From Lelliottia amnigena (GTDB lineage: Bacteria; Pseudomonadota; Gammaproteobacteria; Enterobacterales; Enterobacteriaceae): 64,000 nt of DNA. This document shows positions 1 through 64,000 of this stretch, in pieces (position 1 is the stretch's first letter; the number at the start of each line of letters is the position of its first letter). The stretch covers positions 868,001 through 932,000 of the forward strand of contig LR134135.1 of NCBI GenBank assembly GCA_900635465.1. The letters are read 5' to 3'. The position numbers and the translations under genes were made by a program. Under the pieces are notes generated by a model. The model did no database searches and was not told where the DNA came from. It saw only the letters and a list, made by a program, of their open reading frames with translations.

Positions 1-129
1 GCAGCCCGACGGGCCGAGCAGCGTCACCATCTGCCCCTGCGGAATCGCAAGATTGATATTCTCGATAACGGTGTTGTTGCCAAAGCGCTTGGTGACATTG
101 CGCAATTCAACGAAATGTTTTTGAGTCAT
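1..129 (-). CDS. afuC: AfuC-like ABC transporter ATPase, N-terminal fragment
   Basis: This is the first 43 codons of an ABC-transporter ATPase; the rest lies outside the window. The ATG is at 129-127, only 4 bases after the afuB stop, so it is the last known gene of the afuA-afuB-afuC operon. The visible protein begins [17 protein letters not shown] and reaches the start of the Walker A loop (GPSGC), as in AfuC/FbpC-type ATPases. It would energise import of the ligand bound by AfuA. The family was once called ferric-iron transporters; AfuABC has since been shown to carry hexose phosphates. Substrate here is inferred from neighbours. Confidence 0.85.
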
Positions 130-133
130 AGTG

Positions 134-2212
134 TTACGCCTGGTTTTTGGCTTTTGAACGGGAGGTACGAGATTCACCGATCAGCCAGTCAAAGAGGAAA
201 ATGATCGCCAGCATGACCACAATCAGGATCGAGCCGTAGGCAATCGCCACGCCGTATTCGCCGTCTTCCACGCGGTTCAGAATGTAGGCTGTTGCCACGC
301 GGGTATCCGGCGTGACGAGGAACACAATGGCGCTAACGGTGGTAATGGCGCGCACAAAGCTGTAAATCAGCGCCGACAGAATCGCCGGGCGCAGCAGCGG
401 CAGCAGGATATGCGTGATGGTCCGGAAGCTCCCGGCGCGCAGGCTGAGCGACGCTTCATCCAGCGATTTATCGATCTGGCCGAGCCCCGCGATCCCGGCG
501 CGAATGCCCACCGGCACGTTACGCATCACCATTGAGATAATCACAATCGCAGCCGTTCCCGTGAGGTAAACCGGCGCGCTGTTAAAGGCCAGAATGTACG
601 ACACGCCCGCCACGGTGCCTGGCACGGCAAAGCACAGCATGGTGGTGAACTCGATAGTCTTTTTGCCACGGAACTGCTGGCGCACGACCACCCAGGCGAT
701 CAGCAGACCAAAGCCCGCGGTGATCGGTGCGGCGATCCCGGCGTACAGCAGCGTATCGAGCAGTGAAGGCCACGCGCCGTCGCTCATGCCCTGGCCGAAC
801 AACTTGATAAAGTTATCCAGCGTCAGGGTGTAATCCACGCCCCAGTTCACCGTAAAGCTGCCGTAGAAAATGCTGCCGTAAAGCAGGGCGTTAAACGCGA
901 TCCAGACGGTTAACAGCGCCACCACGGCCCAGACCAGTGTCACCGGCAGCGGCTGCACGTCGCCACGGTAGGATTTGCCGGATACGGTTACGTAAGACCG
1001 CTTGCCGATCCACATGTACTGAATGCAGAACACCAGCAGCGAGAAGACCAGCAGGAACGCGCCGAGCGTACTGGCCGCCTGATAATCCAACTGCGACCCG
1101 GTGATGTAGAAGTAGATTTGCGTGGCGAGTACGTCGAAGTTGCCGCCCAGCACCAGCGGGTTACTGAAGTCGGCCAGCGACTGCACGATAACAATCAGGA
1201 AGGCGTTTGCCAGCGCGGGTTTCAGCAACGGCACAAACACACCGTTAAAGGTCTGCCAGCGGCTGGCGCGCAGGGTATACGACGCCTCTTCCAGCGACGG
1301 ATGAATCGTCTTGATGGCTCCGTCGAGGATCATGAACGCCATCGGCGTAAAGGCCAGCACCTGCGCCAGCCAGATACCGGTAAACCCGTACAGCCAGTTA
1401 GTGTTGGTCAGGCCAAACCAGTCCACCATCAGCTCGGTAATGTAGCCGGAGCGGCCCATCATCAGCGTCACGCCCAGCCCCACCACGAACGGCGGGGTGA
1501 CGATCGGCAGAATCGAGAAGATACGCCCAATAATGGCGCTGCGTCTGGCGATGCGGGTGGTGTAAATAGCCAGCACCAACCCAAAGAACGTACAGCCGAT
1601 ACCGACGGCAATCGACAGCACAATCGAGTTGATAATGACCTGTACGATATGCGCCTGCGACAGCACCGTCATAAAGGCCAGCGGCGCAAATTCGCCCGTA
1701 TCGGTGGTGAACATCGGAATGAAAATGGCGATGCTCGGCCAGACGATAAAGATGCCGATCAGCGCGACGATGGTTATCAGCGAGGCAATCACAAAGCGGT
1801 CGCCGCCCAGCCACTCGAGTCGCGTCAGCGCCAGCGTCATGATCGCCCCAAGTGCGACGAACAGCACGATAGACGCGTAGCCTAACCCGCGTCCTTCGAC
1901 CGTGGCGCTGATGACGATAAACGCCATGCACAGCAGCGCCCATCCCGCATCAATATAATGACGGCTAATCTGCTCGCGTTTCGCTTCACTGAACGGACGC
2001 ACCAGCAGCAGGCTCGGCAGTAAATACCACAGCCAGCTAACGTTGAAATGTGACCAGCTGTAGGCGTCGAGGATCTCGTCGCGCGTCGACTCCAGCAGGC
2101 CGTAATCCAGGCTCCAGCTTGGCAGCAGGGCAAACGCCAGCCAGCCAAGCAAAACCCAAAGGAATACCGCATCCCGTTTCTTGGCGGGATGGAGAGCTAA
2201 TGTGTGTGACAT
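134..2212 (-). CDS. afuB: AfuB-like ABC transporter permease (two fused permease halves)
   Basis: Inner-membrane permease of 692 residues. It is about twice the length of a simple BPD permease and contains two copies of the inner-membrane component signature: one around [15 protein letters not shown] (middle of the protein) and one around [15 protein letters not shown] (C-terminal third). These are the EAA loops that dock the ATPase, so one polypeptide supplies both membrane halves, as in AfuB/FbpB proteins. Many hydrophobic segments are visible. It lies between afuA and afuC on the same strand. Its start follows an ERIC element, and the ribosome-binding site before ATG 2212 is weak, so an ERIC-modulated transcript is possible. 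Function follows from AfuABC homology: uptake of sugar phosphates or, in older annotation, ferric iron. Confidence 0.9.
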
Positions 2213-2258
2213 ACGTTTTCCGAGTGTTGGAGGCCCGACGGGAAAATCCGCCGGGCGA

Positions 2259-2384
2259 TATACCCGTCATACTTGAGTTGCAGATGCGTTGGCTGCTCTC
2301 ACGTACCCCAGTCACTGACTTGAGTAAGCTCCTGGGGATTTGCTCGTTTGCCGCCTGCCTGCAACGCGAATTATTTTGGGTATA
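2259..2384. repeat. ERIC element (about 126 bp)
   Basis: The segment runs from tatacccgtc to attttgggtata and contains the two classical ERIC landmarks: ccccagtcact in the left half and gtaagctcctggggatt in the right half, the regions matched by the ERIC2 and ERIC1R primers. The halves form the usual imperfect inverted repeat, and the ends are near-complementary. It sits in the 188-bp gap between afuA and afuB, so it would be transcribed in the middle of the operon and could fold or be cleaved in the mRNA. A small imperfect hairpin (gcccgacgg ... ccgccgggc) lies beside it at 2233-2256. Confidence 0.9.
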
Positions 2385-2400
2385 ACTACGGTTTGCGGGC

Positions 2401-3432
2401 TTATTTACCCATCTTCACGTCGCTGACCCATTTGTTGATCAGTGCCTTGCGCACGTCCGTTGAGCCGTATTTATCCATGTCGTAACTGATCAATTTCAGG
2501 TCGTCGAGCTTCAGCGAGTTCGGGGAGGTTTCCGCCGTGGTGTTGGTCAGGATTTGGTAGGATTTGCCTTTCTTCCACGCCAGCTCCTGCGCCTCTTTCG
2601 ACAGCACCCAATCCACAAACAGCTTCGCGTTTTCTTCGTTACGCGCGCCTTTCAGAATGCTGACGCCGCCGATTTCATACCCGGTGCCTTCGCACGGTGA
2701 AATCAGCTCCAGCGGTGCGCCTTGTTCTTTTTCCAGCGAGTAATCGTGCAGGAAGCCAATCCCGATGGCGGTTTCACCGCGCGCGGCGTTACGCGCCGGG
2801 GCGATACCGGATTTGGTGTACTGCGACACGTTGCTGTTCAGCTGTTTCAGGTAATCGAACGCCTGATCTTCGCCCCACAGCTGCACGAAAGTCGCCAGTG
2901 CGGTATACGCCGTACCGGAGCTTTGCGGATCGGCTATCTGGATCTCGCCTTTGTATTCCGGCTTGGTCAGATCTTTCCAACATTTGGGGACCGGCAGATT
3001 TTTCTCTTTCAGGCGCTGAGTGTTCACACCAAAGCCCAGAATGCCGACGTAGACAGCGGAAGAGAGGTTGCCTTTCACTTTGGCCGGATCGCGGAATTTC
3101 TCCATGATCTGCTCAAGATTTTTCGATTTGTACGGCTGCAACAACCCCATTTCTCCGGCCTGCGATTGCGGGTCCAGCGTGCCGCCGTACCAGACGTCAG
3201 CCTGCGGGTTTTTCTTCTCCGCATCGACTTTCGCCAGCGTGCTGCCGGAGCCGTTGCGGATAAACGAAGTTTTGACGTCGTACTTGTCGCCAAAGGCTTT
3301 CGTTTCGACTTCACACATTTCGTTAGTGGCGCTGCAATACACCACCAGACGGCCTTTAGCCTGCGCGGCACCCGTTAAGGTGGCCAGCGCGATCCCAGAT
3401 GCAATGAGGGTAGAGAGGAGTGTTGTTTTCAT
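2401..3432 (-). CDS. afuA: AfuA-like periplasmic substrate-binding protein
   Basis: A 343-residue secreted binding protein. Residues 1-25 form a Sec signal peptide (MKTTLL, hydrophobic core, AQA cleavage site). The mature part starts KGRLVVYCSATNEMCE, typical of the iron/AfuA family of type II binding proteins (YCS, YGGTLDPQ, PQSSGTAY, GYEIGG). It captures ligand in the periplasm and delivers it to AfuB/AfuC. AfuA of Actinobacillus and Citrobacter rodentium binds glucose-6-phosphate, fructose-6-phosphate and sedoheptulose-7-phosphate; the UhpC/B/A-like genes just upstream fit that ligand class better than iron. The start is 12 bases after the transporter-sensor gene, implying one transcript. 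Exact ligand is inferred. Confidence 0.9.
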   Translation of the reverse strand: MKTTLLSTLIASGIALATLTGAAQAKGRLVVYCSATNEMCEVETKAFGDKYDVKTSFIRNGSGSTLAKVDAEKKNPQADVWYGGTLDPQSQAGEMGLLQPYKSKNLEQIMEKFRDPAKVKGNLSSAVYVGILGFGVNTQRLKEKNLPVPKCWKDLTKPEYKGEIQIADPQSSGTAYTALATFVQLWGEDQAFDYLKQLNSNVSQYTKSGIAPARNAARGETAIGIGFLHDYSLEKEQGAPLELISPCEGTGYEIGGVSILKGARNEENAKLFVDWVLSKEAQELAWKKGKSYQILTNTTAETSPNSLKLDDLKLISYDMDKYGSTDVRKALINKWVSDVKMGK

Positions 3433-3444
3433 TATTCAGCCTTT

Positions 3445-4746
3445 TTATGACGTTATGTGACTGCGAGAAGCGGTGATGCCCGACATCAGCAGCGGCATCA
3501 GCAATAAACCCATCAGTACGGCGGCAATCGAGAGCAAACTGAACATCCCCGACCAGCCGTAATGTTCGATAACCAGCGACAGCGGCCATCCCGCCAGCGC
3601 CGCCCCCAGATAGGCAAAGACGCCGAGAAAACCGGTAATCGAGCCTGCCGCCTGTTTGTGCCCGCATTCAACGGCGGCAAGGCCGATCAGCATTTGCGGG
3701 CCAAACACAAAAAATCCTACGGTAAAAAAGCACATCGCCAGCAGGGCATAGTGGTGAACCGGTGCCAGCCACAGCGCGGCGACGGAAACCATCAGCCCCA
3801 GCGTGAACAGCAAAATCATCGGCGCACGCTGGCCGCTAAACAGCAGGTCCGAACCCCATCCGGCGAACAGCGCGCCCAGTAAACCGCCCACTTCAAACAG
3901 CATCACCGTGGCGTTGGCGCTCAACAGATTTACGCCGTGGCTTTCTGACAGCCAGATATTGCCCCAGTCGTTCAGCGCAATCCGGATCAGATACACCAGG
4001 ACATACGACGCGCCGAGCAGCCAGATCATCGGATTTTGCAGCATCGTCGTGCGTAACATCTGCCACAGCCCCATCGGCGGGCTTTGCTGTTCCTGACGCA
4101 ACTCCAGCGGATCGTTGCGCCACTCCCCGACCGTCGGCAGACCCTCTTCCTGCGGTGTTCCCCGCAGCTGTGTGGTCAGCCAAATGCCGAGCACAATGCT
4201 GATGATCCCTGGTGTCAGCATCGCTGCCTGCCAGCCCCAAAGATGGGCGGCAAACGCACATATCAATGGAATAATCGCACCACCAATATTGATGGAAGTA
4301 TTCCAGCAGCCCCACCAGAAACCGCGCTCATTGCGCGAATACCAGTGGGTGAGCAATCTGGCGCAGGGCGGCCAGCCCCATCCCTGAAAGAAGCCGTTCA
4401 GCGTCCAGATAAACAGCAGCAGCGGGAACGAATCGCTAAACGTAAACAGCACGTTCAGCACGCCCGTTGCCAGCAGGCCGATGCCCATAAACGCCCGCTG
4501 CCCGTGGCTGTCGTGCCACAGTCCGGCGGCAAATTTAGACAGCCCGTAGCTCAGATAAAACAGCGAACCGATCAGCCCGATATCGCTTTTACTCAGCCCC
4601 AAATCCATTTGCAGCGCGGGTAACACGTAATTCACGCTCTTGCGCGTCAGGTAAAACGCGGCGTAACCGATGGCCATGCACAACAGCAATCGTGGGCGTA
4701 TCGCCCGATAGCGTTGCGTGATCTCTTCAGCAGACAGTGCGTGCAT
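3445..4746 (-). CDS. UhpC-like MFS membrane sensor/transporter
   Basis: A 433-residue member of the organophosphate:phosphate antiporter group of the MFS, with about 12 hydrophobic segments. It closely resembles E. coli UhpC rather than UhpT: FYLTRKSVNY near the N-terminus, FFQGWGWPPCARLL in the middle, and GEWRNDPLEL in the central loop. UhpC is a membrane receptor for external glucose-6-phosphate that controls the kinase UhpB. I chose ATG 4746, preceded by ggaga, rather than an upstream in-frame start, because it gives the family length. Its position between a UhpB-like kinase and afuA suggests it senses a phosphorylated sugar and switches on afuABC. It could instead transport. Confidence 0.88.
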   Translation of the reverse strand: MHALSAEEITQRYRAIRPRLLLCMAIGYAAFYLTRKSVNYVLPALQMDLGLSKSDIGLIGSLFYLSYGLSKFAAGLWHDSHGQRAFMGIGLLATGVLNVLFTFSDSFPLLLFIWTLNGFFQGWGWPPCARLLTHWYSRNERGFWWGCWNTSINIGGAIIPLICAFAAHLWGWQAAMLTPGIISIVLGIWLTTQLRGTPQEEGLPTVGEWRNDPLELRQEQQSPPMGLWQMLRTTMLQNPMIWLLGASYVLVYLIRIALNDWGNIWLSESHGVNLLSANATVMLFEVGGLLGALFAGWGSDLLFSGQRAPMILLFTLGLMVSVAALWLAPVHHYALLAMCFFTVGFFVFGPQMLIGLAAVECGHKQAAGSITGFLGVFAYLGAALAGWPLSLVIEHYGWSGMFSLLSIAAVLMGLLLMPLLMSGITASRSHITS

Positions 4747-4831
4747 GGCGTTCTCCGTTTGAGATGACTGTATGAAAGCGTGACGAAAAAGGGATGAGAG
4801 AAAGTCTGGAGTGACTAAGACTTTTTCCTGG

Positions 4832-6373
4832 TTAGTGAAGTGTTTGTTGCAAAATTGTGGGCAGGTTAACAATTACGCGCGTGCCGGCGTGGGCGTTCAG
4901 CGTGAATTCGCCGCCGAGGGCGTGGACGCGCTCGCGCATTCCCTGAATACCAAAGCCGGGCACATTTTCCGGACTGATACCCCCGCCGTTGTCCGCGACC
5001 TCCAGATGCAGCCGGTTTTCCTGCTGGCGAAGGACGATGGTCACTTCGCTGGCATCGGCGTGTTTACTGACGTTATTCAGCAATTCCTGTAGCAAGCGAT
5101 AGAGGGTGAATACCAGCGTTTCATTTTCCGGTGGCGCGGGCAGTTGATAGTCAAACCGACAGGTAATCCCGCGCTCGGCAAAGGCAAATTCGTTGACCAG
5201 ATGATGCAGCGCCTCTTTGAGCGACAGTTCGTCGAGAACGGGCGGGCGTAACTGGCGCAGCAGCTGACGGGTCGAGTGATGAATCCGCCGCGCCAGTTCG
5301 TTGATCTGCCCGGCGGCTTCAACCGCCAGCGGGGTATCGGCAGCGCGCTTGACCAGCTGAGACTGAATTTGAATGGCCGTAATGTTCTGGCCGATTTCAT
5401 CGTGCAGCTCGCGGGCGAGGTGCTTGCGGGTATCTTCTTCGGTGTGGATTAGCTTTTCGGTGAGCGCCCGCCGCGCCTGAAGTTCGGCCTCCAGTCGGCG
5501 GCGATAGTGATCGAGATTTCGTGCCAACTGCTGCTGACGACTGATGGCGATCCCCAGACCAATCCCGAGCAACGACTGGGTGGCGAGGAAAATCTCCAGC
5601 TCCATCAGATCGGTAAAACCGACGCCAACCTGACGCGCAATGGTGATCATCATGCTGCCCAGCAGTCCAGACAATACGCCGCCCTGCCAGCCAAACTTCC
5701 ACGCCATCACGACGTTTGGCAGAAAAACGACGATCAGCAGCAGGCGCTCAAGGGCGGGGGAGAGCACCATTTGCGTGCCGATTCCGATGATAAAAAACAG
5801 GCTGCACCAGATGATAAGCGAGGTGCGTAGCGGCGGATTACTGGTGTCCAGCCCGAGTAAATGGGAGCGATGCTGCTGGCGCAAAAACTCAAACACCAGA
5901 TAGACAAACGGCGTGAGCAACACCCCGCCGGTGAAGGAGGCCAGCAGCAGAAGCGTGTTAGGGCTTTCCAGAAACGGTGACAGCAGTAACGTTTGCAGCA
6001 GCGCGTTGAACGTCACCGCAGCAATCAGCAGGGAAAGACGCTGCCAGTAAAGCGGAAAACGGTGCCAGTAGCGTTGCGTCAGCCAGGCGGCGACAGTCCC
6101 AATCAGCGGTACCACGAGCATCTCGTAGCGGGTCAGGAGCTGTTCGCTGTGCAGCCACCCAATGGCCACGAGAGTGGAGAGAATCAACGCCGGCCAGAAG
6201 CGGCGCGACAGCAAAATCAGCAGCGCCAGATAGACGCCCTGCGGCAGGAATAACGCGGCCTGTTGACCGTTGTGCGTCAGATAAAAGCTGAGCGTCCACA
6301 GCATCAGCCAGCCGGTGCCCCAGGCCAGCATAATGAACAGTGAGAGGATAATGTGCCGCACGGATCGCCGCAT
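4832..6373 (-). CDS. UhpB-like MASE1 histidine kinase
   Basis: A 513-residue membrane histidine kinase. About eight hydrophobic segments fill the N-terminal half (MASE1-like, as in UhpB). They are followed by a dimerisation/phosphoacceptor domain of the HisKA_3 (NarL-partner) type with the H-box LARELHDEIGQ, then a HATPase domain with LNNVSKHADASEV (N box) and GGGISP and GIQGMRERV (G boxes). Start ATG 6373 overlaps the response-regulator stop by one base (TGATG), showing translational coupling; an upstream in-frame start would overlap that gene. It should phosphorylate the adjacent UhpA-like regulator, probably under control of the UhpC-like protein downstream. Confidence 0.88.
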   Translation of the reverse strand: MRRSVRHIILSLFIMLAWGTGWLMLWTLSFYLTHNGQQAALFLPQGVYLALLILLSRRFWPALILSTLVAIGWLHSEQLLTRYEMLVVPLIGTVAAWLTQRYWHRFPLYWQRLSLLIAAVTFNALLQTLLLSPFLESPNTLLLLASFTGGVLLTPFVYLVFEFLRQQHRSHLLGLDTSNPPLRTSLIIWCSLFFIIGIGTQMVLSPALERLLLIVVFLPNVVMAWKFGWQGGVLSGLLGSMMITIARQVGVGFTDLMELEIFLATQSLLGIGLGIAISRQQQLARNLDHYRRRLEAELQARRALTEKLIHTEEDTRKHLARELHDEIGQNITAIQIQSQLVKRAADTPLAVEAAGQINELARRIHHSTRQLLRQLRPPVLDELSLKEALHHLVNEFAFAERGITCRFDYQLPAPPENETLVFTLYRLLQELLNNVSKHADASEVTIVLRQQENRLHLEVADNGGGISPENVPGFGIQGMRERVHALGGEFTLNAHAGTRVIVNLPTILQQTLH

Positions 6374-7005
6374 CAGTGGCCCGTCAGCAGCTGATTGTCG
6401 AGCGCGAAATGCACCAGTTCGATGGTGCTGCTGCACTGCAATTTTCCCAGCACGTTGGCGCGATGCACATGCACCGTTTTGTGGCTCAGTTCGAGCGTAT
6501 AGGCGATGGCTTTGACGCTTTCGCCTTTCACCAGCAGGTCGAACACTTCGCGCTCGCGTGGGGTCAGTACATCGAGCACTTTGGCGGCGGGCTGGCCGCC
6601 GCGCAGGGCTTTGACCGCATCAGCGCAGAGATAATGTCCGCCCATACCGACGGAGCGTACGGCCTGCACCAGCTCTTCCGGCCCGCAGCGCTTGGTGAGA
6701 TACCCGCTGGCGCCAGCGTCGAGTGCGCTCTGCACAAACGCAGGCGTATCATAAATACTGAGAATGATTGCGCGAAAGCCGGGGCGCTGCTGTCGCAGGC
6801 GTTTTAGCAGACTGAGGCCATTTTCGTCGGGCATGGCGACATCCATCACCGCGACGTCGATATCATTACGTGACAAGGCAGGCCACGCTTCGGCAGCGCT
6901 ACCGTATTGGCCTTCGACGATCAGATCCTCTTCCAGATTTAACAGCTGAGCGAATCCAGATCGGACCACCACGTGGTCGTCCACCAGCACCACTTTGATC
7001 ATCAT
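6373..7005 (-). CDS. UhpA-like response regulator (NarL/FixJ family)
   Basis: A 210-residue two-domain regulator. The receiver begins MMIKVVLVDDHVVVRSGF, with acidic pocket DD at residues 9-10, the likely phosphorylated Asp in VAVMDVAMPD (about residue 55) and Lys in LTKRCGPEEL. The C-terminal LuxR/NarL helix-turn-helix reads LTPREREVFDLL ... SHKTVHVHRANVLGKL. It is very like UhpA, including the AGASGYLTKRC segment. It is the first gene of the operon uhpA-like, uhpB-like, uhpC-like, afuA, afuB, afuC. Two adjacent ATGs (7005, 7002) are possible starts; an aaagg motif precedes both. Confidence 0.88.
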   Translation of the reverse strand: MMIKVVLVDDHVVVRSGFAQLLNLEEDLIVEGQYGSAAEAWPALSRNDIDVAVMDVAMPDENGLSLLKRLRQQRPGFRAIILSIYDTPAFVQSALDAGASGYLTKRCGPEELVQAVRSVGMGGHYLCADAVKALRGGQPAAKVLDVLTPREREVFDLLVKGESVKAIAYTLELSHKTVHVHRANVLGKLQCSSTIELVHFALDNQLLTGH

Positions 7006-7144
7006 TCATACCTTTGCTGAATAGTTTCTCTATGATGCCTGCCGCCGCCGGGCTGGCAATCGTGTGCGTACGGTTATGTAACGGATGTAACAGAATTGCA
7101 ATATAGATTGTTTTTCCTTCGGGTGATCGGGCGGCTCTGCTCTT

Positions 7145-7182
7145 CCCCTTCACCCCAGCCTCTCCCTAGTGGAGAGGGAGAG
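7145..7182. repeat. CCTCTCC-type dispersed palindrome, overlapping a stop codon
   Basis: The sequence has ccttcaccccagcc followed by ctctcc, a short loop and ggagag. It is one of several related palindromes in this window (others near 8999, 29741, 31772, 32172, 56641). The TAG stop of the OlsF-like gene (7166-7168) lies inside it, so the last codons of that gene may come from the repeat. It may also act as a transcript-end hairpin between two genes read on the same strand. Confidence 0.6.
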
Positions 7183-8910
7183 AATCCTGACACTGCGTCG
7201 CCTGATGCCCCTCAGAGTGCACCCCAATATACCGCTGATAGCGATTCGCCTTGAGATAACACAAATCCACCAGCACCAACCCATCCACGCAGTTGTTGAA
7301 CGCCGGATCGCTGCCGAAATCGATAAACTGCACGCCGCCCGGTTCGCACAGCTCGGAATACTGTTTGTAGAGCGGTGGAATGCCGCAGCCCAGATTGCCG
7401 AGCAGGGATTTCAGCTTTGTCAGATCATCGACATACGCTTTACCCTCAAACTGGGCCAGCACGTCGGGCAAGGACGCCGGATACGGCTGGCGCGACACGG
7501 CTAACGGATGATTCGCCGGAAACCACAGACGGTAAAACGCCACCAGCAGATCGCGTGCGGCGGGGGGAGTCCGCCTGAAATCGAAACCGGGCCGAACAGG
7601 TAGCGATACTGCGGATAGCGCGCCAGATATGCGCCAATCCCTGACCACAAATAATCCAGGCCACGGCGGCCCCAGTAGCGCGGCTGGATAAAGCTGCGGC
7701 CAAGCTCAATGCCGTGTTCCAGTATGCCCTCCATCTTGTCGTCATACTGGAACAAGCTGAAACTATACAAACCACCCAGCCCTTGGTTTTCGACCTGTTT
7801 TGCCGTGGGCATAAAACGATACGCACCGACGATTTCCAGATCGTCGTCGTCCCACAGAATCAGATGCAGATAATCGTCGTCATAGCTGTCGGTGTCCCGA
7901 CGCTTTCCGCTGCCTTCGTCCACGGCGCGGAAGGCAATTTCGCGCAACCGTCCCAGCTCGCGCAAAATCGGGGCGTCTTCCTGCCCGTTGCGTTGCCACA
8001 GATAAATCGATTTGCCGTCGCTGGTGGTGCCGAGACATTCAGCCAGCGCCAGTTCACGCTTCAGCGTTGCCCGGTCTTCCGGTCGTGCAATCGCGCACTG
8101 CGTTTTGAAGGTCCCCGGCAGTCCCTTGCCAAGACGTATCACATGCTGGCGGCACTGCTCGGCCATTTCACGCGGTGAAAGCGTGGCGCTGAACCAGTGG
8201 CTCCAGGCAATCTGCTGCCCGATTTTGATCGGCAATCGACTGTGCTGACGGCGGAACATCTGCTGCATTAGCAGCAGCATCGACAGCGTAGGTGAGACCA
8301 GAGTGATGGCGTAAAACAGCAGGCTGTTGTGCGCCTGAATGTGCATGGGCAGCAGCGGCACGCGCAGTTTGTTCGCCAGTTTGATAAAGCCCGAGTGCCA
8401 TTTTTTGTCGCGAATACCTGTGCGCGTCGGGCGCGAGACTTCGCCAGCCGGGAAGAAAATCAGTACCCCCGCGTTTTGCAGGTGCTGTTCCATGTGCATC
8501 AGCGAGGATTTGGCCGTTTTTCCGCCCATATTATCCACCGGGATAAACAGCGAACTCAGCGGTTCGAGGTGTGATAACAGACGATTGGTCACCACTTTGA
8601 CATCGCGGCGAACGCGCGATACGGCGTACATCAGCGCCAGGCCATCCAGCGTGCCGGTGGGGTGGTTAGCGATAATAACCAGTGGGCCATGTTCAGGGAT
8701 TTGTTCGAGGTCGTGAGCGGGAATAGTGCAGATAATATCGAGGTGTTCAAGAACCTGTTCCACCATATCCAGCCCTTTCAGGTGGCGGTGTGTTGCGGCG
8801 AACTGCTGGAACTCTTCTTCGTGGAATAACCGTTTTAACAGACTTTTTTGCCAGGGTGCGGGCCTCGCCTGAGGCCAAAGATCATCAAGAACGCTATCGA
8901 GACTAAACAT
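7166..8910 (-). CDS. OlsF-like two-domain acyltransferase (frame interrupted by a 1-base deletion)
   Basis: Two overlapping frames together give about 581 residues. The N-terminal half is a lysophospholipid-acyltransferase (PlsC-like) domain with the NHPTGTLDG motif at residues 82-90 and FFPAGEVSR about 70 residues later. The C-terminal half is a GNAT/hemolysin-type domain (VGAYRFMPT, YWGRRGLDYLW, GIPPLYKQY). This domain order matches OlsF, the bifunctional enzyme that makes ornithine lipids by N-acylating and then O-acylating ornithine; E. coli K-12 lacks it. The frame breaks at the six-G run 7562-7567 (C run on the coding strand): one more C joins SISGGLPP to AARDLLVAFY. The product assignment is an inference; a plain lysophospholipid acyltransferase is the alternative. 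The break may be a sequence error. Confidence 0.7.
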
Positions 8911-8998
8911 GATGGTTTCTCCTACCGTCTTGCCGAGACAGTAGAAGCGCGAGATGTCGTTTGTATTGCAGTTGGGTGAAGTTTTGTGAGGGGGGATT

Positions 8999-9021
8999 CC
9001 CCTCTCCGTTCAGAAGAGGGG
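8999..9021. repeat. CCTCTCC-type palindrome after hemB
   Basis: cccctct and agagggg arms flank a 9-base loop immediately downstream of the hemB stop (hemB is on the minus strand). It may act as a 3' hairpin for hemB, although no clear T run follows on that strand. It belongs to the same palindrome group seen elsewhere in the window. Confidence 0.5.
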
Positions 9022-9029
9022 AGCGCGCG

Positions 9030-10004
<975 letters not shown>

Positions 10005-10474
10005 GATATGCCTGATGTCTGGAGAACAATGCGGGACAGTGTACTCGAAATTCCTGCGGGCTGTTTTACGAAAGTGGTTCTTATGAAGGCAAGAAGGGGG
10101 GAGCCCTGTACCCTGGAATGTCGTTAAAACGTGCAAAGGCATTATCGCGCGTGATTTTACATCGGTCCAAGGTTACGGACATCTATTCATATTATTTCTC
10201 AAAATCCGTGGTTGTATTTTCTGGTATATATATATGGTCTGCTGATATTTCCTGAAATAATATAATTCTGATGTAATTTATTGTGTTTATAGCATTTTCT
10301 CGTTTCATTCCTCCCTTGTTTTTATTTTTTATGATTATTGTCTGGATACGGACTTAATTGAATCATTCATTGAACCTTTTTCAATTCAGACTGCATAATT
10401 CCCTTCGCAATATATTATGTCGCATTTATGTTTTGACGGAAAAACTGCTTACGTCCCTGAGGAGGGATGACTCA
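10005..10474. other. AT-rich intergenic region between hemB and the autotransporter gene
   Basis: About 470 bases without a convincing gene. The part from about 10180 to 10440 is much richer in A and T than its surroundings, with tatatatata around 10226 and several TATAAT-like hexamers, so the autotransporter promoter should be here. The base bias suggests H-NS silencing, as is common for autotransporter genes; no specific operator was recognised. Confidence 0.5.
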
Positions 10475-13250
10475 ATGCAAACATGGAAAAAGAAACTCGT
10501 GGTATCTCAAATTGCATTAGCCTGCACATTGGCTATCGCTTCTCAGGCTAATGCTAAAGATATCTCTAACAGCACTTACGATACTTTCGGGTATGACAAT
10601 ACCGTGACTACCCCCTGGTATGATGGTTATGTTGACTGGGATAGCTCTGATGCTACACATGACAGTGATATCTATCCCGTTATCAATAATTCCACGGTGA
10701 ATGGCGTTATTTCCAGCTACTATCTTGACGATGGAATTAATGGCCGTGCGAATGCGCTGAGCATTTCTAATAGTACCATCAATGGAATGATTACCTCTAA
10801 ATGCATGACCACCTCTTGCGATAATGGCGTTGACCCAGACGGTACAACGCATACGCAATATGATCGTTTTAGCCTGACAGTCGATAATACGACGATTAAT
10901 GATGCCTATGAGCATTATGCTTATGACGTTATTGATGGCGATAATACCGAAACGCATTATCAGGATACTTATGCGCTCGGTAATGCGATTACTCTTGATG
11001 TCGAGTCCGATATTGTTATTCAAAATAACTCGCACGTTGCCGGTATTACGCTAACGCAGGGCTATCAGGAGCTGGATAATACGCCTTATGATGGCACTGA
11101 AGGCGTCGCAAATAGCAGTAACATCTTTACCGATACGCTGGTAGTCAAAGATTCAGTGTTAACCTCTGGTGCTTACAGCGATTTGGGGACCAGCGGTTTT
11201 TACGGCCAAAGTGCGAAGCCAAGTGATTACGGCGAAACCAATGCCACGGCTGCGGATGACGCGGCATTAATTGTGGCATCGAGCGACGTAGATAACGCGA
11301 TGCAGACGACGGCAACGTTCGATCACTCTACCGTGACGGGGGATATTCTTTTTTCGAGCACGTTTGATAACAACTTCTTTGAGAACGGCGATCCGGCGAC
11401 TGACACCACCGACGATGGTATCTATAACCCGACGACCAACGGTTGGGACGACACCGATAAGCTGGATGTCACCCTGACTAACGGCAGCAAATGGGTGGGC
11501 GCAGCGCAGTCGAGCGTTGAGGCTATCAGCCCCGCGCAAATGTATGGCCTGGGCTACAGTGACGCTGACTGGACCACGCTTTCACCTAACAGCATCTGGC
11601 CGGATTCCACTTTCAACAGCGACGGTCACGTCTCTGGCGAAGAGGTGTATCAGAGCGGCTTGTTCAACGTGACGCTGGATAACGGTTCCGAGTGGGACAC
11701 GCGTAAAACCTCTAACATTGATAAGCTGGCAGTGAATAATCACTCGCAGGTCAACGTGGAAAACTCGGGTCTTCTCGCGGACAGCATCACAATGACCAAC
11801 GGCTCGTCGCTGAATATTGGTGACAGTGGAGCCGTTGCCACGGATAGCCTTTATCTGGACAGCTATAGCCTGACCACGCTGACGGAAGAAACGGCGCAGC
11901 TCTATGCCAATACCATCACCGTGGACAACGGTGCGGAACTGGCACTGGGTCTGGGTCAGGTTGACACTCACAGCATGGTGCTGACCGACGGCGGCGTGTT
12001 GAACATCGCCAGTCGCGATGAGGTGTTGAATTCCGATCTGAACAATGCGCGTTATGTTACCAACGATACGAGCAAAGCGGATTACGACTATGGTGTCGTG
12101 GCGCTCAACTCTGATGGTCATTTGGCGGTGAACGGTGACGTCGCGGGCAACTACAAAGTGCGTATCGATAATGCGACGGGTGCGGGTTCTGTCGCTGATT
12201 ACAAGAACGCCGAAATCATCCGCGTATATGACAACAACACGGATACTCAGGCGAGCTTTACGGCGGCAAATACAGCCGATTTAGGCGCATATACGTACAA
12301 GGCGCAGCAGAAGGGGTGATACCGTTGTTCTTCATCAGGAAGCGCTGACCGACTACGCAAATATGGCGTTGAGCATCCCCTCCGCGAACACCAATATCTG
12401 GAATCTGCAGCAGGACACAGTGGGCTCGCGTCTTACCAACAGTCGTCACGGTCTTGCGGATAACGGTGGTGCGTGGGTTAGCTACTTCGGTGGCAGTTTC
12501 AACGGTGATAACGGCACTCTCAGCTACGATCAGGACGTCAGCGGTATAATGGTCGGTCTGGATACGCAGATTGATGGCAATAATGCTAAATGGATTGTCG
12601 GGGGCGCGGCGGGCTTTGCAAAAGGCGATATGAGCCAGGGTTCTGGTCAGGTTGATCAGGATAGCCAGACGGCGATGATCTATTCCTCTGCACATTTTGC
12701 TAACAATATCTTTATTGATAGCTCCCTGAGCTACTCTCGCTTTAACAACGATCTTACTGCCACAATGAGCAACGATGAGTACGTGGACGGCAACACCACC
12801 ACGGATGCCTGGGGCTTTGGCCTGAAACTCGGCTACGACTGGAAACCCAACGCGTCAGGCTACATTACGCCGTATGCGGCAGTGTCGGGCCTGTTCCAGT
12901 CAGGCGATGACTATCAGTTAAGTAACAATATGCAAGTAGACGGCCAGTCTTACGACAGTATGCGTTATGAAGCGGGTCTTGATGCGGGCTACACCTTTAA
13001 TTACGGTAGCGAGCAGGCATTAACACCGTACTTCACTCTGGCATATGTCTATGACGATGCGGGTAACGATGCGGATGTTAACGGGGACAACATTGACAAC
13101 GGGGTGAAAGGTTCCGCCGTACGTGTGGGTCTGGGCACACAGTTTAGCTTCACGAAAAACTTTAGCACCTATACCGGTGCAAACTACCTGGGTGGCGGTG
13201 ATGTTGACCAAAACTGGGGCGCAAATCTGGGTGTGAAATACGCCTGGTAA
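10475..13250 (+). CDS. ehaC: EhaC/YaiT-type autotransporter (frame interrupted by a 1-base insertion)
   Basis: Two frames, 10475-12319 and 12320-13250, together encode about 924 residues. ATG 10475 has a strong ggagg 9 bases upstream. Residues 1-27 are a signal peptide (MQTWKKKLVVSQ ... SQANA). The passenger (about 28-600) is rich in Asp, Asn, Ser and Thr and repeats strands such as NNSTVNGVI, SNSTINGMI and DHSTVTGDI, as expected of a right-handed beta-helix. The last 280 residues form an autotransporter beta-barrel ending in VKYAW, with terminal aromatic residue. The break is in the GGGG run 12313-12316: deleting one G joins YKAQQKG to DTVVLHQEAL. The E. coli homologue YaiT/EhaC is in the same place. 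Exported surface protein, possibly adhesive; a real pseudogene is possible because yaiT decays in some strains. Confidence 0.82.
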
Positions 13251-13258
13251 TGCCAATA

Positions 13259-13287
13259 AGCGGGGGAGGTTCATCCCCGCTTTTTTT
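13259..13287 (+). terminator. Rho-independent terminator of the autotransporter gene
   Basis: Arms agcgggg and ccccgct with a 9-base loop are followed by seven T residues. It begins 8 bases after the autotransporter stop. Confidence 0.9.
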
Positions 13288-13341
13288 ATAACTCGATAAT
13301 AATGAAACAGAACCGATAAGTATGGATGCCTTGAGGTCTGC

Positions 13342-13969
13342 ATGAATCCCCACGCGAAACCCCTTTCTGAATTTAAGCGGCTTGAACAGTGTCTGAAAGC
13401 CGAAAGCACTCCTTTCAGCGTTTCTCCTCAGCAAATTCTTGGTGATGGCTTTTTATGACGACGATCATCACACCTGGTTTTTACAGACGGGTGTCGTGGC
13501 AGTCCATCGAAAAACTGACGATTTACTTGTTGGAATCGTGAAGGCGCCTTTCATTTTCGGCCTGACGGCTGGCATGGTAAAAAACCGTCAGGAATATACG
13601 TTGATTCCACAATCGCCCTGCACAGGGTTTTATCTGCCAGCAATAACCACGCATCATTGTCTCCAGCAATTTCATCTTTGGCGGGATGCATTTGGCTGGC
13701 TGTCATGGATTAACCTAATGATGGAAAAGCGGGACATGAACCTGGTGGGAAATAACTCCTACAGCCAGATCAGGTCAGTGTTGCTGGTGATGGCAGAGTG
13801 GGATGAAACGCTGCGCTCAAAAATAGGCGTGATGCATCATATTCAGCAAAGTACAGGTATTTCGCGTTCGGTTGTTGCGGAGGTGCTGGCCGCGTTGCGT
13901 AAGGGAAATTATATCAATATGAATCGGGGCAAACTGGTCAGTATTCACCGTTTGCCCGCGGAGTATTAA
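13342..13969 (+). CDS. iprA: IprA/YaiV-like Crp-Fnr-type regulator (frame interrupted by a 1-base insertion)
   Basis: The main frame encodes a protein ending SRSVVAEVLAALRKGNYI ... RLPAEY, the conserved helix-turn-helix tail of IprA (YaiV), whose loss raises hydrogen-peroxide resistance in enterics. Its N-terminus lies in another frame: ATG 13342 after a gagg motif gives MNPHAKPLSEFKRLEQCLK. Removing one G at 13441-13442 fuses QQIL to VMAFYDDDHH and yields 208 residues, close to the E. coli length. The middle (LLVGIVKAPFIFGL) is the cyclic-nucleotide-binding-like fold. Without the fix, only a shortened protein starting inside the fold could be made. It lies between ehaC and ampH, the E. coli position. 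Confidence 0.8.
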
Positions 13970-13973
13970 ACGA

Positions 13974-15140
13974 TCAGGAGGCCGGGATCACTTTCGCCTT
14001 ATTCTCGCTCAATTCGGCGACCAAATTATTAATCCCGTCGCTCATATTGGTGAAGCGCGTATTCGGCGATCGGGTCACGACCACGAAGGCCCCAACATTG
14101 GACTGCGGGATCATCGCCATGTAGGTAATGAATCCGCCGCCGCCACCCGTTTTCTGAATAATGCCCGGGCGGCCATCTTTCGGTGCCATATACACCCAGC
14201 CCAAGCCAAGCGCATCGGCTTTACCCGGCACGTCCATGCCAATGACTCGGGTGAGCTGGTTGCGTTTGTAGATGAGCGTTTGCATGCGGTCAGCCTGATT
14301 ACTGCGCGCATGGAAATCAGACGACAGGAACTGCTGCATCCAGCGCATCATATCCCCCGGCGTGGAGTAAACGCCGCCGCTGCCAACGGCCGCGAGGGTG
14401 TTATTACACGGACTGGCCCCTTTTTCGGCCACCATCAGGCGTTTGCACTGATCCGGTGACGGCGTAAAGGTGGTGTCTTTCATGCCCAGCGGACGGGTGA
14501 TGTTGTCTTCAAACAGCTGCGGATACGGCTTGCCGGATGCTGTGGCTAACGCATCGGCGAGCAAATCAAATGCCAGGTTTGAATAGGCCGCCTGTGCGCC
14601 CGGTGCGGTTTTCAGCGTCGCTGTCGTCAGGTAGTTCCAGCGCTGTTCGCGCGTGGGCCAGACGAAAACAGGACGATGCGCTGCACCGCCTGGCTGTTCA
14701 CGCGGCAGCGCGCTGGTATGCGTTGCCAGATTCACCAGTGAAATGGGGGTGCCATGATACGTCGGGACGCGGTAACCCGGCGGTGCGTATTTGCTTAATG
14801 GATCGTTGAGTTTCACCACGCCTTGATCGAGCAGTTTCACCAGCATTTCGCTGGTCATCAGCTTCGTCAACGATGCAATGCGGATCACGGAATCCAACTG
14901 CGGATGAACATTGTTGCCCGGGCGCGTTTCGCCAAAACTACGGAAAACGCGCTGATTACCGTCAATCACGACCATTGCCATGCCGGTGGCACCGCTGCCG
15001 TAATAAATCAGATTGGCGTAACGATCCGCAATATCGGAGGCGAAAACGGGGGCCGTGATCGGCTGAGCAGCCTGAACTGTGGAGAGGCTTACCGCACACA
15101 GCGCGGCAATGGAAAACAGACAACGTTTCAACGAAAGCAT
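13974..15140 (-). CDS. ampH: AmpH penicillin-binding protein (DD-carboxypeptidase/endopeptidase)
   Basis: A 388-residue periplasmic serine hydrolase of the class C beta-lactamase fold that trims peptidoglycan peptides. A signal peptide (MLSLKRCLFSIAALC ... VQAA) precedes the mature part. The catalytic motifs are S90-L-T-K93 (SxxK), Y186-S-N188 and QKTGGGGG (KTG box). The protein is nearly colinear with E. coli AmpH (385 residues). The extra N-terminal residues MLS before LKR are a small start uncertainty. It is convergent with iprA, with stops only 4 bases apart. Confidence 0.96.
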   Translation of the reverse strand: MLSLKRCLFSIAALCAVSLSTVQAAQPITAPVFASDIADRYANLIYYGSGATGMAMVVIDGNQRVFRSFGETRPGNNVHPQLDSVIRIASLTKLMTSEMLVKLLDQGVVKLNDPLSKYAPPGYRVPTYHGTPISLVNLATHTSALPREQPGGAAHRPVFVWPTREQRWNYLTTATLKTAPGAQAAYSNLAFDLLADALATASGKPYPQLFEDNITRPLGMKDTTFTPSPDQCKRLMVAEKGASPCNNTLAAVGSGGVYSTPGDMMRWMQQFLSSDFHARSNQADRMQTLIYKRNQLTRVIGMDVPGKADALGLGWVYMAPKDGRPGIIQKTGGGGGFITYMAMIPQSNVGAFVVVTRSPNTRFTNMSDGINNLVAELSENKAKVIPAS

Positions 15141-15334
15141 CCATGAAGTGAATGAACAAAGTAATGCGTATTTATACTACTAAACGGCACGGCGCAATGG
15201 GCCGAATAGCATAACGATAGTGGGAAAAACGTAACCGCGAGTAAATAAGAACATTTTCGTTGCACGCTTTCTCCATTTTTGTGACATCAGGCTTATGATA
15301 AGCGTAGGCGTAGTTCAATTTGCGGAGAAGGTTG

Positions 15335-15868
15335 ATGGGTGAAAAGCGTGTGGTGATGGTTGTCGATATGCAGCAAGGGGTTTTCGAAACACCCCGTATT
15401 CAACGCGAAGCATGCGTATCGCAGATTAACCAACTTGTTCAGGCCGCCGATACGGTAATTTTTATCCAGCATACCGAAGCGGGTGGGCTGGAAGAGGGGA
15501 GCGAAGGGTTTGCGCTGTTGCCGGAAATCTATCAGCCGCCAGGCGCGTTTTATGTGACTAAAACGGCCTGCGATGCGTTTTACCACACTACGCTTGAGGC
15601 CCTGCTGCGCGAACAAGACGTCACGCATTTTGTGATTTGCGGGTGCGCAACCGACTATTGTGTGGATACCACGCTTAAAAATGGCGTCAGCCGGGGATAT
15701 CACATCACCGTCGCGGAGGATGCTCATACCACGGCTAATCGCCCGGCCGCGCAGGCACACATCCTGATTCAGCACTATAACGACGTCTGGCGTACGTTGA
15801 CTGCACCGCACAACCCTCCTGCAGTGAAATCCACAGAAACAATTCTGGACCACTGGAAAGCGAACTAA
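15335..15868 (+). CDS. Isochorismatase-like cysteine hydrolase
   Basis: A 177-residue cytoplasmic protein of the isochorismatase-like/cysteine hydrolase superfamily. The catalytic triad is visible: D11 in VVDMQQGVF, K76 in YVTKTACDAF and C109 in CGCATDYCVDTT. Many relatives hydrolyse amides such as nicotinamide or biuret; the substrate here cannot be read from sequence. ATG 15335 follows a ggag motif 9 bases upstream. E. coli has no gene between ampH and sbmA, so this is an accessory insertion relative to that map. Confidence 0.85.
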   Translation: MGEKRVVMVVDMQQGVFETPRIQREACVSQINQLVQAADTVIFIQHTEAGGLEEGSEGFALLPEIYQPPGAFYVTKTACDAFYHTTLEALLREQDVTHFVICGCATDYCVDTTLKNGVSRGYHITVAEDAHTTANRPAAQAHILIQHYNDVWRTLTAPHNPPAVKSTETILDHWKAN

Positions 15869-15967
15869 CCCCTAAAGCCCTGGTCTATTTTTTGCACGAG
15901 CCGGTGAGCGGCCCGTGAGAGTCATGTGTCGTGCATAGCAATGAGATAACAACAAGAAGGAAACACT

Positions 15968-17188
15968 ATGTTTAAATCTTTTTTCCCAAAGCCGGGACCG
16001 TTTTTCCTCTCGGCATTTATTTGGGCACTGATCGCGGTCATTTTCTGGCAGGCGGGCGGTGGAGCATGGCTTGAGCGCCTGGTCGGGGCGACGGGCGATG
16101 TCCCTATCAGCGCCGCGCGTTTTTGGTCGCGGAGCTATTTGCTGTTTTATGCCTATTACGCCCTGTGCGTCGGTCTGTTCGCCCTGTTCTGGTTTACGTA
16201 TTCCCCGCATCGCTGGCAATACTGGTCAATACTGGGGACCGCGCTCATCATCTTCGTCACCTGGTTTTTGGTGGAAGTGGGCGTGGCCGTCAACGCCTGG
16301 TATGCTCCGTTTTATGACTTGATCCAAACGGCGCTCAGTTCACCGCATAAGGTTACGATTAACCGGTTCTATCAAGAAATTGGTATTTTCCTGGGGATTG
16401 CGCTTATTGCGGTATTCGTTGGGGTGATGAATAACTTCTTTGTGAGCCACTACGTGTTCCGCTGGCGTACCGCGATGAACGAACACTATATGGCGCATTG
16501 GCAGCAGCTGCGTCATATCGAGGGTGCGGCGCAGCGTGTGCAGGAAGACACCATGCGTTTTGCTTCGACGTTGGAAGATATGGGCGTGAGCTTTATTAAC
16601 GCCATTATGACGCTCATCGCCTTCCTGCCGGTACTGGTGGCACTCTCCGTCCATGTTCAGGAACTGCCGATTGTCGGCCATCTGCCTTATGGCCTGGTGA
16701 TTGCGGCAATTGTCTGGTCGCTGATGGGGACCGGTTTGCTGGCGGCCGTTGGGATCAAACTGCCGGGGCTGGAGTTTAAAAATCAGCGTGTAGAAGCGGC
16801 TTATCGTAAAGAACTGGTCTACGGCGAAGACGACGCCAATCGCGCCTCGCCGCCGACGGTGCGTGAGCTGTTTGGCGCGGTGCGCCGCAACTATTTCCGT
16901 CTCTATTTCCACTATATGTACTTCAACATCGCGCGTATTTTATATCTGCAGGTCGATAACGTTTTCGGTTTGTTCCTGCTGTTTCCGTCGATTGTGGCAG
17001 GTACGATTACGCTCGGTCTGATGACGCAGATAACTAACGTTTTCAGTCAGGTTCGTGGTTCTTTCCAGTATCTCATCGCGTCATGGACTACGCTTGTCGA
17101 GCTGATGTCTATCTATAAGCGTTTACGCAGTTTTGAGCGCGAACTGGATGGCCAGGATCTACAGGAAGTCACTCATACATTAGGTTAA
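15968..17188 (+). CDS. sbmA: SbmA peptide-antibiotic transporter
   Basis: A 406-residue inner-membrane protein, same length as E. coli SbmA, beginning [17 protein letters not shown]. It has about seven hydrophobic segments and the family stretches [11 protein letters not shown] and [17 protein letters not shown] (here [13 protein letters not shown]). SbmA is a proton-driven homodimer that imports microcins B17 and J25, bleomycin and proline-rich antimicrobial peptides. An aagga motif precedes ATG 15968. yaiW follows after 14 bases, as in E. coli, so they form an operon. Confidence 0.97.
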
Positions 17189-17202
17189 GACAGGGAATCG
17201 CT

Positions 17203-18303
17203 ATGCCATTTGCCGTATCACGAACGTTGCCTTTATCACTGTTCGCCGCCTTGGTGCTGGCCGGATGCGCCGAAAAAAGCGCTGCACCGCTGAAAAAGGG
17301 CGAAAAGCCGGTTGATGTGGCAAGCGTGGTACGGCAAAAAATGCCGGCCAGCGTGAAAGATCGTGACGACTGGGCGATCGTGCTGGCGAAAACGTTTGAG
17401 AGCCAAAAAATTGCGCCGACCGAGGAGAATATCTGCTCGGTGCTGGCGGTGGCGCAGCAGGAGTCGATGTATCAGTCCGATCCGGCGGTGCCGGGGCTGA
17501 ACAAAATCGCCTGGAAAGAGATCGACCGACGTGCCGAAAAAATGCACGTCCCGGTGTTCCTGGTGCATACGGCGCTCAAAATCACGTCGCCAAACGGTAA
17601 AAGCTACAGCGAACGGCTGGATACGGTGAAAACGGAGAAGCAGCTCAGCGCCATTTTTGATGACTTTATCAATATGGTGCCGATGGGGCAGACGCTTTTC
17701 GGATCGCTCAATCCGGTGCATACCGGCGGCCCCATGCAGGTCAGCATTGATTTTGCAGAGAAACACACCCGCGGTTACCCATGGAAAATCGACGGGACGG
17801 TGCGTCAGGAAGTGTTCTCTCTGCGCGGCGGGCTGTGGTTTGGTACCTATCATCTGCTGAATTATCCGGTCAATTACAGCGAGCCGCTGTACCGTTTTGC
17901 CGATTTCAACGCGGGATGGTATGCGAGCCGCAACGCCGCGTTCCAGAATGCGGTGAGTCGTGCAACAGGCACAAAACTGGCGCTGGATGGCGATCTGATT
18001 GCTTACGGTAGCAGCGAGGCAGGGACCATTGAACTTGCGGTGCGCAAGCTGGCGATAAAGCTGGATATGAGCAACAGCGACATTCGCCACCAACTGGAAA
18101 AAGGCGACAGTCTGGCGTTCGAGAAAACGGATCTCTACCAGCAGGTGTATAAGCTTGCGGAGCAGAAAAGCGGCAAAGCGTTACCGCGCGAAATTTTGCC
18201 GGGCATTCAGCTTGAAAGCCCGAAAATCACCCGTAATCTCACCACGGCGTGGTTCGCAAAACGGGTCGACGACCGTCGGGCTCGCTGTATGTCACTTAAC
18301 TAA
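17203..18303 (+). CDS. yaiW: YaiW surface-exposed outer-membrane lipoprotein
   Basis: A 366-residue lipoprotein with a signal peptide ending in lipobox LAGC (cysteine at about residue 22). It corresponds to E. coli YaiW, a palmitoylated outer-membrane lipoprotein that works with SbmA in uptake of proline-rich peptides such as Bac7. Conserved portions include [12 protein letters not shown] and [14 protein letters not shown]. Its 3' end overlaps the 3' end of convergent yaiY by 12 bases. Confidence 0.95.
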
Positions 18304-18609
18304 ACGTGAGTGATAACGGCGCCAGCGCAGGACCAACGCGACAACACCGAGAATGACGCATCCAATCAGAAACGGAATCACACCGAAAATCGTGCTGACG
18401 CCTAAACCGATATCGACGCGCGGCCGACCAGTGTCCTGAACTTGCATCAGATGCTCATACACGCCGGGTGCGTGCACCAGAATGTTCAGAAGTTGGGAAC
18501 CCGCCCAGAAGCAAAACAGCACAAACAGGGCATAGGCGATATTACCCGGCGCGGAGGTTTTGGATTGCTTGCCGCCAAAAATCGGCTTCGCCAGTGTAAA
18601 GTCTGCCAT
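18292..18609 (-). CDS. yaiY: YaiY inner-membrane protein
   Basis: A 105-residue protein with two hydrophobic segments ([15 protein letters not shown] and the stretch around [14 protein letters not shown]) and a basic C-terminus. It corresponds to the conserved enterobacterial membrane protein YaiY (DUF2755) of unknown function, in its E. coli position. I chose ATG 18609 ([13 protein letters not shown]), preceded by gggagg, over upstream in-frame starts. Confidence 0.92.
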
Positions 18610-18857
18610 ATAAACCTCCCGATATTGATTCTGGCCGAGTGCCAGTCGTACAAGGTGAGTTTGACAGGTCATAACATTTGTCAATATCAGAATCGTGGTA
18701 ATTTACGCCTGGTATTCCTCCTGGATTGTCGATTTCTGCATCGCATCACAGTTTTTTAACTTAAGTTAAATTGATTCGTATTTAAGAATTTCCGCATCCG
18801 CCACAGACCGCATCACGAAACTGTGAGAGGATGTCTTTTTATCCTGCCGGAGTTGCC

Positions 18858-19094
18858 ATGAAGCTGTCTGACAAACTACGCCGTGACTGGCATTACTATG
18901 CCTTTGCGATTGGGCTGATTTTTATTCTTAACGGTGTGATTGGGCTGCTTGGGTTTGAAGCAAAAGGCTGGCAAACCTATGCGCTGGGGCTGGTGACGTG
19001 GGTGATTTGTTTCTGGCTGGCAGGGTTAATTATCCGCCGTCGGCCTGAAGACGCGACGACGGAAAACGTAGAGCGTTCTGAGAAAGCGGATTAA
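18858..19094 (+). CDS. yaiZ: YaiZ inner-membrane protein
   Basis: A 78-residue protein with two transmembrane segments separated by the conserved loop [11 protein letters not shown], matching E. coli YaiZ (DUF2754), of unknown function. ATG 18858 gives [16 protein letters not shown], the conserved start. The C-terminal tail is charged. Its TAA overlaps the ddlA stop codon (convergent genes). Confidence 0.9.
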
Positions 19095-20191
19095 CCGTTT
19101 ACTGAGCTCTTCAGGGCGCTGTCGGCGGTGTGTCGCTCCAGCGCCAGTTCGATAAGACGGGTGATTAACGCAGGATAGCTGAGCCCGCTCGCCTGCCAGA
19201 GTTTTGGATACATGCTGATGTTGGTGAAGCCCGGCAGCGTGTTGATTTCGTTAATAATGACCTCATTTTCTGCCGTCAGGAACACATCGACGCGCGCCAT
19301 ACCGCCGCAGCCAAGTGCCTGATAAGCGTCGATGGCGATCGCGCGGATCTTGTCGTTAATTTCAGGATCCAATACCGCCGGCACCACGACCTGCGCGCCT
19401 TTATCATCGATATATTTGGTGTCGTAAGAGTAGAAATCACTGTTCAGAACCACTTCACCGCAGGTGCTGGCCTGTGGGAAATCGTTGCCTAAAACGGCGC
19501 ATTCGATTTCACGACCTGTAATGCCTTGTTCAACTACCACTTTATGATCGAATTCAAACGCCAGGCGCACTGCATCTGCGAATTGCGCTTCGCTGGTCAC
19601 TTTACTGACGCCAACGGATGAACCCTGGTTGGCTGGTTTCACAAACAGCGGCAGGCCAAGCTGAGCGGTGATCTGGGCGAAACTGTGTTTATCGCGGTTG
19701 GCACGGGTCAGGGTCACAAATGGCGCAATGTTCAGACCGGCGTCACGCAGCAAACGCTTGGTGACATCTTTATCCATGCAGGCGGCAGAACCGAGCACAT
19801 CCGAGCCGACAAACGGCAGGTTTGCCATGCGCAACATCCCTTGCAGGGAGCCATCTTCGCCCAACGTGCCGTGAACAATCGGGAAAACGACGTCAATCTG
19901 CGCCAGCGTTTGAGCGTTGCCCGCGTTGATCAGCTGGCCGTGGATGACGCCAGGCACGGTCGCAACGCTGATTTCTGAAGGATTGAGCGCGATATGCGCC
20001 GGATCGTCTGCATTCAGCAGATACTGACTGGCATCGTTCACATGCCATTGGCCTTGTTTATCAATGCCCAGCAGGACCACATCAAAGCGGCTTTTATCAA
20101 TCGCATCCACGATATTTTTAGCCGATTGCAGCGACACTTCGTGTTCTGCTGATTTTCCCCCAAAGACAATTCCTACCCGCTGCTTCGCCAT
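19091..20191 (-). CDS. ddlA: D-alanine--D-alanine ligase A
   Basis: An ATP-grasp enzyme (366 residues; E. coli DdlA is 364) that joins two D-alanines for the peptidoglycan precursor. Visible features are [14 protein letters not shown] at the N-terminus, [14 protein letters not shown] (ATP/serine loop), [10 protein letters not shown] and [16 protein letters not shown] near the C-terminus (Mg and D-Ala binding). DdlB normally lies in the cell-division cluster elsewhere. The gene is divergent from an extensin-like putative murein peptidase. Confidence 0.97.
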
Positions 20192-20294
20192 CTCACACTC
20201 TTCCAGTCTGTCTCAAAGCCTATAACATACCACATGCCCTGTGGGATTCGCCGCCTTCTGCCATAATGTTTTGACGCATAAAAGAGGAGAGAAT

Positions 20295-20978
20295 GTGAGA
20301 GGGAAAAGTCTGTTTGTCTGCGCGATTATTGTGGGTGCCGCCGTGGTGGGTTATCGCTGGCTACCGTCGTATTACAATCCTTTTACGCCACTTAAGCTCG
20401 ACGACAAGCCTGGCAAGATCACCCAGTTCAAACTGCGTCGCCTGACGCCGGAGGCCTGTACGACTCTGCTGGCAGAGGCGAATCAAAAACAGTGGATCCA
20501 GACCCAGTCCATGGCCGATAGCGCGGGGGACTGCCCGCTGACTGACGTGGTGCGCGTGCGAAATTTTGGTCCGGTGACGCTGAGCAGCAGTTTTATCGCC
20601 AGCTGCCCGCTGGCGCTGAGCTCCGCGCTGTTTATTCAGCAGCAGGCGCGCCCGCTGACTCAAACGATAATGGGCAGCGAGCTGAAGCGTATCGAACATC
20701 TGGGCAGTTTTGCCTGCCGCAATATTTATCATCGCCCCGATGCGCGCCGCAGTGAACACGCCAGCGCCGAAGCCCTGGATATCAGCGCGTTTCAGCTCTC
20801 TGATGGGCAGCGGGTAACGGTGCTCCGCGGCTGGCGCGAAGATAAAACGCAGCCCTGGCTTAAAGCGCTGTTGAGTGCCAGCTGTGATTATTATGGCAAT
20901 GGCTTAGGCCCGGAATATAACGCCGCGCACGCCAACCATTTCCATCTTGGGATGCGCGGTTTTGGACTGTGTCGTTAA
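20295..20978 (+). CDS. Extensin-like family protein, putative M15-like zinc peptidase
   Basis: A 227-residue protein with one N-terminal hydrophobic segment (SLFVCAIIVGAAVVGY), so probably anchored to the periplasmic face of the inner membrane. The rest matches the extensin-like C-terminal family: SEHASAEALDIS and ANHFHLGMRGFGLC. These HxxxxxxD and HxH arrangements resemble the zinc ligands of VanY/M15 D-Ala-D-Ala carboxypeptidases, so a murein peptidase is plausible but unproven. The start is GTG 20295 after gaggagag; the in-frame codons upstream lack a ribosome-binding site. It is absent from the E. coli ddlA region and divergent from ddlA by about 100 bases. Confidence 0.8.
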   Translation: MRGKSLFVCAIIVGAAVVGYRWLPSYYNPFTPLKLDDKPGKITQFKLRRLTPEACTTLLAEANQKQWIQTQSMADSAGDCPLTDVVRVRNFGPVTLSSSFIASCPLALSSALFIQQQARPLTQTIMGSELKRIEHLGSFACRNIYHRPDARRSEHASAEALDISAFQLSDGQRVTVLRGWREDKTQPWLKALLSASCDYYGNGLGPEYNAAHANHFHLGMRGFGLCR

Positions 20979-21006
20979 AGCATAAATCACCAGCATAAAG
21001 TGGATA

Positions 21007-21028
21007 AAATGTGACTTGTTTCACATAT
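21007..21028. promoter_or_regulatory. Perfect CRP binding site
   Basis: The core tgtga-N6-tcaca matches both conserved arms exactly, with flanking aaa and tat. It lies 120 bases before the chosen start of the MdtG-like exporter and 28 bases after the extensin-like gene stop. It therefore probably makes the exporter gene responsive to cAMP-CRP. No -10 box was assigned with confidence. Confidence 0.8.
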
Positions 21029-21147
21029 ATGATGACTGGGGAGATAAAACACCAAAGTCGTCGATACCGCATCTCTGGTGCCATCTGATTTAACGTAACT
21101 TGCTAATCTGTCGGCGAATTCGCCTAAAAATGAAGATACCGCTTGTT

Positions 21148-22362
21148 ATGGAATCCTGGAAAGTAAACCTCATCTCCGTTTGGTTTGGCTGCTTTTTTAC
21201 CGGCCTTGCCATCAGCCAGATTTTGCCGTTCCTGCCGCTGTATGTCTCACAGCTCGGCGTCTCGTCGCATGAGGCGCTGTCGATGTGGTCCGGTCTGACG
21301 TTCAGTATCACTTTCCTGGTTTCAGCGATTGTTTCGCCCATGTGGGGCAGCCTGGCGGATCGTAAAGGGCGCAAACTCATGCTGCTGCGCGCCTCGCTGG
21401 GGATGGCGATCGCAATTCTGCTTCAGGCTTACGCGACCAACGTCTGGCAGCTGTTTTTGCTGCGCGGCCTGATGGGGCTAACGTCGGGCTATATTCCTAA
21501 CGCGATGGCGCTGGTGGCGTCGCAAGTCCCGCGCGAGCGCAGCGGGTGGGCGATCAGTACGCTTTCCACCGCGCAGATTAGCGGCGTGATTGGCGGCCCG
21601 CTGATGGGCGGTTTTTTGGCTGACCATGTTGGCCTGCGCGCGGTCTTTTTCATCACCGCGCTGCTGCTGATGGTGAGTTTTCTGGTCACGTTTTTCCTGA
21701 TCAAAGAGGGCGTGCGGCCGACGATCAGCAAAGCCGAGCGTCTGAGCGGCAAAGCCGTATTCGCCACGCTTCCTTATCCCGGGCTGATGATTAGCCTGTT
21801 TGTCACCACGATGGTGATTCAGCTTTGTAACGGCTCGATTGGGCCGATTTTGACGCTGTTTATTAAATCGATGGCCCCGGACAGCAACAATATTGCGTTT
21901 CTGAGCGGCATGATCGCCGCCGTGCCCGGCGTGTCTGCGCTGATGTCTGCACCAAAATTGGGCAAGCTGGGCGATCGGATCGGCACGGCACGCATATTAA
22001 TGGCGACGCTTATTTTTGCAGTGGTGCTGTTTTTCGCGATGTCATTTGTGACGTCACCCTTCCAGCTTGGCGTTCTGCGTTTTCTGTTGGGATTCGCCGA
22101 CGGAGCGATGCTCCCGGCGGTACAAACGCTGCTGGTGAAGTACTCCAGCGATCAGGTAACAGGCCGGATCTTTGGGTATAACCAGTCATTTATGTATCTG
22201 GGAAATGTGATTGGCCCACTGATTGGCGCATCTGTCTCGGCGATGGCGGGATTCCGCTGGGTGTTTGCCGCCACGGCGGTGGTGGTGTTGCTCAATATTA
22301 TTCAACTTGCCATTGCTTTACAGCGCCGACGTCAAAAAGCCGATAGGGCAGGCGCCCGATAA
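21148..22362 (+). CDS. MdtG-like MFS multidrug efflux transporter
   Basis: About 404 residues with 12 hydrophobic segments; a DHA1-family drug:proton antiporter closely related to E. coli MdtG (YceE). Shared stretches include [17 protein letters not shown] (MFS motif A), [12 protein letters not shown] and [10 protein letters not shown]. The best N-terminus is [14 protein letters not shown] at 21148, but in-frame starts at 21130 and 21100 cannot be excluded because no strong ribosome-binding site is seen. E. coli has no gene here; true mdtG is elsewhere, so this is a paralogue. Substrates are unknown. Confidence 0.85.
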
Positions 22363-22606
22363 TAATGTAGCGACAATATAGGATGTATTTAAGAGCAGCT
22401 GAATTTTATGAATAGAAAAGAAGATGTCAATTTCTACTCTTCATAAGGGGTGTAATCAGTTTTTATAATAGCAAAACGTTTCGCTCACGCTAAATCATCG
22501 TTATTTGCGACATAGCGTGTTTTTTCATAACGATAATAGTTTTCGCCTCTTTGCATTATTCCATCGGAGTGATAAGTTCAGCAAAAATCTGATAAGGAAA
22601 TACCCG

Positions 22607-22867
22607 ATGAAAAATCTCATTGCTGAGTTGCTGGTGAAGCTTGCCCAAAAGGAAGAAGAGTCAAAAGAGCTGGTTGCCCAGGTTGAAGCGTTAGAGATTG
22701 TCGTCACTGCATTGTTACGACAAATGGCACAGACCGAGCAACAGGCGCTGATACGAAGTATCGAAGGCGCTCTGGAGGATGCCAGGCCCGGCTCTCAGGT
22801 GCCGGTTCAGGATAGCGAGATGCTACAGGAATACGTAAAAAAGTTGTTGCGACATCCCCGTAATTAA
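22607..22867 (+). CDS. iraP: Anti-adaptor protein IraP
   Basis: An 86-residue, largely helical protein beginning [19 protein letters not shown], the same length as E. coli IraP. IraP binds the response regulator RssB and blocks delivery of sigma-S to ClpXP, stabilising sigma-S during phosphate starvation. A heptad-like N-terminal coil is visible. ATG 22607 is preceded by aagga. It sits directly upstream of phoA, as in E. coli. Confidence 0.95.
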
Positions 22868-22888
22868 TCTTTCACAAAATCGAAAACG

Positions 22889-22922
22889 CTGTCATAGCAT
22901 TGTCATATGGACTGCCTATAGT
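22889..22922 (+). promoter_or_regulatory. Pho box and -10 of the phoA promoter
   Basis: ctgtcat-agca-ttgtcat at 22889-22906 is a near-consensus Pho box. A tatagt -10 hexamer follows at 22917-22922, 10 bases later, the spacing used by PhoB-activated promoters in place of a -35. It drives phoA and psiF in phosphate starvation. Confidence 0.88.
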
Positions 22923-22965
22923 CGCTCTGTTTATTTTTTATGTATTTGTACATGGAGAAAATAAA

Positions 22966-24381
22966 GTGAAACAGAGCGCACTATTCATCGCATTAATTCC
23001 GTTGTTATTCACCGCAACGTCACACGCCGAAACCACCGATACCCACGTCCTGGACAATCGTGCTGCGCACGGGGATATCACTCAACCCGGCGGTGCCCGC
23101 CGTTTGTCGGAAGACCAAACCGCCGCGATTCGTGCATCGCTTAATGATAAGCCGGCCAAAAATATTATTCTGTTAATCGGCGACGGCATGGGCGATTCTG
23201 AAATTACCGCTGCGCGTAATTACGCTGAGGGTGCAGGCGGTTTCTTTAAAGGGATCGATGCGTTGCCTTTGACCGGCCAATATACCCATTACGCGCTGGA
23301 CAAAAAAACCGGCAAGCCGGATTACGTGACCGACTCTGCGGCTTCCGCAACCGCCTGGACCACCGGGGTTAAAACCTATAACGGCGCGCTGGGCGTCGAT
23401 ATTCACGAAAAAGATCACCAGACCATTCTGGAGATGGCAAAAGCCGCTGGGCTTTCAACGGGCAACGTCTCTACGGCGGAGCTCCAGGATGCAACCCCTG
23501 CCGCGCTGGTGGCGCACGTGACGTCGCGTAAATGCTACGGCCCGACCGTGACCAGCGAAAAATGCCCCTCTAACGCGCTGGAAAAAGGCGGTAAAGGCTC
23601 CATTACCGAGCAACTGCTGAATGCCCGCGCTGATGTCACTCTGGGCGGCGGAGCGAAGACGTTCGCCGAAACCGCAACCGCGGGAGACTGGCAGGGCAAA
23701 ACGCTGCGCGAGCAGGCGCAGGCTCGCGGCTATCAGATGGTGAGCGATGCGACTTCTCTGGCGGCCATTACTGAAGCAAACCAGGATAAACCGCTGCTTG
23801 GCCTGTTCTCGGACGGGAATATGCCGGTGCGCTGGGAAGGGCCAAAAGCCTCCTATCACGGTAACCTCGACAAGCCTGTTGTCACCTGTGCGCCAAATCC
23901 GAAACGCAATGACAGCATCCCTACGCTGGCGCAGATGACGGATAAAGCGATCACCCTGTTAAACAAAGGCGATAAGGGCTTCTTCCTGCAGGTGGAAGGC
24001 GCGTCGATCGATAAACAGGATCACGCTGCGAATCCGTGTGGTCAGATCGGCGAAACGGTCGATCTGGATGAAGCGGTGCAAAAGGCGCTGGAGTTTGCGA
24101 AGAAAGACGGCAACACCCTGGTGGTGGTTACGGCTGACCACGCACATGCCAGCCAGATCGTTGCACCGGACACCAAAGCGCCGGGCCTGACTCAGGCGCT
24201 GAACACCAAAGACGGGGCGGTGATGGTGATGAGCTATGGCAACTCCGAAGAAGACTCCATGGAACATACTGGCTCGCAGCTACGCATTGCGGCGTATGGT
24301 CCTCATGCAGCAAACGTGGTAGGGCTGACGGATCAGACCGATCTGTTCTACACCATGAAAGCGGCGCTTGGATTGAAATAA
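22966..24381 (+). CDS. phoA: Alkaline phosphatase (periplasmic)
   Basis: A 471-residue precursor, exactly the E. coli length. The start is GTG 22966 ([14 protein letters not shown]...), matching the known GTG start and signal peptide ending SHA. The catalytic serine region is DSAASATAW, with metal-site stretches [10 protein letters not shown] and [10 protein letters not shown]. The homodimeric zinc/magnesium enzyme removes phosphate from monoesters in the periplasm and needs disulfides; cysteines are present in the RKCYGPT and VTCAPNP regions. Controlled by the upstream Pho box. Confidence 0.98.
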
Positions 24382-24389
24382 AAGAGAAA

Positions 24390-24424
24390 CCCGGCGGAAA
24401 TTCCCCTCCGCCGGGTGGTTTTTT
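24390..24424 (+). terminator. Terminator between phoA and psiF
   Basis: Nine-base arms cccggcgga and tccgccggg, loop of 8, then tgg and six T residues. It is strong enough to limit psiF expression relative to phoA, although the two share the Pho promoter in E. coli. Confidence 0.88.
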
Positions 24425-24473
24425 CCCCGTCACGAACCAGACTTAGTGTGAACCTTCATGAAAGGATGGTGCT

Positions 24474-24794
24474 ATGAAACTGACTCTGTCTGTGACTCTG
24501 CTTTCCGCGATGTTCCTGATGTCGACGGCAACGGCGGCGGAGAGAACGCTTACCCCTCAACAGCAGCGAATGACGACCTGTAATCAGCAGGCCACGTCCC
24601 AGACGCTGAAAGGCGATGCCCGTAAAACCTATATGAGCGATTGCCTGAAAAACAAAGACACGAAACCCGGCGAAAAGAGCCTGACGCCACAGCAGCAAAA
24701 AATGCGCGAGTGTAATTCTCAGGCGACGCAACAGATGCTCAAAGGCGAAGACCGCAGCAAGTTTATGAGCGCGTGCCTCAAGAAATCCGTGTAG
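24474..24794 (+). CDS. psiF: PsiF phosphate-starvation-inducible protein
   Basis: A 106-residue secreted protein. The signal peptide (MKLTLSVTLLSAMFLM ... TATAA) is followed by two copies of a PsiF repeat, each with LTPQQQxM, a C-N-x-Q-A-T segment and a C-terminal LK(N/K), with two cysteines per repeat. Function is unknown; E. coli psiF is in the Pho regulon with phoA. An aagga motif precedes ATG 24474. Confidence 0.93.
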   Translation: MKLTLSVTLLSAMFLMSTATAAERTLTPQQQRMTTCNQQATSQTLKGDARKTYMSDCLKNKDTKPGEKSLTPQQQKMRECNSQATQQMLKGEDRSKFMSACLKKSV

Positions 24795-24800
24795 TCCTAA

Positions 24801-24828
24801 CGGGTGAGCCTGGGTATTGGCTCACCCG
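24801..24828. terminator. Hairpin after psiF
   Basis: Perfect 10-base arms cgggtgagcc and ggctcacccg with an 8-base loop, 6 bases after the psiF stop. Only a short T-containing run (aaatttcat) follows, so it may be a weak terminator or an mRNA 3' stabiliser. Confidence 0.65.
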
Positions 24829-24883
24829 AAATTTCATACTTTCCCCGCTCCCCCCCTCTCTATAATTTGGGAAATGTTTCAGA

Positions 24884-25999
24884 ATGTTCCCAAAAATTAT
24901 GAATGACGAAAACTTTTACAATAAAGGCGTCACCCGAGAAGAGTGGCAACAGGACCTTTCTCAGGATGACCACCACCGTTCCGGCATTCGGTTTGCCCGG
25001 CGAGTTCGATTGCCGCGCATGTTGGGACTGGCCGCAATGTTCTTCCCGATTGCAGGGGCAATGGTGGCACATGCTCCGCCTGGAGGCTGGTGGCTATTGC
25101 TGGTGGGTTGGTCGTTCATCTGGCCACATCTGGCCTGGCAGCTGGCTTACCGTTCCGCCGATCCCCGCAGCAGCGAAATTTTAAATCTCAAAGCGGATGC
25201 GATGGTGGCAGGCGTCTGGATGGGGTTAATGGGCGTTGACGTCTTGCCCACGGTCGCGCTGGTCATGATGATCGGAATGAACCTGATGGGGGCGGGCGGC
25301 GTGAAGTTGTTTAGCGCTGGCGCCATCATTACTGCCGTCGCCACGCTCATCACGCTGCAACTCACCGGTACCACGCCTGCCTTGACGTTGACCCCGCTCG
25401 AATTATGGCTTTCGCTACCGGTCCTGGTGCTTTATCCGCTGATTTTTGCCTGGGTGAGTCATCAGACAGCGATCCGACTGGCGGAGCATAAGCGTCGTCT
25501 GGAGCTAATGAGTACCCGCGACGGAATGACCGGCGTGTTTAATCGTCGGCACTGGGAAATTCTGTTACGCAATGAATACGACACCTGCTTACGGAGCCAT
25601 CGCGACGCCGCCATTTTGATTATCGATATCGATCATTTTAAAAATATCAATGATACGTGGGGCCACGACGTGGGCGATGAGGCGATTATCGCCGTCACGC
25701 GTCAACTGCAACTGGCGTTACGTGCAGGGGATCTTATCGGCCGTTTTGGTGGTGATGAATTTGCCGTGGTGATGAGTGGAACGCCTGCGGAGAGTGCGAT
25801 AGCGGCGATGTCTCGCGTGCATGAACGGCTGGCGGCGCTCACCTTACCCTGTGCCCCGCAGGTGCGCTTGCGTATCAGCGTTGGCGTGGCACCGTTAACA
25901 CCGGAATTTGGACACTACCGTGAATGGCTGAAAGCGGCTGACGTAGCGTTATATAAAGCGAAAAATGCCGGACGCAACCGCACCGAAGTGGCCGCCTGA
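24884..25999 (+). CDS. dgcC: Diguanylate cyclase DgcC (AdrA/YaiC)
   Basis: A 371-residue inner-membrane enzyme that makes cyclic di-GMP, the activator of cellulose synthase BcsA. The N-terminal half is a MASE2 membrane domain with several hydrophobic segments. The C-terminal GGDEF domain has the active-site motif GRFGGDEFAVV and, five residues before GGDEF, the inhibitory-site motif RAGD (RxxD). The N-terminus MFPKIMNDENF is nearly identical to E. coli. In enterics it is activated by CsgD; I did not identify the operator. Confidence 0.96.
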   Translation: MFPKIMNDENFYNKGVTREEWQQDLSQDDHHRSGIRFARRVRLPRMLGLAAMFFPIAGAMVAHAPPGGWWLLLVGWSFIWPHLAWQLAYRSADPRSSEILNLKADAMVAGVWMGLMGVDVLPTVALVMMIGMNLMGAGGVKLFSAGAIITAVATLITLQLTGTTPALTLTPLELWLSLPVLVLYPLIFAWVSHQTAIRLAEHKRRLELMSTRDGMTGVFNRRHWEILLRNEYDTCLRSHRDAAILIIDIDHFKNINDTWGHDVGDEAIIAVTRQLQLALRAGDLIGRFGGDEFAVVMSGTPAESAIAAMSRVHERLAALTLPCAPQVRLRISVGVAPLTPEFGHYREWLKAADVALYKAKNAGRNRTEVAA

Positions 26000-26015
26000 C
26001 GCCCGGCAATCCTTA

Positions 26016-26825
26016 TCAGGATTTACTCAGCTGTTCTGACTTTTCCATGCATTTGCTCATCGCCTCGATCACCGCAGAGCGGAATCCGCGCTCCTCGAGC
26101 ACCCGCACGGCTTCAATGGTGGTTCCACCGGGCGAGCACACCATATCTTTCAGTTCACCGGGATGTTTACCCGTCTCCAGCACCATTTTTGCAGAACCCA
26201 TCACCGCCTGAGCGGCAAATTTGTACGCCTGCGCGCGCGGCATTCCGCCCAGCACGGCAGCATCAGCCATCGCTTCAATAAACATAAAGACGTAGGCCGG
26301 GGCAGATCCGCTGACGCCGACAACCGGGTGGATCATCGGCTCGGCAATCACTTCGGCCTCGCCAAAGCAGCGGAAAATATTCAGCACGTCCGCCACGTCT
26401 TCAGACGTCACCAGCGCATTCGGTGTGACAGAGGTCATGCCCGCATTCACCAGCGACGGCGTGTTTGGCATGGCGCGGACGATTTTACGGTCGTGACCCA
26501 GCGCGCGCGCGAGCTGATCCAGAGTGACGCCCGCTGCAATTGATACCACCAGCGTCTCTTTGTTAAGGCTGGAGGTAATGTCGCTCAGCACTTTAATCAT
26601 GATGTTAGGTTTGACGGCGCCGAAGACGATATCGGCAATCTGGGCCACTTCCTGTGCGCTTTCGGCGGCGTTAATCCCGTACTGATCGCGAAGGGCAGCC
26701 ACTTTATCCGGTGACGGGGTGTAGACCCAAATTTGTCCCGGCAACACCTGGCCGCTGGCGATCAGGCCGCCGAGAATGGCTTTTCCCATGTTACCGCAGC
26801 CAATAAAACCGATTTTCTTATCCAT
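26016..26825 (-). CDS. proC: Pyrroline-5-carboxylate reductase
   Basis: A 269-residue cytoplasmic enzyme that reduces pyrroline-5-carboxylate to proline with NADPH, the last step of proline synthesis. Visible are the Rossmann motif GFIGCGNMGKAILGG, the VRAMPNTPSLV stretch and the C-terminal PGGTTIEAVRVLE signature. ATG 26825 (MDKKIGF) was chosen over the GTG just upstream because it matches E. coli and follows ggagag. It is convergent with dgcC and divergent from yaiI. Confidence 0.97.
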   Translation of the reverse strand: MDKKIGFIGCGNMGKAILGGLIASGQVLPGQIWVYTPSPDKVAALRDQYGINAAESAQEVAQIADIVFGAVKPNIMIKVLSDITSSLNKETLVVSIAAGVTLDQLARALGHDRKIVRAMPNTPSLVNAGMTSVTPNALVTSEDVADVLNIFRCFGEAEVIAEPMIHPVVGVSGSAPAYVFMFIEAMADAAVLGGMPRAQAYKFAAQAVMGSAKMVLETGKHPGELKDMVCSPGGTTIEAVRVLEERGFRSAVIEAMSKCMEKSEQLSKS

Positions 26826-26966
26826 CACGTCTCTCCGTAATTATGCGTTTTGCGTTCTACTCTATAGCTTAACGTGGATTTTTCTTCAGGGCTAAAGCTT
26901 ACGCTGCTTTGCCTGTCGACGAAAAGCAGGCGACAATAGCCGCTCATGCTAAACAAGGGAGACACT

Positions 26967-27425
26967 ATGGCGATTTGGGTGGATGCGGATGCGTGTCCGA
27001 ATGTCATCAAAGAGATTTTGTTTCGCGCCGCCGAGCGCGTGCAGATGCCGTTAACGCTGGTGGCAAACCAGAATCTGCGCATTCCGCCGTCAAAATTTAT
27101 TCGCTCGATGCGCGTCCCTGCGGGTTTTGACGTGGCGGATAACGAGATTGTGCGGCTGTGCAGCCCGGAAGATTTAGTGATAACTGCGGATATTCCGCTG
27201 GCTGCGGAAGTTCTGGAAAAAGGGGCGGCCGCACTGAATCCACGCGGCGAGCGTTACTCGCCGTCAACCATTCGTCAGATCCTCACGATGCGTGATTTCA
27301 TGGATACCCTGCGCGCGAGCGGCGTGCAAACGGGTGGGCCTGACACGCTTTCCCAACGCGATCGGCAGCAATTTGCCGCTGAGCTGGATAAATGGCTGCT
27401 GGAAGTGAAACGCCGTACCGCGTAA
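26967..27425 (+). CDS. yaiI: YaiI/YqxD family protein (UPF0178)
   Basis: A 152-residue cytoplasmic protein of the DUF188/UPF0178 family. Conserved acidic stretch WVDADACPN at the N-terminus and [11 protein letters not shown] in the middle suggest a PIN/NYN-like nuclease-type fold, but no activity is established. ATG 26967 is preceded by a ggga motif. Divergent from proC, as in E. coli. Confidence 0.93.
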
Positions 27426-27454
27426 TGATAAGCATTGCTAAAATGTGATAGAGT

Positions 27455-27476
27455 ATGACAACCGCAGGGTTGTCAT
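27455..27476. terminator. Hairpin after yaiI
   Basis: Perfect 9-base arms atgacaacc and ggttgtcat with tetraloop gcag, 30 bases after the yaiI stop. No T run follows, so it is only a possible terminator or processing site. Confidence 0.5.
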
Positions 27477-27588
27477 CATCAGACGCTTTGCAGTAAAGTA
27501 AACGCACCCACATATGCAATGATTTCTTTACAGAGTGCGATTGATATTCTCAGTGTTTACGCTCTCTGTCATACACACATATTCTTGC

Positions 27589-27634
27589 TGTAATCCAATT
27601 TTTACAATTACTTTGTGTACTAGTTTAATGGTAT
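27589..27634 (+). promoter_or_regulatory. aroL promoter with TyrR and TrpR operators
   Basis: tgtaat-N6-tttaca at 27589-27606 is a near-perfect TyrR box (consensus TGTAAA-N6-TTTACA). Its right arm is also a good -35 (tttaca 27601-27606); a tttaat -10 follows at 27624-27629 with 17-base spacing. gtactagttt at 27617-27626, extending to about 27634, is a TrpR-operator-like half palindrome overlapping the -10. This matches the dual TyrR/TrpR repression known for E. coli aroL. Confidence 0.8.
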
Positions 27635-27695
27635 TATTGCTCGTTTTTTGATTTCACACGCCGCAACCTCGCGGTATCAAGGGGAACACCTGGTT

Positions 27696-28220
27696 ATGAC
27701 CCAACCCATCTTTTTAGTTGGCCCTCGCGGCTGCGGGAAAACCACCGTCGGCCTCGCACTGGCGCGCGCGTGTCAAAGCCAATTTGTCGATACCGATCAC
27801 TGGCTGCAATCGAAAGCCGGGCGGACCATCGCGGAGATTGTGGAAAAAGAGGGCTGGGAAACTTTTCGTGCGCTTGAGACCGAAACCCTGAAGGCCGTCA
27901 CGGCACCGTCGAGCGTCATTGCGACCGGCGGGGGCATTATTCTGGCGGAACATAATCGCGGCTTTATGCGTGAGCACGGCATCGTCATTTATCTTTGCGC
28001 GCCCGTCGCCACCCTGGTGGAACGGCTCGAAGCATTTCCGGAAGAGGGGCAACGCCCTACGCTCACCGGAAAGGCGATCGGTGACGAAGTGAGCCAAGTG
28101 CTTGCTGAACGTGATGCCCTTTATCGTGAAGCCGCGCATCACGTCGTCGATGCGTCGCAGACGCCGGAACAGGTTGTCAGCCAGATCGTTACCGCGCTGC
28201 GTCTGGCTTGCGCCAGCTAG
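27696..28220 (+). CDS. aroL: Shikimate kinase II
   Basis: A 174-residue cytoplasmic kinase, same length as E. coli AroL, that phosphorylates shikimate in the aromatic amino-acid pathway. Walker A is [11 protein letters not shown] near the N-terminus; DTDHWL and TGGGIILAE bind shikimate, and RPTLTG is in the lid. ATG 27696 (MTQPIFLVG) was chosen because it matches the family; an upstream in-frame ATG would lie in the leader. It heads the aroL-yaiA-aroM group. Confidence 0.97.
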
Positions 28221-28263
28221 CAGGCGTCTATACTCATAGTTCAACGTTAAAAAAGGATGAACT

Positions 28264-28455
28264 ATGCCAACCAGACCTCCCTATCCACGCGAAGCGCGAA
28301 TCGAAACGATTGAAAAAGGTAACGGCGATCAGACCGTTACCTGGTACCAACTGCGCGCGGATCACCCGAAGCCAAACTCACTCATCAGTGAGCATGAAAC
28401 CGAGCAGGAAGCGCTGGATGCGAAGCGCCGCTACGAAGACCCCGATAAGACCTGA
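28264..28455 (+). CDS. yaiA: YaiA small conserved protein
   Basis: A 63-residue hydrophilic protein ([19 protein letters not shown]) matching E. coli YaiA, of unknown function and co-transcribed with aroL and aroM. aaagga precedes ATG 28264. It starts 43 bases after the aroL stop. Confidence 0.93.
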
Positions 28456-28566
28456 CATAAATCTGAAAGCGGGGATAAACGTGCCTGCATCACACTTTTG
28501 GCTCAGCGTGAATGTTAAGTGAGAGTTAATATTTAGTCATTACAGTTAGATTCGGAAACGGTGAAC

Positions 28567-28592
28567 GATCTTTACACTTCGGTGTAAAGATC
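28567..28592. repeat. Perfect 26-base palindrome with TTCG loop
   Basis: Eleven-base arms gatctttacac and gtgtaaagatc around ttcg, in the 241-base gap between yaiA and aroM. RNA would form a very stable UUCG-capped hairpin. No T run follows directly, so it may be an attenuator, processing site or mRNA stabiliser. The arms contain TTTACA and TGTAAA, which is the TyrR half-site pair in reversed order. Confidence 0.7.
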
Positions 28593-28696
28593 TGCTGCTA
28601 CGCTTTTGAGCTGTTTAACCTGAAACAAGAGCCGCGCAGCGTAGTGAGCTTGTGCCTGTATAAGTGCAGTGGCAGTAATGAAAGGCGACAACGAAA

Positions 28697-29374
28697 ATGA
28701 AGGCAACATTGGCGATCCTCACCATTGGTGTGGTTCCTGTTAGCGAAGTGTTACCGCTCTTAACGGAGCATGTCTCTGAACAACAGATTACGCATCTCAG
28801 CCTGCTCGCTGGGATCGGTCGGGAAGAGGTCATGGAAGACTACGCGATTGGGACCGGGGAGGATTCGCTGCCGACATTGTTAAGCGACGGTGCGCTGGCG
28901 CATGTCTCGCACCAGAAAGTTGAGCGGGCGTTGCAGGGCATCATCGAAGTCCTCGATAATCAAGGGTATGACGTTATTCTGCTGATGAGCACCGCGCCGA
29001 TCTCCGGGCTGGTCGCTCGAAATTCTATTCTGCTTGAACCCATGCGCATTATTCCACCGCTGGTGGCCTCCATTGTGGATGGTCATCAGGTGGGCGTTAT
29101 CGTCCCGATCCAGGAACTGCTTGATAATCAGGTGAATAAATGGAAAGTCCTGCAAAAAATGCCGCTCTTTGCGCTGGCCAATCCCATCTGGGATAGCGAA
29201 ACAAAACTCATCGCCGCAGGGCGTGAACTGCTCGACCAGGGGGCGGACGTTTTAATGCTCGATTGTCTGGGATTCCACCAGCGTCATCGCGATTTACTGC
29301 AAAAAGCGCTCGATGTGCCTGTGCTGTTATCCAACGTGCTGGTGACGCGCCTGGCGTCTGAATTATTGGCCTGA
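28697..29374 (+). CDS. aroM: AroM family protein
   Basis: A 225-residue cytoplasmic protein of the AroM family (Asp/Glu racemase-like fold). It begins [20 protein letters not shown] and contains the conserved [14 protein letters not shown] and [14 protein letters not shown]. Function is unknown despite TyrR-linked co-transcription with aroL in E. coli. Confidence 0.94.
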
Positions 29375-29412
29375 TGATTTTGCGTGACAGGCACGAAGGA
29401 TGGCCCCTATAG

Positions 29413-29733
<321 letters not shown>

Positions 29734-29740
29734 TGATTCT

Positions 29741-29762
29741 CCCTCTCCCCATGGGGAGAGGG
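29741..29762. repeat. CCTCTCC-type perfect palindrome
   Basis: A perfect 22-base palindrome, ccctctcccc joined to ggggagaggg by the central at, between convergent ppnP and rdgC. It is the most symmetrical copy of the palindrome group in this window and could serve as a transcription barrier for both genes. Confidence 0.75.
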
Positions 29763-29772
29763 TTTCACAGCA

Positions 29773-30684
29773 TTAACGCTGTGCTTCTCCGCCTAAACCT
29801 TCGACCAGGTTTTTAATCAGCGCGGCCAGTTCACCCGTCATCAGGATGAAGTCGGCATCAAAGCGTCCGCTAACATCTTCGCGCTCAATATCTTCGTTTT
29901 GATCGCGCAATTCATCGCAGAACTTCAGACGTTTAATCGAGCCGTCATCGCACATCACAAACTGAATTCGCTGCTGCCAGTCGAGCGCCAGCTTGGTCAC
30001 CAGTTTGCCTGCTTCAATGTGCACCGCAATTTCGTCACACACCAGATCCTGTTTCTTCGCGCGGATCACGCCGCCATCTTCAAGGATCGCTTTTAATTCG
30101 GCTTCATCAAGCAGCTGGAACCCTTGCGCCGGACTGCCGCTGCGCACCCATTCGGTGAGCGTCAGTTCGATAGGATTTTCCATCGTCAGCGGAACGACCG
30201 GCAGTGACCCCAGGCTCTTACGCAGCAGGGCCAGCGTATCTTCCGCTTTTTTGGCACTGGCGCAGTCAACCATGATCAAATCGTTGACGGTGTCGATCCA
30301 CATCATGGTCTGGTTGAAACGGCTAAAGGCGCGCGGCAACAGCGAGTGCAGCACTTCATCCTTCAGTGAATCTTTTTCCGTTTTTTTCAGCTTACGGCCC
30401 TGTTCAGCCTCAAGCTTGAAGATCTTGGCTTCCAGCGCCTGCTTCACCACCGGGGAGGGCAGGATTTTCTCTTCTTTACGGGCGCAAAGGATGATTTGAC
30501 CATTGGTCGTGTGGGTCAGTGCATCGCTTTGTGAACCCATCGGTGCAACCCAACCGGTTTTCGCCATATCCTGGCTACCGCAAGGGGTAAACGTGTACGC
30601 GGCTAACTGTTTTTCCATCTCTTCTGCCTGCAGCGAAACCTCGCGGCTGAGACGGTAAACCATCAAATTTTTGAACCACAGCAT
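29773..30684 (-). CDS. rdgC: Recombination-associated protein RdgC
   Basis: A 303-residue nucleoid-associated DNA-binding protein, same length as E. coli RdgC, which forms a ring dimer around duplex DNA and restrains RecA. ATG 30684 ([15 protein letters not shown]) is the conserved start; a short upstream in-frame extension is not conserved. Divergent from mak. Confidence 0.96.
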
Positions 30685-30807
30685 GATAATTTCCACGGCC
30701 TTGTCGTTAAATCAGCGGGCATGATAACGAATTGTGGCATGGCTTGCATTGCTAATCAGGTGGCCTGCTTCTACTCTGTTGATAATCAAAATAATGAGGA
30801 GAGTCCT

Positions 30808-31713
30808 GTGCGTATTGGTATTGATTTGGGCGGCACCAAAACAGAAGTCATTGCGCTTAGCGATCAGGGCGAACAATTGTTCCGACACCGCCTGCCTACG
30901 CCGCGTGATGATTATCAGCAAACCATTGAAACGATCGCCTCGCTGGTGGAGATGGCGGAAAAGGCTACGGGACAGACTGGCACTGTGGGGATGGGAATTC
31001 CGGGTTCGATTTCGCCTTATACCGGAGTCGTGAAAAACGCGAACTCCACATGGCTTAACGGTCAGCCCTTTGATAAAGATTTGAGCGTGCGCCTGAACAG
31101 AGAAGTGCGTCTGGCCAACGATGCCAACTGTCTGGCCGTTTCGGAAGCGATAGACGGTGCAGCGGCGGGCGCGCAAACGGTATTTGCGGTAATTATTGGT
31201 ACTGGCTGCGGTTCTGGCCTGGCGTTTGGTGGACGCGCGCACATTGGCGGCAACGGGACGGCGGGCGAATGGGGGCACAATCCGCTGCCGTGGATGGACG
31301 AAGATGAACTGAAATACCGCGCCGAAGTGCCGTGTTATTGCGGTAAACAAGGCTGTATCGAAACCTTTATTTCCGGAACCGGATTCGCCACCGATTATCG
31401 TCGGTTGAGCGGACATGCGTTAAAAGGCAACGAGATTATGCGTCTTGTCGAAGAGCACGATGCCGTTGCCGAGCTGGCGCTCAATCGCTACGAAATGCGT
31501 CTGGCGAAATCGCTGGCGCATGTGGTGAACATTCTCGACCCGGACGTGATCGTCCTCGGCGGCGGGATGAGTAATGTTGACCGGATCTACACCACGGTTC
31601 CGCACCTGATGAAGCAGTGGGTCTTTGGCGGCGAATGTGAAACCCCGCTCCGCAAAGCGGTGCATGGCGATTCAAGTGGCGTACGCGGCGCAGCGTGGCT
31701 GTGGCCGCAGTAA
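30808..31713 (+). CDS. mak: Manno(fructo)kinase Mak (ROK family)
   Basis: A 301-residue cytoplasmic ROK-family sugar kinase that phosphorylates fructose and mannose. Start GTG 30808 ([17 protein letters not shown]) follows gagga. Seen are the phosphate loop DLGGTKTE, the catalytic region [15 protein letters not shown], and the ROK zinc motif [15 protein letters not shown]. The 3' end [11 protein letters not shown] is duplicated 130 bases downstream. In E. coli the next gene is araJ, which is missing here. Confidence 0.96.
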
Positions 31714-31848
31714 TTCTTTTCTCTTTCAGTGGTGGCGAGTGATCCGCACAAGCTCATGATTTGCATAATGTCCGCCCTCTCCATTCAGGGAGAGGGCGGG
31801 GTGAGGGGGAGTACGCGGCGCAGCGTGGTTGTGGCCACAGTAATTCTT
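31681..31848. repeat. Direct repeat: duplicated mak 3' end
   Basis: The last 33 bases of mak plus 5 following bases (31681-31718, starting gtacgcggcgcagcgtgg) recur at 31811-31848 with two mismatches. Both copies include the stop codon. The 92 bases between them hold a CCTCTCC-type palindrome. This marks a past duplication, or a deletion/insertion that removed araJ. Confidence 0.85.
31772..31799. repeat. CCTCTCC-type palindrome
   Basis: Eleven-base arms ccgccctctcc and ggagagggcgg around a 6-base loop, followed by ggtgaggg, the flank that typifies the fuller copies of this element. It lies between the two copies of the mak 3' end. Confidence 0.75.
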
Positions 31849-31849
31849 G

Positions 31850-32246
31850 ATGTTGAAGCACTAAAGATGGCAGCCAGGAATAAAAGACTTAAAGCGACGA
31901 CTGGTCCGGCTGTAAATCGCTGAGTCGTTGACCAAAGGCCGGGGCGACGCGCAGGGATGCGCGGAGAGGGTGCGACCTGCAGGGATGCAGGATCGCGCCC
32001 GACCCGAAGCCGGAGGGAATAAGACGAAGGCACCGCGTAGCGGCGATTTTCTTGCCGGGAGCCCGGGTCGCCAGGGCGGCGGCGATTGAGCCGCCATGGC
32101 ACGTTCACTGGTTCCGTTTTTATAGAGAAGCGCGTGTCTTGAAGTGAACGGAACCACCTCCTGAGCAACATGTTCCCCCTCATTCTGACCCTCTTCCTCA
32201 ATGGAGAGGGGAACGGCTGTACCCCTCATCAAGAGGCGAGATGCCC
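31850..32246. other. GC-rich structured non-coding segment in place of araJ
   Basis: No convincing gene in about 400 bases. Three hairpins are evident. At 31948-31963, cgcgc/gcgcg has loop agggat. At 31968-32000 a 13-pair stem with one bulge has the same loop agggat. At 32078-32095, ggcggc/gccgcc has loop gattga. At 32109-32156, tggttccgtt pairs with aacggaacca across 28 bases. A degenerate CCTCTCC-type copy lies at 32172-32214. The block looks like a mobile or repetitive structured element rather than a decayed gene. Confidence 0.6.
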
Positions 32247-35200
32247 TCACTCCACCGCAAACATCTTATCCAGCTTGCTGTAGCCCAGTCCGTTAATTTT
32301 CTTCACTTTGATCTGCACAGGAATGCGCTCTTTCATCGCCTCCACATGACTGATCACGCCGATGGTTTTCCCCGTCGCATTCAGGGCATCGAGCGCATCG
32401 AGCGCGGTATCCAGCGTTTCGCTGTCCAGCGTGCCGAATCCCTCGTCGAGGAACAGGGAATCAATGCGCGTTTTGTGGCTCACCAGGTCAGAAAGCGCCA
32501 GCGCCAGCGCCAGGCTCACCAGGAAACTCTCACCCCCGGAAAGGGTTCGCGTGTCGCGCACCGCGTCAGCCTGCCACGTATCCACCACTTCCAGCTCCAG
32601 CGCGTCGCTCGCTTTGCGTTGCAGAAGATAGCGGCCGTGCAGGCGATTCAGCTGCTGATTCGCCAGCCACACCAGATTGTCGAGCGTCAACCCCTGAGCG
32701 AATTTACGGAAGCGATCGCCGGTACTGGACCCGATCAGTGCATTCAGATATCCCCAGTCATCCGCAAGGCGAGCAGCTTCGTCAATCTGCTGGATAAGCG
32801 CCTGCTGATGCTGCCGGTTCTCGCCATCCTGTCTGAGCTGCTGGTTGATCTCACCCTGACGGGTGCTGTTTTCACGCAGACGTTGCGCCAGTTGCTGGAG
32901 CTCATGCTGCAATGTCGGTGCATCCAACTGCAATCCTTCCGGGCGTTGTTCCAGATGTTGGTTGAGCAATTGATTTGCCTGACGCACCAGCGCCGTCGCT
33001 TGTTGAATCTGGTTTTCCAGCGTCTGCTTTAACGTTTCCAGACGCTGCATTGTGTCGGCATCAAGCAACGCACTCAGGAATGCCTCGCCGTCGGCGAACG
33101 CGCTTTTTTCCAGCGCGGCGGAAAACTGAGCCTGCGATTGCTGCATGCGCTCGGTTTCCAGGCTTTCCTGCTGCTGCAATGTCGCGAGTTGGCTTTGCAG
33201 CGAGACGCATTCATTGTGGATCTCGCGCCAGTTATCAGGAATAACGGATTCCGCGTCTTCGGTGTCCGTCGCGGGCAGCGTATCCAACAGCGGTGTTAGC
33301 GCGTTGATACGTTCCTGAAGGGCGGTGAGCTGTTTCTGCTGCGCTTGCCAGTGCGACGATTCGTTTTCGCGATCGGTGAGCCAGAGCGTTTCAGCGCCCT
33401 CATCGGGGATCTGCAATGACAGCGCATTCAGCGCGTTTTCCAGCGTCAGGCGTGTTGCCGCAATCTGCTGCTGGAGTTGCCGCTCCTGGTGTTCCTGCTC
33501 GTTAAGCTGGCTTTGTAAGGCCAGACGCTGGCTGAGCTGATACAGCTGGCGCTCGTAATGTTCCTGTTCGTTCAGCCACGGGGCAATATCATCCTGGATA
33601 TTCAACGTCACGTTCAGTGTTGCACACACTTCGCGCCATGCGTGCATGAGCGTTTGCGCCTCCCGGGAGAGCGTCTGCGCCTCTTCGGTGTCGCGCTGGA
33701 TCTGACTGGCCAGGGCATTGACTTGCCCTAATACCAGCAGGCCTTCTTCTTTCAGCGCGGCGACTTCTTTTTCCATCGCATCACGGCGGCGCTGGTTTTC
33801 TGATATCTCTAACGTCTGATACTGCTTCACCGAAGGGTGTTCAGTTGAACCGCAGAGCAAGCAGGGTTTTCCCGCTTCAAGACGCGCTCGATAACCCTCA
33901 AGATCTTTAATCTCGGCCTCTCGCTCGCACAAGGCCTTGATATCCAGATAGTGCTGGTTTTTCTCTTTATATTGCTGTCGACGCAGGGCCAACGTCTCGT
34001 TAAGTTTTCGCTGCTCCGCCTGCGCCTTTTGCACGCTTTCAGCGTTTTGAGCGATGCGCTTTTGCAGCGGTTGATAACGGGCGTGAAGGGTGGTCAGCTG
34101 CTGGCGAGACGCACGCGCCGCCGTTTGCTGATCCATCGCCGCAGCGACATCATCGGCGGTCAGCGTCAGGGCGATCTCTGGTACGTTCGCCAGTTTTTGC
34201 CGCAGCTCGGTGATACGTCCGGTCAATGTCGCTATCTGACTTTTGTCGCGATGAAGCTGAGCGAAATGGGCACGCCAGCCTGCGATTTCCTGACCCCACA
34301 GACGGAAGCGGTCATGCCCGGCGAGCCACTGTGTCAGCGCAGACAGCTCGGTTTGCAGCTGGTCGCGGGCGCGCAGCGCACCGTTGCGGATGCGCGCACG
34401 GAGCGCCGCCCTGGACAGTAAGCGAGTATTCACTTCCTGGGTCTGCTGTTTGGTTTGTGCGAGACGCGTCGTCTGCTCCTGCTGACGTTCCCAGAGTGGG
34501 CGCAGCAATGCGGCGGGCTGGGCGTGTAGCAATTTTTCGAGGTCTGGTGCGGCGTCGATGAGCGCCTGTTGCGCCTCCTGTTGCGAGGTAAACGCGCGCA
34601 GCTGCTCGCGCTGAAGCTCTTCGTGACGGGTCAACCAGTGAAAATCGCGCTGGTGATTTTGTTGTTGCAGCAGCAGCGTTTTCTCTTCGTCAGTAAGCAC
34701 CTGCAAACTTTGCTTCAACTGCTGTTGCTGCTCGTCGCTCAGTAAAATCACGCCAGCCGCTTGGGCTTCACGCTTTTCCAGCTCCGTGCGCGCGGCTTTG
34801 TGTTGTTCAAAGACTCTCGCGGAAATCTGACCGTAAATTTCGGTTCCGGTCAGTTCCTCCAGCAACTCGGCGCGTTCACCGGGTTTGGCATTGAGGAAGG
34901 CGGCAAATTGCCCCTGCGACAACAGCATTGAGCGTGTGAAACGATCGTAATCCAGCCCGGTCAGCGAGGCCGTTTGCTCAATTTTGTCTGTGGCTTTGTC
35001 AGACAGGATTTTACCGTCTTCACAGCGGGCCAGCTCTACGCGCGGTGCCTGTAAATTTCCGTCTGGCTGATTACGCGCGCGGCTCTGGCTCCAGAACGCG
35101 CGATAAGCGATGCCTTTAACTTCAAATTCTACCTCCGCCAGACATTCAGCGGTGTCGCGCGTCATAAGATCATTTTGTGATTGTGTGACTTTGTTCAGAC

Positions 35201-35378
35201 GCGGCGTCTGGTGATACAGCGCGAGGCAGATGGCGTCGAGCAGGGTGGTTTTTCCGGCGCCGGTCGCGCCAGTTATCGCAAACAGACCGTTGCTGGCGAA
35301 CGGCTCAGCGGTGAAATCTATCTTCCATTCGCCCTTCAGAGAGTTGATATTTTTCAGACGCAGGCTGAGAATTTTCAT
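32247..35378 (-). CDS. sbcC: SbcC, ATPase subunit of the SbcCD nuclease
   Basis: A 1043-residue SMC/Rad50-like ATPase. Walker A is [13 protein letters not shown] (about residues 37-49). Long coiled coils rich in Gln and Glu flank a zinc hook CLLC near the centre. The C-terminal ABC signature is [16 protein letters not shown] and Walker B is [12 protein letters not shown]. With SbcD it cuts hairpins, palindromes and protein-blocked DNA ends. It overlaps the sbcD stop by 4 bases (ATGA). The many palindromes in this window are the kind of DNA it can attack. Confidence 0.97.
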
Positions 35379-36580
35379 GCGTTTTCTTCCTCATCATTGA
35401 GCGCATGCAGCGTATGGGTGAACAGCTCGTTGAGTCTTGCGCGCTGCGCGTCGTCAATTTCTTCCTGCGCCAGTCGGCGTTCAAAAACCTCTTCGACTTT
35501 CAGCTCGCTGAGCGTTTCGCGCTGCGCACTGAGCAGGATTTTCTCACGCTGTTCGCGGCTGCGACGCACCAGTAATACCTCAACGGGCAGCGTTTCCGTG
35601 AGCGCCTGGATTTTGCGCTGCATATCGTGCAGATAGTCATCCGTCGTGATTTCGATATCCAGCCAGACGGGCGGGATTTGCTCCACATTGCGCCACTGCT
35701 CAAGCTGCGCGGTGATGGCCGCCAGATCGCCTTTCAGCACCGCCAGCGGCTGCGTCACCGGCACTTCCAGGGTTTCTACCGCGTGCAGTTTTCCGTCGAC
35801 AAAACTCACCAGATGCACACTTTTAGGTTTGCCCGTTTCGTCAAAGCTGAGCGAAATGGGCGAGCCGCAATAGCGGATATGTTCACTGCCGCCAATCTTC
35901 TGTGCCCGATGGATATGCCCGAGCGCGATGTAATCGGCAGGCGGGAAGTTCTGCGCCGGGAACGCATCCAGCGTACCAATATAAATTTCGCGTACCGCGT
36001 CGCTTTTACTGGCACCGACGGTGGTTAAATGGCCGGTGGCGATGACGGGTAGCGCCGCCTCACCGCGTAAGGCACAGGCGTCGAGATATTGCTGCTGATA
36101 GTAGTCGGTGATGGCCTGCAGCAGGTGCTGTTGCTTTTCGCCGCCGGTCAGTCCGGCCTGGCTTTGCACGATGTCGCGCGGACGCAAAAAGGGGATCGGG
36201 CAGATAACGGCGCCCGGCGTGCCGTCGCGTTTTTTGATGATTTGCGGTGCGTGCCCGGCGTTTGCCACTACAGTGGTATTCAGAAAGGCCAGAATATCGC
36301 GCGACTCATTCAGTGTTGCCACCGAGTCGTGATTGCCCGCGACGATGACCAGATGGCAGCCCGTTTTCTGTAAATTAACCACGAAGCGATTATAGATTTC
36401 GCGCGCATAGCTGGGCGGCGATCCGGTGTCAAAAATATCACCGGCGACAATGATTGCGTCAACCTGGTGCGTCAGCGCCGTTTCCAGCAGCCAGTTCAGG
36501 AACGCTTCGTGTTCGGCCGCGCGGCTTTTACTGTAAAAATTTTGACCCAGATGCCAGTCCGAGGTGTGAAGTATGCGCAT
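35375..36580 (-). CDS. sbcD: SbcD, nuclease subunit of SbcCD
   Basis: A 401-residue Mre11-type metallophosphoesterase that provides the Mn-dependent exo/endonuclease activity of SbcCD. The five phosphoesterase motifs are visible: DWHLGQ at the N-terminus, [18 protein letters not shown] and LGHIHRAQ. Translationally coupled to sbcC (4-base overlap) and divergent from phoB. Confidence 0.97.
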
Positions 36581-36805
36581 AACAGATCCGTGGCAAAAAA
36601 AGGTGAAAGGGATTATACACTTGATCCTTCAGGCCGCCTCTGTGTTGGCTGCATCGGCCCAATTCTGAGTGTTAAGGGCGTCAGTATGGGGTTCTGAGGT
36701 GTGCCGGTGTGAGGTAGCGTGACGGCTTTTGCGGTGATAAATGTCCTGGGAACGGGAAATTACAGCTGTAATAAAACAATAGTTTGCTATTCATAGTGGT
36801 AATGT

Positions 36806-36839
36806 TTTTCATAAATCTGTCATAAATCTGACGCATAAT
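36806..36839 (+). promoter_or_regulatory. Pho box and -10 of the phoBR promoter
   Basis: ttttcat-aaat-ctgtcat at 36806-36823 is the PhoB box, very like that of E. coli phoB. A cataat -10 at 36834-36839 follows after 10 bases. It gives positive autoregulation of phoBR. The rest of the 304-base sbcD-phoB gap shows no other clear feature. Confidence 0.9.
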
Positions 36840-36884
36840 GACGCCGCATTACAAACTTTTAACCTCAATAAGACAGGGTAAAGT

Positions 36885-37574
36885 ATGGCGAGACGTATTC
36901 TGGTCGTAGAAGATGAAGCTCCGATTCGTGAAATGGTGTGCTTCGTGCTCGAACAAAACGGTTTTCAGCCGATAGAAGCTGAAGATTATGACAGCGCGGT
37001 GAATCAGCTGAACGAACCCTGGCCTGATTTGATTCTGCTTGACTGGATGTTGCCTGGCGGCTCTGGACTGCAATTTATCAAACACATCAAACGTGAAGCG
37101 ATGACCCGCGAGATCCCGGTTGTGATGCTGACCGCGCGCGGCGAAGAAGAAGATCGCGTGCGCGGGTTGGAAACGGGTGCGGATGACTACATCACCAAGC
37201 CGTTTTCACCGAAGGAGCTGGTGGCACGTATTAAAGCGGTGATGCGCCGTATTTCACCGATGGCGGTGGAAGAGGTGATTGAGATGCAGGGGCTGAGCCT
37301 GGATCCCACGTCGCATCGCGTGATGACGGGTGAAAACCCGCTCGACATGGGACCGACCGAATTTAAGCTATTGCACTTCTTTATGACGCATCCGGAACGC
37401 GTTTACAGTCGTGAGCAGTTGCTGAATAACGTTTGGGGAACCAACGTCTATGTTGAAGACAGAACGGTTGATGTGCATATTCGCCGCTTGCGTAAAGCGC
37501 TGGAACACAGCGGCCACGATCGCATGGTGCAAACGGTCCGCGGCACGGGTTATCGTTTTTCGACCCGTTTCTGA
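36885..37574 (+). CDS. phoB: Phosphate regulon response regulator PhoB
   Basis: A 229-residue OmpR/PhoB-family regulator. The receiver has phosphoacceptor D53 in [11 protein letters not shown] and Lys in YITKPFSP; the C-terminal winged helix reads [20 protein letters not shown] and ends RGTGYRFS. Activated by PhoR in low phosphate, it binds Pho boxes such as those before phoA and its own gene. Start [11 protein letters not shown] is conserved. Confidence 0.98.
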
Positions 37575-37595
37575 ACACTGACAGGAGTGTGACGC

Positions 37596-38891
37596 GTGCT
37601 GGAACGTCTGTCATGGAAAAGGCTCGTTTTTGAACTGATCTTATGCTGTCTCCCGGCCTTCATTTTGGGGGCTATTTTTGGTTACCTGCCGTGGTTTTTA
37701 CTGGCGGCAGTAACCGGCCTGTTGATCTGGCATTTTTGGAATTTACTGCGCCTGTCGTGGTGGCTGTGGGTGGATCGCAGCATGACGCCACCGCCCGGTA
37801 GCGGAAGCTGGGAGCCGTTACTTTACGGCCTGCATCAGATGCAGATGCGTAATAAAAAGCGTCGTCGCGAGCTGGGAAGTCTGATAAAGCGCTTTCGTAG
37901 CGGCGCAGAGTCGCTGCCGGATGCCGTGATCCTCACTACCGAAGAAGGGACGATTTTCTGGTGTAATGGTCTGGCACAACAGCTCCTTGGACTCCGCTGG
38001 CCGGACGATAATGGCCAGAACATACTGAATCTACTACGTTACCCCGAGTTCACGCTGTATCTGAAAAAGCGTGAATTTACTCGCCCGCACAATCTGGTGC
38101 TGAATAACGGCCGTCACCTTGAGATTCGCGTTATGCCCTATAGCGACAAGCAGTGGCTGATGGTGGCGCGTGATGTTACCCAAATGCATCAGCTTGAAGG
38201 GGCGCGTCGTAATTTCTTTGCCAACGTCAGCCATGAATTGCGCACCCCGTTGACCGTGCTTCAGGGATATCTGGAGATGATGCAGGAGCAAACGCTGGAA
38301 GGCGCGCCGCGAGAGAAAGCATTACATACGATGCGCGAGCAAACGCATCGCATGGAAGGGCTGGTGAAGCAGCTTCTGACGCTGTCGAAAATTGAAGCCG
38401 CCCCGACGCTGGCACTGAATGAAACCATTGATGTTCCGATGATGCTGCGTGTTGTGGAGCGGGAAGCGCAGACGCTGAGCCATAAAAAACATCAGCTGAC
38501 GTTTGAGGTTGATAGCGCGCTCAAAATCCTCGGCAGTGAAGAGCAATTGCGCAGTGCGATATCGAATCTGGTCTATAACGCCGTGAATCATACGCCGGAA
38601 GGCACACACATTGTGGTGCGCTGGCAGCCTGTGCCGATGGGGGCCGAATTTAGCGTTGAAGACAACGGACCGGGCATTGGGCCGGAGCACATTCCGCGTC
38701 TGACTGAGCGTTTCTACCGCGTCGATAAAGCGCGCTCACGACAAACCGGCGGCAGTGGGCTGGGCCTGGCGATTGTGAAGCATGCATTGAATCATCACGA
38801 CAGTCGCCTTGATATTCAGAGTACGCCGGGCAAAGGTACGCGATTCAGTTTTGTTATCCCGGAACGATTAATTGCCAAAAAAAGTGCCTGA
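37596..38891 (+). CDS. phoR: Phosphate regulon sensor kinase PhoR
   Basis: A 431-residue inner-membrane histidine kinase, as in E. coli. Two N-terminal hydrophobic segments precede a PAS domain (around [21 protein letters not shown]). The H-box is [16 protein letters not shown] and the ATPase domain has [14 protein letters not shown] and [12 protein letters not shown]. It phosphorylates or dephosphorylates PhoB according to Pst/PhoU signalling. 21 bases after phoB. Confidence 0.98.
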
Positions 38892-38917
38892 CAGCCGGTG
38901 TGTCAGCCTTACTTTCC

Positions 38918-38948
38918 ACAGGCCAGCGTTTGCTGGCCTGTTTGCTTT
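38918..38948 (+). terminator. Terminator after phoR
   Basis: Ten-base arms acaggccagc and gctggcctgt with loop gttt, then tttgcttt, 27 bases after the phoR stop. Confidence 0.8.
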
Positions 38949-39300
38949 GCAGTCAAGCGAAACGCGGATGAATTTTATACGGCTGATGCTTTTTTGTTCG
39001 CATGATTAGCCATGGGTTTTTCTTATACTTAGCGGATTGTGCTGGCCTGTATTTTCATGCTGGCATATTGTTCTGGTTTTAAGATCCCTCCTTGCCTTTA
39101 AACGTTATAAGCGTTTAAATTGCGCCCCATATACTGTCAGACCGACTGTATTTGCGCGGTAAACCGAAAAACTATTCTTCGCTGCGCCAGGACGGGAGCA
39201 TATCCCGCTGAAATTGAGTTAATTTTCCGCCGTATCGTCCCGTTAGGGATGGCGAAAATCTCAACGTTTTCAACACCACATCCACAGGCAGTAAGGTTCT
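38949..39300 (+). promoter_or_regulatory. Long leader/promoter region of brnQ
   Basis: About 350 bases before brnQ without a credible gene. aaacg-ttataag-cgttt near 39100-39117 is a small inverted repeat. The region presumably carries the brnQ promoter and an untranslated leader; no known riboswitch or attenuator peptide was recognised. Confidence 0.4.
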
Positions 39301-40620
39301 ATGACCCATCACTTAAAATCGCGTGACATTATCGCGCTGGGCTTTATGACTTTCGCGCTGTTCGTCGGCGCAGGTAATATCATTTTTCCTCCCATGGTTG
39401 GCTTGCAGGCGGGTGAACACGTCTGGATGGCGGCGTTTGGCTTCCTGATTACGGCCGTGGGTTTGCCGGTGCTTACCGTTGTCGCGCTGGCGAAAGTGGG
39501 CGGCGGCGTTGATAGCCTCAGCGCACCGATTGGCAAAGTAGCGGGTGTTTTACTGGCGGTCGTGTGCTATCTGGCCATCGGGCCGCTGTTTGCAACACCG
39601 CGCACCGCGACCGTCTCTTTTGAAGTCGGTATCGCGCCGTTGACCGGTGACGGTCCGCTGCCGCTGCTGATTTACAGCGTGGTGTACTTCGCGATTGTCA
39701 TTCTGGTTTCGCTCTATCCGGGTAAATTGCTGGATACCGTCGGCAATTTCCTTGCTCCGCTGAAAATCCTCGCCCTGATTGTGCTGGCGGTTGCCGCTGT
39801 GATTTGGCCTGCGGGCCCGATCAGCGATGCAATGGACGCCTATAAGAATGCGGCGTTCTCGAACGGTTTCGTTAACGGCTATCTGACGATGGATACGCTG
39901 GGCGCGATGGCGTTCGGTATTGTTATCGTCAACGCGGCACGGTCTCGCGGCGTGACCGAAGCGCGACTGTTGACGCGGTATACCGTCTGGGCTGGCCTGA
40001 TGGCCGGTGCGGGCCTGGCACTGCTGTATCTGGCGCTGTTCCGCCTGGGTTCTGATAGCGCATCTCTGGTCGATCAGAGTGCGAACGGTGCCGCGATTCT
40101 GCATGCTTACGTTCAGCACACCTTTGGTGGTGCGGGCAGCTTCATGCTGGCAGTTCTGATTTTCCTGGCGTGTCTGGTCACGGCCGTTGGCCTCACCTGC
40201 GCCTGTGCAGAGTTTTTTGCGCAGTACGTTCCGCTGTCCTATCGCACGCTGGTGTTTATCCTCGGCGGTTTCTCGATGGCGGTATCTAACCTGGGGCTGA
40301 GCCACCTGATTCAGGTCTCTATCCCGGTGCTGACCGCGATTTATCCGCCGTGTATCGTGCTGGTGGTGTTGAGCTTCACCCGTCCGTGGTGGAACAATTC
40401 CTCCCGAATTATTGCGCCTGCCATGTTTATCAGCTTTATTTTTGGTATCCTTGACGGGATTAAAGCGTCGGCTATTGGCGGTATACTTCCGGCCTGGACT
40501 CAGCGTTTACCGCTGTCAGAGCAGGGGCTGGCATGGTTGATGCCTTCCGTTGTGGCACTGATTCTGGCAATTATCTGGGATCGAGCAGCAGGGCGGCAGG
40601 TCACTTCCAGCGCGCATTAA
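39301..40620 (+). CDS. brnQ: Branched-chain amino acid carrier BrnQ
   Basis: A 439-residue inner-membrane LIVCS-family symporter for leucine, valine and isoleucine, with about 12 hydrophobic segments. It has the family N-terminus [25 protein letters not shown] (here [16 protein letters not shown]). Same length as E. coli BrnQ. ATG 39301 is preceded by taagg. proY follows on the same strand but after a strong terminator. Confidence 0.97.
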
Positions 40621-40639
40621 TCAATCACAAATTGTTTAA

Positions 40640-40668
40640 CCACGGGGCTTATGGCCCCGTGGTTTTTT
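40640..40668 (+). terminator. Terminator after brnQ
   Basis: Arms ccacggggc and gccccgtgg with a 5-base loop, followed by six T residues and, one base later, seven more. 19 bases after the brnQ stop. Confidence 0.93.
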
Positions 40669-40698
40669 GTTTTTTTCGTGTTGAATGGCAAGATTTAA

Positions 40699-42069
40699 AT
40701 GGAAAGCACTAACAAACTAAAACGTGGATTGAGCACCCGCCATATTCGCTTTATGGCGCTGGGCTCTGCGATCGGAACGGGTCTTTTTTATGGCTCGGCA
40801 GATGCCATCAAAATGGCCGGCCCGAGCGTCCTGCTGGCCTATATCATCGGCGGCGTGGCGGCGTATATCATTATGCGCGCGCTGGGCGAAATGTCGGTCC
40901 ACAATCCCTCTGCCAGCTCTTTTTCTCGCTACGCGCAGGAAAACTTAGGCCCGCTGGCGGGCTATATCACCGGCTGGACCTACTGTTTTGAGATCCTGAT
41001 TGTGGCGATTGCCGACGTGACGGCCTTTGGCATTTATATGGGCGTCTGGTTCCCGCTGGTGCCGCACTGGATTTGGGTGCTGAGCGTGGTGCTGATCATC
41101 TGTGGCGTTAACCTGATGAGCGTGAAGGTGTTTGGTGAGCTGGAGTTTTGGTTCTCCTTCTTCAAAGTCGCGACGATTATCATCATGATTGCAGCCGGTT
41201 TTGGGATCATTATCTGGGGTATTGGTAACGGCGGACAGCCGACCGGGATCCATAATCTGTGGACCAACGGCGGCTTCTTTAGCAACGGCTGGCTCGGGAT
41301 GGTGATGTCGCTGCAAATGGTGATGTTTGCCTATGGCGGTATCGAGATTATTGGGATTACCGCTGGTGAAGCGAAAGACCCGGAGAAATCCATTCCGCGC
41401 GCGATTAACTCCGTGCCGATGCGCATTCTGGTGTTCTACGTGGGAACGCTGTTTGTGATTATGTCCATTTATCCGTGGAATCAGGTGGGCACCAACGGCA
41501 GTCCGTTTGTTCTCACCTTCCAGCATTTAGGCATTGCGTTCGCGGCCAGTATTTTGAACTTTGTGGTGCTGACGGCTTCCTTTTCGGCCATCAACAGCGA
41601 TGTATTTGGCGTGGGACGTATGCTCCACGGCATGGTGGAGCAGGGGAACGCGCCAAAAGTGTTCGCCAAAACCTCGCGCCGCGGAACGCCGTGGGTCACC
41701 GTGCTGGTGATGACCGTTGCGCTGCTGCTCTCGGTTTATCTGAACTATATCATGCCGGAAAATGTCTTCCTGGTGATTGCGTCACTGGCGACCTTTGCGA
41801 CGGTGTGGGTGTGGATCATGATTTTGCTGTCGCAGATTGCGTTCCGCCGCCGTCTGCCGCCTGAAGAGGTGAAAGCGCTGAAATTCAAAGTGCCGGGCGG
41901 CGTGCCGACGACGGTGGTTGGCCTGATCTTCCTGGTCTTTATTATCGGCCTGATTGGTTACCATCCGGATACGCGTATTTCGCTGTATGTCGGCTTTGCC
42001 TGGATCGCGCTGTTGCTGATCGGTTGGGTGTTTAAACGCCGCCGCGAGCGTCAGTTAGCACAAGCATAA
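40699..42069 (+). CDS. proY: ProY amino-acid permease (APC family)
   Basis: A 456-residue inner-membrane permease with 12 hydrophobic segments. It has the APC signature [13 protein letters not shown] near the N-terminus and [21 protein letters not shown] in the middle. Homologous to E. coli ProY, described as a cryptic proline-specific permease; proline or another neutral amino acid is the expected substrate. Confidence 0.95.
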
Positions 42070-42076
42070 AGAGACG

Positions 42077-42102
42077 TGCCCGACCTCCGTCGGGCATTTT
42101 TT
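42077..42102 (+). terminator. Terminator after proY
   Basis: Perfect 8-base arms tgcccgac and gtcgggca, loop ctcc, then six T residues, 8 bases after the proY stop. Confidence 0.93.
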
Positions 42103-42124
42103 CTCCTCCCCCATCCTCCTCCCC
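42102..42124. promoter_or_regulatory. Two MalT-box-like sites upstream of malZ
   Basis: On the minus strand, 42124-42115 reads ggggaggagg, an exact match to the MalT consensus GGGGA(T/G)GAGG, and 42111-42102 reads ggggaggaga, one mismatch. Same orientation, 13 bases apart. MalT activates malZ in E. coli, so maltotriose-dependent control is likely conserved. Low sequence complexity is a caveat. Confidence 0.6.
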
Positions 42125-42202
42125 CAATAAACCTTTTCATGATGAGTGATCCTCCACTACGCTGTGGCAAGGTGGCCTCAATTTCATTAAAGGGGATTCG
42201 TG

Positions 42203-44021
42203 ATGTTGAACGCCTGGCACCTTCCGGTTGCCCCATTTGTTAAGCAAAACAAAGATAAACTGATGATAACGCTGTGGCTGACGGGTGAAAATCAGCCACT
42301 GCGCGTCACGCTGCGCGCTGAAGTCGATAACGAAGAAACGTCGCTGCCGATGCATAAACAGCGCAGTCAGCCACAGCCTGGCGTTACGGCGTGGCGGGCA
42401 ACACTCGATTTACGCTCTGGCCAGCCGCGCCGCCGTTACAGCTTTAAGCTGCTGTGGAATAACCGCCAGCTGTGGTTCACCCCCGCAAGGATTTAGCCAT
42501 TTCCCGCCGACGCGAATGGAACAGTTCGCCGTCGATTATCCGGACAAGGGTCCGCAGTGGGTTAACGATCAGGTCTTTTACCAAATCTTTCCCGACCGCT
42601 TTGCGCGCAGCGAAGCGCGGACGTCTGAGCAGGATAAGGTCTATTACCATCACGCCGCAGGGCACGACATTATTCGTAAAGCGTGGGATGAACCGCTGAC
42701 CGCTCAGGCGGGCGGATCGACGTTTTACGGCGGCGACCTCGATGGGATCAGCGAGAAACTGCCGTATCTGAAAAAGCTGGGCGTGACCGCGCTGTATCTT
42801 AATCCGGTTTTCAAAGCACCCAGCGTGCACAAATACGACACCGAAGATTATCGCCACGTTGATGAACAGTTTGGCGGTGATGAAGCCCTGCTGCGCCTGC
42901 GGGAAAACACGCGACGTGAGGGAATGCGTTTGATTCTGGACGGCGTGTTCAACCATAGCGGCGACTCACACGCCTGGTTTGACCGCCACAATCAAACGAT
43001 GGGCGGTGCGTGCCACAACCCGGATTCACCGCAGCGCGACTGGTATAGCTTTAGCGATGATGGCCATGCGCTTGACTGGCTGGGATATGCCAGCCTGCCG
43101 AAACTGGATTTCCAGTCGCCGTCATTAGTCGACGAGATTTACGGCGGGGACGACAGCATCGTACGCCACTGGCTGAAAGCGCCGTGGAGTATGGACGGCT
43201 GGCGTCTGGACGTGGTGCATATGCTGGGCGAGGACGGCGGAGCGCGGAATAACATTCAGCATGTTACCGGCATCACCCAGTCCGCAAAGGCCGCCAATCC
43301 AGATGCGTTTGTGTTTGGCGAGCATTTTGGCGATGCGCGTCAGTGGCTGCAGGCAGATGCGGAAGATTCGGCGATGAACTATCGCGGCTTTACGTTCCCG
43401 TTATGGGGATTTCTCGCCAACACTGATATTTCGTACGATCCGCAGCTGATTGACGCCGAAATCTGTATCAAGTGGATGGATAACTACCGCGCCAGCCTGT
43501 CACATCAGCAGCAGTTACGCATGTTTAACCAGCTGGATAGCCATGATACTGCGCGTTTTAAATCGTTACTCGGTAAAGACGTGGCGCGTTTGCCGCTGGC
43601 GGTGACCTGGCTGTTTACCTGGCCGGGCGTGCCGTGCATTTACTACGGTGATGAAGTCGGGCTGGACGGCAACAACGATCCGTTCTGTCGCAAGACCTTC
43701 CCGTGGGATCCCGACAAGCAGGATAAAAACCTGTTTGCGCTTTATCAACGGCTGGCGAAACTGCGTAAGCACAGTCAGGCGCTGCGTTACGGGGGATGTC
43801 AGGTGGTGTATGCGCACGCTAACGTGGTGGTGTTTGCGCGTGTGTATAATCAACAGCGCGTGCTGGTGGCGATTAACCGCGGTGAGGCATGTGAAGTGGT
43901 GCTGGACGATTCGCCGTTGCTCAACGTTGAACGCTGGCAGCTGAAAGAGGGCAAAGCGGATCTGCAAGAGGGTGTGCTTTCTTTACCTGCTATTTCTGTG
44001 TCGGTGTGGTTCGGTAATTAG
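42203..44021 (+). CDS. malZ: Maltodextrin glucosidase MalZ (frame interrupted by a 1-base insertion)
   Basis: A GH13 enzyme that removes glucose from the reducing end of maltodextrins in the cytoplasm. ATG 42203 (MLNAWHLPV) follows aagggga. After 93 codons, WFTP runs into a stop; one extra C in the run 42480-42484 is responsible. Dropping it gives [12 protein letters not shown] and a 605-residue protein, the E. coli length. Catalytic motifs in the second frame are [24 protein letters not shown] and QLDSHDT. MalT-like boxes lie upstream. Confidence 0.93.
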
Positions 44022-44050
44022 CGGTTCTACGGCGTTGCATTCCAGAAACA

Positions 44051-44076
44051 AAAAAGCCCGCATCAGCGGGCTTTTT
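44051..44076. terminator. Bidirectional terminator between malZ and the peroxiredoxin gene
   Basis: aaaaagcccgc and gcgggcttttt with loop atca form a symmetrical hairpin with T runs in both directions, between two convergent genes. Confidence 0.93.
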
Positions 44077-44092
44077 GCGTAAACCATGCCGA

Positions 44093-44695
44093 TTACAGGC
44101 TGGATACGTTCTCAGAAAGGTATTTTGCCACGCCGTCTGGAGACGCGTTCATACCTTCTTTGCCTTTTTCCCACTGAGCCGGGCACACTTCGCCATGCTC
44201 TTCGTGGAACTGCAGCGCGTCAACCATGCGCAGCATTTCGTCAACGTTACGACCCAGCGGCAGATCGTTCACGACCTGGTGACGAACGATGCCGTTTGCG
44301 TCGATCAGGAAAGAACCGCGCAGCGCAACGCCAGCGTCCGGATGTTCGATACCGTAAGCCTGCTGGATTTCGCGTTTGATGTCCGCAACCATTGCGTATT
44401 TCACTGCACCGATGCCGCCTTTGTCGACAGGGGTGTTACGCCATGCGTTGTGTACAAACTCAGAGTCGAAGGAAACACCCACAACTTCCACGCCACGTTT
44501 CTGGAATTCTTCGTAACGTTTGTCGAATGCGATCAGTTCAGACGGGCAAACGAAGGTGAAATCCATCGGCCAGAAGAACAGGACGGTCGCTTTACCGTTG
44601 GTGTGCTGTTTGAAATTGAAGTTTTCAACGATTTCACCGTTGCCCAGAACTGCTGCAGCTGTAAAATCCGGAGCCGGACGAGTTACCAGAACCAT
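44093..44695 (-). CDS. Typical 2-Cys peroxiredoxin (TsaA/PrxA type)
   Basis: A 200-residue cytoplasmic peroxidase for hydrogen and organic peroxides. Peroxidatic C50 is in DFTFVCPSE and the resolving cysteine is in HGEVCPAQW near residue 171. A GGIG motif, the counterpart of the GGLG loop of sensitive peroxiredoxins, is present, but no C-terminal YF motif. E. coli K-12 lacks the gene here; Salmonella and several other enterics carry a tsaA-like gene in this position. Start MVLVTRPAPDF has a ggaga motif upstream. Confidence 0.92.
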   Translation of the reverse strand: MVLVTRPAPDFTAAAVLGNGEIVENFNFKQHTNGKATVLFFWPMDFTFVCPSELIAFDKRYEEFQKRGVEVVGVSFDSEFVHNAWRNTPVDKGGIGAVKYAMVADIKREIQQAYGIEHPDAGVALRGSFLIDANGIVRHQVVNDLPLGRNVDEMLRMVDALQFHEEHGEVCPAQWEKGKEGMNASPDGVAKYLSENVSSL

Positions 44696-44743
44696 GTGAT
44701 TCTCCTGTAGTGACTAAGGTTATTTTGGAACGCAACGCGGGCC

Positions 44744-44772
44744 ATTATAGAGAGGGATTGTGATTAAGACAA
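44744..44772 (-). promoter_or_regulatory. Putative promoter of the peroxiredoxin gene
   Basis: On the minus strand, TTGTCT (44772-44767) and TATAAT (44749-44744) are separated by 17 bases, about 50 bases before the start codon. A good sigma-70 pattern; no OxyR site was recognised. Confidence 0.6.
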
Positions 44773-44823
44773 AGAGGCGTGAGCAATCGTTCAACGAGCT
44801 TTTACCTATCAATCGCGTCTCTC

Positions 44824-45405
44824 TTACAGTTGTTTGTTTTTCGCTTGCGCCATCATGCGCGGATAGAACTCCCAAAAACGGGTCTCCAGCGCGTCGTAAT
44901 GGGTATCTAAGTCCTGCCAGGAGTCACGAAGCGCATCCAGACGCGGGCGGCGACTCGCCATTCCATTTAACACGCGCTGGATAAACTCCATTTCGCGATA
45001 GCGTTCCAGCCAGCGCTCGGACCACAGGTATTCGTTCAGATTGACGAAACGCGGCGGTGAGTCCGGTAAAATCATCGCGACCTGGGCGTGGGCGTAACGC
45101 ACAAATTCCGGTAACGGCATCTCAGGCGAAAGCTGCGCCCAGTGACGCGAGAGAAAATGATCCCACATCACGTCAAGCGTGATCGGCGCGACGCGGCGCG
45201 TCTCGGGGCGGAACCACTCTTTAGCTTCTTTCACTTCGGGCAGATTATCGGTCAGGACATCAATGCGGCGATGCATGAAAATACCGTCCACCACGTCAAC
45301 GGGATACGCTTGCGTGGGGTTGCCGCGCACAAAATCAGCCAGCAAATTGCCGGAAAGTGAGCTCTCCGCGAGGTGGGCGAGGTGCAGGTGTGCGAGAAAA
45401 TTCAT
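44824..45405 (-). CDS. acpH: Acyl carrier protein phosphodiesterase AcpH
   Basis: A 193-residue cytoplasmic enzyme (formerly YajB) that removes the 4'-phosphopantetheine arm from holo-ACP. The N-terminus [10 protein letters not shown] and the HD-like stretch GIFMHRRID, with [12 protein letters not shown], carry the metal-binding residues. Divergent from queA, as in E. coli. Confidence 0.96.
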
Positions 45406-45496
45406 GCGTTTTGGTATCCGATTACGGCTAGGTGTTGCAGCAAAGAGGCGCGAGCACTAGACTAAGCCGCCTGTTTTTAAGTCACGAGTATAAGTC

Positions 45497-46567
45497 ATGC
45501 GCGTCGCCGATTTCTCCTTTGAATTACCCGAATCCCTGATTGCCCACTATCCACAGCCTGAGCGCAGTGGTTGCCGCTTGCTGTCGCTGGACGGGCCAAC
45601 GGGCGCGCTGACGCACGGTACTTTCACCGATTTACTCGACAAGCTCAACCCCGGTGATTTGCTGGTCTTTAACAATACCCGCGTGATCCCGGCGCGTCTG
45701 TTTGGCCGCAAAGCCAGCGGCGGTAAGATTGAAGTGCTGGTCGAGCGTATGCTTGATGACAAACGTATTCTGGCACATATTCGCGCATCCAAAGCGCCAA
45801 AGCCGGGGGCGGAACTGCTGCTGGGCGACGACGAAAGCATTAATGCCACCATGGTCGCCCGTCACGATGCGTTGTTCGAAGTGGAGTTTAATGACGAGCG
45901 TCCCGTTCTGGATATTCTTAACGCTATCGGCCATATGCCGCTGCCGCCTTATATCGACCGCCCGGATGAAGACGCAGACCGTGAACTCTATCAGACCGTT
46001 TACAGCCAGAAGCCTGGCGCGGTAGCCGCGCCAACGGCGGGGCTGCATTTCGATGAGCCGCTGCTTGAAAGACTGCGCGAGAAAGGCATCGAAATGGCGT
46101 TTGTGACGCTGCATGTCGGCGCGGGGACGTTCCAGCCGGTGCGTGTGGACACCATTGAAGATCACATCATGCACTCCGAATATGCCGAAGTGCCCCAGGA
46201 TGTGGTTGATGCGGTGCTGGCCGCCAAAGCGCGCGGCAACCGCGTGATCGCCGTGGGAACCACGTCGGTGCGCTCGCTCGAAAGTGCGGCCCAGGCGGCC
46301 AAAAAAGATCTGATCGAGCCGTTCTTTGGTGACACGCAAATCTTTATTTTCCCGGGCTATCAATACACCGTGATTGATGCACTGGTGACCAATTTCCATC
46401 TGCCTGAATCGACATTGATTATGCTGGTTTCCGCGTTTGCGGGTTATCAGAATACAATGAATGCGTATAAGGCTGCGGTAGAACAAAATTATCGCTTTTT
46501 TAGCTACGGGGACGCGATGTTTATCACGTACAATCCGCAGGCTTTGAATGAGCGTGTCGGGGAATAA
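45497..46567 (+). CDS. queA: S-adenosylmethionine:tRNA ribosyltransferase-isomerase QueA
   Basis: A 356-residue enzyme, same length as E. coli, that adds the epoxycyclopentane ring to preQ1 in tRNA, the penultimate step of queuosine synthesis. Start [16 protein letters not shown]. Conserved [26 protein letters not shown] and [11 protein letters not shown] are visible. First gene of queA-tgt-yajC-secD-secF; tgt follows after 73 bases. Confidence 0.97.
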
Positions 46568-46598
46568 GTCCGCGGCACATAAACTTCTCGGCATATGA

Positions 46599-47769
<1,171 letters not shown>

Positions 47770-47791
47770 TTTTATAAATGAGGGAATTTGA

Positions 47792-48124
47792 ATGAGCTTT
47801 TTTATTTCTGATGCGGTAGCAGCAACAGGCGCTCCGTCGCAGGGCAGCCCGATGTCTCTGATTCTGATGCTGGCGGTGTTTGGTCTGATTTTCTATTTCA
47901 TGATCTTGCGTCCACAGCAGAAACGTACCAAAGAACACAAAAACCTGATGAGCTCCATCGCGAAAGGTGATGAAGTTCTGACCAACGGCGGTCTGGTCGG
48001 TCGCGTAACGAAAGTAGCTGAAACTGGCTATATCTCTATTGCGCTGAACGACACCACTGAAGTGGTTATCAAACGTGACTTTGTCGCTGCCGTACTGCCT
48101 AAAGGCACTATGAAAGCGCTGTAA
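47792..48124 (+). CDS. yajC: Sec translocon accessory subunit YajC
   Basis: A 110-residue inner-membrane protein with one hydrophobic segment (LILMLAVFGLIFYFMIL), then RPQQKRTKEHKNLMSSI and a small soluble domain. It associates with SecD and SecF in the holotranslocon. Same length as E. coli; secD begins 26 bases downstream. Confidence 0.97.
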   Translation: MSFFISDAVAATGAPSQGSPMSLILMLAVFGLIFYFMILRPQQKRTKEHKNLMSSIAKGDEVLTNGGLVGRVTKVAETGYISIALNDTTEVVIKRDFVAAVLPKGTMKAL

Positions 48125-48150
48125 TCTAACTTCTCCCAAAGGGAACTGCC

Positions 48151-49999
48151 GTGTTAAACCGTTATCCTTTGTGGAAGTACATCATGCTGGTCGTCGTGAT
48201 TATCGTCGGCCTGCTGTACGCGCTTCCCAACCTGTATGGTGAGGATCCGGCTGTTCAAATCACTGGCGCGCGCGGTGTCGCCGCCAGTGAGCAAACGCTG
48301 ATCCAGGTCCAGAACACTTTACAACAAGAAAAAATTACCGCTAAGTCTGTGGCACTGGAAGAGGGCGCTATTCTTGCTCGCTTCGACACCACCGACACGC
48401 AGCTCCGCGCTCGTGAAGCGCTGGTGAGCGTGCTGGGTGATAAATATGTCGTGGCGTTGAACCTTGCTCCTGCAACCCCGCGTTGGTTAGCCTCCATCAA
48501 TGCAGAGCCGATGAAACTCGGTCTTGATCTGCGTGGTGGCGTTCACTTCCTGATGGAAGTGGATATGGATACCGCGCTTGGCAAATTGCAGGAACAGAAT
48601 ATGGACGGCCTGCGCAGCGATCTGCGCGAAAAAGGCATTCCTTACACCACCGTGCGTAAGGAAGATAACTACGGAATGAGCATCACGTTCCATGATGCTG
48701 CCGCGCGCGATCAGGCGGTGGATTATCTCTCTACGCGTCACCGCGATCTGGTGATTTCACGTCAGGGTAGCAACCAGCTGCGTGCTGTGATGACCGATGC
48801 GCGTCTGAGCGAAGCACGTGAATACGCGGTACAGCAGAACATCAATATCCTGCGTAACCGTGTAAACCAGCTTGGTGTTGCTGAGCCGCTGGTACAGCGC
48901 CAGGGTTCAGACCGTATCGTGGTAGAACTGCCGGGTATCCAGGACACTGCACGTGCCAAAGAAATTTTGGGTGCGACAGCGACGCTGGAATTCCGTCTGG
49001 TGAACACCAATGTGGATCAATCTGCCGCGGCGTCTGGTCGTGTGCCTGGTGATTCCGAAGTGAAAGAAACGCGCGAAGGCCAGCCTGTTGTGCTGTACAA
49101 GCGTGTGATTCTGACCGGTGATCACATCACTGACTCTACGTCTAACCAGGACGAATACAACCAGCCGCAGGTTAACATCTCGCTTGATAGCGCGGGTGGT
49201 AACATCATGTCGAACTTCACCAAGGATAACATCGGAAAAACCGATGGCGACCCTGTTCGTGGAGTACAAAGACAGCGGTAAGAAAGATGCTAACGGTCGT
49301 GCAATTCTGGTGAAAGAGGAAGAGGTGATTAACGTCGCTAATATCCAGTCTCGCCTGGGTAACAGCTTCCGTATTACCGGCATCAGCAACCCGAACGAAG
49401 CCCGCCAGCTCTCTCTGCTGCTGCGTGCTGGTGCGTTGATTGCGCCTATTCAGATCGTTGAAGAACGTACCATTGGTCCAACGCTGGGGATGCAGAACAT
49501 CACTCAGGGCCTGGAAGCGTGTCTGGCTGGTCTGGCGGTTTCCATTATCTTCATGCTGTTCTTCTATAAGAAGTTTGGCCTGATTGCGACGACCGCGCTG
49601 ATCGCAAACCTGGTATTGATCATCGGCATTATGTCCCTGCTGCCAGGGGCGACGCTGACCATGCCGGGTATTGCAGGTATCGTTCTAACCCTTGCGGTGG
49701 CGGTCGATGCCAACGTACTGATAAACGAACGTATCAAAGAAGAGTTGAGCAATGGTCGCTCGGTACAACAAGCGATCGACGAAGGCTATAAAGGCGCTTT
49801 CAGCTCTATCTTCGATGCAAACGTAACAACACTGATTAAGGTTCTTATCCTGTATGCAGTGGGGACTGGCGCAATCAAAGGCTTTGCTATTACAACCGGT
49901 ATCGGTGTGGCAACGTCAATGTTTACCGCTATTGTCGGCACCCGTGCCATCGTGAACCTGCTGTATGGCGGCAAGCGCGTCAAAAAGCTGTCTATCTGA
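48151..49999 (+). CDS. secD: Protein translocase subunit SecD (frame interrupted by a 1-base insertion)
   Basis: A proton-driven RND-like partner of SecYEG. It has one N-terminal membrane segment, a large periplasmic domain ([16 protein letters not shown]), and five membrane segments in the second frame with [20 protein letters not shown]. The frames join at the A run 49236-49240: dropping one A turns IGKTDGD into [14 protein letters not shown] and gives 615 residues, exactly the E. coli length. SecD is required for normal growth, so a sequence error is likely. secF follows after 10 bases. Confidence 0.95.
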
Positions 50000-50009
50000 G
50001 GAGTGCGTT

Positions 50010-50981
50010 GTGGCACAGGAATATACTGTTGAACAATTGAACCACGGCCGTAAAGTCTGGGACTTTATGCGCTGGGACTACTGGGCTTTCGGCATTTCAG
50101 GTTTTCTGCTGATTGTCTCGATTGCCATCATTGGTGTCCGAGGTTTTAACTGGGGTCTTGATTTCACCGGTGGTACGGTGATTGAAATCACGCTGGAAAA
50201 ACCCGCTGATCTGGACCAAATGCGCGAAGCGCTGCAGAAGGCGGGCTTTGAAGAGCCGCAGCTGCAGAACTTCGGTAGCAGCCGCGACATCATGGTGCGT
50301 ATGCCTCCGGTTCACGATGCCAACGGCAGCCAGGAACTGGGAAGCAAGGTCGTTAACGTGATTAACGAAGCGACCAGCCAGGATGCGACCGTTAAGCGTA
50401 TCGAATTCGTCGGCCCGAGTGTCGGTGCGGATCTGGCGCAAAACGGTGCCATGGCTCTGCTGGTGGCGCTGATTTCCATTCTGGTGTACGTCGGTTTTCG
50501 CTTCGAGTGGCGTCTTGCTGCGGGTGTGGTTATCTCACTGGCGCACGACGTGGTCATTACGATGGGCGTGCTGTCGCTGTTCCATATTGAGGTCGACCTG
50601 ACGATCGTGGCATCTCTGATGTCGGTTATCGGTTACTCACTGAACGACAGTATCGTGGTATCGGACCGTATTCGTGAGAACTTCCGTAAGATTCGTCGCG
50701 GTACGCCGTATGAAATCTTTAACGTTTCACTGACGCAAACGCTGCACCGTACGTTGATTACATCCGGAACGACCTTGATGGTTATCCTGATGCTGTTCCT
50801 CTTCGGTGGCCCGATTCTGGAAGGCTTCTCGCTGACCATGTTGATCGGTGTCTCCATCGGTACGGCGTCCTCAATCTACGTCGCGTCCGCGCTGGCGTTG
50901 AAACTGGGTATGAAGCGTGAGCACTTGATCCAGCAGAAAGTTGAAAAGGAAGGGGCGGATCAGCCGTCTATTCTGCCGTAA
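50010..50981 (+). CDS. secF: Protein translocase subunit SecF
   Basis: A 323-residue inner-membrane protein with six hydrophobic segments, partner of SecD. Start GTG 50010 ([16 protein letters not shown]) follows gagga and equals the E. coli start. Conserved are [16 protein letters not shown] and [20 protein letters not shown]. It ends [10 protein letters not shown]. Confidence 0.97.
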
Positions 50982-51003
50982 CGGCAACAACATTCTGACA
51001 CTG

Positions 51004-51033
51004 AAATCCCGGTCGTAAGGCCGGGATTTTTTT
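51004..51033 (+). terminator. Terminator after secF
   Basis: Arms aaatcccgg and ccgggattt with an 8-base loop, ending in a run of seven T residues, 23 bases after secF. Confidence 0.92.
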
Positions 51034-51104
51034 ATGGGGTGTATCCAGACGGTAAGTCGATATTCTCCAGTCAGGCCGGACGATGGCGCTGGATTCGAGA
51101 CATA

Positions 51105-51129
51105 AAAAAGCCAGCATAGCTGGCTTTTT
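51105..51129. terminator. Terminator after tsx
   Basis: aaaaagccagc and gctggcttttt with loop ata, symmetrical and T-flanked on both strands, so it ends tsx (minus strand) and backs up the secF terminator. Confidence 0.92.
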
Positions 51130-51176
51130 GTCTGCGAGGCGCAAGGCTGATTCAGCGAAGCGCCTTTGTCAGGGGG

Positions 51177-52055
51177 TTAGAAGTTGTAACCTACTACCAG
51201 GTAACCACCCCAACCGGTAGAACGGACGTTTTCTTTCATCCAATTCAGGTCGGCATCGTCGTTCCACTGGCCGCCGTTGTGCCAGTAACGGGCAACGACA
51301 GAATAATGCCAGTGATCGTAGTTCAGCGCCAGAATGTGGCTGGACGCGATAGAGTCGCTGGTACGCTGCTTAATACCGTTTTCAGCATAGTCGCTCTTTT
51401 CGCCCAAGTCCGAACCCCAGTCGAAGTTGGTAAAGCCGATATAGCTCAGATTACCACCCCACAGCTGGGTGATCGGTACAAAGTATTTCACTTTGAAACG
51501 GTAGCCATCCCACTCATTTTCGTTTGCTGCATCGTAGTTCTGCCACTGGTATTTCGCATACACGTTCAGGGAAAGGCTCATCGGCAGACCGGTGTCGATG
51601 TCAGTACCCAGACCCATATACCAGGTGCTCTGGCGACCAGAAGAGTTGCGACCCATATCGTAGATATAGTTGTTCGCGATATACCACTCTTTGAATGGGC
51701 CGAAGCTCAGATCTGCGCCTGTCAGCTTGTCGATAGAGAAGCGCGGTTCGATTTCCATAAACAGTGGAGAACCGTGGTTCCAGATACCTTTCGCATCGGT
51801 GTTACCACCGAAGAATACGGGCGCATCCAGGTAACCATAGAAATCAAACCAGTCTTTCTTAGCGAAAGCTTCATATTCCAGATAGGTATCGTTACGGATT
51901 TGTGGTCCAAAACGAGTGTGGTAGCTACCCACTACGTTGACGCTCTGATGCCACCAGTCGGAAACATACTCAGGTTTTGCGTTTTCTGCTGCGTTAACAG
52001 CGAAAGAAGAGGAAAGTGCCAGCGCTGCACCGGCTGCTAATAATGTTTTTTTCAT
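51177..52055 (-). CDS. tsx: Nucleoside-specific channel Tsx
   Basis: A 292-residue outer-membrane 12-stranded barrel precursor for nucleosides and deoxynucleosides; in E. coli also receptor for phage T6 and colicin K. ATG 52055 gives the signal peptide [16 protein letters not shown] ... NAAEN, preferred over an upstream in-frame start. The mature part has [18 protein letters not shown] and the terminal phenylalanine (GYNF) needed for barrel assembly. The upstream region carries a CRP-like site. Confidence 0.96.
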
Positions 52056-52140
52056 AATCATGCCACTGATTGAAATTCCCTTCCGGGAGTGAAAAATGCG
52101 CGATTTGCGTTTCAAAATATTTCGTGTTTCTGCGGAGCCT

Positions 52141-52185
52141 ATTATAGGAATCCTCGCTCACAAAAATATGTGTTGTTTCACATAT
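52141..52185 (-). promoter_or_regulatory. tsx promoter with CRP-like operator
   Basis: On the minus strand TATAAT (52146-52141) has no good -35. A palindrome with arms atatgtg and cacatat at 52166-52185 is centred about 41.5 bases before the expected start point, the class II activator position. The arms resemble a CRP site with centre spacing 2 bases shorter than consensus. E. coli tsx is controlled by CRP, CytR and DeoR. Confidence 0.65.
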
Positions 52186-52323
52186 CTATCATACGCGTAA
52201 TCGATTGCGTTCACGTTTGCGTACTTTAAACGGCGGGGATTGTAATGGCAAACAGCAATATTGCCAATCTTTGCGGAAGGTTAGGGGGAGCGGAACGCTT
52301 GTCACGCGTTCCGCTAAAAAGTA

Positions 52324-52863
52324 CTACTGAACGGCAGGCCGGATATCGTGGATGCGGATGAAACCTAATTGATCGGGCGTAATGCCGCTCAATTGCAGCG
52401 GGATATCTACATCGCTTGGCGCGAGCACGCTTGCTGGGGCATTAATAAGCTGGTTTTTCACGTTCACTTCCTGGAAGCTTTCGGTCGTTCCCTGAATTTG
52501 CCCCCATTCCACGGTGCCGCTAAATGCAGGTAATGGGTCGTTAGATTCGCCCTGAATACGCAATGTAGCGCTTGTTCCGTCTGCATTTGGCGCAATATTA
52601 ACCAGAGACATTTTCAGCGTCCCGATCTGGCTTTGCAGTCGTGCTGGGGTGTTAGCGCCTGGTAACAGATACACGCCGCTGCTGGATTTTGCATTCAGCG
52701 CATTTTGCTGGGTGATCTTGACCGTTTCCTGGTTCAGTTTCGTCATGGCGCTGTTCAGCGTGCTGACGCTTTGGTTCATTTGACGAACTTCGCTTTGCTG
52801 TGCGCAGGCGCTCAACGTGAAGAGACTTCCCAGCGCGAGTATTCTTAGGTAACGTCTTGTCAT
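52324..52863 (-). CDS. yajI: YajI lipoprotein
   Basis: A 179-residue putative lipoprotein: basic N-terminus, hydrophobic core and lipobox LSAC with the cysteine at about residue 20 (start MTRRYLRILALG at 52863). The body (VRQMNQSVSTLNSAM, GVYLLPGA) matches E. coli YajI (DUF3251), of unknown function. Divergent from nrdR. Confidence 0.93.
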   Translation of the reverse strand: MTRRYLRILALGSLFTLSACAQQSEVRQMNQSVSTLNSAMTKLNQETVKITQQNALNAKSSSGVYLLPGANTPARLQSQIGTLKMSLVNIAPNADGTSATLRIQGESNDPLPAFSGTVEWGQIQGTTESFQEVNVKNQLINAPASVLAPSDVDIPLQLSGITPDQLGFIRIHDIRPAVQ

Positions 52864-53006
52864 TGCGTTTATTTCCATAAAAATAACGGATTATCGTAAT
52901 GGTAGTCAGTAAGATGCCGTCTGGTATAGATCCTTTATCTCAAAAAGTGCTCTTCCTTTGTTGTCAGCCCAGTTCGGGTTAAAATAGAGTTCAGTTAACC
53001 AGATAG

Positions 53007-53468
<462 letters not shown>

Positions 53469-53472
53469 GCGA

Positions 53473-54576
53473 ATGCAGGATGAGATTTACATGGCGCGCG
53501 CGCTGAAGCTGGCGCAGCGTGGACGTTTCACTACCCATCCCAATCCCAACGTGGGCTGCGTTATCGTTAAAGACGGTGAAATTGTCGGCGAAGGTTTCCA
53601 CTATCGCGCCGGTGAGCCTCACGCCGAAGTCCACGCGTTACGTATGGCAGGTGAGAAGGCGCGGGGTGCCACGGCCTACGTCACGCTTGAACCCTGTAGC
53701 CATCATGGGCGAACGCCGCCGTGCTGCGAGGCGCTGATTGATGCCGGCGTGGCGCGCGTCGTTGCTGCAATGCAAGATCCCAATCCTCAGGTTGCCGGAC
53801 GCGGACTGTATCGCCTGCAGCAGGAAGGAATTGATGTCAGCCATGGCTTGATGATGGCTGATACCGAAGCGCTGAATAAGGGCTTCCTCAAACGCATGCG
53901 TACCGGTTTCCCCTATATCCAGTTGAAGCTCGGTGCTTCGCTTGACGGGCGAACGGCAATGGCAAACGGTGAAAGTCAGTGGATCACGTCACCGCAATCA
54001 AGGCGCGATGTGCAACGTCTGCGTGCGCAAAGCCATGCTATTCTCACCAGCAGCGAAACGGTTTTGGCCGATGATCCTGCCATGACGGTGCGCTGGGATG
54101 AACTCAATCAGGATACCCAGGCGCTTTATCCGCAAGAGAATTTGCGCCAGCCGCTGCGCATTGTGATTGATAGCCAGAATCGCGTTACCCCCGCGCACCG
54201 TATCGTGCAGCAACCGGGTGAAACGCTTTTTGCGCGAACAAAAGAAGACGATCGCGAGTGGCCTGAACATGTGCGCAGCATTATGGTGCCGGAACATAAA
54301 GGTCATCTCGATTTAGTCGTCCTGATGATGTTGCTCGGCAAGCAGCAGGTCAACAGTCTCTGGGTTGAGGCGGGACCGACGCTTGCGGGCGCGCTATTGC
54401 AGGCCGGGCTGGTGGATGAACTGATCGTCTATGTTGCGCCAAAATTGTTAGGTCATGAGGCGCGTGGCTTGTTTGCGCTGCCGGGGCTCGAAAAATTGGC
54501 TGATGCGCCGCAACTCAAATTCAGCGACATCCGGCCGGTTGGCCCGGACGTTTGTCTGCATTTAATCCCTGCGTGA
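53473..54576 (+). CDS. ribD: Riboflavin deaminase/reductase RibD
   Basis: A 367-residue bifunctional enzyme, same length as E. coli, performing the deamination and NADPH reduction steps early in riboflavin synthesis. The N-terminal deaminase zinc site is HAEVHAL with EPCSHHGRTPPC; the C-terminal reductase has KLGASLDGRTA and VEAGPTLAGALL. ATG 53473 (MQDEIYMARAL) is preferred over an upstream frame overlapping nrdR. Confidence 0.97.
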   Translation: MQDEIYMARALKLAQRGRFTTHPNPNVGCVIVKDGEIVGEGFHYRAGEPHAEVHALRMAGEKARGATAYVTLEPCSHHGRTPPCCEALIDAGVARVVAAMQDPNPQVAGRGLYRLQQEGIDVSHGLMMADTEALNKGFLKRMRTGFPYIQLKLGASLDGRTAMANGESQWITSPQSRRDVQRLRAQSHAILTSSETVLADDPAMTVRWDELNQDTQALYPQENLRQPLRIVIDSQNRVTPAHRIVQQPGETLFARTKEDDREWPEHVRSIMVPEHKGHLDLVVLMMLLGKQQVNSLWVEAGPTLAGALLQAGLVDELIVYVAPKLLGHEARGLFALPGLEKLADAPQLKFSDIRPVGPDVCLHLIPA

Positions 54577-54663
54577 GGCTTTCTTAAATAGGGAAGCAGT
54601 ACGCGAAGTATTATGATAAAATCCGCCCCCCTGCGGGGCCAAATGAACCCGTAAAGGAAGAGT

Positions 54664-55134
54664 ATGAACATTATTGAAGCTGCTGTTGCTACCCCGGACG
54701 CTCGCGTCGCCATCACCATTGCGCGTTTCAACAACTTCATCAACGACAGCCTGCTGGACGGTGCGATTGACGCGCTGAAACGTATTGGCCAGGTGAAAGA
54801 CGAAAACATTACCGTTGTTTGGGTTCCAGGTGCTTACGAACTGCCGTTGGCAGCGGGCGCTTTGGCGAAAACCGGTAAATACGACGCGGTGATTGCACTG
54901 GGTACGGTTATTCGTGGCGGCACTGCTCACTTCGAATACGTTGCGGGTGGTGCAAGTAATGGTCTGGCGCACGTTGCGCAGGAAACTGAAGTTCCTGTCG
55001 CTTTCGGCGTGCTGACCACTGAAAGTATTGAACAAGCCATTGAACGTGCTGGCACTAAAGCTGGCAACAAAGGTGCAGAAGCTGCACTGACTGCGCTTGA
55101 GATGATCAACGTATTGAAAGCCATTAAGGCCTGA
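54664..55134 (+). CDS. ribE: 6,7-dimethyl-8-ribityllumazine synthase
   Basis: A 156-residue enzyme (RibE in E. coli, RibH elsewhere) that forms lumazine for riboflavin; assembles as an icosahedral capsid. Conserved [25 protein letters not shown] and [12 protein letters not shown] are visible. An aaggaag motif precedes ATG 54664. nusB follows after 19 bases. Confidence 0.97.
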
Positions 55135-55153
55135 TTTTTGTAAGGGGAAATCC

Positions 55154-55573
55154 GTGAAACCTGCTGCTCGTCGCCGCGCCCGTGAGTGTGCTGTCCAGGC
55201 ACTCTACTCCTGGCAGTTGTCCCAGAACGACATCGCTGATGTCGAATACCAGTTCCTGGCGGAACAAGACGTCAAAGACGTTGATGTCCTGTACTTCCGT
55301 GAACTGCTGTCGGGAGTGGCGACTAATAGCGCGTATCTCGACGGACTGATGAAGCCGTACCTGTCCCGTCTGCTCGAAGAGCTGGGTCAGGTTGAGAAAG
55401 CGGTGCTGCGCATTGCGCTGTTTGAACTGGCTAAACGTGATGATGTGCCCTATAAAGTGGCGATCAACGAAGCGATCGAACTGGCGAAAACCTTTGGCGC
55501 TGAAGACAGCCACAAGTTTGTGAACGGCGTGCTGGATAAAGCCGCACCTGCGATCCGTCCCCGTAAAAAGTGA
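55154..55573 (+). CDS. nusB: Transcription antitermination factor NusB
   Basis: A 139-residue helical RNA-binding protein, E. coli length, that with NusE binds boxA in rRNA leaders and prevents premature termination. N-terminus [18 protein letters not shown] and C-terminal [15 protein letters not shown] are conserved. GTG 55154 is the start (VKPAARRR; E. coli uses the equivalent position), preceded by aagggg. Confidence 0.97.
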
Positions 55574-55581
55574 TCCGTAAG

Positions 55582-55626
55582 CCGGAGTTCTGTGTGGCCG
55601 TTGGGCTGCGCAGGCTCCGGTTTTTT
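55582..55626 (+). terminator. Possible terminator between nusB and thiL
   Basis: ccggag and ctccgg arms separated by 27 bases, followed by six T residues. The large loop makes it weaker than the others; it could act as partial attenuation before thiL. Confidence 0.55.
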
Positions 55627-55650
55627 CTTTTCTTTGCTGAGGCATAACGT

Positions 55651-56622
55651 ATGGCTTGCGGCGAATTCTCCCTGATTGCCCGTTATTTTGACCGTGTTAG
55701 AACCTCTCGTCTTGATGTTGAAACCGGTATCGGCGATGACTGCGCACTGCTTAATATTCCTGAAAAACAGACCCTTGCGATCAGCACCGACACCTTAGTG
55801 TGTGGGCGTCATTTTCTTGCGGATATCGATCCGGCCGATCTGGCTTACAAAGCGCTGGCGGTCAACGTGAGCGATCTGGCAGCGATGGGAGCCGACCCAG
55901 CCTGGTTAACGCTGGCTCTGACGTTACCCAACGTGGATGAAGCCTGGCTCGAAGCGTTTAGCGACGCGCTGTTTGAACAGCTCAATTACTACGATATGCA
56001 GCTGATTGGCGGTGATACGACGGCCGGTCCACTGTCGATGACGTTAGCGATCCACGGCTATGTGCCCGTTGGCCGCGCGCTGAAACGCTCGGGAGCGAAA
56101 CCCGGAGACTGGATTTATGTCACCGGTACGCCGGGCGACAGTGCGGCGGGACTGGCGATTTTGCAGGACCGTTTAACGGTGAGCGACGCGTCTGACGCGG
56201 CCTATCTGGTGAAGCGCCATTTGCGCCCAACGCCGCGTATTTTACACGGCCAGGCGCTGCGCGATCGCGCCAACTCGGCCATTGATCTCTCCGATGGTTT
56301 GATCTCGGATTTGGGCCATATCCTGAAAGCCAGCGGTGTGGGCGCGCGCGTTGATCTGGATGCGTTCCCACTTTCAGAACAGATTCGCCGACACGTTGAA
56401 CCCGAGCAGGCACTGCGCTGGGCGCTTTCCGGTGGCGAAGATTACGAGCTGTGCTTCACCGTGCCGGAACTCAATCGTGGCACGCTGGACGTCGCGCTGA
56501 ATAATCTTGGCGCGCCTTTTACCTGCATTGGGCAAATTCTGCCTGAGAGTGAAGGGCTGCAATTTGCCCGCAACGGTGCGCCCGTTACGCTCGACTGGAA
56601 AGGTTACGATCACTTCGCGTAA
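55651..56622 (+). CDS. thiL: Thiamine-monophosphate kinase ThiL
   Basis: A 323-residue cytoplasmic kinase making thiamine pyrophosphate from thiamine monophosphate. Conserved [32 protein letters not shown] and [11 protein letters not shown] are present. It ends GYDHFA, two residues shorter than the remembered E. coli protein, whose last codons overlap the pgpA start. pgpA is missing here, so the shortened C-terminus fits a deletion at that junction. Confidence 0.95.
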
Positions 56623-56640
56623 TGCTGTGCGGCCATTCAA

Positions 56641-56665
56641 TCCCCTCTCTCTTTGGGAGAGGGGA
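56641..56665. repeat. CCTCTCC-type palindrome at the missing pgpA position
   Basis: Nine-base arms tcccctctc and gagagggga with a 7-base loop, lying in the 59-base gap between convergent thiL and yajO exactly where pgpA is expected. Confidence 0.75.
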
Positions 56666-56681
56666 GCAAAATGCACGACGG

Positions 56682-57657
56682 TTATTTAAATCCCACCACC
56701 GGATGCTGCTGATACGGTGTTTCGAGTTCAGCGATCTGCTCGGGTGTCAGCGTTAAATCCACCGCATTTAATAACTCATCTAACTGTTCTTCTCGCGATG
56801 CGCCAATAATTGGCGCGGCGACGCCACGTTTACTGAGCAGCCAGGCCAGCGCCACCTGTGCACGCGTTGCGCCCGTATCTTCCGCAATGGCAGCCAGACG
56901 CTCAGCGATCTGGGCATCGCTGGTTTCAGTGTCGTTATAGAGTTTTTTACCGACTTCATCGGAAACGGAACGGGCGGTCGTTTCGCCCCATGGGCGGGTT
57001 AAACGTCCACGCGCCAGCGGGCTCCACGGGATAACCGCCACACCTTCCTGATAGCACAGCGGCAGCATTTCACGCTCTTCTTCGCGATAGATTAGATTGT
57101 AGTGGTCCTGCATGGTGACAAATCGTGCCCAGCCGTGCTGCGCCTGAAGATTGAGCGCTTCGGCAAACTGAGAGGCATGCATGGATGACGCACCGATATA
57201 ACGCGCTTTGCCGGCTTTCACCACGTCATTCAGCGCTTCAAGGGTTTCTTCAATCGGCGTGTTGTAATCCCAGCGGTGGATTTGCAGCAGATCGACATGA
57301 TCCATGTTCAAACGTCTCAGGCTGTCGTCAATGGACTGGAGGATCTGCGCACGGGAAAGGCCTTCGCGTAATTCACCAGATGGATAGTAAACCTTGGTGG
57401 CCACCACCACATCCTCGCGGCGGGCGAAATCCCGCAGCGCACGGCCCACGATCTCCTCGCTGCTCCCGTCCGGAATAGCTGTTCGCCGTATCAAAAAAAT
57501 TGATGCCGCCCTCGAGGGCGCGTTTGATGATGAGACGGCTGCTCTCTTCCGGCAGCGTCCAGGCGTGATTTCCCCGGTCTGGCTCGCCAAATGTCATGCA
57601 GCCCAGACAAAGACGGGAAACCTTAAGGTCTGTTTTTCCTAATGTATTGTATTGCAT
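56682..57657 (-). CDS. yajO: YajO aldo/keto reductase-like protein (frame interrupted by a 1-base insertion)
   Basis: A 324-residue NADPH-dependent aldo/keto reductase-fold protein, implicated in E. coli in thiamine-precursor or xylulose metabolism. ATG 57657 (MQYNTLGKTDLKVSRLCLG) starts the first frame, which reaches FFDTANSYS; the second frame resumes DGSSEEIVGRALRDF. One extra C at 57470-57471 (G on the coding strand) explains the break, and removing it restores the E. coli length. Later motifs VDLLQIHRWD and AVIPWSPLARGRL are normal. Next to dxs, as in E. coli. Confidence 0.92.
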
Positions 57658-57723
57658 GGTTCCACTCCTGCTGTTCACTTAAAAAATTACCTTTAAGCAT
57701 AGCAGGAGCGGAAAGGGGAGGGA

Positions 57724-59586
57724 TTAGGCGAACCAGGCGCGGATTTTTGCTTCGATGCCTGCGGCATCAAGGCCAATCTCCGCGCGGGCTTCATCCTGCG
57801 TGCCCTGCGGAATAAAGCGGTCTGGCAAACCGAGGTTGAGTACCGGAACTGGCTTGCGATTTGCCATCAGCACTTCGTTCACGCCGCTGCCCGCGCCGCC
57901 CATAATGGCATTTTCCTCGAGCGTAATCAGCGCCTCATGACGTGTTGCCATGTCCAGAATCAACGCTTCGTCGAGCGGTTTGACGAAGCGCATATCCACG
58001 AGCGTCGCGTTCATCGACTCGGCGACTTTTGCCGCTTCGGGCATTAATGTCCCGAAATTCAGAATCGCCAGCTTTTCACCGTGACGTTTGATGATGCTTT
58101 GCCAATCGGCATTTTTGTCCAGCGGTTCCAGCTCGACACCCACGGCGTTGCCGCGCGGATAACGCACTGCGCTTGGGCCATCCTGATAGTGATAGCCGGT
58201 GAACAGCATCTGGCGGCACTCGTTCTCATCGCTCGGCGTCATGACTACCATATCTGGCACACAGCGCAGGAAGGAGAGATCAAACGCACCCTGATGCGTC
58301 TGCCGTCGGCACCGACGATACCCGCGCGATCGATAGCAAACAGCACCGGGAGTTTCTGGATCGCGACATCATGGATCACCTGATCGTACGCGCGCTGCAG
58401 GAAGGTAGAGTAGATCGCTACAATCGGTTTATAGCCGCCAATCGCCAGGCCTGCGGCGAATGTCACCGCGTGCTGCTCAGCAATCGCGACGTCAAAATAC
58501 TGATCCGGGTATTTTTTGGAAAACTCCACCATGCCGGAGCCTTCGCGCATAGCGGGCGTTACGGCCATCAGCTTGTTGTCTTTGGCCGCCGTTTCACACA
58601 GCCAGTCGCCAAAGATTTTAGAATAGCTCGGCATACCGCCACTGCTTTTTGGCAGACAGCCGCTGGTTGGGTCAAATTTAGGCACGGCGTGGAAGGTGAT
58701 CGGATCTTTTTCCGCGGGCTCGTAGCCACGCCCTTTTTTCGTCATGATGTGCAGGAACTGCGGCCCCTTTCAGGTCGCGCATGTTTTTGAGCGTCGTGAC
58801 CAGGCCAAGCACATCGTGCCCGTCAACCGGGCCGATATAGTTAAAGCCCAGCTCTTCAAACAGCGTGCCTGGCACAACCATGCCTTTGATGTGCTCTTCA
58901 GTGCGTTTGAGCAACTCTTTGATCGGTGGGACGCCGGAGAAGACTTTTTTGCCGCCTTCACGCAGGGTGGAGTAAAGCTTGCCGGACAACAGTTGTGCCA
59001 GATGATTATTCAGCGCACCGACGTTCTCGGAGATCGACATTTCGTTGTCGTTGAGAATCACCAGCATATCCGGCTTGATGTCACCCGCGTGGTTCATCGC
59101 TTCAAACGCCATGCCTGCGGTGATCGCGCCATCGCCAATCACGCACACGGTGCGACGCTGTTTATTCTCTTTCTCCGCCGCAACGGCGATGCCGATACCG
59201 GCGGAAATGGAGGTTGAAGAGTGTCCCACGCTTAAAACGTCGAATTCGCTCTCACCGCGCCACGGGAACGGATGCAGGCCGCCTTTCTGGCGAATCGTGC
59301 CAATTTTATCGCGACGCCCGGTCAAAATTTTGTGGGGATAAGCCTGATGCCCGACGTCCCAAATCAGCTGATCGAAAGGGGTGTTATAGACGTAGTGAAG
59401 CGCCACGGTCAGCTCCACCGTGCCAAGTCCGGAGGCGAAATGTCCGCTGGAACGACTCACGCTGTCGAGCAAATAGCGACGTAATTCGTCACTCAGCTTC
59501 GGCAGGCTCTCTTTCGGCAACAGACGTAACTCCTGGGTGGAGTCAACCAACGCCAGTGTCGGGTATTTGGCAATATCAAAACTCAT
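57724..59586 (-). CDS. dxs: 1-deoxy-D-xylulose-5-phosphate synthase Dxs (two 1-base frame breaks)
   Basis: A thiamine-pyrophosphate enzyme starting the MEP isoprenoid pathway from pyruvate and glyceraldehyde-3-phosphate. Three frames make one 620-residue protein, the E. coli length. The N-terminal piece from ATG 59586 ([14 protein letters not shown]) has [20 protein letters not shown] (TPP motif). The first break is one extra C in the run 58764-58767 (LKG to [11 protein letters not shown] sequence). The second is one missing G at 58302 (ADG to QTHQGAFDL). The two errors compensate in length. Essential gene, so sequence errors are likely. Confidence 0.95.
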
Positions 59587-59610
59587 CAAAGGCTCATCGA
59601 GAAAGTGTGT

Positions 59611-60509
59611 TTATTTATCACGCTGGATTATGTAGTCCGCTAGCGCTTCCAGTGCCGAGGTATCAAGTGACTGCGCGGCCAGCGCATTCAGCGACTGGCG
59701 GGCATCATCAATCAGATCCGGGCTTTTTGTTGGGCTTGCTCAAGACCCAGTAAGGCTGGATAGGTACTTTTGCCAAGTTGCTGATCCGCTCCCTGACGTT
59801 TTCCCAATGTTGCAGTATCGCCCACCACATCCAGAATGTCATCCTGTACCTGGAACGCGAGACCGATACTCTCAGCGTAACGATCCAGAATGGGCAAGGC
59901 TTCGCGGCCTCGTTCACCAGCGCTCAGCGCGCCCAGACGAACGGCTGCACGAATCAACGCGCCGGTTTTATGACGATGAATACGTTCAAGCTGTTCCAGA
60001 TTAACCTGATGCCCTTCAGCCTCCAGATCCAGCGCTTGTCCGCCGCACATCCCTGCGACGCCGCTGGCCATCGCCAGCTCAGACACCATCGCCAGACGGT
60101 CGCGATCGGCCACTTCGATCATGGGCGCATCGCTTAAGATGGAGAACGCCAGCGTTTGTAATGCATCGCCCGCCAGAATCGCGTTCGCCTCACCAAACTT
60201 AATGTGGCAGGTGGGCTGGCCGCGACGCAGATCGTCGTCGTCCATGGCCGGTAAATCGTCATGAATGAGCGAATAAGCGTGAATACACTCAACGGCGGCA
60301 GCGGGTGCATCCAGCGTGTTGCTGCTGATGCCAAACATATTTCCCGTGGCGTACACTAAAAACGGGCGAAGGCGCTTTCCACCTAAGAGTGCGCCATAGT
60401 GCATGGCGGCAACCAGAGGAGTGTTCTGAAAAGGCTGTGGATCGATAAAACGGCGTAGCGCATCGTTGGCACGCTTAACACACGCCTGAAGCTCTGTGGA
60501 AAAATCCAT
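59611..60509 (-). CDS. ispA: Farnesyl diphosphate synthase IspA (frame interrupted by a 1-base deletion)
   Basis: A 299-residue (after correction) prenyl transferase that condenses isopentenyl diphosphate onto DMAPP and GPP. Both aspartate-rich motifs are present: first DDLPAMDDDDLRRG, second FQVDDILDVVGD (here FQVQDDILDVVGD). The frame stops after LEQAQQKAR; restoring one C at 59718-59719 continues DLIDDARQSLNALAAQSLD to the stop at 59611, the E. coli length. It starts immediately after the xseB stop and lies 24 bases before dxs, one operon. Confidence 0.94.
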
Positions 60510-60752
60510 TTACTCAGCGTCCGGTGTAAAAGGCGTTGGGGCGGCATCTTCGCTGTCGGAAAGCAGGATCTGCACGCGTTGTTCCGCCTGTTGCAGCTTG
60601 ACCTGCCCCTGGCGCGCAAGCTGTACGCCGCGTTCGAATTCATTGAGCGCGTCTTCCAGCGGGAGATCGCCGCTTTCCAGACGGTTCACAATCTGTTCCA
60701 GTTCATTCAGCGCAGTTTCGAAACTGGCGGGGGCGTCATTTTTCTTCGGCAT
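60510..60752 (-). CDS. xseB: Exodeoxyribonuclease VII small subunit
   Basis: An 80-residue, helical, acidic protein, same length as E. coli XseB; several copies bind one XseA to form exonuclease VII. Conserved [18 protein letters not shown] and [13 protein letters not shown]. First gene of xseB-ispA-dxs; its TAA abuts the ispA ATG. Divergent from thiI. Confidence 0.96.
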
Positions 60753-60943
60753 AGTGAATGTTGACTCTCATATTTTAAGCCCCGCCATGGTAACGGACTC
60801 GGGACAATTATCAAATAACGCGCAATGTGCACAGGAGCGTCGCGATGGTGGTATACTCCTGCGCCTGGATGCAACCACGGGTGTGGGTTGCTGTCTCTTT
60901 CCATCACAAGCCTTTACGGGCTTGCCAACGAAACATTGCCGCC

Positions 60944-62392
60944 ATGAAGTTTATCATTAAATTGTTCCCGGAAATCACCATCAAAAGCCAATCTGTGCGT
61001 TTGCGCTTTATTAAAATGCTGACCGGAAACATTCGAAACGTATTAAAAGAGTACGAAGAAACGCTCGCCATTGTGCGCCACTGGGATCACATCGAAGTTC
61101 GCGCCAAAGACGAAAGCCAACGTCTGGATATCCGCGATGCGCTGACGCGTATTCCAGGGATTCACCACATTCTGGACGTCGAAGATGTGCCGTTCACCTC
61201 GCTTCACGATATCTTCGAGAAAGCGCTGGAACAGTTCCGCGCCGAAGTTGAAGGGAAATCCTTCTGCGTGCGCGTCAAGCGCCGCGGCAAGCATGAATTC
61301 ACCTCTATTGAAGCCGAACGCTATATTGGCGGCGGTTTAAATCAGCATATCGAATCCGCGCGCGTAAAACTGACGCGTCCGGATGTGACCGTTAATCTCG
61401 AAATCGAGAACGACCGCCTGTTGCTGGTAAAAGGCCGTTACGAAGGTATCGGCGGCTACCCTATCGGTACCCAGGAAGATGTGCTGTCGCTCATCTCCGG
61501 CGGTTTTGACTCCGGTGTGTCTAGCTACATGCTGATGCGTCGCGGCTGCCGCGTGCACTACTGCTTCTTTAACCTGGGCGGCGCTGCGCATGAAATCGGC
61601 GTTCGTCAGGTTGCGCATTACCTGTGGAAGCGCTTTGGCAGCTCCCACCGCGTGCGTTTTGTCGCGATTAACTTTGAACCGGTTGTCGGCGAAATCCTCG
61701 AAAAAGTGGACGACGGCCAGATGGGCGTGGTGCTGAAGCGCATGATGGTGCGCGCGGCCTCTCAGGTGGCTGAACGCTACGGTGTACAGGCGCTGGTCAC
61801 CGGCGAAGCGCTGGGCCAGGTCTCCAGCCAGACGCTGACCAACCTGCGTCTGATCGACAATGTGTCCGACACGCTGATTCTGCGTCCGCTGATCTCTCAC
61901 GATAAAGAACATATCATTGATATGGCGCGCGAAATCGGTACCGAAGACTTTGCCCGTACCATGCCGGAATACTGCGGCGTGATCTCGAAAAGCCCAACGG
62001 TGAAAGCGGTGAAGGCGAAAATCGAAGCCGAAGAGCAGAATTTTGATTTTGCGATTCTGGATAAAGTTGTCGCCGAAGCCACTAACGTGGATATCCGTGA
62101 AATCGCGACCCAGACCGCGCAGGAAGTGGTTGAAGTCGAAACCGTCAGCGGTTTCAGCGCAAATGACGTGATTCTGGATATTCGCTCCGTTGATGAACAG
62201 GATGCCAGCCCGCTGAAAGTGGATGGTGTCGAGGTGATGTCTCTGCCTTTCTATAAGCTGAGCACCAAGTTTGGCGATCTGGAACAGAGCAAAACCTATC
62301 TTCTGTGGTGTGAGCGCGGCGTGATGAGTCGTTTGCAGGCGCTGTATCTGCGCGAACAGGGCTTTGCCAATGTGAAGGTATATCGCCCGTAA
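60944..62392 (+). CDS. thiI: tRNA 4-thiouridine / thiazole sulfurtransferase ThiI
   Basis: A 482-residue cytoplasmic enzyme, same length as E. coli, with THUMP domain (N-terminal third), PP-loop ATP-pyrophosphatase domain with [11 protein letters not shown], and a C-terminal rhodanese domain with catalytic cysteine in [10 protein letters not shown]. It makes 4-thiouridine at tRNA position 8 and supplies sulfur for thiamine. ATG 60944 ([15 protein letters not shown]) is the conserved start; the in-frame extension upstream is not. Confidence 0.97.
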
Positions 62393-62413
62393 CCGGCTTT
62401 ATTCCTCGCAGAT

Positions 62414-62450
62414 CAAAAACGGCAACCTCAGGGTTGCCGTTTTTGTTTTT
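62414..62450. terminator. Terminator after thiI
   Basis: caaaaacggcaacc and ggttgccgttttt arms with loop tcag, then gttttt. It is A- and T-flanked, so it can end both thiI and the convergent yajL. Confidence 0.93.
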
Positions 62451-62468
62451 CTGACTGGCGAGAATTCA

Positions 62469-63062
62469 TCATGCGCCGTAGTAATTGTAAATTCCCGCGG
62501 CGATCACCAGGGATGATGCCACCTCGTGCGCTTTTTCACGCCCCACCACTAAATCGATAATCTTCAGCGCAAAATCTATCGACGTGCCGGGCCCCTGGCT
62601 GGTCAGCAGGTTAACGCGTGGATCCCATACCACGCGTTTATCCACCCACTGTTCTTCCGGAATCTGGTCTTTGAGCGTCGGGAAACCGGTCATATTTCCG
62701 ACTGGGAAGAGTTGATGCGGCACTAGGACGGTTGCGGCAGTGGCGCATATAGCGGCCACAATTCGTCCCGACAGGTGAAATTGTCTGACCGTTTCTACCA
62801 GCAGCGGGCTGTCACGGAAACACTCCGCGCCTTTCACTCCGCCTGGCAGCACAATCACGTCGTAGTCACCGTCTGCCACTTCGACCAGCGGGGCATCCGC
62901 CAAAATCTTTACGCCGCGCGAGCAGGTGATGGTCAGATTGCCATCGCTGGCGACGCTTGCCGTTGTGACGGCAATGCCGGCGCGAACCAGCAAATCAATG
63001 GTGGTGACTGCTTCTGTTTCTTCGCTACCAGGGGCGAGGCAAATCAGTGCCGACGCGCTCAT
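62469..63062 (-). CDS. yajL: YajL, DJ-1 family chaperone/deglycase-type protein
   Basis: A 197-residue DJ-1/ThiJ/PfpI superfamily protein that protects proteins from oxidative damage; the claimed deglycase activity is debated. The nucleophile-elbow cysteine is in [11 protein letters not shown], where E. coli has AAICAAPATVL. ATG 63062 ([19 protein letters not shown]) lies inside the end of panE, a 38-base overlap indicating coupled translation. Confidence 0.94.
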
Positions 63063-63936
63063 ACTCACTCTCCTTACGTTTAACCATGTCATACAGGCGG
63101 ATATTTTCCGGCACGCTGATGCCGTGTGCGCGGGCGCGTTTCAGCAGATAGCCAGTGATGTAGTCGATTTCTGTGTGCCGTAATGCGCGAACGTCCTGCA
63201 GCATTGACGAGATGTTCTTAGCGGTACTGTCGATGACCTGTTCGACGTAATAGCGAACGTCTTCCACGGAGGTATGGATACCTTCGCGCTCCATTACGGC
63301 GGCGACCTCAGCGCAAAGAGCGGCAACCTCTTCAGGATGATTTTTAAGCTCTCCGTTTGGACAATCCCACAGCGCGGTTAGCGGATTAATCACGCAACTG
63401 ACCGCCAGCTTGCGCCACAGTTGCGGACGGATGGTATTGTACCAGGCCACATCCGGAAGCACATTCTGCAGAACGTCCGCCAGATAGCTGTAATCGCCAT
63501 TCTGCTCGCGAGCCGGCCCCATATGGGTAACGCCGCTGGCGACGTGAACAATGATGTTGCCGTCGCGCCGTGCCGCGTGGGTGGTAATGGCCATCAGCAG
63601 GGGCTGAGGAATGCTTTTAAGCTCGTCAATCGTGCCCATGCCGTTATGCAAGAGCAAAATGGGCGTGGTGTGAGGAAGCGTTGCACTGAGCGCTTTTACC
63701 GCGTCCGACACCTGCCAGGCTTTTAACGTCACCAGCAGAAGATCGCTTTGTGCCAGAAAATCGGGATCGTTAGCGATGAGAGACTCGTTGAAAATACTCC
63801 CGTCTTCACCAATCAGATTTACACTGCAATACGGTTGTGCCACACGTAGCCAGCCTTGTACCTCATGTCCATGCTTGCACAGCGCGGTCAGCCAAAGTTG
63901 TCCCAGGGCCCCGCATCCGAGCACAGTAATTTTCAT
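63025..63936 (-). CDS. panE: 2-dehydropantoate 2-reductase PanE
   Basis: A 303-residue NADPH-dependent ketopantoate reductase in pantothenate/CoA synthesis. The Rossmann motif is [17 protein letters not shown]; the C-terminal domain has [16 protein letters not shown] (catalytic Lys) and [13 protein letters not shown]. Same length as E. coli. The 64 bases to the window end would lead to a divergent gene (yajQ in E. coli), not visible here. Confidence 0.97.
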
Positions 63937-64000
63937 TGTTCCTCCTCACCTGCAACTGCGCCAGGTGTTACAGCCTAAGTATAGCGTTGTCAGCTAAGCT

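Follow-up and report, generated by a model that had tools for sequence, protein, structure and literature searches.

Nine genes within a single stretch of a Lelliottia amnigena genome read as split by one-base changes, which raises the question of whether the organism has lost these genes or whether its assembly misreports them. The stretch (the window, 64,000 bases) covers positions 868001-932000 of a single-contig genome of 4,471,442 bases, rated at 100% completeness and 0.19% contamination. A preliminary description had counted ten breaks in the nine genes and ascribed them to probable indel errors.

We compared the window with related genomes. E. coli genomes align to its first 25 kb at approximately 79% DNA identity, which excludes E. 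coli as its source, and the ThiL protein is 93-96% identical to that of Lelliottia and Enterobacter neighbours. The closest genome compared, G004, is collinear with most of the window in alignment and shares 95% identity over window positions 57000-60500. Its alignment is interrupted at 7149-7209, and G004 carries about 6 kb of extra sequence near 7.2 kb of the window; the segment 10082-13916, which holds the autotransporter gene and most of iprA, is absent from G004. Rfam and ARAGORN scans of the window returned no matches. The nine genes and their breaks are as follows.

7208..8910, minus strand: olsF (bifunctional ornithine lipid synthase); one break, in the G run 7562-7567; the 568-aa G004 protein aligns in two frames.
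10445..13247, plus strand: autotransporter gene (ehaC/yaiT-like by position); one break at 12309-12316; frames 2 then 3 with the 934-aa G005 protein.
13342..13969, plus strand: iprA; one break between 13440 and 13454; the 208-aa G005 protein aligns in frame 1, then in frame 2.
42200..44021, plus strand: malZ; one break, in the C run 42480-42484; two frames; six relatives differ by one base.
46611..47769, plus strand: tgt; one break, in the T run 47644-47646; two frames; 11 relatives differ by one base.
48151..49999, plus strand: secD; one break, in the A run 49236-49240; two frames; 11 relatives differ by one base.
56682..57678, minus strand: putative yajO; one break at 57470-57471; two frames; 11 relatives differ by one base.
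57724..59589, minus strand: dxs; breaks near 58302 and at 58764-58767, plus a pair at 58095/58119; three pieces in two frames.
59614..60509, minus strand: ispA; one break at 59718-59719; two frames; 11 relatives differ by one base.

In protein-family searches, the first olsF piece matched NF052615 (OlsF) at 634.4 bits (cut-off 620), the second malZ piece NF008051 at 937.7 bits, tgt TIGR00430 at 581 bits, and ispA NF007877 at 549.7 bits. The second piece of the autotransporter gene, whose pieces were analysed separately, contains an autotransporter beta-domain (PF03797 and TIGR01414). The second iprA piece matched positions 41-207 of NF008810 (IprA) at 225 bits, under the whole-protein cut-off of 359, and the first secD piece matched NF009545 (SecD) at 306 bits, under its cut-off of 728; the first dxs piece reached 454.3 bits with TIGR00204 (whole-protein cut-off 465.95). 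The name yajO is a candidate assignment from gene order, beside dxs as in MG1655, and the family matched only aldo/keto-reductase-type models below cut-off.

To ask which reading frames are open, we grouped conserved open reading frames (ORFs) from the window and five genomes of the same genus (G004, G005, G013, G019 and G009), and searched each genome with an intact protein taken from another. This protein-frame test was preferred over gap counts at the DNA level, since control pairs also carry one-base gaps. Among 60 ORF groups, 53 were present in the window, with 43 intact, 9 frame-switched and 1 interrupted by an in-frame stop. The relatives showed frame switches in 0/53 (G004), 0/55 (G005), 1/58 (G013), 1/57 (G019) and 0/55 (G009) groups. 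Both single cases were thiI, where the 521-aa query changes frame at residue 25; E. coli ThiI has 482 aa, and these switches likely sit ahead of the true start. Other defects (in-frame stop or partial) numbered 2, 1, 0, 1 and 3 in G004, G005, G013, G019 and G009, respectively. The difference between 9/53 and 0/278 gene tests in the five relatives gave p = 3.8e-8 by Fisher's test, and p = 1.6e-6 when the thiI cases were counted.

All ten one-base breaks of the preliminary description were recovered at the positions claimed, as frame switches of the relatives' proteins. The frame test placed them at 7561-7567 in the olsF-like gene, 12309-12316 in the autotransporter gene, 13440-13454 in iprA, 42483-42505 in malZ, 47645-47647 in tgt, 49238-49239 in secD, 57470-57472 in yajO, 58299-58302 and 58765-58769 in dxs, and from about 59718 in ispA. 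DNA rows were available for 8 of the 10 sites (all but iprA and the autotransporter gene), with five relatives for olsF, six for malZ and 11 for each of the remaining six sites; among the 11 are E. coli MG1655 and 5 loci from a set of 80. The window was one base off in length in every row shown. Thus, by frame test and by DNA rows at these eight sites, the breaks are private to the window's assembly, and the relatives keep the same genes open. Against G004, the window is longer at five of the eight aligned sites and shorter at three.

Two details needed correction: the tgt break stands, with its T run at 47644-47646 instead of 47645-47647, and of the E. coli lengths cited earlier, those for tgt (375), secD (615), yajO (324), dxs (620) and ispA (299) agree with the MG1655 annotation, but malZ is 1815 bp and 604 aa, not 605. 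The longest G004 ORFs for malZ, tgt, secD, yajO, dxs and ispA are 606, 385, 615, 331, 621 and 299 aa, some of which probably include upstream alternative starts. We also noticed in dxs opposite one-base differences at 58095 and 58119, 24 bases apart, which put only a few codons out of frame; they may represent a further two errors or a genuine local change. Outside genes, one-base differences from G004 lie at 7110, 8994, 22602, 62440 and 62462, their direction being relative to G004 only.

As proposed earlier, the breaks tend to fall in homopolymers. Eight of the nine checked sites touch runs of at least 2 bases and five touch runs of at least 3, compared with 43.5% and 15.9% of window bases in such runs, an excess that is partly built in, because an extra base in the window lengthens its run by definition. 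For some breaks the run is 5-6 bases long, which would suit programmed frameshifting or polymerase slippage that restores the products. Slippage usually requires longer A/T runs, however, and at 4 of the 9 sites the run is only 1-2 bases long. The breaks are also absent from relatives, and slippage would leave the rRNA indels described below unexplained, so that we regard such restoration as extremely improbable. A link to the Dcm motif (CCWGG), a known nanopore error context, was sought at the nine sites and found at 0 of 9.

Had the strain really lost these genes, possibly as a mutator, relaxed selection might be expected after the breaks. In seven broken genes, pN/pS against G004 was 0.037 before the breaks and 0.041 after, and relaxed selection was not found, although a very recent loss would leave no such signal and fits these normal values as well. 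The same purifying selection acts on either side of the breaks, and a true break, if there is one, would have to be very recent. The third part of dxs, which contains the opposite gap pair, has a higher pN/pS of 0.108. One-base indels in runs are the typical product of a mismatch-repair mutator. In this genome, MutS and MutL matched almost their whole profiles with no internal stop, and neither gene is broken, which leaves a mismatch-repair mutator without support.

We then looked for the same class of break elsewhere in the genome, comparing 15 further 20-kb stretches (300 kb) with the matching G004 stretches; 14 of the 15 were picked near rRNA operons or the window, for register with G004, and the rate may therefore not equal the genome average. 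These stretches hold 306 G004 ORFs, and a homologue was present for 238, of which 197 are intact, 26 frame-switched, 5 partial and 10 interrupted by an in-frame stop, the 26 switches being scored pairwise between the sample and G004. Frame switches were present in 10 of the 15 stretches, and none was seen in the single mid-genome stretch. Eight of these switches cluster in one stretch just past an rRNA operon (L157, 4210000-4229999), which makes the error density uneven.

NCBIfam was used to name twenty of the 26 switched genes, giving rpoC (C-terminal part), thiC, tilS, proS, fadE, nadB, pheA, panF, a c-di-GMP protein, an efflux-operon regulator, fadB, fre, rfaH, tatD, tatC, tatB, ubiE, rmuC, glnL and an MdtD-like transporter. 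The pheA switch falls ahead of the protein proper. In E. coli, rpoC, proS and tilS are essential. In-frame stops numbered 1 among 53 window genes and 10/238 in the other stretches, and the relatives have 0-3 other defects each, counts in which stop positions (e.g. over-extended starts) are not separated. A reverse ORF search gave 16/254 frame-switched, of which at least 9 look like the same places viewed from the other side. It was rejected as a clean control, since split window ORFs continue in the shifted frame.

Counts of gaps at the DNA level gave a weaker contrast. Isolated one-base gaps against G004 numbered 59 in 260 kb of the sample and 12 in 60 kb of the window, with 9 in 71 kb for the control pair G013 and G019; per stretch they ranged from none listed up to 10 per 20 kb. 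Within called CDS, the window has 9 one-base gaps against G004 and 13-15 against four relatives, the controls 3-6 in each of seven pairings, and G004 3-9 against four relatives. In the sample, 37 one-base gaps fall in 33 kb outside CDS versus 40 in 234 kb inside, and with this higher density outside CDS, the counts must include some real change between genes.

We also compared the rRNA copies within the genome. Six of the seven 23S copies contain one-base indels, 18 in total, of which 15 are gains and 3 are losses; these occupy 15 columns, and 13 of the 15 affect one copy only. The copy near 4418176-4421088 (L144) holds 7 of the 18. No new copy-private substitution was found among the seven 23S copies; their substitutions are common to all seven, to two copies or, in one case, to a single copy together with three from G004. 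G004 itself shows one 23S indel column, in two of its seven copies. In 16S, 10 one-base gains occupy 7 columns in three of the seven copies, versus none in the seven copies of G004. Columns 76 and 90 co-occur in the same two 16S copies and may be real loop variants, and each genome has one copy-private 16S substitution. Real indels in most rRNA copies are not credible.

Real, recent pseudogenes would have to account for breaks in dxs (twice), secD, rpoC, proS, tilS and the rRNA copies, for nearly full-length MutS and MutL matches, and for 23S indels unaccompanied by new copy-private substitutions, and we consider this explanation very unlikely, in agreement with the earlier judgement that real loss of central genes is implausible. 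True frameshift pseudogenes resemble the present case in their split reading frames; they differ from it in that here essential genes and rRNA are hit, in one assembly only, with no relaxed selection. That a living bacterium should really carry such breaks in its rRNA and in about one gene in ten, coping by massive slippage or recoding, has a negligible probability.

With the breaks private, one base in size and joined by the same class in 10 of 15 other stretches and in the rRNA copies, the earlier attribution to assembly indels is supported. The one-base breaks are almost certainly residual sequencing or assembly errors of an under-polished assembly, as judged from their pattern rather than from reads. 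Very probably, the organism has intact olsF, autotransporter, iprA, malZ, tgt, secD, yajO, dxs and ispA genes, and the nine broken genes are very probably not a biological feature. A combination of errors at most sites with a true break at one or two would be most plausible for the autotransporter gene, iprA or olsF, which are accessory genes, and yaiT is itself a pseudogene in MG1655, via an IS element. But the breaks in these three genes are of the same one-base kind as those in essential genes and need no separate cause, which makes such a combination unlikely.

We propose that one-base length errors, mostly at short homopolymers, would have been left genome-wide in the single-contig assembly, with a load that appears heavier in certain stretches and in the rRNA copies. 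They may have arisen when reads that called homopolymer lengths poorly were turned into a consensus that received scarcely any polishing with accurate short reads, or none; the uneven stretches and the load in rRNA repeats would be consistent with polishing that was uneven or absent. Long-read bacterial assemblies are already known to carry indel errors that fragment genes: PMC12007338 (Kastor) reports 23.3% pseudogenes before correction and 5.6% after it, with errors in less than 0.05% of the genome. The present case is like that one in that one-base length errors, mostly in homopolymers, create false pseudogenes. Unlike in the nanopore assembly of PMC12007338, which had mostly false deletions, gains dominate here (15/18 in 23S and 10/10 in 16S). 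This surplus, set against the deletion-heavy profile described there, suggests that the platform, which we leave unnamed, may differ.

The completeness and contamination rating given above fails to reveal these errors, with about one tenth of the sampled genes reading as split (26/238 in the further stretches and 9/53 in the window). Anyone inferring pseudogenes, essentiality or gene loss from this assembly would be misled, and length variants among its rRNA copies are false. Pseudogene calls, which the preliminary description held suspect in the window, are best discounted for the whole assembly, in the window and beyond. Comparing rRNA copies within one genome offers a quick, read-free check for such errors.

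A separate observation concerns pgpA, which is missing at window positions 56600-56700: thiL and yajO lie about 60 bases apart, and in MG1655 pgpA sits between them. PgpA (PF04608) had no match in 40 of 40 genomes of the window's genus and is present in 53 of 79 genomes sampled from the family, which looks like a genus-wide loss of pgpA, one of the phosphatidylglycerophosphate phosphatases.
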